A DNA stretch of 64,000 nucleotides, taken from NCBI GenBank assembly GCA_011109175.1, contig RDEW01000003.1, positions 1,337,265 to 1,401,264 on the forward strand, read 5' to 3'. Of this stretch, positions 1-64,000 are shown piece by piece. Origin of the DNA: Dicyema japonicum (lineage: Eukaryota; Dicyemida; Rhombozoa; Dicyemidae). Both the position numbers and the translations under genes were made by a program. The stretch's first letter is position 1. Each line of letters starts with the position of its first letter. Below the pieces are notes generated by a model. The model made no database searches. It was not told where the DNA came from and saw nothing but the letters and a program-made list of their open reading frames with translations.

Positions 1-719
1 TCCATCTTTAAACCCAACAGCAAAACGCTGACAATCAGTGAACAAGCAGATTGAAGTCGCCGGTCTGTAGTGCCGAGTCCACATATTGTGGACTTCTTCG
101 AGTAAATCCAAAGAGAGTGTCTACCATAATAAGACAAACTCACCTTAATGAGAAACCCATCCGTGATTATTACCAGATTATTCAGCTCAGTCGCTGTTTG
201 AAAGATCGTTGATTTTCCAGGAAATGTAAAAAGCTCAGATTTGAAGAGGACCAAATGAGTCCTTTCGTATTTTACTTCAAAAATCTTAAATTTTAGGAAA
301 TCAGTACTTTTATGTTATTTGAAGTCACAACCACGAATTGTCTCCCGTTGGAAAGACTGCATATTCCTCGAAGGGTGGTTTCAAGATTAAACACGTGGAG
401 CACTTTTCTAAGATTCGAGTCAATCAACTTTAAAATAAAGATTCCAGAATTACCAAAATCTTCCCAGTTTCGGAGTTCCAAGCGAGTATTCTGTCCATAC
501 TAGGAAGAACTGGCAGACAGGCGTTTACTTTCTCAGGAAAGACCTCTGAGAAGTTTTCCTGGATGACATTAAGGAATCCACCATTCATTTCATCGTCAAT
601 TACAAAAATATTCTATTTGGATAGCCAAAGATTACTTCGTGGTCACTAGTTTGAGAAAATGTGACTATCTTCCGACCAAGTGTAATGACTCGATCAACCT
701 CAATGGACTGAGTTAACAT
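1..719 (-). CDS. Beta-propeller (WD40-like) protein, N-terminal part, five exons
   Basis: The start is an ATG at 719-717 in frame with all later exons. Exons on the minus strand are 719-636, 612-454, 427-308, 284-144 and 120-1, and the gene runs off the window. The introns 613-635, 428-453, 285-307 and 121-143 are 23, 26, 23 and 23 nt, all GT...AG and all phase 0. The joined frame gives about 208 residues without a stop. It alternates hydrophobic beta-strand segments with turns, for example ILAWNSETGKIL, GRQFVVVTSNNIKIF and RFAVGFKDG, as in WD40 blades where a strand ends in a W- or F-containing turn. The closest resemblance I see is to ribosome-biogenesis or scaffold propellers, but I cannot name the orthologue. 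The exon model is well supported by frame restoration; the family call is an inference. Confidence 0.6.
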
Positions 720-996
720 AATATCTTTATCGATGGATTTTTGGAAGTGGAAGGACTTTGACGTTATGTAAAATTTCAATAATTTCCATAAATATGCAGA
801 TTTGTATGAATTGATTTGTTTACTGCATTATTAAGTTAAATTTCATACGTCATTCACTAACTTTTATCACCATGCAACATAATTTTCAAACAAAGTAATA
901 GTTTTTGGTTCATCCACAAAAAGAATTTTAGGCGGCAAACTTATTTATTTATTTAAAATTAATAAAAGCTTTTAAATTTTATTAATAAAAACAATA
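720..996. other. AT-rich spacer upstream of the propeller gene
   Basis: Very AT-rich with runs of TTAAT and ATAAA. No coding frame or RNA gene is visible. It presumably includes the promoter of the minus-strand gene that starts at 719, but I see no recognisable core element. Confidence 0.4.
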
Positions 997-1574
997 ATTA
1001 ACAAAATTTAAGTGCATAATTAATAATTATTTTTAATTAAATAATTAAATTGTCAAACTCTCAACAATGCACAGCCACAACGTGTCTTATAAGAAGGGTA
1101 TACATCACTCCTCTCAATTCCTATTCTTGAGACCACACTGGATCCCAGAAAAGCGCACGAGGAGAAAATGAGAAATATGATTGAGGCCTTCGAGATCACT
1201 TAATTAATTTAGTAATTAAATTAACTATTGGTGTTCTTGGGTTAATAATAATAATGGAAGGTCTAAGGGTTTTTTTTAATGTCCAATTGGTATCAAGCGC
1301 CTTTATGACGGCGAACCACATGACATCCTATAAAAATAAGCCGTGTCACATAATTAGTTTGCTTTGAAACCTTTTAGGTGATCTTTGGTTTTTAGATAAA
1401 TAAATTTTAAATTAAAAATCTAAGAGAACTGTTTAACTCTGTCAGAGCTGTTTTCAATTTCCATCCACCTCGCCGAGAGCAATCGATCTACGCTAGAAAC
1501 TTATATTTACCGTCTCAGATTAATAATAGCTGACCTCTTAGTTATAGTGAGGCCAGTGTATCTTAACTAACTAA
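997..1574 (+). mobile_element. LINE 3' end, copy 1, ending in a TTAAC-type tail
   Basis: The part from about 1061 to 1130 is nearly the same DNA as the 3' end of the reverse-transcriptase ORF of the LINE at 56162-56780; both contain the stretch around CAGCCACAACGTGTCTTAT. It is followed by a long untranslated tail ending TTAACTAACTAA at 1563-1574, next to an N at 1575. This makes it a 5'-truncated non-LTR element with a short-repeat 3' tail. Copies 2 and 3 follow directly. Confidence 0.75.
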
Positions 1575-1575
1575 N

Positions 1576-1947
1576 ATTAACAAAATTTAATTGCATAATT
1601 AATAATTATTTTTAATTAAATAATTAAATTGTCAAACTCTCAACAATACAGAGCCACAACGTGTCTTATAAGAAGGGTATACATCACTCCTCTCAATTCC
1701 TATTCCCGAGACCACACTGGATCCTAGAAAAGCGCACGAGGAGAAAATGAGAAATATGATTGAGGCCTTCGAGATCACTTAACTAATTTAGTAATTAAAT
1801 TAACTATTGGTGTTCTTGGGTTAATAATAATAATGGAAGGTCTAAGGGTTTTTTTAATGTCCAATTGGCATCAAGCGCCTCCATGACGGCGAACGGACGG
1901 ACGGAAAAATCTTTATTAGGCAAAAAACAAATGTTAAGTAATCAGGG
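1576..1947 (+). mobile_element. LINE 3' end, copy 2, truncated
   Basis: It repeats copy 1 from its first base (997 corresponds to 1576) with few substitutions, then diverges at about 1891. There it is replaced by a short segment with GGACGGACGG and AAATGTTAAGTAA, which resembles the reverse complement of other TTAAC-tailed ends in this window. It is bounded by single N bases at 1575 and 1948, so the arrangement of copies may reflect scaffolding rather than the genome. Confidence 0.65.
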
Positions 1948-1948
1948 N

Positions 1949-2368
1949 CACGAGGAGAAAATGAGAAATATGATTGAGGCCTTCGAGATCACTTAACTAA
2001 TTTAGTAATTAAATTAACTATTGGTGTTCTTGGGTTAATAATAATAATGGAAGGTCTAAGGTTTTTTTTAATGTCCAATTGGTATCAAGCGCCTCCATGA
2101 CGGCGAACCACATGACATCCTATAAAAATAAGCCGTGTCACATAATTAGTTTGCTTTGAAACCTTTTAGGTGATCTTTGGTTTTTAGATAAATAAATTTT
2201 AAAGTAAAAAATCAAAGAGAACTGCTTAACTCTGTCAGAGCTGTTTTCAATTTCCGTCCACCTCGCCGAGAGCAAGCGATCTATGCTAGAAACTCATATT
2301 TACCGTCTCAGATTAATAATAGCTGACCTCTTAGTTATAGTGAGGCCGGTGTATCTTAACTAACTAAC
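1949..2368 (+). mobile_element. LINE 3' end, copy 3
   Basis: It starts inside the shared sequence at CACGAGGAGAAAATGAG, just after an N, and runs to TTAACTAACTAA at about 2357-2368. It is the 3' two-thirds of the same element as copies 1 and 2, with scattered substitutions. Confidence 0.65.
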
Positions 2369-3473
2369 GTTGTCATTTAATTAAAAAATTCAACGAGAAG
2401 GGTTATGGTTAAGACAAAAGATCGGAATAGCCATACTCCAAGGGAACTCGTTCGCAATTCACGCAGCAGGCTTCCTCAACTGACATTTGTTTAATTGTTA
2501 AAAAAAAATTTTTGTTAACAAAATTAAAAAATTTATTTAAATAAAATATTTTATAAGATAAAAGTTAATAGCTACAACTTTCATAAACTGAGTTCGTATG
2601 ATTTCACCCTGAGTGCTCAGGGAGAGCCATTGTGTTGTTCTAACCTCTCCCTTGTAATTAGACGTGGTTTTAATTTTCTTAATATCATCTTGTTCTATCA
2701 ACTATATAAATTTAATATGCTGATATAGATAAGAGGTGGTGGAATAATAATTGAGGAAGCTCTAACTCGCAGAGACTATGCAAGAACTGAGAATTATCTC
2801 TCATGATTGAAACCCCAGTGTTCTGGGCAAACCATGTGTTGTTTTAGGCTCTCTTTGTGATGAGGCATGAACTTAATTATTTTAATTTCATGCTGTTTAT
2901 AATATGTACCGTAAATATGCTTACATAGTTAAGAGGTGGTCGAGTGATAGCTGAAAAGTGAAGTGGCTCTTAGGCTTAGGTTTTGATGGACTCTAACAAT
3001 AATCACCAAGATTACTCGAATTATTATTAACAAGGAGGAATTATCTCTTGAATTATTCATCAACCTCTGGAAATCAAGATTGAGGATTAAAGTGATCCGA
3101 TTCCATTGATTATTCGATGTCCATCCATTTACCGCCTCTCCTTTCAAGTGAATGAAATCGGTAACTAACAAAAACCGGAAACACTAAGAGATCAGTCAAT
3201 TTGCGGTGGAGAAATCGAAGGTGTGTCGTGAAAGATAAAAGACTACTTGTTCGAGGAAAAAATTTGAAAACAGTCCAGTACTAAATACTTTGCTTCTTTA
3301 TACAGTTTGTCTTGAATTAAAATTATTAATTAACGAATATTGTATTTAACGTCATTATAATAAAGATGAATATTTAAAGTAATAATTTTAATTAAAAAAA
3401 ATTTAAATTATAATAATAATAGTAGATTTATAATTTAAATAATTATCAGGCCATATGTCATCTGAGTACAGTA
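2369..3473. other. Spacer with no recognisable gene
   Basis: AT-rich sequence with two loosely related segments around 2580-2720 and 2790-2940. Both contain a phrase like CATGTGTTGTT or CATTGTGTTGTT and later AAGAGGTGGT, so they may be an old duplication. No homology-supported frame is seen on either strand. Confidence 0.35.
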
Positions 3474-4239
3474 ATGATTAAAACTAAGGAAATTAAAAAA
3501 GAAGTTGAAAATTAAAATAAACGACGAGGAGAATAATTTCATCGAAAATTACGATTCCTCACTCCGTCTTTCCCCCAATATTCCTTTAGACACAATCCGC
3601 ACCTTTATAAATCCCCCCTCAGAAGCGTGCTATCGGGAATGGCTCATTTATAACCGTAAAGTTTTGAATAATTTTAGTGTTCACTTTCTGCGAGAACATT
3701 GGCCTAATTTTCAACCCAATTTCTATTTTCTGTGAGGGACACTGCGAGAATATGCCGGCTTCTCCCACGTTCTCATTCTTAAGCTATAATAGCCGGAATT
3801 ATCAATGGGTGGATTCAAAAGGGAAGCTAAAAAGCTACTCAGCCTTCAAGTATGTCATTATGGCTCTGGACATGATCGACAATTCCATGGAAGACCCCTC
3901 CTTCGAATCAGGTTTCACTATTCCCTCATTTCAGAGACAAACTTGAGCTCATTTCACACCAAGATCGCCAGTTTGTTCGAACTGCTCTTTCGGGTCCTCT
4001 CGCACATTCTTTTCGTCCATTACCAGAAGTTGACCGAAATGGACCTCAACGGTTACTGTAATCTGATCTTCGTCCATTTCATGCTGTTTGTGGAACACTT
4101 CAATCTCGTTGGGGCCGATGAGTGCTCCATTCTAAGCAAAAGTCTCTCAAAGTTCTTAAATGAAGGCCAAAAGCCTGTTGAGAGCATCATGACTCTTGAG
4201 TCTGATAATTATAATTACTCAATCAATGTGAATGATTGA
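3474..4239 (+). CDS. MOB2: MOB kinase activator, MOB2-like
   Basis: MOB proteins bind and activate NDR/LATS kinases in Hippo-type and cell-polarity signalling. Removing a 22-nt intron (3656-3677) joins REWLIYN to LFTFCENIG, matching the MOB2 stretch around NEWLASNTTTFF. Removing a 23-nt intron (3912-3934) joins the SFES end to ETNLSSFHTKIASLF. The zinc-site region reads FCEGHCENM, corresponding to FCTxxxCxxM. The C-terminal half, FRVLSHILFVHYQKL then FVHFMLFVEHFNLVG, matches the MOB core with its HxxxxH-type histidines in modified form. It resembles MOB2 more than MOB1, MOB3 or MOB4. The start is uncertain. An ATG at 3474 works if a 25-nt intron 3504-3528 is removed; otherwise translation begins in the exon after it. 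The stop is TGA at 4237-4239, with AATAAA downstream at about 4258. Confidence 0.75.
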
Positions 4240-4362
4240 TTTTTGGCTTTTGCCGTCAATAAATTATTTTTTCTGTACAATAAATTTTCATCTGCCTCGT
4301 CCTCGTGGAATTTTAGGTGGATGAGCTGTGACGCCACTTGAACTATAAGTTTTATTTATTAA
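4240..4362. other. 3' flank of the MOB2-like gene
   Basis: AATAAA-type signals occur at 4258 and 4279, plausible for polyadenylation of the upstream gene. Nothing else is identified. Confidence 0.4.
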
Positions 4363-4575
4363 CCCAGTTTCCACGGTCGCCTATGTAGGGAACATCCAAT
4401 CTCATAAACAAGTATATCCAGAACCAACGGGAATTGAAGCATACTTCAGTTTTTTCAGCTGTGGGAATTTGTCAGTAATGTGGGTGAGAGGAAATTGTCC
4501 TTTTCTTACCATCCTGTCACTGGCATCTGAGACAGGTGGATCACACGACGCCAGTCTAGTAGAACGAAAGTAGAC
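4363..4575 (+). repeat. Dispersed repeat R1, copy 1
   Basis: It shares ordered blocks with 10407-10612: CCAGTTTCCAC, a CATCC block, a TGTGG block, a TCCTTTT block and GACAGGTGGATCACA followed by GACGCC. Similarity is interrupted by indels. A weaker third copy is at 46600-46775. It is likely a non-autonomous element. No terminal repeat or polymerase III box is clear. Confidence 0.5.
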
Positions 4576-4797
4576 AGCAGTAGATGAAGAGTGTAGTTTG
4601 ATATCCTAACCATAACCTACCTGAGTCTTGATGTTATATTCCTTTAAGTAGGACATTCATATTTTAAGAATCTTAATTTGTTGATACAGCTTTATTTGTG
4701 TTGTCTAAAATTTTGTGTTTTTCGGTTTTTTCTATCTGATATTGTTATTGTCTCCGTTTTGGTCACTCGCTTTGGTAATGTCCACCATTCTAACAGT

Positions 4798-4870
4798 TGA
4801 GCTTGTAGCTTAGTGGCTAAGGTATATTAACAACACTTTGTGGGTTCACATTCGTGTTATGCCAGACGTG
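4798..4870 (+). repeat. Weak tRNA-like sequence (possible SINE head or tRNA pseudogene)
   Basis: It contains TAGCTTAGTGGCTAAGG, which fits a polymerase III A box and D arm, and GGGTTCACATTC about 30 nt later, a B-box-like element with a mismatch at the conserved A. The acceptor and anticodon arms do not fold convincingly. It is not a functional tRNA. Confidence 0.35.
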
Positions 4871-6159
4871 TTGTGTTTGACCTTGATTGATTTTTGAATT
4901 ATATACCTAATTAACCTTTTCAAGTTTAACTGCTTCTTGTAAAATCACCTTGGCCCTTAAAATCTACATGATTCTTGTACTAAAGTCGTGTGTTACACTC
5001 TTTGCGGAGACCGCGGGTAGTTCAACTTCAAGGAAGCAAAGACCCCCTTCTACGCATCCTTTTGACAGTTTGTGAAGACTTTTACTAATTGAGGTTATAT
5101 TTGACCAAATTATTCATTTTATTTCCCAGGGTCACTGATTAAAGAATGACCTCATCTCATGACTAGTTAACCACGTGGTTAATTGGTCAGAAAATTTGTG
5201 TAACGATGTAGCTCTATTGCTCATAATATCTACTTAGCAGTAAACAGATGAAAGTCCTTGTCTTCATTCTTTTTGTAAACATGAAAGAGGTGTTCAATTT
5301 TTTGAGTTAAACGGGCGTTATAAAAAATTAATTTTACTTAAAATTTAAATAAATAATGTGACCTGTTTCCATAAAATGATCTATATTTATTGGACGGGTG
5401 TTAAGCTGCTACGAGACTCATTAGGCCATTTTTCACTTTAAGTGTCAAAAAAGTCGCAATCTCAAAAATATGGAGACGTGGGTGGTGTTATATATTGCTC
5501 ATCTCCTGAGGTAGCGTTAAATGAAACCCTAGACCATACTTCCATAGCTCAAATTAACATTAAATTATTGGATGGGCATAACATTTTTCCTTAGATACAG
5601 TTTCTATAAGTGACTTGTTTTCTAAATATAAAAAACAAGTCAGTAGGACCCCGTTCTGGAGCACTAAGTGCGTCAAAAACCGAAGGTGCTCCAAAATCCG
5701 AGAATAAAAATAATTTGCTTAACATCAAAATTAATAATGAATAAGCAAGTTTTATTAAAAATAATCCGTTATTTTTTCCCTACATTCTTTGTTTTTTAAT
5801 ATCTTCAGATAAAATCTTACGAAACTCGTAATATTTTGTTAGAGTTTGTGGCATAAATTTATGAATACCTTTTTCTAATTCATTCTATGGACAATATTTT
5901 CGATGTAATTTTCTTCAATTGAATGAGCATTGTCGTGTTTTAATATTCTATGTTCATTTATTTTCTGCCAACAATTTTCAATCAAAAATTTCCAAATTTG
6001 GGAATTAATACTTAAAAATAGGCATGATTCACAAAGTGCCCCAAAATCCGAGGGTGGGGTTTGGCTTGGGGCGTGGTCGGACTGTAATATGTACCACATA
6101 ATTAGTCATAAAATATTAATTAAAAAATTAAACATTAATTGTTTATGAATTTTATAGAT
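4871..6159. other. Spacer without a supported gene
   Basis: Short frames occur on both strands at 5875-6148, but neither matches a family I recognise. Two related phrases, GTGCTCCAAAATCCGAG near 5685 and GTGCCCCAAAATCCGAG near 6035, suggest a small repeat. A short inverted pair, GGAGCAC and GTGCTCC, flanks about 20 nt near 5656-5690. Confidence 0.35.
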
Positions 6160-6600
6160 TTCTTTATTTAATTATTATGGCTGTGAGTAGTGATTCTATT
6201 TGTGCAAAAATTTTGAGTTTTAAAGACTGGGCAAGACATGAGCACATATTCACCAAAGCAATCCGAAGACTGGTTTGGAACTACCTACTGGATGGCCTTC
6301 CCCCTCTGGTTGATGACTCGGAGACAACCCTAGACAGAGACACGAGGAAGAGTCTAGCACAATTACGCTCTGGACAGTTCCTCCTAAAAGATGAATCGGG
6401 CTCTTGGCTTCAGACCAGTTATCATTGATTTTTCAAAGAACTTTCTCCTGCCCAGGACCTGTGGAAACTTGGGATTCTGGATTCCCCCAGTTCCTTCTCT
6501 TAACTCTTCAACTAGATATGATCCACCTGTTCATTACCAAAGGATCTTTTGCTCTCCCCCACTTCACTAATGAGGTTCCCATAATTCAATGATCGGATAT
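6160..6600 (+). pseudogene. LINE reverse-transcriptase C-terminal remnant
   Basis: The frame at 6177-6428 contains RDTRKSLAQLRSGQFLL. It resembles the RxxRxxLAQLRSG segment found after the reverse-transcriptase domain of Jockey/CR1-type non-LTR elements. The frame is broken soon after 6428 and nothing downstream to 7100 is convincing. It lies just upstream of PDE4, in the same orientation. Confidence 0.5.
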
Positions 6601-7100
6601 TATCATCTCTTTCTCCTGGTTCTGGTTAAACTTGTGTCTGAAATTCCAAGGTCTCTACTTCTGCCCACGTGGTACTGGATACATTTAATAGCTACTGTTG
6701 ACCTCTCAGTGTACCCTTGTTAATAAATTAGATTGTTCTATTGGTCACGTGGACTAAATACATCAATCACTAAGTCAATTAAGTCAAAGTTATTTTCTAG
6801 GACGTCATATCTTAATTGGTTCTTTGTGATTCCGGATGGCTCCAAGGTAGAAAGACAAATCCACAATCTAATTAAGGCATATCTCTACAGGGTTGTTATC
6901 GATAAGCGGGTCAGTGACGTTGGATTACGCAAATATTAAGATTTAATCTTTAGTTGATATAATTTCGAACAGATTTCCACGAAAATCGCTTATCGCAATC
7001 AAAATTCAATTTATAATTCCGACTAACGCTATCACAATTTATTGCACGTTCGATCTAACCCGACTATTCCTGGTGTCGCCAGTCATAATAGGAGAATACA

Positions 7101-8978
7101 ATGTCCTTTACTACGGAGAACCAAAAAACCGTAATCGTACGGAACAAGGAACGAACTTCCCAGCGATACGTCAAGAATTCGTTCATATACAGAAATGACC
7201 AAAAATGTTGTCCAACTAGAAAAAGCGAAAATCTGACGTTATATGTTATCGGACTTGTAGTGATAGCATGCCAATCACCCCCCTCTCGATCATTCTGGAC
7301 CGAATTAGCAAGACCAGGGAGAAGATCGCTAATGTGAAAAGTCTGACCGCAAAGTTGCTTCATAAATAATTTTTAGCCCCGAAAAACCGAACAATCAAAA
7401 ACGTAAACAAAATAGTAAATTGAGCTTTAGTGGCTGTCGAAATTTTGACCAGCTCAGAGTTGGAGTTGGAAAAATGCATAGAAAGTTTACTTTCTCTCCC
7501 CATGGACAAGTCAATAAGGGAGATGACCTCGGATTCCGTAGATCACTGACTAAAGCTTAGTTCCAAAAAATTCTGACGAATGAACTGTCCTATATAAAGC
7601 ACATGCAACCCAATGGCAAGCAGGTGACACAATATATCGCTGAAAATTTTACTGGTAAGGTAGTTGGTGACCCCCTAGAATCGGGAGATTCGATCCCCGA
7701 AGAACCTATGGTTAACACCGCGAAAATATCTCGTCATAGAACCTTCAGAAGTGAAATAAAATTCAACAACGATATCAGAATTTACCACAAAGAGAAAAAA
7801 CTGACAGTTTTCGACTTCCATGACTTTTAGGTCATACCAAATATCGACAAGTGGGGGATCGACATCTTCACTATCGAAGAACAGTTCCCCAACCGAGTCC
7901 TAACTGTGATTGCCTACACTATTTTCATAGTAGACTTTAATTCTTTAGCAGAATTTTAATCTGGACGCCAAACTGAACATTTGTCGGGAAAAATGGCAAA
8001 GTTTCTAGTGCAGTTGGAGGAAATGTACCACAACGATGTTGTTTACCACAACTCTACCCATGCGGCTGATGTTCTCCAATGTGTCAACGTCTTCTTGAAT
8101 TTTCCTCGCTTTGAGGTTGTTTTGTTAATATTTAATTTATTAAATAATATTTTAATTATTTTTTAATTCAATTTTAGGGGGTTTTTTCTGATTGTGAAAT
8201 TTTTGCCGCTATTTTGGCTGCTGCTGTGCACGATTTGGATCACCCAGGATTTAGCAATCACTTTCTTATTCGAACAGGTACCTCCCGAATTTCTACTCAG
8301 ATTCAAATTTGGCGACAACTTACAACGATATCTCCGTTTTGGAGAACCATCACGTGAGCACTGCCTTCAAGATTATCAAAAAACCGAGCCTTGACATTTT
8401 AAGCTCACTCAAGAAAACTGAGCAGACTTATGTGAGGAAAATAATGATCGAAATGGTTCTGGGCACCGACATGTCCAAACATTATGACCACGTGGCCCAA
8501 ATGCTGACCATCTCTAAAGCCCTAGAAACTGACCCTAAGAAGTTCTTTCAATCAAGCACAGAGCGGATCAAAGTAATAGTCCCTTTGATTTTCTTAGGTT
8601 CTGAAATCCATGATACACTGCGCTGATATCAGCACTTCTGCCAGGCCCGGTCACATCTATAAAAAGTGGGTGGACCGGGTGACAAATGAGTTCTTTATAC
8701 AAGGGGATCTGGAGAAGCTCTTGGGCTATGAACCGAGTCCCATGTGCGACAGAAATAATATTGACGTTCAACAGTCGCAGACCACCTTCATTGAATATGT
8801 AGCCTTACCGCTGTGGGAAAGCTGGGCGCAAGTTGTGTACCCTTCAGCTGAGGAGATGCTTGTTTATATGCAAGAGAATAAAGTCAATTTGGGAGACGTT
8901 ACCTTTAATGAATACAAAATTAATTATGACAAAATTATTGATGAATATGGACTTAAGTATTATACAGAGACAACATAA
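7101..8978 (+). CDS. PDE4: cAMP-specific phosphodiesterase, PDE4 long form
   Basis: Hydrolyses cAMP to AMP. The start is ATG at 7101 (MSFTTENQK). Introns are 7238-7260, 7354-7376, 7403-7430, 7538-7560, 7807-7830, 8116-8177, 8278-8300 and 8573-8597, of 23, 23, 28, 23, 24, 62, 23 and 25 nt. The join between 7930 and 8008 is uncertain; GT...AG options of 22 and 26 nt exist. UCR1 shows [12 protein letters not shown] then [22 protein letters not shown]2 shows [26 protein letters not shown] and [12 protein letters not shown]. The catalytic domain shows [71 protein letters not shown] and the invariant-glutamine segment [19 protein letters not shown]. The metal-binding histidines and aspartates are all present. 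The stop is TAA at 8976-8978. Both UCRs make it a long isoform, which is known in other animals to be controlled through PKA and dimerisation. Confidence 0.93.
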
Positions 8979-9270
8979 TTTGTTAATATTTGAATTAATT
9001 TTTATTTATTTAAAAAAATGACTGTTAAGAATGTGAGTCGTGCCTGCTTTCATGATTCATACATTTAGGAATAGTCTTTAGTGCGACTTATTGGCTTACA
9101 TTCACATTTCTTATTAATTGCTCCTTAAATCTTGGTGAGTCATTTGGAGAGTGGTAAGGGAAGGGTGTAATGACGTGGGAAGCAAATATGTAGTTCTTAA
9201 TCTAATTGAATATAATTTTTCGAATTTAGATGAAAACACTGCAAATTTTTTTTACATATCGGAAATTGTC
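8979..9270. other. 3' flank of PDE4
   Basis: AT-rich downstream sequence with AATTTTTATTTATTT. I see no gene. Confidence 0.35.
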
Positions 9271-9560
9271 CTTTAATAATACAGACCGGTTAACGTCCAG
9301 GGCCGCCATGGTTGAGTAATCGGAGACTCAGTGGCCATCGCGAGAGGCAACGCTAAGTTTATTATGTCGGGGGTTAATAAAGAAATGTTAGTTAAGTTAG
9401 TTAAAAACTTCTTCGCGCAGCCCTAAAAGGGTTTCGCTTGAGCCATGCTTTACAGCTATCCTCCTCGCCCACGCCATCTTGTTTTTGGCCCAATCGGTCG
9501 TAAATTGATGACAGCGACGACCTGGATGATGTTCGAATGAGGGTCAGAAACAAGATACAG
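9271..9560 (-). repeat. Possible LINE/SINE 3' end with TTAAC-type tail
   Basis: On the minus strand it ends TTAACTAACTTAACTAACAT (complement of 9385-9404), the same tail type as at 1563-1574 and 13206-13218. The adjacent sequence is unusually GC-rich for this window and can form an imperfect hairpin around 9311-9350. No coding homology is seen. Confidence 0.4.
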
Positions 9561-10330
9561 GTAAAAAAATTTTATTTATTTAACACCCAAGACCACGTTA
9601 AATTAAAACTAACTATCACGTGATCTCGATGCGCTCCGCCAAAGTCCTCATTCTTTCCCGGTGCTTTTCCCTTGTACCCACACAAGCTCGTACAGGGCGG
9701 CTGACTGTATTTGTAGGGCCACCTTCCCGCATGCCGAAGTTTTGTTTAATGAGGGCCTCCAGAGTAGTCGGTCCGGTTCTGTGTCTTTCACAAGACAACC
9801 GCTCCGTCATTCTAAAAGCCTTCTATTGAACGTCCACAATTTTCTTAGTGTTCGTCCATGATAATGAAGGTCCCCACGAAGCACACGCGTACGAGAAGCA
9901 TGGTTCGATGTATTGATTGTAAATGTTCATCAAGACTGGGTGGGTACTTGTCTTCCATATTCCAGATAAACATTTTAATACATTGATCCTCTTCTCGCAC
10001 TTCATAACAACGTTTGCCACGTGTGGTGACAAACATAAGTGTGTATCCAGTGTCACGCCCAAGATCTTCTGACATTTGTTGAGGGATTTCAACGTTGTCC
10101 AATTTTAACTTGACAGTCATCTTCCCCAACTTTTTGTCCAACGTAACATAGACGTGACCGACATTCTGGAATTTATCGTGAGTTGAGTCTGTCCAGGTAA
10201 ATTTGTAATCTTTCTGTAGCATTTTGGATATCTCGATCACCCGAGGCAAAAACAATGTCGTCCGCATATGTGAGTAGAATATCGTTATTGGATTCTGCCA
10301 GATATTTTTTTATTAACCCTGGATACACCG
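9561..10330 (-). mobile_element. 5'-truncated Jockey-like LINE (RT C-terminus and 3' tail)
   Basis: On the minus strand the reverse-transcriptase active box reads LLTYADDIVFASGDRD (YADD at about 10267-10256), so both catalytic aspartates survive. Frameshifted pieces follow: KCQKILGVTLDTHLCLSPH (the LGVTLD box), YIEPCFSYACASWGPSLS and HRTGPTTLEALIKQN. It ends with a TTTA-repeat tail near 9566-9582. The same family is present at 31150-32770 on the plus strand with over 80% similarity by eye. The element is inactive because of frameshifts and the missing 5' part. Confidence 0.8.
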
Positions 10331-10406
10331 AGAAAAAAGTTTTTTTTTATTTATTAAGAAGTTTTTTTTATTAAAAGAAGTTAAAGTAACCAACTAATTA
10401 AGTGCA

Positions 10407-10612
10407 TCCAGTTTCCACTTCTACAGAAACAGAGTCCATCCGGAATCAGCATAAAGGGTAAACGTCCATTACATGCAGTTGTGGAAACCCCTCCAGTGGA
10501 GTGGGGAAGAGCAAATGATCCTTTTTCATGCCGGCCTGGCACTGGGCGTCACCTAGACAGGTGGATCACATGACGCCATTCTATTAGGAAGAGAGAGGAG
10601 GAACAGACAAGC
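10407..10612 (+). repeat. Dispersed repeat R1, copy 2
   Basis: Shares ordered blocks with 4363-4575, the best being AGACAGGTGGATCACATGAC at about 10555-10574. See copy 1 for the shared features. Confidence 0.5.
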
Positions 10613-10794
10613 AAGCAAAAAATTTAAGCCAATTAACCACGCAGCACCAGATGGCGCCACGCGGCAAGTCTGCCAGATATAAATTGAATAAAGTAAAAAC
10701 ATTAAACTTGAATGAAAAAAATCAGTTATTTTTATTTATTTAAAAAAATCAAGATTAAATTAATTTTAATTTTTAAATAATTTAAAATTTAAAC

Positions 10795-11387
10795 ATGTCT
10801 TCTGGATTCACTCAAGGTGTCAAATATGCGACTAAATTTTTCAAAAGGGAGCAGTTAAAACGATTGACGTGGGTTGAACTAATTCGATTAAAGTTTAGCG
10901 GTTTTATGAGAGAAACAGGACTATTCACAAGCTTCAAATATTGACGTCAAGAAAAGCCCTAACAAACTCAACACGTGTAAGAAAAGAAAAGAAAGAGTCA
11001 AGTAAAATGGTAACTACTCTCAACTAACCAAAGCTGTTTGAGACCCGTTTGCTGGGTGCCTGTTCAGAATTTAATGTCTCCGCCCATGACGTCCTTGAAG
11101 GTCTTTCTAGGGTATTTTGGTGACTTATTTAGTCAAATATTTTCATTGACAGAAAAATACTATCAATTTTGGCAATTTATGAACCTAGAACATTCAAGGT
11201 TCACTTTTTTAAATATCATCTAAATTTAATTTATTGTTATTTTTCAAATTTATTTTTAAATTATTTAATTTAATTATTTTAGACCCTGGTGGATGTCGGG
11301 TCTACTGCTATGATGAACAGTGGGACAAGTTTGTCTCATGTGCGAGGAATTACTGAAAATATTATAAATAAGGACTTGCTTGGTTGA
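10795..11387 (+). CDS. MRPL20: Mitochondrial ribosomal protein bL20m
   Basis: Structural protein of the mitochondrial large ribosomal subunit. Exons are 10795-10892, 10919-11009, 11034-11111, 11133-11198 and 11283-11387, and introns are 26, 24, 21 and 84 nt. All phases agree, giving 145 residues compared with about 149 in vertebrates. The start is ATG at 10795 (MSSGFTQGVKY), so a mitochondrial presequence is short or absent. The middle exons give RVRKEKKESSKMLFETRLLG and then IDRKILSILAIYEPRTFK. The second matches the L20 signature NRKxLADLAIYEPxTFK almost residue for residue. The C-terminus TLVDVGSTAMM corresponds to SLAALAS. The stop TGA is at 11385-11387, and an AATAAAA signal follows within about 10 nt. 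No single long reading frame reveals this gene; it appears only when the tiny introns are removed. Confidence 0.82.
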
Positions 11388-11654
11388 TGTGATAATAAAA
11401 CTTACACATTCTTAACTTTTCAGTTATTTAATTTAAATTTTAATATTATGCATAAATTTTCTTCAATAGTAAGCATTTCTAGTTAGTGAGACCGCATTTT
11501 CGCACAAATGTTAAGAGTGGATGTGCTCAGTATGGCATCTCTCTTCAACTCTCCCTTTTTCTTTTTGTCATCAACAGCACGAAAGAAGGAAAATAAGTGA
11601 AAAATAGCTATTATTATTTTAATTTGAAAGACAATTATTTAACAAAGAAACAAA
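11388..11654. other. Spacer between MRPL20 and a LINE fragment
   Basis: AT-rich, containing the putative poly(A) signal of MRPL20. Nothing else is recognised. Confidence 0.35.
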
Positions 11655-12040
11655 TGTTAGTTAAGGAAGCCGGCTGCGTGGATCGCGAACGGGTTGATAG
11701 TTTCCCCTCCTAATCATGAGCCAGATGTTCTGGAAAACCAATTGTCTCGTTCTATGTTTTTTCTGTATTTCGAGGGGATTCAGAGCTGCTTTGTGACGAT
11801 CTTTAGGATGGTCATTCTTTTAATCGCAGCATTAAGTTGGTTTCCAACATGTTTGGCGAAAAAGTCTCTGATCAAACATGACTCCAAGGATGTTAGGTGT
11901 GCTATTGACTGCAATAATCGGTATGTCACGGTCCGTTGGTTGTCCACAACCTTTTACTTGGATATCGCAGTCCCTTTTACTGACAATAAATAATGTTTTT
12001 TTATGTCTAATTTTGTACGAAAATAAATATTTTAACATCT
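11655..12040 (-). mobile_element. LINE C-terminal fragment with TTAACTAAC tail
   Basis: The minus frame from 12038 contains IIAVNSTPNILGVMFDQRLF, the LGVxFD box that follows the reverse-transcriptase domain in Jockey/CR1-type LINEs. After a frameshift it continues as FAKHVGNQLNAAIKRM and then LK-rich text. The 3' end reads CTTAACTAACATTTG (complement of about 11654-11668). It is a 5'-truncated, inactive copy of a family different from that at 9561-10330. Confidence 0.65.
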
Positions 12041-12430
12041 GAGTATTAATGACAATAATTTCGTTTCCCTCCTCAAAAGAGACTCATCCAAGTAACTCTA
12101 ATTTGGGTCGGACAAGATTCAAACATAGACAACAAAACTTCGTCCCTCTTTACGACCTTCAGAAGGGTGGTCTACCAAAACTTGTAGACACGTGAATTTA
12201 GTATTCTCAATCATGAACAGATAACAATTTTTTATTTTATAATTTTATATAAAAATATAAACAGTTATTAGAGAAATTCACGTGTCTGCCAATACTGAAT
12301 TTCTCAATTACGTAAGCGAGTATCTGCCACATTCAAAAATTGGTTCTTAAAGATAAACACCGACAAAAATCCTTACTTCTGGTGCTTTCAGAAAACTATT
12401 AAAAATATGGCGCTCATGTAAAAATTTCAG
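12041..12430. other. Degenerate sequence between two LINE pieces
   Basis: It has a near-palindromic AT region around 12195-12320: the flanks share CACGTGAATTTAGTATTCTCAA and its approximate reverse complement. This could be a small inverted repeat of a non-autonomous element. No coding signal is seen. Confidence 0.35.
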
Positions 12431-12439
12431 TGGAAAAAT

Positions 12440-13218
12440 AAAGCCAAAGAAATACAAATGGTTTGTCATCCTAATTTATAATTGTGATACATGGGGGCTT
12501 GTCAAAAACGGCCATCGACAGCTTTCATCGCATCATGCTCCAAAGGCACTCAATAAACTATATGCGATGAAGATAGTAATGAAAAGTTATACAAATTATG
12601 TAACACAAAACTACTGACGATGGATATCTACGATCGAGGTGGACACTGTTGGTCACATTTTACAACCGAATCGTGTGATGGAGGAATATTTCTTCTAACA
12701 AGGAAGATTTTTCTGAGGAACACCCAGGAAAACTCTATAATCTGTGCTACATAAAGAATTAAAAGACATCGGAAAAAAAACTAAAAACTTGCGAAAAAGA
12801 GAGGACCTTGGATGAGACTTTACAACGGGAGGCAGGTGCGACACAAGGGAATCTTAATTGACTTTTTGTTTTTATGTGTTTTTAGCGCTGCTCATAATGA
12901 TAATTCACTGAAAGATTTTTGCTGAGAAACAAAGCTAGTCAACCGATCAGAATCCTCTCTTACGAAGGGCATCCAGGTAAACCTGGCTCGTCTACGATGT
13001 GATCACCACCCCTCTTTTCCATCACACGTAAACTAGATAATATAAAAGATGTTCTTTGGTTTTTTTGCAACCTCTATCAAATCACTTTTTTGAACTAATA
13101 CACTGTTCGTCTTCAATGTAAAAGTTAACCAATCTATAGAGGGACCGGCATTTGCTGAATCATACATATTAGCTGCTGTTCTACAAATTATCAAGGCCGG
13201 GGTTACTTAACTAACTAA
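12440..13218 (+). mobile_element. LINE 3' region with TTAACTAACTAA tail
   Basis: Broken plus-strand frames read LIYNCDTWGLVK, then FHRIMLQRHS and DEDSNEKLYKLC, the segment typical of the C-terminus of RTE/CR1-like LINEs (Y..ETW...FhRrmLR...). The element ends with GGCCGGGGTTACTTAACTAACTAA at about 13195-13218. This is the same end motif as GGCCGGTGTATCTTAACTAACTAA at 2345-2368, although the bodies differ. Confidence 0.6.
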
Positions 13219-13312
13219 AATGGTAGTTTGAATCAATTCTAAGTTTTCCTTATAATTTGAACAAACTAGTAATACAATTTAGTACATGGAAATAAAATTT
13301 TATATATACCAC

Positions 13313-13612
13313 TTCATTGACGAATGAGGGCGTCATCAGTGATTCACCAGTGCGGAACCGGATTATCTCAAGGACTCACAGGCTTACAATGGTAAGCCCA
13401 GCACAAAAAGTCATAAATAATTAATGAAGGAACCAAAGAGATAACCATCTGCTTGTGCCGACCAAATCTATCTTTCAATACTTCATTACAGGCTTCCACT
13501 TCCGAAAAGAGGTGGAGAAGTAGATCCACACTCTTCCATTTCGTCTTACCGTCGCGGACATCACTTAATTCTTCAGCGGAATAGTTTTTATAATGTAATC
13601 CTCATCAAAGGA
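13313..13612 (-). repeat. Dispersed repeat R2, copy 1 (inverted relative to the others)
   Basis: Its reverse complement matches 45175-45470 along most of its length at roughly 75-80% by eye: GATTACATTAT, the TCCGC blocks, CTACTTCTCCAC, CCTGTAATGAAGTATTG and TGTGCTGGG.TTACCATTGTAA. A shorter third copy is at 53603-53790. It is likely a non-autonomous mobile sequence of about 300 bp. Confidence 0.6.
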
Positions 13613-16588
13613 TTTGCTCACTGACTCACATACAAGCAAAAAGAAAAGAACAAGAAGTAAGAGCAACTTCGATATCTTAGATAATGTCTTATTTAATTAT
13701 CACAATTGTTTTTTACTTTTTAAATAAATTAATAAATAATAATTTAATTTTAAGCATAGTGCGATTACAAACATTATTACTCTTTGGTGGATGGGCTTAA
13801 TTATGCCACTTTCTTCTCCCCCTACAAATTTGGACTGATGACAACTCACCTAGAATCAGACTCGAAAGTGAGCAGATTTTTCAAAAAGTCTAAGCGACGA
13901 ACCAGTCACCTTCAAAAAGTCGAGGATAAATATACCACTTCATTCAAGAGTAACGCAGGTCAATAACCATGCTGAACTGTTTTGGATTGCTCATTGTGAA
14001 GTGAAGAGAGATAACCAAGAGAGGCATTGGGTTATCGAGCCTGCTCTTTACAAATCACTTGGGGAAATACGTTTACAACTCTAATAGCGGCTATTCTCGA
14101 CTGAAAGGAACCTTTTAGTAATTATAGTTGTTTATGTATACTCCTATCGCACATGGTAACATTTTAATAAGGTGTCAATATAGTTAGTCCTATCTGACCT
14201 TTATCCTCCTAGAAGAATCATCGACCCACTACTTTTTCTTCGTTTCTTTGCGGAGATCAATCAACTAAACTTGTTATCCGGTACTAAAAAGGCTAATCTT
14301 ATGTTGCAATACACTAAACCACGTCAGAATGAGGTTCTAAGATTATTTGAAATTGTAAGCGACATACGATGCAGCGAACGTTACCACCACTCTATAAGTT
14401 CTTGTAATTTTTATACAATCCACCAAATCCTTCATATTTTACTTATTGGGAAGATACCACTTAGTCTCCATAGCACTTAGTCATTATGCCTTATATCAAT
14501 CGGTTTTTCCCTCTTTCGCAAAGAATCGATAATTTTTGCAATCAAGTGATTATTTTTTTCCTTTAAATTGAATGTATTTGTTTAAATGGAATCAATAAAG
14601 TCAGCTATTATGAACAGATCTCCATCATGACCTTCGAGAATTGAGTACATGGGAGTTACTTCTCATAATCACTATTTCAATGTTCTAGAAAAGCCATCGT
14701 CTCATTCTAGACTCTCGCTTCCTCTGTCCTGCAAGACGATTGAATGGTTAATTGATCGGAAGGTTGTGACGAAGATGTGCATTCATTGCACAGAATGTCT
14801 ACTTAGCTTATTGTGAATGAGAGCATTTGTCTTCTTTCTCATAAGTTTGGACTAAGAAAAAAAATATAAAACTAGAAATTTTGAGTTAGCTACGATTGAT
14901 ATGGTCAAATTAAATAGTGACTGAAAATAACTAGTAATAGATATATACACTATGTATTTTAGTAATAACTCAGATCAAAGTGTTTTCTCGTACTTCAACG
15001 AGATCGCTTCTAAAATCATCAACGTTAATACTTCAATTTCAAAAATAATAACTACAACGAAACAACATTAAACACGTTATGTTCAAATTTAATTAGTTAA
15101 AATTTTATTGGTTTTAATTTTAATAAATAAATAAAAGTTTCTTTTCCTCGAGTAGAAAAATAATCTTAACCATTTATATTGTTTTGACCTGCATCAAGGT
15201 CAGCGGATCTTGGTTAATCATCTATTCTCTTTACCTATTGGTTCTCTGCTTGATAACAAAAGCTTTCATACCACGGTTGTCTTACACCTTGTGTTTGAAA
15301 TAAGTGAGTTTTGCAGAAGTCGTTGGGAGAAAATTATTAACAGTTAAAGATTCATAATCTACCACGAAAAAGGATTCAGAAAGGTTTTTTTCTAACTCTT
15401 AAACAAAACGAGCTCCGGAGAGCTGTTTCTACAAATAATGAATTTTTACCTCTATGGACAATAAGATGTGTAGACATTTGACGTATTGACGATCTTTGGT
15501 GTGGGATGCAAAATACGTCGACACCCTACTTACCTTATAATTGTCCTCGTCAGCTTGTGAGGATTACAAACATGCCGACTGAGGAACTGAGAAAACTAAA
15601 TAAATACTGTTTGTGTGACCGTTTCAGCTTTCCGCTATTTTCCGCTAAACCCATGGAAAGATTTCGACTATCGCTAAAACTACAATTGTCTAAATCGAAA
15701 ATGCTATCAAGACTCTGTCATCAAGACACATAGAAGCAACCAGGGTTTCGACATTGTCCGTCTCCATTGTCTCTCGGAACTACTTACTCTTAAGGGAATG
15801 CGCTCTAAAGAACTACTACCGGGCAATAATAAATTCCAACTCAAAAATACAACTTGCTTATCTAAAATCGGTTTTTTCTTTAAATTAAGTATTTTTTAAA
15901 TTACAAGGGTAAATTCAGTCACAAATTAATACTCGTTAAAGTATATAAACTTTAATAGGCACAATAGACTTCCCTTCAATAGTCAGATTTTCGTTTCTAT
16001 CAGAATTTGACTGAAAATTCTTTTCGGCGTTTTTGTCACTGGATTTTTCACGACTATTCCTTACCGACATAGTCCATTCCAACCAGTGTCTTTTGGCCAT
16101 TATTATACGCCTATATTATTGGTTTTATAATGAATTTAAGCTCTAGCTGTTCAAATTTTAAACAATCAATATTACGACCATTAAAATCAATCACTGTTAA
16201 CGTCAAGGGCGAAAGGTTCTTCTGCCCGTGGCGAGCGTATGATAATCATCCCTTTATAACTAACTTAAAAAGTCCGGACTAAATAAATTATAAATTTTTC
16301 AGCATCGATTGATCGTTTTCCTCATGTTTTTTCTACACTCACATATCTAAGCAGTCTCTCAAGGCATCATTCTTAGGTTCTCTAAGCTTTTTCCTGAGGC
16401 GATTTTTAGCCCCGATGGGATGTATTCGCTTCGGATCAAATTAAAGGAAACCAATATAAACAAGAAATCAAAGCAGAAGACTGTAATATAGAAAAACAAC
16501 CATCGCTTCGCATGTTGTGCTGCGCAAGCGTGAAATCATCGTCATAACAAGGAGAAGGTCACTGATAATGCTTTATCACGTAGAGCAA
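13613..16588. other. 3-kb stretch without a supported gene
   Basis: Short open frames at 13784-13966, 14271-14480 and 15506-15733 show no family resemblance, and tiny-intron joining did not extend them. The composition is AT-rich throughout. A short conserved exon could still be hidden here. Confidence 0.3.
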
Positions 16589-16701
16589 TAAGGGAATTCA
16601 AAGAGAACACGCATCTGATATCGATCAAATCCAGTGTGCTCNNNNNNNNNNNGGGAATTCAAAGCGAACACGCATCTGCCATCGATCAAAACCAGTGTGC
16701 T
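16589..16701. repeat. Sequence duplicated on both sides of an assembly gap
   Basis: GGGAATTCAAAG and about 48 nt in total occur at 16590-16641 and again at 16653-16701, with few differences, on either side of an 11-N run (16642-16652). This pattern suggests two overlapping contig ends placed end to end, not a biological tandem repeat. Confidence 0.7.
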
Positions 16702-17733
16702 TCAAGTCTTCATCGATGTCAATATAAAATTGTGATCACTAGCAGTCGATCTTGTCTATGAAGAAAAAACATGAAAAAAGTGAGTATAACGTAGTAATAT
16801 GAACTATATGGTTTGGATCTGCTGCTCCCTACAGCGTGCTGCCCGGATACCCTACCCTATTTCATCTATCTTAAATCTATCTACGTATTTTTTGCAGGTC
16901 ATCACCTAGTTTCCAAGCAATTAACCACTCAACTTATGGAATTCATTAATAGAGTACAACCATTCGCATATCTCATTTTGATTGTTTGATAAATTCATTA
17001 TTAGGATTCTTATGACGACCACATTTAATTAGAACGAATAATTTTTAGAAAAGAGTTGCGGACTAAAAAATTTTCTTAGGGATTTTCATATGCTGTGATA
17101 TTTTATGGGGAATTCTTGTGCTTTTATGCAAGATTTATAACTAGTTTATGTTCAGTTGTATTAGATGGAAACTTTATGGAATGAGAGCTTTGCGTATAAG
17201 TTTGTTTACTTGAGAGTCAATAAATTCAATTATAAAAACATAGAAGCTATGATCTATATGGTCCCTGGGTTGATGAAAATCCTCTCGAATGACCAGCAGC
17301 TTCGTAAAGTTTTCTGAAGGGAGTGAGATAAGATTTCCAAGTTTAAAAAAAAGCGTAAGAGAACAGTCTGAGAGTTATGAATGTTTCCACAGAAAAATGA
17401 ACAAAAGTCAAATCACCAGAGAAATCAGCATACTTCCGAAATTTAGATGGAACAATCGAAGAAAAACTGTCGAGTAAAGTGTGCATCAAAAACATAGCAA
17501 TAGAGATAGGAGCCAGATCAATATTCGACTAACAACTTGGTTAGCGTGAATTAATAGAAAAACTTGCTTTTCAATTTTCGATAGCATAATATTTTAATAA
17601 GAAATATGTTATTTATTAGAATATTTAGGAATCTTAATTAACAAAATAATTAATAAAAATTTAAAATTACATTTAACTGTTGTTTGTCGTGGTTGGTTTT
17701 TTGTATATTATAAAACTAGTTATTCCCAAATAT
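16702..17733. other. Spacer upstream of TPR
   Basis: No convincing gene. Bases 17289-17477 are open but unlike anything I know. The last 100 bases before 17734 are very AT-rich, and I see no core promoter motif. Confidence 0.3.
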
Positions 17734-20700
17734 ATGACAGAAACCGCAGACGGGGAACTCCAACTATGCTTAACTACTGATGAGTACAACTATCTTCCTC
17801 ATTCTATTAAAAACAAGCTTACAAATCTAGTAGATTCTAAGCTACAAGACATCGGAAAACTTAGGAAGACGTTCCTCAAGAAATTCATTGAAAAGGGTAA
17901 ATTCAACTCAACATGAAAGAACAAAACTTGTTGGAAGCGGATTCCTTAACACGTGAGCAGAGATATTCGACTCAAGGATTCCATAAGGACTTGGAAAGTT
18001 AGCAGTTTTAGCTAATTTTCAGAGGAGGTTGAGGAAATTCGCAAAATCACGGAAAAACTGACCTCGGAAAAGTACGAGTTGCTAGGAAAACTGGAAATAG
18101 TCGAAAGTGAGGGAATATCTTCAAAGGTAGTAATTTTACTTATAAAGTACCAAATTGAACGGTACGAGACTGAGAAGACAAACCTTAGAAGTCAAGTTGA
18201 ATATCTGCAGACTGAATTGCATAAAATGAACAGTGAGGTGTTGTCCTCTAAGCAGCAATACGTAGTTCGTTTGTATTACTGTAGAATATTGACTCCATGC
18301 ACGTGAGGATTGAACTGGACGAACAGAAAAACCAGGTACTCTTTAGTATTTGCTTTATAATTTGGTTACCATTGTTAGAGTCGTGTTTGTATGAGTTTTA
18401 GCTATATGACTGATTTGTAGATGTTTGGTATTTTGGCGGTTATTTTCGGTCATTTAATTTTAATCTATACATTTATAACCACTTAATAATAATAATTTTA
18501 GTGCATGTGTAGTTATTGACTTGTTTTAGTGTTATGTTGATCTTTTTATATTTTATAGTGTTTTTTGTTGTTATATTTATTATTAATTACTACTCAAACA
18601 ACACTCATATTACATTCAGCCTTATGTTCCAACAGCCTTCTCAGCCATCATTTCCTTAATGCTCATTCGTACTGTGACAAATGAATTAGATTTTGTTATT
18701 TAATGTTTGTAGCAGGCGCTTTCACTTTAATCATAATACTTATACTCATGACACACTATGCTACTCTATTGTTAGTAGACGATCTATTTAGTTCCATTTT
18801 CATCTGTTTTACTCTTTTTACTGTTCTTAGTTTATTAAATTTTTATTAATTTAATACATTATTAATTAATTAATAAAATGGAAAATTTTGTTATAATAGT
18901 TTCGATAATTTTATTTACCCTTTTATAAATTTTACATATTTTTGGTATTCCGCCTATTTTGCGTTATTTTTAACTAAAAATGTTCTATTTTGATGCTAAT
19001 GTTTCAAATTTTACATATCATTCATGAATTTTTATGCTAGAATGCTTTACTGAGACAACAATTGGAGTCGATGAGGGTAAAATACGAAGGTTTAGAGAAC
19101 AACTATGAAGATTGTGTTAAAAGGATGGCTGAGTCACAACAAATACAGAACCAGCTAGAACGTGTCTTTCATGAAGAACTCTCAGCGCAAAAACGACTAT
19201 CTGACACTCTTCAGTCATCCTCCTATAATTTTCTGCAAACTAACCAGACATTATCCAATAAACTGGCAGATTCACAGAATAGGTTCAAAAATCTTCTACA
19301 AAGTTACCAAATTGATTTATTTCAGAATACAGCCAACTCGAACACCATTCAGTCACAGAAATTCGAAATTTAAGGGAAAATATCCAAAATAAAGGTTTTG
19401 GTGGTCATTTATGTAGATTGTGAGATTGAAGAATTGACAGAGAGACTTAACACTGCGAATGATTTAAGCGCCAAAATTGGTAAATTTGTTGCTTTATAAT
19501 TAGCCATCTCTGAGGAGGAACTCTCTATGCTGTGCCCGACTGCATATGCCAGTCAAAATATGCTTAAATCCTCAAAGAATCTAACTGAGGTGGGTTTACC
19601 TATAACTCTAGATATATGCTGAATATTCTAATATTAATGAAGCCTTTATGAGAGAAAGAAGTGAGAATATTCGCCTGACAGAGTCTGTGTCGATACTAAT
19701 GCAGGTTTGTACTTTAATTCCCTCTCATTACATGATCTGTTAATTTACTCTTTAATCTTGTTGTTGATATTTACAAATAATCATACTAACTCAATCTTGC
19801 AGTGTGACCGTAAGGCTGGCGGACGCTTTCCCTTTTTGATTTGTAAGGAAATGCCTCAATGAGCCAGCTCCTCTCTCGCTCATTTCCACTTTGTTACCTT
19901 TTATTAGCTTAAATTTTTCTGTCACGTTGATATTAATTTTATATCTAATTTTGCTGAATTGGACTTTGTATTTCTTATAAATGTCATCTAATCAAACTTA
20001 TTGTGCTTTTCTAGATTTCCTTAGCTTTATTAACTTTAATCTGTTGATAGCTTTACTTATGTCTCCCATTAAAATGGTCAGTGCTCATCCTCTTATTTCT
20101 TAGCGATTCTTATATAAACTTTTTCTTAGTTTTACTTTAGCTTTATGTTGGATTATTGCTATTATATACTTTTTGGTCTCAAAGTTAATTTGTAGGAAGC
20201 TGAGGACAAGGCAATGCAGTATAAAGAAATTAAAGAGCATAATTCAAGACTAATGCAATCCATGAATGAGACTCAAAGCAATATGGAAAACTACTTCCAA
20301 GTATATTTTTGCCTTATTCTAGCAATTACAACGAGCAAAGGCTAATGCTGATAAAGTGACTCAAATGAACGACAAAATGAAGGCTGAATGTGGACAATTT
20401 AAACACCAAAACAACGACTTGTCGCTCCAAGTGCGAATTCTTCTCAAACAAATCCACGAATTACGTGGAGGAGAAGTCGTTAATGACATTGACGACTCGG
20501 AACCAGTCAGAGATAATTCTGTGGAACAGATTATAGCCGGAAATTTGGTAAAATTCAGGTTCGAATGATTTTTAATATAAGAACGATCGAGGAATTACAA
20601 ACCCGAAATTTGCAGTTGCTGTCCATTGTGAGGTATATGAGTGAGGAACACGGGGAAACTGAGAAATATGAGGAAATGTTAAACGAGAGCAGATTGAGGA

Positions 20701-23700
20701 TTGAAGAGCTGACCAAATCCAATGAAGAGTTATCCTCACTGAGAGTCCGGGACTCTGACTTGGTATTTCCGTGATTTTTACCTAAGCTGGATGTGATCTC
20801 CAAACAACGAGATCTCTACCACTCAATGCTTTCAAAATCTGAAAGTGTTCAAAATATGGACTTTTCCGTTCATTCAGTGAACGAGAGTGTTAAAAACACG
20901 TGTCTTTCATTGCATTCAATTGAAAGTATGATGATCAATGAAGAATCATTAGTTGACGCTCCCAACACGTGTATTGAAGACGGAGATGAGACTACAAGTC
21001 ATCTAAGAGACCAATATGAACAAATCAAGCTGAGATTCGAGCAATATAAGGAGAATCAGTCAGAAAATGAAAAGTAGACTATAAAATCACATTTTAGAAT
21101 ATTACAAGAGGAAATTGACAGATTGCGGTGTATAAACATGGATCTTAAGCAAAGCAATGGAGAGCTGTCCTCTAGAGTATTATCCCACTAATAAAATAGC
21201 TTGAATTCCACATTATGAGATTTGCCACTATAGAAAACGACATTAAGTTGTATCAGGCGGATATTGAGGTACTAAGGAGACAATATGAGGACAAACGAAC
21301 ACATAATGTACTCCTCGAAGAGAAAATCGGGAAATTGAACCAGGTTAGTGGCTCCATTTCTATTGAAGGACATTAGTGATGTAAGAAAGCAGTTTGATGA
21401 AAGCAAACTGTCGGCAATTTCAGTCAATAACGAAAGAGATGGCCTTATCAGTGAAAATAATAGACTTTTGTCTGAAAATTGTGCCCTTAGATCGCAGCAG
21501 AGGGCCTTTAGTTCCATTGCCAACGATATTCTACATATAAAGTCTGCTGTGGAAAGGTAGCTATTGTAAACAAGCAGAAATGACTCTGATGATCGTATGG
21601 CTGTAGAAAAGAGAGTCCAAGATCTTTCCTTTGACTTGATGGAGTCGAGGAATCTCCTATCTAAAATTGACCGAGAAAGCTCAGCCGAAAAGGCCACTCT
21701 CTTGGTCGTGTTTAGTACTTATTACAGATAAGGACAGAAGAGCTTGAAAATCAACTAGCAGAAGTTGGAAAAGACCTTGAAGAAGCAAAGTCGACTATAA
21801 TTTCGTATCAGAGTGAGGTTTTTGTTTATAAGTGACTCAAGATTGCTGCCTTGAGGATTAGATTCGGTACTGAACAGGAGATAGGTTTGTTTGCCCCAAT
21901 AATGAAAATAGGAGACATTGAGGGCGAAATGAGAGAGGAAAAGCTAAATATGACAAAGGAAATCAAACTCCTCAGAGTTGAGTTGGAAGGTTGAGAAATG
22001 GAAGCAATTTAGGGACAAAGTCTCAGTTAAACAGCGCTCAGAACTCTGTCAGGGAGTTCACTAGCTTGGCAAACCAGTACGAGACCGCACTGCAAGAACA
22101 AACCAGCATTTGTAGGGAAATTGAACAAAATTATAGCTTAAAGGTCAATTCTCTACAAATCGGTGGATTATAATAACCATTTTAGCGCTAAAAAAGGCAG
22201 AGGATGAGCTTACCGTGGTTTCCACTAGCCTTTCTATCGCGGAGACCGAAAACCTTGCTAATTTGCAGAAACTAGAGGAATCTGTAGGAAATTGGATTTA
22301 ACCTAGAAAACTCAGATGGAATCCATGAAGAATGAATATTCTCAAATATCTCTCCTAAAGGAAGACTTTAAAACCAGGGAGGCTGAAATGGTGGAGCTTC
22401 TTCGAACGAGAGATGAGATCATATGTCAGAGACAGGAACGTTACCAGGATGAAGTCAAGAGACACGCAGAACGGATATCAGAAGTGGAGGAACTAAAGAA
22501 AGAGGTATCTCAGTGATTTGACCTTCAGGCTGAGGTTACGACTGCCATGTCAGCCGATCTTCTACTACAGTACAATTCTGTTAGGGAGGAGCTGAACAGT
22601 GTTAATGTATGCAATTTTTTTTACCAGCAGAGTCGAGTTGGACTGGAGAGGGATAGGCTGATGAGGAGTGTTGCTGACATGGAGGAGAGAAATAATGAAT
22701 TGACTGAGATTAATGGTTCTCTTTTATTGCAATTGGAAGAGGTTGTGTCTGTGGGTTTAGTTTTAGGTGGTATCTTTGTCCGGTAAGGGTGGGACTTCTG
22801 AATATGAGGAATCTGCGCTTTTGGATAATCGGTTTTCTCCCGAGAAGTTGATGCAAGTGATTGGGTTAATTTTGTTTATTATTTGAAATTTATATAAATC
22901 AATTAAAGATAGCCAACTTATTAAAGTTATTTAAATTTATTATTATTTAATTTATTTAAAATGTTAATTTTTTTATTAAATTTAAATTAGATTATTTTTG
23001 TAGATTTTTACGTAAAAAGAAAGATTTAATATCGGCACAATATGAGCTATTATTGGCTGAGAATAACCGTAATATGACGAACCTATCAATCGCCCACAAG
23101 GAAATAGAACTGTCACAAAAACGAATTTGTGAACTCAAGTCTACCATTGAGGTATCTTTATTTATTAACCAGATTAACTCCCAACAAGTTTCCGAGTTCT
23201 TTAGGGTCAAGAAAGAACTGGAGGACCTTCAGGACGTCCTCAAACAGAACCGAATCCTGGTCTCTGAGAATAAGTCTCTCGAGGATGCTATCCTAAAGAA
23301 GTCATCAGAGGTATAAGCTGAATAACGTTCAGAATGAGAGACTTAGAAGAATCTCTGATGAAAAGGAAATGCTTGTTTCTCAGACTATGGCTCGCTGCCA
23401 GGCTTTAAAAAGCACTAATAGTCAGATTGTGAGCGAGAATGCCCGCTGGAGGACACGTGTTTCACATTTGGTCAACGAAAACGAGGATTTGGAGCAGAAT
23501 AGGCTAAAAGAGAAGATGTGAGTGATTCCTTTGACTTGTAGCTCCCAATGTGAGCACCTAGAATCTGAAGTGGAGTCCCTTAGGCAGTGTTTACTGGACG
23601 TGAAAGCTGAGAATGCCGGTTTGACTGACGAAAGGCAGATTCTATCCCTGCGTGTTGAAGAACTGATGGAATCGAGCACTTCCCAGAGGTTCTGTAAGTA

Positions 23701-24728
23701 AATGACTTTCAGTGCTTCAATCGAGGAACTCAATTCCAACAATGCCACTTTATCTGAGCACGTGGCTAAGGTATCTGTCAACGATTATTGTAGCTAAGGA
23801 AACTGGGTCGTGATTACAGGGATAAGTACGAGAAGCTTAGGAATGAAAGTGAGACTGAGAATGTTGAGAAGAAAATAGCTGTATTCTACCCACGTGGTGA
23901 TTTGTAGGACGCAGTTACAGAATGTGAGGAGAAGGCCTTTAAGATGGTGGAATCTATGAATAGTCAGAATTCACTTTTAAGAGAAGAAATAATTCTTCTA
24001 AAAGATGCTGCTAAATCTCTTGAAGGTGAATTGGCGGGAATATTCGTAGAAAAACAGTCTGAACTCCTCACACTTTTGGAGGACAAGCAGTGTCGCATCA
24101 ACATCTTGGAGCTTTCTGTTTGGTCCTTACTTATTTTAGGTTAACCGACATGCCCTGAGTAATCGTGCTACCACTTTCGAGGGAATTCCTGAAGCTCAGA
24201 CTCTTCCAGTGGTAGCGGAATCAGACTTACCTGAGAAAAGGACTGTGGAAGTGGACAGGAATTAGTAAATTTGTAATTAATACTGCAGTGATGATAATCC
24301 ACTACTATCGAAGAGACTAAAGATGATTCCTGAGGTTGTTGAGGAATGGGAGGAAGAAGAACTCGACTATGAACCTTCTGAGGGAGGTTTGCCTTGCTGG
24401 TGACGTTTTAGAACTTCCATGTTGTGAAGAAGTAATCGTATTTGATAGTGTGGTTTGTGAAGTCACTGATTTGTAGTGGGATACTGACCAGAATCCAGAA
24501 TATGAGGGGGAAGCACCTGCTGAGAAGTTGATTAACCCCCCGAAAGAGGTAGGCAGGCTTTTTAAGCTGCTAGAATGAGGAACCTGTGATTGACTGTGTC
24601 GACGTGGAAAAGTTTTGGCGTGATTTTTGATTTTTAGTATCAAAGCAGAGGATGTTTGTACGTTTGTGGATCAAAGTGATAAGCCGCCTTTGAAGAAGGA
24701 GCGACGTTTGAAGATTTGTTATTTGTAG
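17734..24728 (+). CDS. TPR: Nuclear pore basket protein TPR (Megator/Mlp orthologue)
   Basis: TPR forms the nuclear basket and acts in mRNA export and spindle-checkpoint scaffolding. The start is ATG at 17734 (MTETADGELQL) and the stop is TAG at 24726-24728. I estimate 1,600-1,700 residues over more than 25 exons. The order matches vertebrate TPR: LPHSIKNKLTNLVDSKLQDI near the N-terminus, FHEELSAQKRLSDTL, SEEELSMLCPTAYASQNMLK, LQVRILLKQIHELRG, NLVKFRTIEELQTRNLQLL (the join needs a 23-nt intron, 20559-20581), SKQRDLYHSMLSKS, and KLMQVIGFLRKKKDLISAQY (across a 139-nt intron, 22865-23003). Nearly everything is heptad coiled coil. The C-terminus is shorter than in vertebrates, acidic (EEWEEEELDYEP), and ends with a basic KPPLKKERRLK that could be a nuclear localisation signal. 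Most introns are 21-26 nt; 18336-19040 and 19705-20195 are long exceptions. Confidence 0.9.
18336..19040 (+). other. Long TPR intron (705 nt)
   Basis: It separates ELDEQKNQ from NALLRQQLESMRV in phase 0, beginning GTACTC and ending TATGCTAG. It is about 30 times the usual intron length here. It is AT-rich; I find no embedded gene or confident snoRNA boxes. Confidence 0.7.
19705..20195 (+). other. Long TPR intron (491 nt)
   Basis: It separates SVSILMQ from EAEDKAMQYKE in phase 0, beginning GTTTGT and ending TTTGTAG. A GC-richer patch at about 19800-19890 could be an old repeat or a small RNA; nothing confirms either. Confidence 0.7.
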
Positions 24729-24894
24729 CTTTGAGGATTCCTCCACAAGATTGGAGAAGGGAGAGAGGACGGTTTCCTCGTTTAAAACGATTTTAATTTT
24801 GTAATTTTTGTTACATTCGCTTAAATGTTTTAATCAAATTCTTTATTGACCTTTTTCTTAAAAACTATTAAATATTTTATAGTCGGAGGAGTTA

Positions 24895-25430
24895 AGCATC
24901 TTCACTGACTTGACGCTGCCAAACACTCTGAGACAAGAGTATTTATGTTGATGATGTGTCACAAGTTATCTATATCTGAAGAGATCTCTTAGAGAAAATT
25001 AAGGAAATGTAGGAACATGTTGGCAGATAATGGAAATCTTTGGAAATGAGTTTTTCCTTAGAGAAAATTACTATGCGCATCTCAGAAATATAAGTATTGG
25101 AATTTACGCAGCACTATGGACGGTGTAAGAAATATCGAATTTTTTCTGATATTCCGGAGTCAGGCTTTAATCTAAAGCAGTGACCGCGGACCGATGCAAG
25201 TACGTAGACCAATTTGTACCGGGCCGTGCAAGAAATACATTATAGAAATATAGCATGCATATAGAAAATATAGTGTCGTGAGCTCGAAAATGATGGTGAC
25301 TGAAAGTGGATGATATGTCGATATCGGACGTGTTATCTATATCGTTAGAGAACTCTTAGGAAGGATCATGGATGTGTATGAAACATTAAGCCCTACCATG
25401 TTGGTCTTTCGAAACACTCCTTGATGAGAA
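24895..25430 (+). pseudogene. Degraded LINE reverse-transcriptase pieces, locally duplicated
   Basis: Frame-broken text SIYVDDVSQVIYI then RDLLEKIKEM at about 24936-25010 resembles the YxDD box and following helix of LINE reverse transcriptases. A second related stretch at about 25316-25380 reads YVDIGRVIYIVRELLGRI, suggesting an internal duplication of the same segment. Stops interrupt both. Moderate to low certainty. Confidence 0.35.
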
Positions 25431-25622
25431 TTGCCTAAGGATCGGACGTATACTAGCGATACAGATGCCGTTGTTGAGGGTGCGTTGATGCCAAAGGTTT
25501 ACATCTTCTGTCTTGCCGACAGAGTGACCCTCACCACGAGAATGAGATCACTGCATCGAAACCCTACAATAAAACTGGATAAACAAAGGCGTTGTATAGC
25601 CTTAGTCGAAATGATATATCGC

Positions 25623-25990
25623 TTACAGTCTAATAGTTTTTTTAACTTTGTTTAAACGCAGCAGTAGCAAGGGTCTCTCTTCGAAATATTTTCTCACTGT
25701 CTCTAAATAAAAATCCAAACTTGTTTGTCTTCCTGACTCATCCAATCTTTTTTTCATTCTTTTGAGATTGACTACGTTCCTTAGGAAAAACATTAATTGA
25801 TAGAACCATTTGTCAAGTTCATTAGGAGACATTGTCTATCCCTCTGTATAAAGTCGACGTCGTCAGCATAAATGAACTCAGCTATGCCAACTTCATAAAA
25901 TTTTTGGAGATCACGTAGTGCCTTTTCCGAGTAAATGACAAACAACAAAAGAAGAAGGGACCCGCTTGAGGAATACAACATTAATGAAAA
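25623..25990 (-). pseudogene. LINE reverse-transcriptase fragment with YADD box
   Basis: The minus frame 25981-25793 reads SEKALRDLQKFYEVGIAEF followed by IYADDVDFIQRDRQ, the catalytic palm motif of RTE/CR1-type reverse transcriptases. A shifted frame (25832-25623) continues with a plausible thumb region. The catalytic residues are intact, but no endonuclease or complete domain is present. Confidence 0.65.
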
Positions 25991-27419
25991 TGTTTTTAAA
26001 TAATTATTCCAATTCTAACTCGTAGCTTTATGTTGGATAATAAGACTCGTATAAGGAATCCCTCCGTCGCTTTCGACTTCTTTCAAGGATGAATTTCGAC
26101 AAACAGCACAGAAAGTCATTAGGAAATCAGTGCAAAGGATTTTAGTTGCGATCGTTATCTTTGGTTTAAACTGCAACGCAATTTGTGACTTCAGACTATA
26201 TGTGTCTTTTCTCCCTGTCTTGAATCAAAAATAACTGTCGCTCGCGTCGGAAAAGAAGAAATAGAAGAAAATATTACTAAGAAAGAGGTTTCACGAGGAT
26301 CGATATAATTTAAAATACTAAGAGTAGTCAAAATTTACTAAAGTTCAACAATGCGTTCATAGTTCATGAGCTACCAGGCAAATACTCAGAAATAAATATG
26401 TCAAAATTTACGTGTTTCATTGAAGACAACTGCAATAGGTTTTCAAAGCCATAGGGGAGGAAAACTTTTAGAAACAATTGATTTGTCTACAAAGTTAAGA
26501 ACAATCGAAGAAAATTCTTAAAGATCGGTGAAACTCTTTAAACGTGGATTACGTTATAGAGATTGTATTCTCTTAAAACTGCGTTATGGACACTTTTACG
26601 TAAAAAATTAATTGAAAATATCATGTTCGGCCAAGAATCAGCCACTTAAACAAAGATTTAACATAAACATTTGATCACGAAAAACTAATAAATTCTTAAA
26701 TAAATAAAAAGAAAAAATTATTCGAAAAGCTGAGGGCAAAACTCAACAAGCTAATTGATACTAACACGCTCCATCGATTCTAAAAGTCGTTTTGAGGTAA
26801 CGAAATTATTTCCCGGAGAAAGAATTGTAAGAGATTTGTGAATGACGGCCAAGCATTCGGCGTCTCTTTGGTAAGGTGGATCCAATGAAGTTATCAGAAA
26901 AAAGGAAGATAAATTTTTAACCAATTAGCAAATAGCATCACATGGCACACATGACTTCAATGTAAATGACGCTATAGAGACTGCATCATGGAATAGGACT
27001 TTTTTGATTAATGAATTATCAAAATAGATTATTATAATTATAAAATTAATATAAATATCATTTTTTAATTATTAAAAATAAATTCATCAATATAACAAGT
27101 GACCTAATTTATACACATCGACGTGTTCATTTTACATATTTATGTTATGGTTATGTTTTTGCACTCAATCACGAATTTCAACTATAAACATAATGTAGTA
27201 AATTTTAAAAGTTTATTGAAAAGTACTGATGCAAATGTATTTTATAAATAATAATGGTAGACAAACGATTATTCAATTAACCCGATGTCCTACTATTCTC
27301 ATGATAAAATGCCGTATACAATCAATATGAATAACTTGATCTACCAATTTTTTATTGATTTCTCAGACGAATTTTACAACATTTCAATAAAAATAAATTA
27401 AAATCTAGTATTTAATAGT

Positions 27420-28311
27420 TAACACATAAAGATAGTGAAACCTATACAAATACAACATATCTTCCGAATATTAAACAAGGAGATTATTACAGATGCGGAT
27501 ATATATCCGTAAACTTTGAGAATGGTGATATGCTAACATTATATTCTTTGGAGATAGAATTTTACACTAATCAATCATATTCATGTTTTATTGGAAAAGG
27601 TTTTATATAATTTTATTCAGCACATGACTGTGATCCATCTAACAATCCAAATGTTAGAAATTGGTATTTTATTGAGAAAAATCGACTGAAAGCTATATTA
27701 AGTGGGCATTTTAAAATCACATTTTTTCATAATCGTAATGTTGAAATAGTAAATTGTATATTATAATATTAGATTAATGATTTAAAGTTTTTTTCGACTA
27801 TTTGGAAACGAAGATTAATTTTGATAACAATAGTGTTGAGCTAACTCTTGAGGGGGATATTTTGAAATACATTTGACATTTATTTTGTCTCAAGACAAAT
27901 ATTATATGTCTAAAATTCAGTTAATCATCAATAAAATCTATAATGGGTCTTGGAATTCTAATAATTCTAAATTGATTGATGTTGGAAATTCTTGTAAATT
28001 CAAATTGTCTCTCACTAAATTTTCTGATGACATATATGCTGAGTTTTCACCATTTAAGGTACAAATTCTTCGAGATGATTCTAAATTCTGTTATACTGGA
28101 AAAGGTTTGATTTTTCCTGAATTTTAGAGTCGCAGTGTTTTGAAAAAGTAACTCATAGAAAAATACAAATTCTAATGATTCAAAAAATTTTCTAATTATA
28201 GGAATTATGTTTTCTTTTCTAACACTTATAATCATCGGACTCATCACATTTGTTATTAAATCCCGAAATTTGATAAGACCAATGGAATATCCTCTTGTTA
28301 ATTAACTGCTA
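27420..28311 (+). CDS. Lineage-specific putative single-pass membrane protein, copy A (gene 1)
   Basis: Unrecognised family. Exons joined by a 21-nt intron (starting after FIGK, near 27600) and a 24-nt intron (near 27751-27774) give an ectodomain-like protein rich in aromatic and polar residues. It contains YYRCGYISVNFENG, AHDCDPSNNPNVRNWYFIEK, then a long exon 27873-28127 with SKLIDVGNSCKFKLSLTKF. A separate frame close downstream encodes MFSFLTLIIIGLITFVIKS plus a short tail and stop at about 28309, a typical transmembrane anchor. The splice linking the last two parts is not resolved. Relative to copy B, one base is missing near 27783, which breaks the frame upstream of 27873. Copy A may therefore be a pseudogene, or this is a sequencing error. 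Start not determined. Confidence 0.5.
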
Positions 28312-29269
28312 TTAATTTTTCTCGTTGTTTTTTTATTTTAGTTACCCAAGCACGTTAATAATAATTTGTAAATTATCTTTTTTCAAGTAGCTTTTTTTTT
28401 TGTTTTCTCTCTTGAGTATTCGAGGTATTCTGCATTTTCAACTCTATTTCTGATATCGTGATTATGGGAAACCGCAGACAGGATCACAGTTTTTCAATTC
28501 TCTCTGGAAAATATGATTCGCAATGTAGCATCTGCATACACCTTTTTGTATTCAAAATCATAAGATTCTCCATTGAATGCTTAGGAGACATCGTAGTATT
28601 CGAGAACTTAAATAACAAAATATAACAGCCTCTGACCAGATTTCATCAGTAGACCGTTGTCGCCAAGACGAGTGAAGTCATAGGGCCTTTGAAGATATGC
28701 TTTTAAAATCACTTAGGTCAATTAATCGAAATAGGGCAACCTTTATATTAATTGTAACAATCGATTTCGAGTTATAATTAGCTTGAATTTATAATATATT
28801 TTTTTAACTCCTTATCACTTTTTCTTATTCGCGTTGAGCGATCTAATTCTGTCTATCAGAATAATGAAAGCGACTGGTCAAAAATGAATTGCACACTAGA
28901 CATACGTATTTTTTCACCTTTAGGGTCTCACCCTTCTCCAAAGCAGAGACTGGGTTAGTTGCTGTCATAACAAGGTTGGAAAGAGAGAGGCAATCCACAC
29001 AAGTGGTTTCGCATTGATTGTCAACACAATCGACTAATATGATAGAAAAACAAATCCATTCATTTTTTCCACCGTATACATAATATGAAATTAATTAGAA
29101 ATTTAGTGGAATAGCAGCCCGACCATTATTCAAATTGATTAACTTGTCCCATCCAATTTAAGAACTCAAAAGCACAAAAATATATTAATAATGTGTTAAC
29201 GATTTGTGTCTGAATTTTATTTATGCTGCTTATATATTGAATATTTGTATTATTTGTTAATGCTGGCTT

Positions 29270-29880
29270 TAATTTTTATATTTATTTTACATTCAGAATT
29301 TTCTTTAAGTATAATTTAGTTTATTGTTAGATTATAATGTTATCGATGGAACATATGATGAAATAATCCACGATCTCAACTTTTATAGTTCATCAAATCT
29401 ATCCGTCAGAAATAAACGAGCCAAAAACATATTTAGCAGAAATGAAATAATAACTTAATAACAAACCCAAATATTACTTTAATCTTCAAAACAAGAATAG
29501 TGAAAACTTGGTCATACACCGGCCTTCTTGACTGCGTAGCTATTCCCTTTCAGGATGGATAGAGCGAATGCTGGTCTTTCCATAGATCGGTCAGTCTTTG
29601 TCTGGTGATACTTACGTCAGTCGAGAAGGGTTGTAAACGAGACAAATTTATCCGGATGTCCTTGGAACAGAGGATTTTGAATAGTCGATTGGAGGAAGGG
29701 GGCCTGCGTAATATTTTATTATCATCGAGTCTAGAGATGGTTATCGTAGAAACAAAATCGTGTATCTGTTCAAACGTCCACTGTCTATGAGGCTAAAAGG
29801 GAATGATGATAGCATTCAAAACAGGTCCCAAGATGTCCTAATTTTTTTTGTGTTTGGATTTGCTTAGAGGAATCGAAAAT
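29270..29880 (+). mobile_element. FLYWCH/MULE-related repeat, copy in block A
   Basis: Reads VIDGTYDEIIHDLNFY and RNKRAKNIFSRNE after a degraded zinc-finger-like stretch. Near-identical DNA lies at about 62900-63480 (block B), and a diverged third copy is at 44640-45110. The H..VVDGTYDEI pattern resembles the end of a FLYWCH zinc finger as found beside MULE transposases. Low to moderate certainty. Confidence 0.4.
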
Positions 29881-30059
29881 ATAATAATTACTATTAATTT
29901 AATATTAAGATATTTTTAATGTATTTATTAAATATACAATTATAACCTCTGTTTAATAAATTTATGTTAACCTATAAATGTTTATATCCATATGCGCATT
30001 TGAATTATTAATTATCTTAATAGCTTCAATTATTCAAGAACAGATGATATTTACAGATA

Positions 30060-30805
30060 ATAGTTTTGATTAGTTATTAATTGAACGTAGAAAATAAATG
30101 CTCCGAACCATTAGTAAAAAATAGAAAAATATGGGAAACAGGTGATCTACAAAATAGAAAAAAATCAATGTTACGCGCAGGTATAAATGTAGATTATAAG
30201 ATGGAAAATAAAGTCGTTAATTATCTACAATATTAGAAATTGCATTTTAAATTTCAGGATAATTCCAAATTACATAGGGTTACATCAAGAAATAAAGTTG
30301 TTCTATTTTTACCATCGTCATACATTTATATATATTTTACCATTTCCTTGATATCTGATGAAAGACATTACTTAGACAAGATAGAACTTTTTATTTGTGA
30401 TTATAATCAGTCATATTTTGACAATTCTGATGATTATACGATTAAACTTGATCGGAATGTGATACCAAATAATCGGCATTATTTTTGTCAAACAATTTTT
30501 AAACAATTTTCCTCTGATGTTTCTCTAAATATTTCCTGTTTAATGTTTCAAATATTCAAACCTTAATTTACAGGAATTTACCGGCGATGGTTGTGTATTA
30601 ATATGTTTTAGTCCAACAATGCTTCAATTCGAGTAAGCTAACTGTCTTGGATAAGCAATTTCATAATAAACTAAAATTCAAAATAGTAGTCGCTGTTGTT
30701 TCATTAACAGTTGTCGTGGTATTAATTATTGCTACATATTATTTTAACAAGAGAAGACGTTACGAAATTCGTAGTTTAGTAACAATTAATTATTATTATT
30801 AGCTA
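30060..30805 (+). CDS. Lineage-specific putative single-pass membrane protein, copy A (gene 2)
   Basis: Unrecognised. The exon 30240-30566 encodes RHYLDKIELFICDYNQSYF and NRHYFCQTIFKQF, similar in style to gene 1. Downstream, about 30660-30800, a frame gives KIVVAVVSLTVVVVLIIATY followed at once by FNKRRRYEIRSL. This is a strong transmembrane helix with a positively charged stop-transfer and a short cytoplasmic tail. Small introns between about 30567 and 30660 are likely but ambiguous. The gene is partly repeated at the end of the window (from about 63660). Topology is inferred from the hydrophobic segment and basic flank. Confidence 0.5.
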
Positions 30806-31145
30806 TAACATTGTGGTCTTGGGTCTCAATAATAATAATAATGATCTTCAAAACATAGTAATATCAACAAGCATCCATTACATTCACCTTCTGACGGACG
30901 ATTTGCAAAGTTCTTTCAATTTTGGAGTAAACAAGATTTACACCGATATTCTTGTACACTTGAGACTTACTTTTTTAAGATTTTAGATTTTCGTAATTTC
31001 GTCCATGTGCAAGAAAAGAAAGACAAGGGTTTTTATCTATAATGTATCGAAGAATGTGTTGTAGAATTACCAATCTCTACATAAAACCATTAGTTACATT
31101 CTGTGCAACCAACATCGTCAAGGATATACTCAATATTTCCTCATT
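30806..31145. other. Spacer
   Basis: Contains a short AAT microsatellite (about 30825-30842) and nothing coding that I can support. Confidence 0.35.
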
Positions 31146-32770
31146 AATTGACATCAGCTCTCCGATTTATTAAAATTAAAATTATAGCGTTGCGTTATGT
31201 GGTCCACCAATTCAAAAAATTCAAAAGGATATGCAACGCCCAGAGGGCTTCTAATACCCTTCCGAAAAGGACCATTAGACCCTTCCCCAGGGGTCATTAT
31301 CGACCCCCGGCGATGTGTTTCAAGAAAGTCCAAACATTCCCGGCGAAAACCCTCAGCCCACTAGTGAGAAAAGAAATTTACTGCTCTCCAATTAAACATC
31401 AACGGAATTAAAAAAATCAGGTAACTCACGTTCAATCCTGGCAAATCAGGAGATCGATGTGGCCATTATTCAAGAAACTAAACTCCGCATGCATGATTCC
31501 ACTCCTTCATTCCCTGGATACGAGGCAATTAGGATAGACCGTAAAAAGAGAAGAGGGGGTGGACTACTTACTCTATTCAAAAAGAACCTGAAATGCAGAG
31601 ACATTACTCGGAAGTGAGGAAACTTGTTGGAAATGACGAGGTTACTGAGGCAATTGGAATTTCGCTTAGGACAACGAAAGGAAGTATGTGCCTCGTGAAT
31701 ATCTACTTGCCTCTTCCCGGCTCCTGCCCAAAGGACTTGTTATTCCAAACCTATCAAGATTGGCTATCTACGATGAGATAATCATATGTGGAGATTTAAA
31801 TGCAAAGCACCCATTATGGTTGTCAACCCAACAGGCCGACACGAGAAAGAAGCTATTGTGATTGAAATCGGACTCCCTAACGATACTGAACGATCCAGCG
31901 AAAAATACAAGGAACCCACTCAGAGAGACAGATCAGTTTACCTTACCTGATGTAACACTCTGCTCATCGTCGCTTTTATCTAAAATTGATTGGTCAGTCC
32001 TCTACGAACAAGAAGCGACCATAATCCAATTGTGATGAAGGTCATGAGAGAAGTCAGAGTGAGGAGAACACCAACTAGTTATATTACAAAGCTGCTAATT
32101 GGGAATTGCATGGCGCAATCTCTGATGATAGACTGAAGAATTGTTTGGAAATTGACTGTCAAGACTGAAGAATTGTTCGGACAAAAGGTTGGGGAAAATG
32201 ACTGTCAAGTTAAAATTGGACAACATTGAAATCCCCTTCACCAAATGTCAGAAGATCCTGGACGTGACACTGGATATATACTTATGTTTGTCACCGCACG
32301 TGGCAAACATTGTTCTGAAGTGCGAGAAAAGGATCAATGTATTAAAAAGTTTATCTGGAATATGGAAGACAGGTTTTTCTGGAATATGGTACCCACCCAG
32401 TCTTGATGAACATTTACAAGCAATACATCGAACCATGCTTCTTGTACGAGTGTGCTTCGTGGGGACCTTCATTATCATGGACGAACACTGAGAAAATTGA
32501 GGAAGTTCAAAAGAATGCTTTAAGAATGACGGAGCGGTGGTCTTGTGGGAAACACAGAACCGGACCAACAACTCTGGAAACCCTCATTAAACAAAACTCC
32601 GGCATGAGGGAAGGTGGCCCTGCAAATACAGTCAGCCTCCCTGTACGAGCTTGTGTGGGTACGAGGGAGGAGTACCGGAAAGAATGAGGATTTTGGCGGA
32701 GCTCATCTGGATCAAGTGATAGTTAGTTTTGGTTTTACCGTAGTCTTGGGTTTTAAATAAATAAATTAAA
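31146..32770 (+). mobile_element. Jockey-like LINE with gag zinc-knuckle, endonuclease and RT C-terminus; internally deleted
   Basis: Order: ORF1-like cysteine and basic text (31148-31411, ...CFKKVQTFPAKTLSPL). Then the AP-endonuclease core: QLNINGI, DVAIIQETKL, GYEAIRIDRKKRRGGGL and ICGDLNAKHPLWL. Then a junction near 32090-32190 where the whole reverse-transcriptase palm is missing. Then the C-terminal KCQKILDVTLD segment, YIEPCFLYECASWGPS and HRTGPTTLETLIKQN. The 3' tail is AAATAAATAAATTAAATAAA at about 32753. Same family as 9561-10330. Several frameshifts make it dead. Confidence 0.82.
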
Positions 32771-32812
32771 TAAATCAGCTCTCCGTTGATTGTCATCAGG
32801 GTCCATTTTTAT

Positions 32813-33800
32813 AAAAAAAAAAAAAAAAAAACGGTCCACATCGTTCTGAAAAGTTGTGGCATTATATGTTATATTCGCATGAGGTAAAGATTGTGTCGAG
32901 AAATGTAAGACAATGCGGAGTCATTTTTGTTTGTAGTAGAGTTGAGCTTTTCTTGTCGGATAGCGGAATAAAGGAAATTGGCGTCTTCAGCATTGAAGAT
33001 AGATGTTCCTTGGAGAAAAGCAGATATCGTTGCTATCACTTGAGAAAAAGTCGTCCTTCCTGCATGTCATTTGACCTCCATTTGGAAGATTCTGCTCTAG
33101 TCCGAGGTGCAGGGAGAGTAATTCTGACTGTTCTTTAATCTCCACCAATGGTGTTATCGTCTAGAAACCAGACGTTAAGCGATACCCTGATTGTGAGATC
33201 GATTAAGGCAAATAATAGAGTTCAGATGGAGTATCTTTGCTTCCCACTCAGTACCCAAAAATGGAAGGAGACAATGAAACTTGGATCGCTTTTTGAAACT
33301 CCGAAGACATTGACAAAGCAAGTTGTTATCTACGTTCACCATTCAATAGCTTCTAAGGGAAAAATCAAAAGATGTCATGTCTACCCAGCAATGTGACTCT
33401 GATTGTATGAGACTTTCCCATCTGATCCTTACGTATAACACTGGAATATGGGGAATCTAGAAAACCCACGAAAAAGGCTTGACTTTATTAATAGGAATCA
33501 ACTTCGGTCTCTCTTGAGATTAAAGTGGTGAATGGTTGTAAAGAGCGAAGCATTGTACAAAAATACTTTTCTGGATCTCCGATCATTAAGAGTCGTTGGA
33601 AACTGTTTGGTCACATTCTAAGAATGGAGCGAGATACGCCAGTAAACATCTTAATGGAAAAATTTTTTCAAGCGTCTGGAGAAACGTTTTCGCGTATAAC
33701 TCTCCTCGAAGTCCTTAATGAGACTTGAAACTAGAAACAGAACATTAAGGGACGATGTATACCTGTTGTCTCTGGGTCTGGTTTGCATAAAAAAGGTGGG
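32813..33800 (+). mobile_element. RTE-like LINE C-terminal fragment
   Basis: It starts beside a poly(A) tract (32813-32831). Broken frames give MEYLCFPLSTQKWKETMKLG, a YETFPSDPYV stretch, YNTGIWG, FINRNQLRSLLRLKW and SRWKLFGHILRMERDTP. The last is the RxxLxGHILRM hallmark of RTE/CR1-like LINE C-termini. No reverse-transcriptase palm is visible. It was probably inserted next to the tail of the preceding element. Confidence 0.7.
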
Positions 33801-35105
33801 AGAGACTAGTATCTTAGATCATACCAACGCGGCACAAATAGATTTAGCTCATATTATTCCAATAATATTACCTTAGTGAATACTGAACTTAAAAACAAGG
33901 AAATGACCTGAAATAATGTTACCATGGAGGATGTCTCACTTGAGTCACTTTATGGCTCTCCAATAATAACCATCTTTTACGATTTATCCAGTACTTTAAT
34001 ATATTACGTGAAGAGCTCCCACATAGAATTACTAGGTTGTCCTTTTGATGGCTCTGAATATCCCCTGTATATTTAGAAGGACAAACTAATCGGTACTTTT
34101 TTTTTATTTTTCGAGGAGGGCGGTGATTAAGACCAGCCTTAAAGTCAATGTGAAGGAAGGAATGATGACTATGCTGTAGACAAAAATGAAGGTTTCTCTT
34201 TTGAGACATTACATATATAAAGGCATTTTTCTCCCTAAATTTCTTCCTTAGATCAATGTTCTCCAACTTTTTTGTTACCGCGGAAAGCTATATGCTAAAA
34301 AATTTTACCGCAGCTCGGAGGTAGATTTTAAATTTGCAACCTACATGTGCCAGCGTACAACAATATGAAAAGAAAAAACTCGAAATATATTAAAAATCCC
34401 ATTGATAGTTTACATTGTAAATTTACTTTATTTTTTCAAACTAAATACAGTACACAAAAAATAATAAACGTTCTATGAACATTTTAACTTACTAGAACAC
34501 CGAGTCAATGTAACTAAACCAAAAAAGTGACGTCATTCAGTGGAGTTTGAAATCGATCACGGTTCGATTTCTATTAATGCCATCAATAGCTCAGTAATTA
34601 ACGACCTCCTTAGACTATTCGGAAGCAAGGTTTCTCTACAAGGATGGTCGTATCTACTGTCAAGACTTGCAGTTGTATCATATAAAATTTATGTCTATAT
34701 TAACATAATTAGACAATAGGATGCAAGCTTTCTTCTTGTACCTTCAAAACTTTTAGAAGATTGGCAATCTCTTATCCGGATATGCATACTAGTTTTGGGC
34801 AAAATAAACTTGACGGACACTAAGAGGCTTCATCATTTGTAGCTACTTTTTTGTTAGTGAGCGTTTTCTTAGCTTGAAACCACTGAAGTAAAAATAAATC
34901 AGACAACTTTCACTGAGAAAAATAAAAAATAGTCATTTTCCAATATTCAATATTAAAATTTGAAAATTATAAAATATTCATAACAAAAGTTTTATTAAAT
35001 TTAATGGCGATGTCCACAGGAGATTAAAGTAAATTAAAAAACATAATCAAGCTATTCATAGAATATTGAAGAAATAAGATGCTAAACATAATAATAATAA
35101 TAATA
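33801..35105. other. Spacer with one unrecognised minus-strand frame
   Basis: The 115-codon minus frame 34266-33919 (MENIDLRKKFREKNAF...) has no family I can name. An AAT microsatellite is at about 35091-35107. There is no support for calling a gene. Confidence 0.3.
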
Positions 35106-35700
35106 ACAGCCTTTTTTACGGAGCAGTGGTAACAGTCCAGAATCTTAAATTTTTTTGTTTGTTATATTGAGATACTTTTAGTATACAAACAGCAAAAGTG
35201 TCCATAATTTAAGCTGTGATTTCATACCTTTGTTAATATTAGACAAGAATTTAGAATTCTTTGATTTGTCTGGATCTCAATTAATTATAAATTATTAAAC
35301 CCGTATTTAACCAATTGACTTTTAGATAGCTATTCAAAAGAGGAATTCAGCAGTTTAGTTTTCTAAAAATTTCGCAATTTTTCTAAATATTGACAAAGTC
35401 ATATAATTATTATTTATTACAGATTGAATCAAATTTTTTGATCCATAATTTGGTCAATGCTATTTTTTATTTTGAGCATAAAGATGAGCTTATTTGTTAT
35501 ACATTAAATAATATTCGTGAATGTGATTCTGAAATTCGATTTACTTTATAAACTATTTTTGAGGTAGTTGGTAAGTTTACTACAGTTTATTTGTCGGTTG
35601 TTGACAACATCAAAAAATCCTAATGTAATTCGAGAAATTATGTAATTTTGTTAGTAAATTTTGTAGGTATTGTCTGGACTCCAAAATAAGTGATGAGCAC
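35106..35700 (+). pseudogene. LRR-family gene fragment (plus-strand copy)
   Basis: DNA-level match to the reverse complement of about 39780-40200: the stretches around AAGAATTTAGAATTCTTTGATTTG and CATAAAGATGAG(C/T)TTATTTG occur in both. It includes a 25-nt intron at the same site (beginning GTCATATAATT, near 35399) as the 24-nt one in the minus-strand gene. The frame is interrupted, so it is probably a decayed paralogue. Confidence 0.6.
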
Positions 35701-37235
35701 ATTTCTCAATCTTATCGATGGTTAGAAATTATGTAAATATAGCTTTATTTATAAAGCCTTACTTGTTGTTTTAAAAACTTATTGTTGTGATTATAAGGTA
35801 ATTACATTTATATGTTTTAAGTTTTCATAAAGGATGATTAAAACAAAATCTTCATCAGAGGTAATGAAGTCTCCTACCATACAGCCAAAGCACAAACCAG
35901 GAGACCTCGAAGACAATCCACCTGTGCATCGGTTGTCTTCAAATAGAACTGCAAGACGGGGGCCATGTGCTGAAGGAATCGTAGAAATCGATTTATTGGA
36001 GTCTCATTCTCAGACGTGAATCTCAAAAAGACCACAATAATAATCTCTTGTAACTGAGACGATGACAGAACGCACATGAGTCTATTATAAAGCATAAAAT
36101 AACTTTAATGAGTTCAACTCGAAGTGAGGCTTTCCACGGTGGGAAGTTTATTAGCAGCGTACCTTTTGATCGTCTCATGGGCTTCTGAAATGAAATGAGA
36201 AACGTAATCTGTTATTTCACTTTCTTCCTCATCACTATCTTCACTTTTTTCGATTTAAATCCTCCATCGAAAAGATGAATTCAGCTCATCCCCTAAGTTT
36301 TTGTAAAAGTAAGCAAACTCAGAAATGCACACACTATTATATTGGAAGTATATAAATTTGTCGAAAGATTATATTAATTAGTTAACATGATCTTCGATTA
36401 AAATACTTGGTGTTCAAAGTGTATAGCGAGATACTGACTTTTCTCCTTCGACTATGGACCTCCGTGTTCATCGGGAAATGATTCTGAATTTCGTATCACC
36501 CTTATGAATAAATTTTTGCCACGTCAATGATTAATCGTTTCCATAATAGCTATAGATTGTAATGCTATAATTAATTTGTATTTTTATTTAAATTGTTAAT
36601 GTGACCTTTTACTTTTAGTGAAGGTATACAAGATTTTCTATTTGGGAATCTTCTAGTAAGATCTCTTTAGCAGATACTTAGATTATTCCACTCCTTATTC
36701 ATCATATTGTTAATTAGAAAATTTTTTCTATACGCATTGTGATGTCGCTCAAATAACAATATAGAAAACATTTTCCTACAATTTCGGAATTCTTAGTTTG
36801 ACACTATTATGTCACATGGGCACGCGATATCTATAGGCAGCCAGTTATATTAACTTTAAACACAGATAAACTTGATTTTATTCATAAAAACCAATATTAT
36901 TTGGTTTTCCAAACGCACCTATTCCAAATGATCAAATTCGTTAAAATAATTCATATGAAAATTGGTATCACCAGGAATTCTATAAAGAAAATTTGGTATT
37001 ACCAGAAATTTTTTGAAGTCCACAAACCGTAATTATAACAGCCTTTTCATGAGAGCCATAATATTTATAATTCCGCATAGGCAGGACACACTTTATTTAA
37101 GTAAAAAAGTTAATTTTACTAATCGTAGAACCAAAAAATGATTTTCACTTTTTTTTTTCTTGTTTGTGGGTCCTTCTAGACAATCCAGTTCCTCAGTGAG
37201 TTTCCACTGATGACGGCGTCGCTCGTCAAGCTTCT
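35701..37235. other. Spacer; possible acidic exon on the minus strand near 36114-36250
   Basis: The minus frame ending at 36114 reads KSEDSDEEESEITDYVSHF and ESLTSS then a stop. It looks like a genuine coding C-terminus by composition, but I cannot connect it to upstream exons. The frame 35834-36019 is not recognised. Confidence 0.25.
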
Positions 37236-37254
37236 TCAGCATCGTAGATTCGTT

Positions 37255-37350
37255 GAATTTTTTACCAGGTGAACATCAGCGAGATTCGAACCCTTAACCA
37301 AAGCCACATTAGCCCGACACTTAACCACTATGCCATCCGGATACAAACCC
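37255..37350 (-). repeat. tRNA-derived SINE-like head
   Basis: The reverse complement contains GGATGGCATAGTGGTTAAGT (A box and D arm) and, about 35 nt later, GGGTTCGAATCTC (B box). The polymerase III promoter boxes are clear, but the T stem pairs only partly and the acceptor ends are not complementary. It is not a working tRNA, and a tRNA-derived SINE or tRNA pseudogene fits best. Confidence 0.6.
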
Positions 37351-38519
37351 TCCATATTCAAAAAACCAATCAAAATATTCAGTAGTAATTTTATACTCTT
37401 TGATAATGAAAAATGTAACCAGCAAAGGTAAGTATGTGACTTTCCGTGTTCAAAGTCTTCCACATGAATCATCCAAACATTCTTAGCTATATTTTAAAAA
37501 TACAGCAAATAAATTGTTTTTAGTGTGCTTATATAATAGTGGCTGAGCATTTCAAAAAATCAAAATCACAAGATCAGTCCATACATAATTGACGATCAGT
37601 CCAACAAAATGAATTAACATTTTACATGAAAACAGGTCAAACTCACCATTTAACAGTCTCCCGACAATAGTTAAAGTATGCTAATCTGTAAATTAGGTCA
37701 TAAATTTCTACAATATGATCTTCCTTAATACATGTAAACTGATTTGAGTCCACATCGAGCTTGATTCGTCACAGTCCCCTTTCCTCTACATCCTTTCAAA
37801 TATGGATAACCAAGACCACAATGTCAGAGGGAATCTTGTTTCAGAATTACCAAGACTTTCTTCGATGGTCCTTCGAAGAATTGAACTTTCTTGGTTCAAT
37901 CACCCCTACATTTAATGAACAGTCAGAAGGGAACCGTTTGTGTATAATTCCGTCAATTTGGGCATTTTTCAACCCATGATTCGATGATTGATATCCAGAA
38001 ATTGTTTAATAATACGTCTCCCAACAACCATACAAGAGGAATGCCTATTCTTGGAAAATTATAAAACTTTTGCAATTCTGAATGAATAATTCTCTGTATT
38101 TACAAAAATCGAGGATTATCTTTTAAACAGGCTAAATGATTCAAGAGTGTCCCACAAATTTCACCCAACTTAATCTTAGCAAATCGTCTCCATAAGCAAA
38201 ACGCGGGGTAAATTTTCTTAAGTTTTCAATTCAAGTTGAGTGGATTTGTTTAAAGGCAGAAACATCATCAAATAGTTTTTAAATCCCATGACTTTGTCAA
38301 AATTGATTGGGTAGAAATATCAGTAATTCTCTTTTTTAGAAATGAAAATTGAGTATAAATTGAAAATATTTTTAATTCTATTTAACTTATTAAGCAGAAA
38401 ATGTTAACAAAATCTGAAAATAGTATTAATTAATTATAACGAGCATTATAATTATATGAAGTATATTTCTAAAATAATACTAATTATACATCATATAATT
38501 CTATAACTTCCTGAGCTTG
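37351..38519. other. Spacer without a supported gene
   Basis: The plus frame 37761-37979 is open but unrecognised. The rest is AT-rich. Confidence 0.3.
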
Positions 38520-38720
38520 TTTATGTAAACGCTTCATATTTGAAAGTAAGCATACCTTGACGATTTTATTACGGACTTTTTTAGAGATCATCATTGGCAC
38601 ATATTTGTTTGCTATATCATTAAAAAATATTACGTGATTCTTTAATCATCCTATAGCAAATCCGCATTGCTCTAAACCATAATCTTTGGTCAAATTGTTC
38701 ATTAAAAAGTTCTACTAGGT
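38520..38720 (-). pseudogene. LRR-family N-terminal exon, second minus-strand copy
   Basis: The minus frame reads FNDIANKYVPMMISKKVRNKIV, resembling the start of the LRR gene at 40729 (MMISKRIHYEI). It is followed by a GTATGC donor-like site. No continuing exons were identified, so it is probably a fragment of a tandem paralogue. Confidence 0.4.
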
Positions 38721-39789
38721 TATCAATCGATCTTTATTAAATTGATATAATACCGATGATATTCGCAATAATCGATAAACTTGATTCCATCCTGTTAACT
38801 TATAAATTATTATAAGAATCTCCTCAGACAAACTTGAATCCTAGGAAGCTTCAATCGAATCGATCATTAAGTTGCACAAAGTATTGCATATGGTATCATA
38901 GACAATTGAGCAATAAATATGTTTGCAGTATTCCCTGTAAAATAACTCAAAATATACATTAAATAATGAACCAGCCTACTGTTCCAATCAAGATGTCGAA
39001 TTTTCTTAAATTTTGTTAGATTTTCAATAACATTAAAAACTGGATATAAAATGTATTTATTTTAACATATTCTCGAAAAAAATCTAGAATTAAATTAATC
39101 CCTCCCAACTCTACAAACAATAATATTTTTAAGGTTATCATCTATCACAAAATTAAAATAATTTTACCAAGAAGATACCAAATAAATGTCCAAGAAATAT
39201 TACAAAATGTATTATTTATCAAATCCTATTCTTATCAATGTAATCAACTATTAACTGAATTTAAATTCACAATTACCTTGAGAGTGCCATAAAATCCCAA
39301 ATAGGACATTACTTTTATTTAAATCCTCGATCGGAATATATATGGTATTAAGTGGATTTTCATAAATAATAAACGTATGAACAGGTTTATGATTGTCTGA
39401 ATAAACAATGAAATCGACAGAAACTTTAATTAGTTAGTTAAAATACATAATTTGATAAGTTCCATGGTTGTATATAGTACATCAAAAAAGCTAAATCATT
39501 CATGAACTGGAAATTATAAAATCGTGACAACCTCAGTATCTCTGCAATTATTTTTTAGAATAATTAATATCGTTTCATAAAAAGCCTAAATTACATAAAC
39601 ACCAACCATCTATATGATTTAGAAATGATTTTATTTTCGAATTTAATTATCAGACAATGCCTATAAATATACAAACACAATTACATAATTGTTTTAATAA
39701 CGTTGTGATTTTTTGATGTTCTCAACAACCGGCAAATAAACTTAAATATACTTACCAATATACTCTCAAAAATCGTTTATAAAGTGAAG

Positions 39790-40729
39790 ATCAAATTTCA
39801 GAATCACATTCACAAATATTATTTAGTGTATAACAAATAAACTCATCTTTATGCTGGAAATTAAATATAGCATTGACAAAATTATGCATCATGAAATTTG
39901 AGTCAATCTATAATAAATCATAATATATGACTTTGTTATTATTTTTGAAAAATTGCGAAATTTTATCATAACTAAACTGCTGAATTCCTCTTTTGAACAG
40001 TTCTCTAAATCAGAAATAAAATACATTTAATAATTCATAATTAATTGAGAATCCTGACAAATCAAAGAATTCTAAATTCTTGGCTATATTAACAAAGGTA
40101 TGAAATCACAGTTTAATTCGTGGACATTTTTGCTGTTTGTATACGAAAAGTATCTCAATATAACAAACGAAAAACTTTAAAGATTCTGGACTGTTCAGAC
40201 ATATGGAAAAATCTTCGAAGTTGGAAATCATAATATTGTCAAAATTAATTTTTTCGAGTTCTTTGATCAGTTTGATTGTATCGCAATATATTGTTATAGG
40301 ATAACTTATTTTTATTGGAGAATTTGAAAAAAGTTCAAGTGATCTAATTTCACTAAATCCGCTTTCAATTAGCAAATGTAATAAAATTGGGTCATCATAA
40401 TCCAAAAGTGTGAAAGAATTGACATTATTTGGAGTAAACTGCAGTGAAGGCAAGTTATCAGAAGATATTATCTTTGCTAATTTAATATTTATTAAATTTG
40501 GTAGAATTTGGCACAAATCTGCTAAATCTTTAATATCAATTTCATTTTTAGATAAATCGAGGCAATAAACGTTGTAACAAACTTCACGACATTTATTGAA
40601 TTTCGAGAAATCATCGAAAATTGATGATATCATTTGTGAATTGAAATAATCAAAATATTTTATCTCATAATGTATTCTTTTAGAAATCATCATCTTTGAC
40701 TTTGAATTTAATTTATTATATTTATTCAA
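39790..40729 (-). CDS. Leucine-rich-repeat protein, lineage-specific
   Basis: The first exon, 40729-40106, is one of the longest open frames in the window (207 codons, ATG at 40729). After MMISKRIHYEIKYFDYFNS it shows LRR text: CLDLSKNEIDIKDLADLC, LPNLINIKLAKI and IRSLELFSNSPIKIS, fitting LxxLxLSxNxI. Further exons on the same strand are suggested. One carries NLEFFDLSGFSINYELLN, followed by a 20-21-nt intron, then ELFKRGIQQFSYDKISQFF. A 24-nt intron (GTC...TAG) follows, and then FNFQHKDEFICYTLNNICECD with a stop near 39797. The splice just after 40106 is not resolved. The N-terminal segment could be an F-box-like helix, but that is speculative. The compartment is unknown; I see no signal peptide. 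Confidence 0.55.
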
Positions 40730-40889
40730 ATCAATATTTTTCGAAAATCATTTATACAAATTGAATATAAAGAGAAAATCTGCATTTAGTTACTAAACAT
40801 ATGAATTAATGAAATTTAAAAAAAACTTTATTATTTAACAAGCAATAAAAAAGTTAATATATTTTATAATCAACAATGTTCTTCGCCTG

Positions 40890-42221
40890 CCTGTTTGCCA
40901 GCCTCCTCAGGCAGGTTCAATTCTGGTTGCTAAAAACAACTCCGAGAGCGCCTTGTCCAATTGAACTTTCTGCCCACATGGCATCTTAGGGCCTGCCTCC
41001 TATACTTAGTGTCAGGCTATCTAGGGTCCGCTTTAACACAGTGGACTGTAGATAGGCCTAGAGCTTGCTATCTAACCTCACTGCTTCAGATATCCCTTGT
41101 GATATTTTGTTGCAATTCCTTTTCACGTCATTACTATAGGAATAACGAGGACCTTGACCCAAACATCTGCCCATCTCGTTCGCAAGAAAGTTATACTTTT
41201 TTTTCTCTACCTCCACAGTCTGCAAACGGTCTTGAGACGTGATGCCAACATCTATGAAAATGACTTGGTCAGACTCCTTATCGTGTACCACAATGTCCGG
41301 TTTACCAAGGTACGGATAAAACTGTCTACCTTAATTTGGACCCTGGTGTTCTCTATTACAGATTGCATTTTATGAGTCCGCAACTTCCTGGTGTGGCGAA
41401 TACCATACTTATTGCATAGTAGAAGATGAAAACTCTTTCATGAATATAGATTTTCCTCTTATACACATTACTGACCCTCTAACTCCACCTTTCCCCTCCT
41501 CAACTCTTTGAGGTCCCATTTGGGAACACGGAGTTTACTAATTAGCCTCTTTACTATAGGCGGTGCATTTCCTCTAACCCCTTTCGCTACACTACTTATG
41601 TGCCCCTCCAGTGCATCCAGCTCAGTCTGTCTCCAGGTAATCTTGGCACAGATCTGCTCCTCCATTTACTGGGTGGTCTGGGCTTGTTTGTCAATTCCTC
41701 ATAGCTGATCTGTGCTGCATACAGCACTAGATAGATGTCACCCAGTGACCCTACTGACTAGCCTCCACCGCACAAGCCACAGCCTTATTGATACAGGTAA
41801 ACACTACAACGTTAACCTTACAATGAGGGATCTTGCAAGTAAATTTACGGTTCTCAAGTAGGACATCTCCCGCTGAAGCGAGATTCCGTGCAAAGACCTC
41901 ATGAACATGCTTGAGCTGTAATGTATCACAGCTCTGGTGCTCGTGCTCTCTTCGACAGTTGTGTTCACCTGGTCCCCGATTCTTTAGACCAGTACTCTCT
42001 TTACCTACAGCCATTTTCATGAGTTCACTCACAGATATAGCAGTACTGAATCTGCAACTGCAGAGCTCAGCCATGTATGGCCAACCATTCCAGGGCATTC
42101 GAGATAGCCTGCTACGTACCTGCAGGACTATCTGCCTCGCCCGTCCTTTTGGGACATCTGCCACAACGCTCTCGGATATGGCAAGAATCACATTCATACC
42201 ATCAGGTAACGCAAGTGACAC
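40890..42221 (-). mobile_element. LINE C-terminal region (R4/Dong- or R2-like)
   Basis: On the minus strand, frames at 42221-41751, 41665-41468 and 41291-41058 succeed one another. The last includes KPDIVVHDKESDQVIFIDVG and VEVEKKKYNFLANEMGR. This is the PDIVxxDK...IDVxIP...E.EK..KY..LA.E signature that ends several LINE polyproteins. The middle frame, KITWRQTELDALEGHISSVA, matches the preceding W+xRLExxI helix. A cysteine/histidine patch (HNCRREHEHQSCDTL) may be the CCHC region. The segment is GC-richer than its surroundings. The clade assignment is tentative. Confidence 0.6.
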
Positions 42222-42739
42222 TTCTCCTTTTTTACTTTCAAAATTTTTGCCAACTCAATAATGTTTTAACGCCACCGAACAAAAGCATGTTGCATAGTTT
42301 TTTAAGGGAAAAATATTGATAAAGTTATGTAAGTTATTGATTATAATAATTCTATATAGATCAGAAAAAAGGGTATTAAAAAAATTCACCAAAAAAATGT
42401 TAGCCATTCTGTATATTTTATAAAAGAATATGAAATGATCCGCAATCTACATAAATAATCTTGTGTCGTGTACATAACGTTTGGACAATAAAATAAAACT
42501 ATTTACCTATGCCAAACGAAAGATTATTTATTTGGATTTTAAAATTGAAATCATTTATTAAAAAAATTTTTTAAAGTATCGTAATATGTCGCGAGCGCAG
42601 TGCGCACATATCGTATTTTTTTAAAATTTATATATATTTCTAATCTCTCGAAGATTTATAAATTTTTTTATTAATTATTTATAATATTTGTAATTAATTT
42701 ATTTATTTATACGTATAACCGTAATCAAATAACTGGACC
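42222..42739. other. AT-rich spacer between two LINEs
   Basis: No coding signal. Contains short runs of ATTTAT. Confidence 0.35.
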
Positions 42740-44178
42740 GTATTCAGGGGGTCAACGATGGAGATTTTTCACGTGAAATTTTAACCTACAGTTTTGACGA
42801 TCTTAAAGATACTGAAATGAAAATAATAACGGATGAAGTCATGACTGCAATCATGAAATGCAAGGCTAACGCTCCAGGACTTGACCATCTAAGCATGAGA
42901 TTGTTCAAGGAAGCCCCAGAGGCTCTATTTCCCATACTGAAGAATTAATTCAATCAAGCATTCATCATAGTCATGTCCAAAAGCTGGAAATCTTCCATTG
43001 TCAGAATGATACTGAAACCGGGAAAATCGAGGAAGGACCCTCTCAGCTATAGGCCAATAAGCCTCATCTGTTTGAACTCAAAGATGATCGAACGAATTAT
43101 TTCATAAGGCTTAACGACCACATAGAAAAGAGTGGTTTTCTCCTATCAGAAGAATGGGCTTCAAACATGGAAAATCATGCACGGACTGTATCTACCAAAT
43201 CCATTCAACGGAATTGAAAGGTCTGGAAGTCAAAAGACTAGTCAAGCTGGTATGTTTGGATCTGTCCAAAGATTTCGATAGTGTGTGGTATGAAGCACTT
43301 CTATCAAGGCTAGCAGTTGCTCAATACAATAGAAACTTCTCATATGGAAAGGGATTTCCTAACAGGACGGATTTCCCAAGTACGTGTTGGAGCACATATG
43401 TCGAAAGACATCATACTGAAGAGGGGAGTTCCTCAGGGTTCCGTCCTGAGCCCTCTGCTATTCAACATATTCCTATCAGATTTTCCAACTCAACTGGATA
43501 TAAACACAAGACTAATGATATTCGCTGATAATATTCTGATCACAAATACATCTGGGAAAATCAACTCTTTCGGAAAAAAGATCATGTCATTCATTGGACA
43601 AGTTCAGGACTAATGCACAAAAAGTGGGATTAGATTGTCTACGGAGAAATCCAGCTCTTTACGAGTAAGTCGCCTAAGGAAGCATCAGAACCAACATTAC
43701 TCATTAGAGATTCCTAATGTAAACTCAATGCGCTATCCTGGGATAGCAATCGATGGGAATGGTTCCTTTATGGTGGACATAAGACGGAGAAGGAAGAAGG
43801 CGCTTCAAGCACTCTTATGCACGAGAAAGTTGTTTGTAAGCCTGGAAATTTTCTTGTTCATCTTCATGAGGCTCATTCTACCGGAACTGCTATATGGATG
43901 CGAAGCATGGTTGTTCTCTTGCCAAAAAAAGAATAATGTTTCTCATGGAAAACCAGAAGGTTGGCAATAAAGTTGGCTTTGGAAAAATGGCTCTGGGATG
44001 CTCTCAGTCCTGAAAGAAACATGATTCTAACACCTGTTAAAAACATCGTAAAGAAAAGAATCAATGGGATCCGACAATAGAAGATAACTAAATGGAGTGT
44101 GGATACATCGAAGTGTACAGGCCGCATAGGCGGACACGTTTAAATATCCTAAAAATAACTCCTTACTTACTTACTCTG
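42740..44178 (+). mobile_element. Jockey-like LINE reverse transcriptase, inactive
   Basis: Broken plus frames give the reverse-transcriptase blocks in order: ITDEVMTAIMKCKANAPGLD, YRPISLICLNSKMIERII, GFKHGKSCTDCIYQIHS, LDLSKDFDSVWYEALL, RGVPQGSVLSPLLFNIFLSD, and RLMIFADNILIT where the second catalytic aspartate is asparagine (FADN, codons 43521-43532). SMRYPGIAIDGN and LILPELLYGCEAW follow. The 3' end has a CTTA tail, TTACTTACTTACT, at about 44164-44176. Frameshifts and the D-to-N change make it non-functional. Confidence 0.85.
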
Positions 44179-44639
44179 GAATAAATTTTGTTTTCGGTTT
44201 TTTTTCCTCATGTTTTGTCTAGTTCAATGAATGATCCTAAATGCTACATTAAAGACGACTCTGCTTATAACCAAATTAAAAATATTCTTGAAGGTATATT
44301 GATATATATAAAGAAGGCAAAGAGCTTAATGACATTGATCGCTTTAAAAAACAAAGACTCAGCAAAAAAGTATAATTATTTATACTACTCGATGGATCTT
44401 TATGAATTAGACTGAGTGCATTCTCGAAGCAGTATACTGGTATAATTTATCAGTGCATTCGTTAACTGGTATTTTAAATTATATAAAAGTAAAGATGAAA
44501 CACTTTTTTGGAGACATCGAGGAATTCCTGTTTTTAACACAAGGGTACCTTCACAGATAGTCCAATGTGTTGAAGATTAAACTATTATTCATCCAATTTT
44601 AATGTGGAAGACAGTTTTCAATCATCTATTGTTTTAAAA
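44179..44639. other. Region with one unrecognised frame
   Basis: The plus frame 44188-44415 (…NDPKCYIKDDSAYNQIKN…) is lysine-rich and helical in appearance. I recognise no family, and it may belong to a disrupted element. Confidence 0.3.
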
Positions 44640-45110
44640 TTTTCATTTAATTATAGATAAATTTAATTTTCATCCTGTGAATAAAGATGGTGGATATTAT
44701 CGAAGAATGGATAAAAAGATTTTTGTGCATCACTTTGAGGCACCATCACTTATAGTGACATAATGATCATGCTACTGTTGATGGAATAAAGAAGGCAAGT
44801 TTCGACGTGCTTGGGGAAAAAAAAGAAAAAATAATCCATGACATCAACTTTTATAGTTTATCATTAAAATCTATCTGTCAGAAGTTAAAGAGTCAAAAAC
44901 ATATTTGAAGAAATGAAATAAAAACTTACTAACAAACCAAATCTTACTTTTATCTGGAAAAGCAGAAAAGTGACAAATTGGTCATACACCGTCCATTCTG
45001 AATGCGTTGCTATTCCCTTTCAGGATGGATAGAGCGAATGCTAGCATCCAAAACAGGTCACAAGTTGTCATAATAATTTTTCTTTTGTGTTTAGATTTGC
45101 TTAGAAATTA
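44640..45110 (+). mobile_element. FLYWCH/MULE-related repeat, diverged third copy
   Basis: It begins with FHPVNKDGGYYRRMDKKIF and a DHATVDG end, laid out like a FLYWCH zinc finger with its H-x-H end degraded. It then matches 29340-29870 and 62990-63450 at DNA level: CATCAACTTTTATAGTT, CTATTCCCTTTCAGGATGGATAGAGCGAATGCT and AACAGGTC.CAA. Relative to those copies it has lost one internal block after GCGAATGCT. Confidence 0.45.
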
Positions 45111-45234
45111 AAAATCAGAAAAAGAATAGGTTTCCTTTCACCCTGATTACTCTTCTGATGAAAATGTGCAAATTAAAAATCAGAAAAAGGGTTTTTTAAT
45201 AGGTCTCCTTTCACCCTGATCACTCTTCTGATGA
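45105..45234 (+). repeat. Tandem duplication, 65-nt period
   Basis: AAATTAAAAATCAGAAAAAG and the following CTTTCACCCTGAT.ACTCTTCTGATGAA occur at 45105 and 45170. The second unit has a small insertion. Confidence 0.7.
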
Positions 45235-45470
45235 AGATTACATTATGAAAACTATTCCGCTATAGAATAAAGTGATATCCGCACCGGTAGGACGTAGGAC
45301 AAAAATAAAAAAGGGCGGACCTACTTCTCCACTTCTCTTCCAAAGCGGCAGCCTGTAATGAAGTATTGGAAGACTGATTTGGTCGACACATTCAGATGTT
45401 TTCCCTTTAGTTCCTTCCTTTGATTAGTTAGTTATGACTGTTTGTGCTGGGTTTACCATTGTAATCTTGG
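45175..45470 (+). repeat. Dispersed repeat R2, copy 2
   Basis: The best-preserved R2 copy together with 13313-13612 (inverted). It includes GATTACATTATGAAAACTAT, CCTGTAATGAAGTATTGGAA and TGTGCTGGGTTTACCATTGT. Confidence 0.6.
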
Positions 45471-46599
45471 TGTTGAAAATAATTTGTCTAAATATATTTA
45501 TTAATTCTTAATTATATTAATTTACTTCATCGTTTATAATGACAAGTTAATGCTAAAAGTGAAGATTATGAGTTCACAATGTGGATTGCGAGATCAACGA
45601 TAAAGTTTCAGCAATTATGAGTGATTTAATATTCGTGAGCTATTATGAGGATAGAAGAGTATGAAAGATTTGACTTTAGATTAACAATGATTTGTCACTA
45701 TATATAAAATTTCTCTCATTCATGAATGTACTTAAATAACTTTTATTTTAGCAATAATTTTAAATGAATGGGTTAACGTGACTCATAAAATTAGCGATTA
45801 TTGTCAATGCAGAGTATTCGGCTTACTGCATACGGAGAGATTCGTCGTAACAACGTGGAACTTCATATTTCAACTTTTAAGAAACGACGCAAATTTTTTT
45901 GGAAAATGTTTATTTTATCTAATTTCAGACAGTGAATTTGCGTGTTAACATTTAAAATCCGCATATATAGTAATGAACAAATCTTATAAATATTTGATAC
46001 GATTCCTTCCATTTATCGCTAAATTTGTAGTATGTATTTGGTGGTAACATGCATTAAATACAAATTTAGAGAAGATAATTCAGATGAGAATATAATTTTT
46101 CATAGTTTTGTAGATTTTTTCAATTTTTACTAATCCACTTTTTTGAGTTAATTCAATTTATTAAAATTAAGCAGTTAAAACAGCACTTAATCAAAGGAAA
46201 TTGAATCGGCAGGCTGTTTCTTTGAAAATAGCTATCGAGACGTTTTTGAACCTTTACAGTCTCTTGTGGTTCTTCGGTGATGAACCGTCTCCTTGTGGGC
46301 CAAGGATTTCTGACGTCTCAGCATTAAATTGGACAAACAAATGATCTTACAAAATGATTCAGTACTTCCTTCTCTTATGACCCTCGAACTGGTTAAAAGT
46401 ATGACCTATGCAAGAGACTGAAGTACCAAACATTTCTGAGAGTATTTACAACTTCTTAAAAAGAATTGCAAGGCATCTTAATTTTTATGATAAAAACGAA
46501 TATCCTATTAATTTTTTATGATAAATTATGTGACTAACTAAAAGCTATAGCATTTCCAATCATTCAAAATTGAATAGTGCCAAAATAGAGTGCTTCCAA
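45471..46599. other. Spacer without a supported gene
   Basis: AT-rich. No frame or RNA recognised. Confidence 0.3.
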
Positions 46600-46775
46600 A
46601 GGCATACAAGTCCATTCAAAACTTGCATAAAAGGCAAAATACGCCCAGTTCTGAAAACCCACCGGCGGAGTTGAGAATGATCCTTTTTAATCCTACCCTG
46701 GATTGAGCCCTACCTGAGATTGGAAACGTCACTAAACTAGAAGAGGGAAAAGAAGTACAAAAGAAACAAACAGAA
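46600..46775 (+). repeat. Dispersed repeat R1, copy 3 (weak)
   Basis: It shares GATCCTTTTT, a CCTG..TTGAGC/CACTGGGC-like block, ACCTGAGA/ACCTAGAC, and an AGAAGAGGGAAAAG-type end with 10407-10612. The alignment is patchy. Confidence 0.35.
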
Positions 46776-47854
46776 ATATTCTATCAAGTAGGCACTATGC
46801 GGCTTCGCTTATAAGGTTTAATTCTTAATTTTGCGAATTCCCACAAGAATTTTTTGTTTGTTACATTAAACAATGTTTAATTTAATTTAAAAAATAAAAT
46901 AAATAACGTACTATATTCTGGTTATTTAGTTGATCTTGTGACATTCTGTGGTTCTTAAAAAAGTATGTCCTTTTCACGTGTTTCGGTTGACATTTTCACA
47001 TTCAATGCTCGAAAGTTAAAGAAAAGCTGAAATTGGAATATTTGGTAAACGATTTATCATATATAGGTTCAGTATACATGAGAGGAGTTGAGAAATACAG
47101 AGTTTAGGCTGTCTACGCTTCCACGATGGCGAGGGTGTCCACAGACACCAATGAACATGATTTGTTTTACATGTTACTAGCGAATACGGTCTATGATTTT
47201 AAAGTATCGTGTATGACTTTCCTATGTGGAGATGGAATGCAAATGTGGGTCATTGCTCTTGGTGAAAGTCCTTTATGGGCAGATATGCTAAGGGGAGAAG
47301 GAATATGTAAGAAATGTCGCTTTTACATTTCTGTAATGTGTTAGATTACTTTATTTGTAATTCGGTATGTGGGACATAGGACTACTTGGAATGGACTCAG
47401 AATAGATGGGAATGGAGATCACTTTCACACTGAAACCAGTTAGACAATGTACTATGCAATATCTGTAACAGACTTTCACACTTATGTTGCAAGATGACTA
47501 AGAGACTCCGCAGTTGTGAAAAGATATTTCTGCATTGATTGAGGTAGAAAGAAGAGAGGATACATGGAAATTATTGTATGGCGATTAAGAAGAGATTACG
47601 GACAAAATATGGAATAGGGGGAGAAAGAAATCGTATGTCAAAAGATGTCAAGAAAATACTAGATATGGAACGTTATGCAACGTAAGGGGTTAATATATGG
47701 ATATTTAAATTTAGGATAGTGAAGAAATGTAATGGATATTAAAGAAAAACATTATTGACCAAAATTTTAAGGAATTTTGAATGATACTTAATAAATGGAA
47801 CCATTCAGGAAATTACCGAGAATGTTGAGCCTACCTATTTCTACAAAGGAAACT
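46776..47854. other. Region with one unrecognised frame (47126-47344)
   Basis: The frame is methionine- and cysteine-rich and has no family I know. Surrounding short frames look like a degraded retroelement, but no diagnostic motif was found. Confidence 0.3.
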
Positions 47855-48160
47855 AACTTGTCTATCAATATGTTAAACAACCACAGTGCAGGTAGAGCAG
47901 ACAACATCATGGATAAATGATCAAGTCTGCACCAGCAGAATTGACAACTTCTATTTACAAATATTTTCAAGATCCATTTTCCTATGAAACTCAATGATTA
48001 TTACTAGAACTTGTCTATCAATATGTTAAACAACTACTGTGCAGCTAGAGCAGACAACATCATGGAGAAATGATCAAGTATGCACCAGGAGAATTGACAA
48101 CTTCTATTTACAAATATTTTCAAGATTCATTTTCCTTTGAAACTCAGTGATTATTACTAG
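47855..48160 (+). repeat. Tandem duplication, 153-nt period
   Basis: Two adjacent units (47855-48007 and 48008-48160), both beginning AACTTGTCTATCAATATGTT and ending TTATTACTAG, differ at about a dozen positions. There is no N between them, so this looks like a real duplication that has since diverged. Confidence 0.9.
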
Positions 48161-48699
48161 CATCAACATATAATCAAATATGCTATAATTGAATCATCCG
48201 ATACTGTTCTCTCCCACCCTCTACTGTTGGATTCCACGTTTTGCAAACAACTGACTTCTTCACTGTTCCATAGTGTTCTGTTCAGTGGTCTCAGGACCAC
48301 CATTTGGTGGAACGCCTAGAGTCACTATCTCTGTGGCTCGAAATAAGCATCTTAATGGGATTGGAATATAACTTGTATGTGCAGACGACATAAAAGACCT
48401 ACGAGCAGATACAAAGAACACGGCCCGGCAGAGACGCCTAGTGGGAAAATTGTGAAGCATGAGGCAACAACTATAGTCTAAAAGTGCATTAATTTTTATT
48501 CATAAAATTAAGATTGCTTTGTATTTTAAAATTGTTAAAATGTATCGCTAAAAAAGCGATCAAATACTTTACTTGCAGAATCCTAGAAGCAAGATCATTG
48601 GCTATTTCTAAGCATCGTCTAAATTCCTCTAATGGTCGAGGGAAGTCGGCATTGATCAAAGAAAGAAATCACCGCAAAAATCTAATTGGATCACATTAG
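48161..48699. other. Spacer
   Basis: An open minus frame 48460-48260 is unrecognised. Nothing else is seen. Confidence 0.3.
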
Positions 48700-49300
48700 A
48701 AACGATTCTCAGGAAATCATAAATTTCAACATCTGATTAAGATGCTCGACTTGTCCCTCCACCCATGGACAGCTAGGACGCACCTGACGTGTTTTATACC
48801 ATATGTTGAGCTTAACTCGATTATTTTTTCATTCACAAATTATTTGCCATTGTCCGTGTGCAAAATGGTAGGTTTTCCAAACATTAAAATTATGCTCTTT
48901 ATTGCACTTGACACCTCAGTACCCGATCTACTATTTAGAGGTCTTGTCCAGAAGAATTTGGAAAAGGAATCCACCCAACCTAACGCCAGCAAAAATTTCA
49001 TAAGTTGTCTTGCTTTTGAACCCGTCGATCTTGACAGAGGTGATGGCAAGAGGCCGGTGGTGCAGAAACTGTGCCATAGAGCCAATGGAGGTATCTTCAA
49101 CATGCACGATAACTTTCTTTTATGGAAATTTGCACAAGTATCAGTGAGCGGGGTTTCGCAGCGAGCACTATTAGAGAAATGAAAAAGTGATGTACCAAGG
49201 CATCTTGGATCGTTCCGTTTTCCAGTTGATCCCCGTTGATTCCCTAGCACGTCTGAGCTCCGTTCGGCATGGAATGTCAACTAGAGAAGTCTCGGAATGT
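48700..49300 (-). pseudogene. Integrase-core (DDE) remnant of a Gypsy- or Ginger-type element
   Basis: Minus-strand text VDSFSKFFWTRPLNSRS carries the first catalytic aspartate region. FGKPTILHTDNGK, then FVNEKIIELSSTYGIKHV, carries the second. After a frameshift, RPSCPWVEGQVEHLNQMLKF carries the catalytic glutamate in the GQVE motif. The spacing fits the DD35E fold of the rve integrase family. A stop follows TDNGK and the frame shifts twice, so it is inactive. No reverse transcriptase, terminal repeat or host-gene context is present to separate the two element types. Confidence 0.7.
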
Positions 49301-49489
49301 GTGGTATGCAACGACGTGAACACTTCTATAAATGAATAGATTGTCGCTAGAAGAGAAGATTAGTTAGACGGAAGTAATAAAATAATTACTTATACTTATT
49401 GTTTGATTTATAATAAATTTTTATATTTGTTATAATTAATAAAATTAAAATTAATAATAATTATAAGTTTTTTTTTAAATTTAATTATT

Positions 49490-49925
49490 TTGGTGATGTT
49501 GTGACGTGCCTCGATTCTTCTCTTTACAACAGTCAAGAAAAATGTATAGATAGCAGAAGATTTCAAGAGAATATACTTCCCCTAAAGCTTCTTACGTTCA
49601 ATGCTAGTGGAATATCCAAGCCTCAGTCAAGAAATACTCTTGTGATGACCTAGAAAAATATAACGTTTTTATTGGCTGTATGCAAGAGACGAAAATAACG
49701 TACTATTTCGATGAAAACTATGGAAAATATCGACTAATGTGCCTACCCAGTGACTAACACTATGGTCCTGGAATCGCCATTCACAGAAAACTATCATCTG
49801 ACATAATCGCATTTGGAAGATTAATGATAGGATCTGCATAATAAAGATTTATCTGCACAACCAATGTTCCCCTAAAAATACACTAACAATTGAATGTATA
49901 TCACCACACACAATGGGTTTGATTT
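49490..49925 (+). mobile_element. LINE AP-endonuclease fragment
   Basis: Frame-broken text reads LLTFNASGIS, YNVFIGCMQETKIT, GKYRLMCLPS, GPGIAIHRKLSSDIIAF and NDRICIIKIYLHN. This is the order of blocks I-IV of the apurinic endonuclease domain of RTE/CR1-type LINEs. It has no adjacent reverse transcriptase. Confidence 0.6.
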
Positions 49926-51339
49926 TGAATTATTTCTGACATGTCAACTCACTTTTATCCGTCTTCGATTCCTTTGAAATTCCCCAGATTTGTTTGGACA
50001 ACCCATCGGACTGATATAAAATGTATTTTATATTTATTAGCCATCCATAGCTCACGTGAGCGTAAATTAATTCTATCATCATCCGACGACAAAATCAGTT
50101 TTTTTTCGGGCCAGATTCTGTCTAATTTATAGAGTTGTGTAAATTAGATAATTTTAGTGTATTTACGGAATCCTCTATTTCACCCATTGGAGGGATTTAA
50201 AGTAGAATGTTTTATCAATTCAGCTTAAAAACATCAAAACGATTTTTTCAAAGGAAGAGAACTCAGATGTACTTGTTTTTGGGATGCTTTTCCAACTTTT
50301 AGAGCTATTTACTAACGTTATCACAAGCATTAATGCATTTAGAGGATTTGAACACCAAAATTCAAATTAATATGAAACTAACAGTTTGATATCAAAAATA
50401 AAATTTAGAAATTCCAGGAAGGTTTTTTTGTGACGGCTGATTCGTTCTGGCTTCTGCAGGGACAAGGTGCTCTTTTCTAGTGAAATTGGGTATCTTCGTC
50501 ATGAAAACAGGTTCATCTACAGATAACAATTGAAATCTACCGTTGGGAGGTACTTAATGTTAATGGATGTGACGAATTAGAAGTACTAGGTTAGGTTCCA
50601 TCCTACCCACGTGGAGGATGGGGTGGTGATATTCTTATCTGAAGTTCACTTGGACGATACAAGAGTAATAAAGCAGGGGAAACAGCTTAGATGTGTTCTA
50701 CGTTGGACAGGCTATTTTCTGGATATTCGAATCATCCGCCAGTTCTATTTGTTTTGTGTTGTAATTTCATTGAAGTGTACCTTTCTACCCTGGATTTTGA
50801 AAAACTAAAAAGTGTGTATGGGTTATTTTGAGAACATTTTGACGAGTTTGGTGCCTTACTAATAAAACACAGAAAGATTCTCTGAACCTCCACTTTCTTG
50901 GTTGGCACCGGTCTATCTGATTCCATTTTTTGAGACATTCTTCTACTGCTTGGTGTATTCTTATTCAGACCCTTGATTCCTGATGCAATAACTGAAGGTT
51001 TGAGATCTGTGAGTCCTTCCGTGATATTATTCTTCTTGAATCCTTGCCAAATTTGACTGTTTTCGTATTTAATTGTGGTTTGTTATTCTGATGAGGTCTG
51101 CAAAATGTCACGGGCTTCAGTTTCCTAACGGAAAAGTGGATCCTCGACCTCGAATGTACTTTCTGTTGAAATTATTGATGGTGACGACAATACTATCACA
51201 ATACCACGTGAATCCTATTACCCCATACATTTCTCCCATTTATTGGGGATTTGCTAACTTTTGTATTTGTATCCACATCCTGATCTATTTGTTTTAACAA
51301 ATGGGGGATGCAATAATTTTTGTGTCAATACTAGTGAAG
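49926..51339. other. Region with ambiguous coding traces
   Basis: Several short frames (50611-50808, 51073-51297, and minus 50938-50732) look partly coding by composition. They cannot be joined convincingly with tiny introns. No assignment. Confidence 0.25.
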
Positions 51340-51722
51340 ATGGCACAATTGTCATGAATCCTGTAGTTTTGATGGATCGCTTTGTTGGGATTTTATTGTA
51401 GCATTGTATTCTCGTTTAAAGTTTTTGACTGTGCTTATTATAGTATTGAAAATAGTAAAATTGTTTAATTTTCTTTTTTGTAGATAAAATTATATTCATT
51501 TTTATGCTTAAAATATTGAATTCGTTGTTTNACAATTGTCATGAATCCTGTAGTTTTGATGGATCACTTTGTTGGGATTTTATTGTAGCATTGTATTCTC
51601 GTTTAAAGTTTTTGACTGCTTATTATAGTATTGAATATAGTAAAATTGTTTAATTTTCTTTTTTGTAGATAAAATTATATTCATTTTTATGCTTAAAAAA
51701 TTGAATTCGTTGTTTTTTAATC
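51340..51722. repeat. Sequence duplicated on both sides of an N (assembly join)
   Basis: About 190 nt beginning ACAATTGTCATGAATCCTGT occur at about 51340-51530 and again at 51532-51720 with only a few differences, separated by a single N at 51531. This is most simply two overlapping contig ends. The first copy may contain the 3' end of a plus-strand gene (NGGCNNFCVNTSEDG then a stop near 51402). Confidence 0.75.
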
Positions 51723-51763
51723 GATATACTTTTTAAAATTAAAAACATTTATTTCGACCGAAG

Positions 51764-52402
51764 AAATTAAAACTAACAAAAATGGACCTTGTGACATAAT
51801 CAACACAGATCAACTGGAAAAGCCACTGAGAGTCACATGCTTAGAAAAATCTTTTAGACACAACGTGAATTACCATTTAGATTGCCGATTTTGAAAAATG
51901 GTGATTATTCAATAATCTACAGCCAATCACTTAGTATTTTTAATCTACCTGATCGAAAAATACCATTTCGTTGTGACTTCATCAAATCCTACGAGGCAAT
52001 AGCTACATTACCTGTCTCATGAGACGACATTCAAAAATGATATATCACCTTCCTACTTTACCAGAGGGGTTTTAACAATGGTAGATATGGATGGACTTGA
52101 TTCCTGGAAAGGATGTGTATCAGTTGGACAGTTGTTTGTAGAGTTTGACAACAGAGAGATAATGATAGCAGATGATCTTATGCAATATTCTGTACGTATG
52201 AAAAAAATCTTGCACTAAGTCATCATACTTAATTTTTTAACAAAGAGTGACTTATTTGGGATTCCAACAATTTTTTTGCCTCATCATACTGGAATTGATT
52301 GAAATAATTTGACTCCCACAGAAACCCAAAAGGGAGATCTTCAAAAAAACGTATCAGAATATTGGTCTCACACTATTGAGGACAAACTCTCAAATAAACC
52401 TT
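51764..52402 (+). CDS. Unrecognised multi-exon protein-coding region
   Basis: The frame from about 51764 to 51831 joins through a 26-nt GT...AG intron (51832-51857) to an exon 51858-52013 (52 codons), LPILKNGDYSIIYSQSLSIF and IPFRCDFIKSYEAIATLP. A 51-53-nt intron then leads to VDMDGLDSWKGCVSVGQLF, VEFDNREIMIADDLMQYS. After another intron come DLFGIPTIFLPHHTGID and TPTETQKGDLQKNVSEYW, with a stop at about 52402 and AATAAA downstream near 52459. An in-frame TGA just after HHTGID needs another splice or marks decay. The start codon is not identified. The text looks like a globular enzyme or adaptor domain, but I recognise no family. Confidence 0.5.
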
Positions 52403-53602
52403 AAAGCAACGATCAACGTTTGCATTTAGTCTAGTGCCCTACCACACACACTTTGGGAGTTTAATAAATCTTTATTTATTAAAAAAACAGATCGTTAAAA
52501 TTATTGATACAAATTACAGTAAAAATGTAAATTGCCAAAAATTCAACATTTTGAGCACAATTTCGTAGGTTTAAAAGAAAGTTTACTATAACGGCTTAAT
52601 CCACAATTAGGGGAGACTTCATCATTTTTTATTTATTTTCTCTACAAGCAGACCATGATTATCGTTAATCCCAGAATCAAGAAGATTAACGTTTTAGGCA
52701 GAGGACTTATTATCTTTCAAATATTTAAGCAATAGCTAAAAATCAAAAATTTCAAAATATTAAACCAATAGCTAAGATAAACAGATACTTTAACCTTCGC
52801 ACTGAACTCCGTTACCTCAGACGAAGTCTTGTCACAACAGAATTCGTCCTATCTTCTCAGATGACCTGAAATTGCCGTAACCTGATCTTGAAAGTTTCAT
52901 TTTTTGAATTTTCAGTATAAAATTTGATTTCGCCGATCTCTTTAATCTCCTTCCTTTCATCATAAAATGATGCAATCGAATAACTCAAATTGTGTGTCAA
53001 TTTATTTCCAAAAATACGATTGCACGTGTTAGCGACTTGAAGAATTAAGAAAGAAAAATTTCAACAAGTCTTTTCCACAAAATATAGACCAACTTTCGAT
53101 TATCCACGTTGTCTTTGTTAGTGTAAAGGACTTTCCGGGTTTATTCAAAAAGCCTGATGGCATTCTCTTAATCTCTTTTGATGGGAAGAAAGAAAGCGAC
53201 TAACTAATGACATAGTCTTTCATCGTCTAACGATTTCATGTGTGAAAGAAAAGACCTTGAATTTGCGAAATATTCAAGTTGTGAGTGTTAGTAGGATATT
53301 ATTTCTCGTATGAACTTTAATTAAAACATGTTGAGATTTTCGACTATTGAATATAAACTGGATAATTTTTCGTACGGAGAGTGAGTATTTGTTTCTAGTA
53401 ACATATTAATAAGTAATTATTTTCAAATACAATTAATTCAATTATCTTAATTTTTAACAATCCGAAAAACCTTTATTCAATTTATAATTTGTCTATCAAA
53501 AACTTACTTTTGGTAACTTCTGATGATATCAGATCTTAGAGTCGAGGGTTCTATCCAAATGATGACTTTCTGGCACAAGATAATAGTTGAAACTGATCTT
53601 CC
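52403..53602. other. Spacer without a supported gene
   Basis: AT-rich. TTTATTTATTAAAAAAACAG near 52472 could be a LINE-type tail. Nothing else is recognised. Confidence 0.3.
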
Positions 53603-53790
53603 TACCTTTTCCCTGATCAAATCCAGTAGTGAAGATTACATTATGAAAACTCATCCGTCGAAAAATTAAGTGATTTCCGCGGCGGTAGGACCGGTGTTGA
53701 AAATGCATAAGGGCAAACCTATTTTTCAACTTTTTCTATAGCGGAAGATTTTGATTTACTCGAAGGATTTCCTTTCTTTTCTTAATTCAT
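53603..53790 (+). repeat. Dispersed repeat R2, copy 3 (short)
   Basis: GAAGATTACATTATGAAAAC, TGAT.TCCGC and GGTAGGAC blocks match 45232-45330. The 3' half is diverged. Confidence 0.5.
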
Positions 53791-53986
53791 AGAGGCGTCA
53801 TTGGATCCACCTACTGCTTGGTTGTCAAAGCTAATTACAACAGAATGATACCATTGCGATACCTAGTCTTTGATGCTCAGTGCCTATTCATAGAGGCATT
53901 ATTGGATCCACATACTGCTTGGCTGTCAAAGCTAATTACAACAGAATGATACCACTACGATACCTAGTCTTTGATGCTCAGTGCCC
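53785..53986 (+). repeat. Tandem duplication, 101-nt period
   Basis: Units 53785-53885 and 53886-53986 both start ATTCATAGAGGC and end TTTGATGCTCAGTGCC. They differ at about six positions and have no N between them. Confidence 0.9.
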
Positions 53987-55426
53987 TACTGTTATCCAAA
54001 AAAGGATTTTTTTCTTCTAGATTCCCGTGGAGGGGTATCCACAATGGCGCATACTTTAAGATGATACGTATTACTTTGATTGTGGGAACTAGATAAATAC
54101 TACTTCATGTATATCGGAGTTATTAAAATTCTTTTAGGGTTGAGGATTTCCAATTCATAGCCATCAATATTCTAGAGAAGTTTTCAAACTCTCTCCTTAG
54201 AGGTTTCAGCAAAGATGATAAATAAAAGATGATTTGGGACATCCAGTTATCTCACTAAACACATATTATGGATTTTTTGCACTAAAAGCTGGAATTAAAT
54301 TGAGGTTGGCAGACGTGACCACTAAAAACTTACATAGTTTTAAATGGAGAATGCAGATTTTGTCTATTCCTTATATATGTATTTGATGAGGTTTTCTTCA
54401 TCAGTGTTGCTGATTATAACATGATTTCCACGAAATGAATGTATGTTTTTAGTTTACGGAATTGGTAACAATTGTTCACGTTAATTTAACTCAATTTTGC
54501 GTATTGGTTCATAATATATTTGCCTAAAATGAGGGCGGGAAATGACTCCATCAATACCGAAGCGTTGATTGTTACCGCTCTGTTTTTTGTCTTCTGAATG
54601 TTATGTAGTGTCTCCAGAATTTCTTCGGTCTGTCGATAGTCGATTTGGATAGTTTAGCGACAGGGATTCATGACTTCTTTAGTTAGTTTTTGAATGAATT
54701 ATTTTTATTATTAGGGAAAATGGATTTGGATTCTTGACCTTTAGTGAGTAATTTTTGTCGGTGGTGAAAATTACTTTGTTGATGAACTTCACCAAGGGAT
54801 CAAGCGATTTTATGCTCTCAACAGTTACAGTTTTTTCGCCTAAACAAACTCTCATTTGCCACGTTTGTAGTTTGTTATGGTTTCGGGCGTGAGATATTTG
54901 ACTTATTGAATTATGGACAAATAGGAGGTCGTGTATGACTTTCTAAGATATTGTCGATGAGTATGACGGGGAAGATAAAACGAGATCAGTGGATTGTCAC
55001 TCTCTTAGACTTGCTTGAGTGTAAGAGTTTTTTACCAATTATTTTGGCCACTTAGCCAAAGCGAATCTAACTCAAAATTATCACATTGTGAATCGTTTGT
55101 AGCTAGCCAATTTTGAAGTTGAAAAGAGGCTATGCATGTTCTCAACTTCATTTTATTTTTGTTATGTGTCAGTCCGCGTAGATAATCCGTGACGTCGTCA
55201 CTCGTCAAACCCAAAGGCATCATCGATGAGTGGAATCCTTATTGGGAATAAACAGCAGCTAAATTAGAATCAAAAACCTTCTGGACTTTGACACTACGTC
55301 ATCTCGGATTCTTGTTAAATTAAAAAATATAATCATTCAAAATAAATAAAAGAAACTTATAAATATTTGATGAATTATTTAATTAAAATTTTATAGTTAA
55401 AAAATAAATTTTATTTAAAAATATAA
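53987..55426. other. Spacer without a supported gene
   Basis: Short frames on both strands, none recognisable. The minus frame 55223-55032 is unassigned. Confidence 0.3.
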
Positions 55427-55706
55427 GAGTCTTTGTTTGATGATGACACACCAAATTTATAAAAATTCCAATAAAAAAAATCATATTAATCAGAATATAT
55501 TAGTCACTGAAGTACCATATACTTAAATGCAAGTAATTGGAGGTGTATTACTGGCTCTCTGTTGTAGAGTCTTTGTTTGATGATGTCTTTACACACCAAA
55601 TTTATAAAAATTCCAATAAAAAAAATCATATTAATCAGAATATATCAGTCACTGAAGTACCATATACTTAAATGCAAGTAATTGAAGGTGTATTACTGGC
55701 TCTCTG
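55427..55706 (+). repeat. Tandem duplication, 140-nt period, overlapping the Bro1-gene exon
   Basis: GAGTCTTTGTTTGATGATG starts both units (55427 and 55567), and both run through GCAAGTAATTG.AGGTGTATT. The second unit carries the exon used in the Bro1-domain model, so the duplication includes coding sequence. Confidence 0.9.
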
Positions 55707-56161
55707 TTGTGCCTACGAGAAGGCAAACTTTACAAGTTTCAATCCTATGTAAATTTCAGACTACTCCAAAGAGATTCTATCCAAATTTTCTCAGAAGGAG
55801 CAACTATTGGCCAAAAACGTAGTTGATTTATTGACTGCTGCCAAACTTCCTAATGTTGTGTTTTTATGACTTTAGGAATCCATTTTATTCCTTAAGAACT
55901 GTTCAATGTATTCTAAAGCACAGACACACTACTTCAAGTCATTTACGGACGAGACTAGTGGCCACTATTTTCTCAGAGTCGCCAGATTAAGTGTAAAAAG
56001 TTTACTAAAATCAGATTGCTGCCAAACTAAGCTGCCAGACAAAGTTTTTGGATGAGAATTTATACAACGAATGTCATACAAAGTCAAAGAAGGAGAATGA
56101 CTTTATCTATCAAACCGTTGAGCCTCCAGATACATCAGAAAGATTACAAGAATACCTTTAA
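55672..56161 (+). pseudogene. Bro1-domain protein (ALIX/PTPN23/BROX type), C-terminal part of the domain, truncated
   Basis: Bro1 domains bind ESCRT-III in endosomal sorting and membrane scission. Exons 55672-55735, 55760-55854, 55876-55992 and 56015-56161 are joined by introns of 24, 21 and 22 nt, and all phases agree. The product reads EGVLLALCCAYEKANFTN, KEQLLAKNVVDLLTAAKLPN, FLKNCSMYSKAQTHYFKSF and SKKENDFIYQTVEPPDT. The last segment matches the KKDNDFIYHxxVPxLDT signature of ALIX and PTPN23. The frame stops at 56159-56161, exactly where LINE sequence begins, and the N-terminal half of the domain is not found upstream. I read this as a gene broken by a LINE insertion, but a rearranged or partly assembled gene is possible. 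The ATG at 55672 may be internal. Confidence 0.7.
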
Positions 56162-56780
56162 AGATTTAAATTTGGATAAATTATAACCGGCTTGATATAT
56201 CAACTGAAAATCTTCTTCGACGTTATTTACTTCAGACAAACGACTTGGACAAATGACAGTGGATATATTTATCAAAAATCCTTTCACGAAGAAACTGACA
56301 ATCTTGGGGATCACCATCGACACACACATGTCTTTTTCACCTCACGTCGACGCTGTCTCTGGAAGCTACTCAAGATAAACTAGGGATAATCCAAACTATT
56401 TTCGGTGGCATTAAAATCTCTTTTCCAGCTTTGAAATTGTTGTACAAACAATTTATTGAGCCTTCTGTCAGCTATGCCTGTACGTCATAGGAATCATTTT
56501 GTCTTGGACGATGAAACAAAGAATCCAGGACATTCAGGCCTTAACAGCCACTACTATTTGTAATCTCGGGATACTAAAAAAACTAGTACCCTCATCACTT
56601 GAAGACCTATCCGACAAAATGAAAGGGGATTTGCTACCCTGTGCAAGCAGTGCAATTCTCAACAATACACAGCCACGACGTGTCTTATTAGAAGGGTATA
56701 CATCACCCCTCTCCAATTCCTATTCCCGAAACTCGCATATACGGCGCCTCGCATGTACGGACTGTGACATTTAATAAAGA
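56162..56780 (+). mobile_element. 5'-truncated LINE (RT C-terminus), inserted into a Bro1 gene
   Basis: Frames give STLFTSDKRLGQMTVDIFIK and KKLTILGITIDTHMSFSPHV (the LGITxD box), then LLYKQFIEPSVSYACTS and, after frameshifts, PSSLEDLSDKMKGDLLP. It is related to the family at 9561-10330 but distinct from it. Its 3' end, about 56653-56730, is the source-type sequence of the three 3'-end copies at 997-2368. Confidence 0.75.
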
Positions 56781-56784
56781 TTTT

Positions 56785-57425
56785 TGACAGAAAATAATTT
56801 TTACAACGAGAAAAAATATTAATTTGCTTTCCACTACAAACTTTTGGTATGTGGATGGTACTTTTAAGTCTGTTCCATATTGTTTGATCAATTATATACG
56901 ATTCATGGACTAAAGAAGAATGATGTACTACCACTTACATTTTAATATTAACAGAACGGAAGAAAGCTATAAAAAAGTTTTATTCAAAATCATTGGGCCA
57001 TCGTTATCACTGAGGAATTATCACTGATTTCGAAAAAGCAGCTATAAATGGATCTAATATTATATTTCCTGATGCTACTACGAAGGGCTGTTTCTTTCAT
57101 TTGTCCCAATCCATATTTAAATGCATCCAATAACAGAGATTACAATTATTATATCAGAGAGATTCAGAATTCGCTTTGAAACTGCGCATGATTGCGACGC
57201 TCGCATTTGTCCCACATTACATGTTGTTATTATTTGAACATTTGTGCGATTACAATAGTTTCCTGAAAAAGCAAATCTGTACTGGATTATGTAGAAATAT
57301 TTGGATATGACGTCTCGATAGCCGTCAAGTTTGTCGTTGTCCACGTTTTGCCCATGAATTGTGGAATTGTTTTGAAGCAGCGAGAGTTGAGATGATAACA
57401 CCAATAATTGAAAGAATAAATCTAA
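56785..57425 (+). pseudogene. MULE transposase remnant
   Basis: Frames give FWYVDGTFKSVPYCLINYIR (first catalytic aspartate in VDGTF), then IITDFEKAAINGSNIIFPDA and GCFFHLSQSIFKCI, the DxE...C.FH pattern of the MULE transposase domain. Further downstream come ATLAFVPHYMLLLFEHLCDY and PRFAHELWNCFEAARVEM, matching the (R)RPRFPIELWN end region. Frameshifts interrupt it. No terminal inverted repeats were located by eye. Confidence 0.75.
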
Positions 57426-57786
57426 CCCAACTAGGATGATAATTCCGAATAGTTTTCCTGATCTTCACCCAAAGGGACATGAAGTATGTTTGTCCTTGAT
57501 TACATAATCGTTTTCATGAATGAATGTTTTCTTAATGGAGAGTTAAATTGTTAACAAATGTGAGACAATGAACATCCATGTTAGACACTGCAAGTTGACA
57601 GCAAGTATTTTAGTTTTTTACTTTCCATGAGAGGTGCCATGCACGTAGTCTAAAAATATTTTGACTTTATATACCCAAATTACTTTACTATCAATATATT
57701 CGATTGGACATTTTGGTAGATACGTCGAAATAATAAAACAGATTACTTTTGATTACAACAAGGAGGAAGTAACACCAAATATCGAC
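57426..57786. other. Spacer after the MULE remnant
   Basis: No feature recognised. Confidence 0.3.
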
Positions 57787-58022
57787 CTTCTAATATTTTC
57801 GAAGGGTTTATTGGCTTTCCAATGAGAAATGAATATCATGAAATATTAATTTTCCACCGAGTGATAGTACCAAAAATATAAAATTGTTTACAAAAAATTT
57901 CTGAACTTCTAATATTTTCGAAGGGTTTATTGGCTTTCCAATGAGAAATGAATATCATGAAATATTAATTTTCCACCGAGTGATAGTACCAAAAATATAA
58001 AATTGTTTACAAAAAATTTTTT
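57787..58022 (+). repeat. Tandem duplication, 119-nt period
   Basis: CTTCTAATATTTTCGAAGGG begins at 57787 and 57906, and the two units are almost identical to GTTTACAAAAAATTT. No N lies between them. Confidence 0.9.
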
Positions 58023-58439
58023 CAAGCAGGTGAACAAATGAAAAAACAAGAAATTTTAGGTGTGATGTGGAAGATATAAACCAGGTAACAGCGTTATTTT
58101 GAAACATGATATAATGACAATCTCCAAAAAGAAGATGTTGTTATCGGACCACATTGACTTATTAGACAAACAATAAAGTCGACATTAGTCAAATTTCTTC
58201 ATAATTCAAAGCACATAAAGAATTGATGAATAAAAGATCTATTATATAAAAGTTTGAAACATTGCATTTTCAATAATGAAGAAATAATAATAAATACAGT
58301 AAATGAAAAGCTACAACGAACGACCACAAGAGGAGATGATAACGTGTATAATATACTTGATGAATGGTGGTTGACCATTTAAAAAAATAATTTTTGATTA
58401 ATATAATTAAGAAAGAGAATTTATTTTTAAAATTATTAA
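58023..58439. other. AT-rich spacer
   Basis: Nothing recognisable. Confidence 0.3.
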
Positions 58440-59760
58440 TAACTAGGACAACAAAATAACGAAGGCGTTACTTCTGATAATCGCCCTCTGGCTCAACCAG
58501 AGCTTCTCCCGAAGTCACACCTTTTTGAGGCGAGTTCGCTTCCAATACTGAAGAGAAAGGCATCCTTCCTCGTTTCCACGGTTTCAATTGTCTCCACAGC
58601 AATGGGGGTGAAATGGTATTGCTCTCCGAGGGATTCTTATTTACGGATCTTCTTGAACTCTGCCTGGTCGGCTTCGTCTCCAAGAGAGTGCGTCGACGTC
58701 AGCGATCTGGACCCTGAGAAGGTTTGTACACACGTTGCGTCATAGACGAGTGATTTTCAGAAAAGTATGGGAATAATATCATGTCATGCCATCCAGCCTC
58801 TTCCCTTCGCCTCTATCTAACCCCAAAGGTTTCAATTGGGTCAGTAATCCCGGTGCCTTGAGTGCTCGAGAAAGGATGTCATTGAATGCTGCGTGACGCG
58901 GGGCTCTACGAGCACTTCCTCGGCAAGTAGTGATGTAAGTTTTTCGCATCAATGTCCCAGCCGCAACGGCATTTTGTTCTCCGACATATGTCCACTACTA
59001 GGTGCAGTGCCACTGTTTTCGTCAAGGAGGGTCTCAGATGTGAGCACGGATGGGGCTCGAACCAGACTACATTTCCGCGATGTGCGGCCGACTTAATGCT
59101 TGCTAGTCGGTGTTGGCTGGCGCATGTCTTCGCGGCCACGAGTCCCAACTCTTCTAGTAAGCAAAGTTCGGCGATAATTCCAAGTTTAACTCTCCACACA
59201 ACTTACTAACTCTATCAAGATCCGAGTCAAAGGTATATCCGTTTCGTAACTTAAGACTTCTTGGGCCACGCGATGCTGCTCGCAAGGAATGAACAGTAGG
59301 CCATAGAGGGTCTCCCTGCTGAACGCCTGTGGGTGAATAAACGATATCGTTTCCGTAAACTAAGGCTGAGTCCGTACCATACGAAGTGTACTTGTCGGCC
59401 AATCTCTGAAGCTCTCTTTCGACAGGTTTTCAAAATACAGTCTCTCCTCACCGAGTTGAAGGCATTTGAATGATTGTTGTTGAAGTAACTCCTCACGGAG
59501 TGGACTGCAACTGATCACTCCACCCCAAGTTGAGTCGGGAAGACCTCTTCAGCATATTGTGGGAGAGTGTCCAGGCAGCAATTTTAGCAGCAAGCTTTCG
59601 AAAGTATGTACTGATCGCAATTGGGCGGATACCTCCATCTGCTTTTCGGAATGCCAATAGATGTCCACAAAAAATAATATCTCAAGCAAATTTTGAAGTA
59701 TCACCATTAACTATAGACGTTATCAAGTCCAGCTTCAGCAGTAGCTTCGGAGGATAAATC
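58440..59760 (-). mobile_element. LINE reverse-transcriptase and C-terminal region, broken
   Basis: Minus-strand order: NAFNSVRRDCILKTC, GVQQGDPL (reverse-transcriptase block), CRCGWDIDAKNLHH (cysteine-rich segment downstream of the RT), YHFTPIAVETIETVE and a final segment like QRxSxAIIRSNA. This sequence of motifs is characteristic of one group of LINE polyproteins. The segment is GC-richer than its surroundings and interrupted by frameshifts. It is unrelated to the Jockey-like families elsewhere in the window. Confidence 0.7.
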
Positions 59761-61029
59761 CTTNTATAGTAACTTACCTTCGATTAGTTTTTTTTTAATA
59801 GTCTTTGATCTCTATACGAGTCTTTTCTCCCTGTCTTGAATTCAAAATAACTGTTGCACGCGTCAGAAATAAAAATAGAAGAAAATGTAGCTAAGAAAGA
59901 AGTTTCAAGAAGATCAATATTTTTTAAAATAATATAAGTAATCAAAATTTACTAAAGATATACAAAGCGTTCATAGTTCTTAAGCTACCAGAAAGATACT
60001 CGAATTTGAATTTGTCAAAATTTTCGTGTTTCATTGGGGACTACAGCAATAGATTATCAAAGCCATAGGGGAGGAAAACTTTTATAAAAAATTTATCTTT
60101 TTACAAAGTTAAAAACCATCGAAGATAATTTTTAAAGATTGGTGAAACTCATTAAACGTGGATTATGTTTTGGAGATTTTATTCTCTCACTACTACGTTA
60201 TGGATACTTTTGCGTGTAAAATTAATTGAAAATATAATGTTTGGCTATGAATCAGCCACCTTAACGAGGACCTAATATGAAAATTTAATTACGAAAATAC
60301 AATAAATTCTAAAAAAATAAATAGTAAAAATTATTCGAAAAGCCGAGGGTAAAACCCAACAAGCTAATTGATATTAATACGCTCCAGAGATTCTAAAAGT
60401 CGTTTTGAGGTAACGAAATTGTTTCCCGGGGAAAGAATAGTAAGAGATTTGTAAATGCCGGCCAAACATTTGGCGTCTCTTTCGAAAGGTGGATCCAATG
60501 AAGTTATCAGAAAAAAAGAAGCTAAATTTTTAACCAATTAGCAAATAGCACCACATGGCACAACGTGGCTTCATTGTAAATGACGCTATAGAGAGTGCAT
60601 CATGGAATACGACTTTTTTGATTACTGAATTATGAAAATAGATTATTATAATTATAAAAATTAATATAAATATCATTTTTTAATTATTAAAAATAAATTA
60701 ATATATATAACAAGTGACCTAAATTATACACATCGACGTGTTCATTTTACATATTTATGTTATTGTTAATGTTTTTGCACTCAATCACGAATTTCGACTT
60801 TGAACATAAAATGTTAGTAAATTTTAAAAGTTTATTGAAAAGTACTGTTACAAATGTATTTTATAAATAATAATGGTAGACAAACGATAATTTAATTAAC
60901 ACGATTTCCCACTTTTTTTATGGTGAAATGCCGTATACAATCAAAATGAATAATTTGATCTACCAATTTTTTATTGATTTCTCAGACGAATTTTACAACA
61001 TCTCAATAAAAATAAAATTAAAATCTAGT

Positions 61030-61930
61030 ATTTAACAGTTAACTCATAAAGATAATGAAACCTATACAAATACAACATATCTTCCGAATATTAAACAAGG
61101 AGATTATTACAGATGCGGATATACATCCGTAAATTTTGAGAATGGTAATACTCTCACATTATATTCTTTGGAGATAGAATTTTACACTAATCAATCATAT
61201 TCAGGTTTTATTGGAAAAGGTTTTATTTAATTTTATTCAGCACATGACTGTGATCCATCTAACAATCCAAATGTTAGAAATTGGTATTTTATTGAGAAAA
61301 ATCGATTGAAAGCTATATTAAGTGGGCATTTTAAAATCACATTTTTTCATAATCGTAATGTTAAAATAGTAAATTGTATATTATTATATTAGATTAATGA
61401 TTTAATAGTTTTTTTCTACTATTTGAAAACAAAGATTAATTTTAATAACAATAGTGTTGAGTTAACTCTTAAGTGGAGGAGATCTTATGAAATACATTTG
61501 ACATTTATTTTGTCTCAAGACAAATATTATATGTCTAAAATTCAGTTAATCATCAATAAAATCTATAATGGGTCTTGGAGCTCTACTAATTCCAAATTGA
61601 TTGATGTTGGAAATTCTTGTAAATTCGAATTGTCTCTCACTAAATTTTCTGATGACATATATGCTGAGTTTTCACCATTTAAGGTACAAATTCTTCGGGA
61701 TGATTCTAAATTCAGTTTTACTGGAAAAGGTTTGATTTTTCCTAAATTTTAGAGTCGCAGTGTTTTGAAAAAGTAACTCATGGAAAAAATACAAATTCTA
61801 ATGATTCAAAAAATTTTCTAATTATAGGAATTATGTTTTCTTTTCTAACACTTATAATCATCGGACTCATCACATTTGTTATTAAATCCCGAAATTTGAT
61901 AAGACCAATGGAATATACTCTTGTTAATTA
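61030..61930 (+). CDS. Lineage-specific putative single-pass membrane protein, copy B (gene 1)
   Basis: Counterpart of 27420-28311 with the frame better preserved. After the 24-nt phase-0 intron (ending at about 61392, GTAAAT...TTAG) the coding frame runs on through KTKINFNNNSVELTLKWRR into SQDKYYMSKIQLIINKIYNG, without the one-base loss seen in copy A. The transmembrane segment MFSFLTLIIIGLITFVIKS is at about 61831-61890, with a stop near 61930. Ectodomain text YYRCGYTSVNFENG and AHDCDPSNNPN is conserved. Function unknown. Confidence 0.5.
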
Positions 61931-62899
61931 ACTGCTTTTAATTTTTCTCGTTGTTTTTTCTATTTTAGTTACTCCCAAGTACGTTAATAATAATTTCGTA
62001 AATTATCCTCTTTCAAGTAGCTCTTTTTTTGTTTTCTCTCTTGAGTAGTCAAGGTATTCTGCATTTTCAACTCTTTTTCTGATATCGTGATTATGGGATA
62101 CCCGCAGACAGGATCACAGTTTTTCTATTCTCTCTGGAAAATATGATTCAATGTGGCATCTGCATACACCTTTTTGTATTCAAAATTATGAGATTCCCCC
62201 TTGAATGCTTAGGAGACATAGCTAGTATCCGAGAACTAAAATAACCAAATACGACCGCATCTGATCAGAATTCATCAGTAGACCGTTGTCGCCGAGATGA
62301 GTAAAGTCATAGGTCCTTAGAAGATATGTTTTTAAGTTCTCTAGAGTAAATGAACTCGAAATAGGGTAATCTTTATATTAATTGTAACAATCGATTTTGC
62401 GTTATAATTAGCTTGAATTTATCATATATTTTTTTAACTCCTTATCACTTTTTCTTATTCGCGTTGAGCGATCTAATTCTGTCTATCAGAATAATGACAG
62501 CTACTGGTCAAAAATGAATTTTCCATCGAGACATACGTATTTTTTCACCTTTAGGGTCTCACCCTTCTCCAAAGCAGAGACTGGGTTAGTTCTGTCATAA
62601 CAAGGTTGGAAGGAGAGAGGCAATCCACACAGGTGGTTTCGCATTGATTGTCAACACAATCGACTAATATGATAGAAAAACAAATCCATTCATTTATTCC
62701 ACAAGTATACATAATATGAAATTAATTAGACATTTAGTGGAATAGCAGCCCGACCAATTATCAAATTGAATAACTTGTCCTATCCAATTTAAAAACTCAA
62801 AAACACAAAAATTTATTAATAATGCGTTAACGATTTGTGTATGAATTCATTTTATGCTGCTTATATAATGAATGTCTGTATATTTTGTTAATGCTGGCT

Positions 62900-63480
62900 T
62901 TAATTTTTATATTTATTTTACTTTCAAAATTTTCTCCAAGTACTATTTATTTTATTGTTAGATCATAATGTTGTTGATGGAACATATGATGAAATAATCC
63001 ACGATCTCAACTTTTATAGTTCATCAAATCTATCCGTCAGAAGTAAACGAGCCAAAAACATATTTAGCAGAAATGAAATAATAACTTAATAACAAACCCA
63101 AATATTACTTTAAACTTCAAAACAAGAATAGTGAAAACTTGGTCATACACCGGCTTTCTTGACTGCCTAGCTATTCCCTTTCAGGATGGATAGAGCGAAT
63201 GCTGGTCTCTTCCATAGATCGGTCAGTCTTTGTCTGGTGATACTCCGGATGTCCTTGGAATAGAGGATTTTGAATAGTCGATTGGAGGAAAGGGCCTGCG
63301 TAATATTTTATTATCATCGAGTCTAGAGATGGTTATCGTAGAAACAAAATCGTGTATCTGTTCAAACGTCCACTGTCTATGAGGCTAAAAGAGATTGATG
63401 ATAGCATTCAAAACAGGTCCCAAGATGTCCTAATTTTTTTGTGTTTGGATTTGCTTAGAGGAATCGAAAATATAATAATT
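62900..63480 (+). mobile_element. FLYWCH/MULE-related repeat, copy in block B
   Basis: Near-identical to 29270-29880 and duplicated as part of the block. It lacks about 30 nt around 63243 relative to copy A. VVDGTYDEIIHDLNFY is visible. Confidence 0.4.
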
Positions 63481-63659
63481 ACTATTAATTTAATATTAAG
63501 ATATTTTTAATGTATTTATTAAATATATAATTATAACCTCTGTTTAATAAATTTATGTTAACCTATAAATGTTTATATCGATATGCGCATTTCAATTATT
63601 TATTATCTTAATATCTTCAATTATTCAAGAACAGATGATATTTACAGATAATGGTTTAG

Positions 63660-64000
63660 ATTAGTTATTATTTGAACTTAAAAAATAAATGCTCCGAACC
63701 ATTAGTAAAAAATAGAAAGATATGGGAAACAGGTGATCCACATAGAAAAAAATCAATGTTACGCGCAGGTATAAATGTAGATCATAAAATGAAAAATAAA
63801 GTCGTTAATTATCTACAATATTAAAAATTGCATTTTAAATTTTAGGAGAATTCCAAATTATATAGGGTGTCATCAAGAAATAAAGTTGTTCTATTTTTAC
63901 CATCGTCACACATTTATATATATATTTTACCATTTCCTTGATATCTGATGAAAGACATTACTTAGACAAGATAGAACTTTCTATTTGTGATTATAATCAT
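63660..64000 (+). CDS. Lineage-specific putative single-pass membrane protein, copy B (gene 2), cut by window end
   Basis: Matches 30060-30405 at DNA level. The window ends inside the exon encoding RHYLDKIEL, before the transmembrane segment, so intactness cannot be judged. Confidence 0.4.

Follow-up and report, generated by a model that had tools for sequence, protein, structure and literature searches.

Spliceosomal introns of about 23 nt in conserved genes of a probable dicyemid genome

Conserved genes of this genome are interrupted by U2-type GT..AG spliceosomal introns that have contracted to lengths clustered tightly near 23 nt, and the DNA is most likely nuclear and from a dicyemid or a very close spiralian relative; we put the probability of this reading at about 0.95. 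It draws on the positions, lengths and GT..AG ends of the introns, on the conserved proteins that are restored when they are removed, and on the presence in the genome of U1, U2, U5 and U6, Prp8, RED and Slu7. A first-pass annotation of the window, the 64,000-nt stretch of DNA analysed, had pointed to introns of this kind, and we have followed it into the rest of the genome.

RESULTS

Placement of the genome

In a tree of 32 Prp8 rows, a single gene treated with a quick method, the genome fell within the spiralian set (SH-aLRT 95) and beside flatworms (SH-aLRT 89). Together with intron size and a genome size of 64.7 Mb, both in agreement with the dicyemid values in the literature cited below, this placement makes a dicyemid the best reading and supports the same suggestion in the first-pass annotation. 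Some other miniaturised spiralian, be it an orthonectid or an undescribed lineage, would share part of this evidence, given that the orthonectid Intoshia lies in the same 11-row spiralian set. However, its Prp8 is not sister to that of the present genome, its median intron length is 57 nt (PMC6543705), and the published dicyemid genome and intron sizes agree with those found here, so that we regard an origin outside the dicyemids as improbable.

Splice-site-blind alignment

Our main test ignores splice sites: the genome's Prp8 was aligned to Prp8 proteins at an equal cost for every deletion of 1 to 150 nt. The alignment ran across almost the entire length of the protein and called 35 deletions of at least 10 nt, every one of them 20 to 26 nt long, with a single 5-nt deletion and a single 2-nt frameshift as the small events. 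At the best score, 30 of the 35 had strict GT..AG ends, compared with a mean of 0.47 and a maximum of 5 in 2,000 random trials matched to the strict set; granting one score unit of slack raised the count to 32. Stops were penalised yet allowed, and TAA, TAG and TGA were absent from the 2,294 aligned codons.

The same approach at 17 kinesin loci gave GT..AG ends for 47 of 95 deletions of 15 to 40 nt, against 2.6 expected at equal tolerance, with 15 for the second commonest end pair; the other 48 were unexplained by GT..AG at the tolerance used. This count leaves out 24 events that were shorter than 15 nt or frameshifts and 9 events longer than 40 nt. Two of the loci, L058 and L063, are near-copies with three near-identical introns in common. 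The test is weak in diverged genes: across five PDE loci, GT..AG accounted for 3/7, 2/8, 3/8, 2/5 and 1/10 deletions (11/38 in total), the first of these being the PDE4 gene of the window, whose product shares about 40% identity with related proteins. Homology alignment was adopted as the main test in place of a codon-only gene finder, which was dropped; it degenerated to fitting TPR's coiled-coil composition, split or missed genes under milder training, and ran through some stop-free introns whose length is a multiple of three.

These results bear on whether sequencing or assembly errors could mimic introns, with base-call indels breaking the frames and GT..AG segments being picked to mend them. 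Events of 1 to 5 nt were indeed seen, namely the two in Prp8 and three of 1 to 2 nt in the window PDE4, and the 24 kinesin events set aside above point the same way. Nevertheless, at one price for all deletion lengths Prp8 gave 35 of 20 to 26 nt and only two small events, and errors would not be expected to bear GT..AG ends in 30 of 35 cases. Because the Prp8 deletions cluster at 20 to 26 nt with such ends, error is refuted as a general account of the mended frames, a possibility that the first-pass annotation had itself raised, and we give it almost no weight. Internal eliminated sequences like those of ciliates, which are excised from DNA rather than RNA, have a length of 26 to 28 bp and TA ends and so fall in a similar size class, but GT..AG is the commonest pair of ends here, the pairs listed as most frequent (8 for Prp8, 6 for the kinesins) do not include TA..TA, the Prp8 codons lack all three stops and Prp8 groups with spiralian animals, which leaves this origin a vanishingly small chance.

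Genes of the window

The four introns that the first-pass annotation had named, all on the forward strand, lie exactly where it placed them: 3656..3677 in the MOB gene (22 nt), 7538..7560 in PDE4 (23 nt), 11112..11132 in MRPL20 (21 nt) and 20559..20581 in TPR (23 nt). It had further stated that such introns occur in every conserved gene, among which it counted PDE4, MOB, MRPL20, TPR, a propeller gene and Bro1. Joining exons did restore the first four, each with a Pfam or PDB match, and gave the propeller gene an open frame with a family match below the cut-off; the Bro1 gene was not found, the single fragment examined carrying no Pfam family.

In the MOB gene, the joined reading frame supports a second intron at 3912..3934 (+, 23 nt), and the joined protein matches Mob1_phocein at 96.5 bits and MOB2 in the PDB (5ncm, E=1.8e-14). 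The MRPL20 (bL20m) gene, at 10795..11387 (+), has three further introns supported by its joined frame, at 10893..10912 (20 nt), 11010..11033 (24 nt) and 11199..11282 (84 nt, AT-rich); its joined protein scores 59.4 bits with Ribosomal_L20 (PF00453) and matches bL20m in the PDB (E=6e-11).

For PDE4, the joined exons of the final model give a PDEase_I match of 279.1 bits, where the unjoined DNA gives only pieces of 98.1, 84.9 and 38.9 bits. All its introns are on the forward strand. Two of them, the 62-nt intron at 8116..8177 (8% GC) and the 25-nt intron at 8573..8597, came from the blind alignment with strict GT..AG ends, and that at 8278..8300 (23 nt) came from it with GT..AG within 3 score units. 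At 7807..7830 (24 nt) and 7930..7951 (22 nt), the aligner called deletions of equal length 2 and 3 nt away, respectively; an acceptor at 7948 gives the latter an in-frame alternative of 19 nt. The junction at 7538..7560 is spanned by a PDE4_UCR match (26.4 bits, E=1.2e-5, slightly below the cut-off of 26.9), whereas the aligner put a 44-nt deletion over the spot instead. The least certain is the 26-nt intron at 7983..8008, at which the aligner gave a 2-nt frameshift.

The TPR nucleoporin gene (17734..24728, +) has 41 modelled introns of at most 40 nt, 23 and 24 nt being the commonest lengths and some members being doubtful; the named intron at 20559..20581 is in the gene models. Longer introns of 705 nt (18336..19040) and 491 nt (19705..20195) come from the model only, and an AT-rich one of 139 nt (22865..23003) links two halves of the model with an open joined frame. 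The joined exons match the Pfam families TPR (67.3 bits) and TPR_MLP1_2 (38.9 bits). When each of 256 donor/acceptor dinucleotide rules was self-trained on this gene, GT..AG ranked first (209.9; runner-up, 184.5), a result to be taken as a rank, the score being about 2.3 sd over the mean of the other rules (mean 112, sd 43).

On the reverse strand, the WD40-like propeller gene is open for 244 codons once four GT..AG segments of 23 to 26 nt are removed (121..143, 285..307 and 613..635, of 23 nt each, and 428..453, of 26 nt). Its family match, ANAPC4_WD40, reaches 14.9 bits against a cut-off of 22.9.

Intron lengths and signals

The homology-supported introns, a set bounded at 40 nt, number 79 and average 23.7 nt (sd, 1.9; median, 23; range, 18 to 30); dropping L063 leaves 76 with the same mean. 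Most introns of the set are well under 30 nt, and the 21 to 28 nt first proposed is not an exclusive range: there are cases of 18 to 20 nt and, in the window, introns of 62, 84, 139, 491 and 705 nt.

Beyond the GT itself, the donor carries 0.33 bits of information at +3..+6. The branch motif yTNAy was found in 41 of the 79 introns, with 42.4 expected by shuffling, and in view of this lack of excess we also dropped a narrower TGAY seen by eye about 10 nt from the intron end in TPR (6 matches there). In Prp8, filtering by base composition and by flanking letters leaves 31 of 32 introns in place but only 10 of 131 exonic GT..AG decoys. The filter was run on Prp8 only; kinesin exons contain 360 GT..AG pairs spaced 20 to 26 nt, compared with 47 supported introns. 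Two compositional classes of genes might have meant that the assembly mixes two species; this reading was set aside, the U5-binding domain of Prp8 having been found at a single place only.

Lengths divisible by three are not avoided among the 79 introns (24 of them; p=0.63). An in-frame stop is present in 21 of these 24 and in 34 of the other 55 (Fisher p=0.03), a suggestive enrichment.

Components of the spliceosome

Searches of the genome found U2 (155.1 bits), U6 (107.8 bits) and U5 (83.2 bits) snRNAs over their cut-offs and U1 at 69.0 bits, slightly below its cut-off of 69.5. The U1 5' sequence ACUUACCUG is present in seven of the eight copies read, the exact 5' ACTTACCTG being missing from one. 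RED (RED_N at 64.3 bits, with 48 of the 234 positions covered) and Slu7 (77.8 bits, plus adjacent pieces) are also present. These snRNAs and the nearly full-length Prp8, along with the GT..AG ends recovered blind, uphold the description of the introns as spliceosomal.

U12 snRNA is retained with an intact branch-pairing region. Two genome scans for U12-type introns, defined by an RTATCCTT 5' site and a CCTTRAY branch site, returned 2 and 8 matches where the reversed control had 5 and 10, respectively, and neither of the 2 from the first scan had an open joined frame.

DISCUSSION

Very short dicyemid introns are an already published peculiarity, in print since 2007, and what we add is therefore confirmation by a blind test and a larger intron set. 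Comparison of genomic and cDNA sequences in Dicyema acuticephalum gave a mean of 26.2 +/- 1.9 nt (n=16), as given in the intron data of PMC2222250. Introns are very short and uniform in both cases, but the present mean is lower (23.7 +/- 1.9 nt, n=79; Welch p=8e-5), in a comparison between different genes, possibly different species, and with our set bounded at 40 nt. The figures given for other dicyemids are compatible with this picture: a median of 27 bp in Dicyema sp., with about two thirds of introns below 30 (PMC6543705), 4.9 to 6.2 introns per gene in Dicyema sp. and D. japonicum (PMC6543705; PMC6736024), and a D. japonicum assembly of 67.5 Mb (PMC6736024). The mean of 38.2 bp reported for D. 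japonicum is higher than ours, presumably lifted by longer introns (PMC6543705; PMC6736024). According to a 2008 survey of introns in 50 eukaryotes (PMC2483917), dicyemids have the weakest 5' boundaries known (0.5 bits) and no branch-point signature. The present introns, an independent set defined by homology, repeat the weak donor, with 0.33 bits at +3..+6, and show no yTNAy excess, although the two bit measures may differ in definition.

The encoded spliceosome would remove these introns from RNA, presumably acting across the intron (intron definition). Apart from GT and AG the ends hold next to no information, so selection of the correct segments probably leans on the spacing of 20 to 26 nt, with composition contributing too, at least where genes are as AT-rich as Prp8. 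One could go further, tentatively, and propose that length and AT-richness are essentially all that is selected, some 20 to 26 nt bounded by nothing more than GT and AG, with hardly any further donor signal, no branch motif and intact U1 and U2 pairing regions; that this could be the animal with the shortest introns known, its mean being below the published dicyemid values cited here; and that it keeps U12 snRNA with no canonical U12-type introns detected. We consider it unlikely that this whole combination holds. The lower mean length and the retention of U12 snRNA without detected U12-type introns are in themselves mildly new.

That an animal whose spliceosomal RNAs are standard has introns of about 23 nt constrains the minimum sequence and space that a spliceosome needs. 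Such introns would also be a trap for annotation, as alignment and gene-finding software set to a larger minimum intron length would be expected to break the genes. A parallel is found in Stentor coeruleus, an unrelated ciliate with exceptionally small introns and all snRNAs kept, for which Slu7 and Prp18 are listed as undetected in a table of PMC9505925. Loss of spacing factors as in Stentor is rejected here for Slu7, which is present, and the presence of Prp8, RED and Slu7 together suggests that such introns require no loss of these factors.

RESULTS

Short introns in the genes of the window

The four introns that the first-pass annotation put forward as examples, at 3656-3677, 7538-7560 (in PDE4), 11112-11132, and 20559-20581, are present, each starting with GT and ending with AG. 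Its claim that removing such segments restores family-specific sequence was borne out for PDE4, MOB, TPR, and MRPL20 by matches of the joined exons. With seven introns taken out (in order, 23, 24, 19 or 22, 26, 62, 23, and 25 nt), the PDE4 frame is open from 7520 to a stop at 8978, and the joined exons of the final model match PDEase_I at 279.1 bits, compared to 98.1, 84.9, and 38.9 bits for the separate pieces before joining. In the joined protein, a PDE4_UCR match spans the 7538-7560 junction at 26.4 bits (E = 1.2e-5), slightly below the cutoff of 26.9. Joined MOB exons matched Mob1_phocein (96.5 bits) and MOB2 in the PDB (E = 1.8e-14); those of TPR matched TPR (67.3 bits) and TPR_MLP1_2 (38.9 bits). 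A four-intron model of MRPL20 gave 59.4 bits for Ribosomal_L20, whereas an earlier, mis-phased model gave 26.2 bits, below the cutoff.

Short introns had also been proposed for a propeller and a Bro1 gene. Removal of four introns (23, 26, 23, and 23 nt) leaves 244 codons open in a propeller-like gene on the minus strand, but its family match is under the cutoff; the Bro1 gene was not found in the window. Introns longer than the proposed 21 to 28 nt are present too: 62 nt in PDE4, 84 nt in MRPL20, 139 nt in TPR, and, in the TPR model only, 491 and 705 nt.

Tests blind to splice sites

It is circular to pick GT..AG segments for the frames that they repair, and we therefore used tests blind to splice sites. 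The Prp8 gene, on contig C87 of the genome to which the window belongs (64,672,829 bases, 191 contigs), was aligned to a profile of 12 Prp8 proteins selected among its relatives, with any deletion of 1 to 150 nt priced equal to a frameshift. The path contained five whole-residue gaps and 35 deletions of at least 10 nt, every one of them 20 to 26 nt long. When each deletion was slid, 30 of the 35 could be put on GT..AG with no loss from the best score, compared to a mean of 0.47 and a maximum of 5 in 2000 trials of random placements matched to this strict set; tolerating one score unit raised the count to 32. Prp8 (L035+L036) otherwise aligned well; it showed only two small frame events, an event of 5 nt and a frameshift of 2 nt, for which assembly error, an allele, or an unrecognized intron are possible.

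Seventeen of 20 kinesin loci were aligned to a kinesin-5 profile. Within four score units, GT..AG fit 47 of 95 deletions of 15 to 40 nt (2.6 expected; 15 for the runner-up end pair), a count that leaves out 24 events that were frameshifts or shorter than 15 nt and 9 longer than 40 nt. Loci L058 and L063 are near-copies of each other and have three almost identical introns in common.

TPR is too diverged for homology, and 256 donor/acceptor dinucleotide rules were instead compared with equal self-training, using a codon table from PDE codons aligned by homology. GT..AG ranked first (209.9, with the next at 184.5 and the others averaging 112, standard deviation 43) and again without self-training (52.3 versus 46.1). 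The PDE loci gave a weak result: against a PDE4 profile, GT..AG fit three of seven deletions in the window gene, where two of the misses fell 2 to 3 nt off such a placement, and 2/8, 3/8, 2/5, and 1/10 at four other loci, which suit the profile worse (scores of 248 to 578, versus 723).

Properties of the supported introns

The homology-supported set comprises 79 introns, 32 from Prp8 and 47 from kinesins, the latter limited to 15 to 40 nt. Their mean is 23.7 nt (standard deviation, 1.9; median, 23; range, 18 to 30), and it is still 23.7 nt for the 76 left when the near-copy locus is removed. Donor information past GT amounts to 0.33 bits across +3 to +6. A branch-like yTNAy showed no excess (41 of 79 introns, versus 42.4 expected from shuffling), nor were lengths that are multiples of three avoided (24 of 79).

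GT..AG pairs 20 to 26 nt apart also occur in exons, 131 in Prp8 versus the 32 supported introns and, unfiltered, 360 in kinesins versus 47. In Prp8, a filter on G+C and the letters flanking GT and AG retained 31 of 32 introns and cut the exonic decoys to 10. Thus, in this AT-rich gene, most of the visible information lies in composition and spacing rather than in motifs. Intron G+C is 12% in Prp8 and 31% in kinesins. Third-codon-position G+C also contrasts strongly between genes of the genome: 0.19 in Prp8 (L035+L036), 0.42 in kinesins (L045-L064), and 0.51 in the window PDE4 (7172-8882).

Splicing machinery

U2 (best, 155.1 bits), U6 (107.8), and U5 (83.2) all exceed their Rfam cutoffs; the best U1 scored 69.0 bits against a cutoff of 69.5. 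The U1 5′ end ACUUACCUG was found in seven of eight copies read, and the exact 5′ ACTTACCTG in seven of the eight (L017-L024), L019 being without it. The U1 copies differ from one another, with 11 matches of 45.7 to 69.0 bits, all below the cutoff. RED is encoded (RED_N, 64.3 bits, covering 48 of 234 positions); with Smu1, it is a reported requirement for human spliceosomal B complex activation on short introns (PMC6692369). Slu7 is encoded as well, whereas a table in a tiny-intron paper gives it as not detected in Stentor (PMC9505925).

A single U12 snRNA match (85.4 bits; cutoff, 53), with its branch-pairing region intact, lies at L065 1501-1629 (contig C68, 163471-163599, minus strand). U12-type intron motifs showed no excess over control in two scans of the genome, and a literature search on U12, the minor spliceosome, and dicyemids yielded PMC2483917 alone.

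DISCUSSION

The observation of very short introns is real and well supported, and the first-pass interpretation of it is supported. The segments, with their GT and AG ends, and the machinery are encoded in this genome. We infer that the major spliceosome removes the segments, acting across the intron, and that spacing and AT content take over much of the usual role of motifs.

The dicyemid source suggested at first pass is supported by intron size and by a quick, single-gene Prp8 tree of 32 rows. There, this genome falls within a set of 11 rows (rotifer, brachiopod, annelid, bryozoan, orthonectid, and flatworms; SH-aLRT 95) and adjoins the flatworms (SH-aLRT 89), a placement that would fit a dicyemid.

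Short introns in dicyemids are already known. Sixteen, found by comparing genomic sequence with cDNA, averaged 26.2 nt (PMC2222250); PMC6543705 gives a median of 27 bp and refers to a previous survey (Ogino et al., 2010), and PMC6736024 gives a genome-wide mean of 38.2 bp for D. japonicum. Weak 5′ boundaries and an absent branch signature have been described (PMC2483917). Our mean is 2.5 nt below the 2007 value of PMC2222250 (p = 8e-5), but the genes, and possibly the species, differ between the two sets, and the shorter mean is therefore a lead only.

Elsewhere in the window, a direct repeat of about 4.2 kb occurs in two copies of 92 to 96% identity (26196-30409 and 59812-63999). Inverted copies at 9571-10142 and 32175-32765 are 88% identical; the minus strand of the former resembles a reverse-transcriptase fragment. 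Near-identical overlapping repeats (97%) lie at 997-2367, where lone N's at 1575 and 1948 possibly mark assembly joins.
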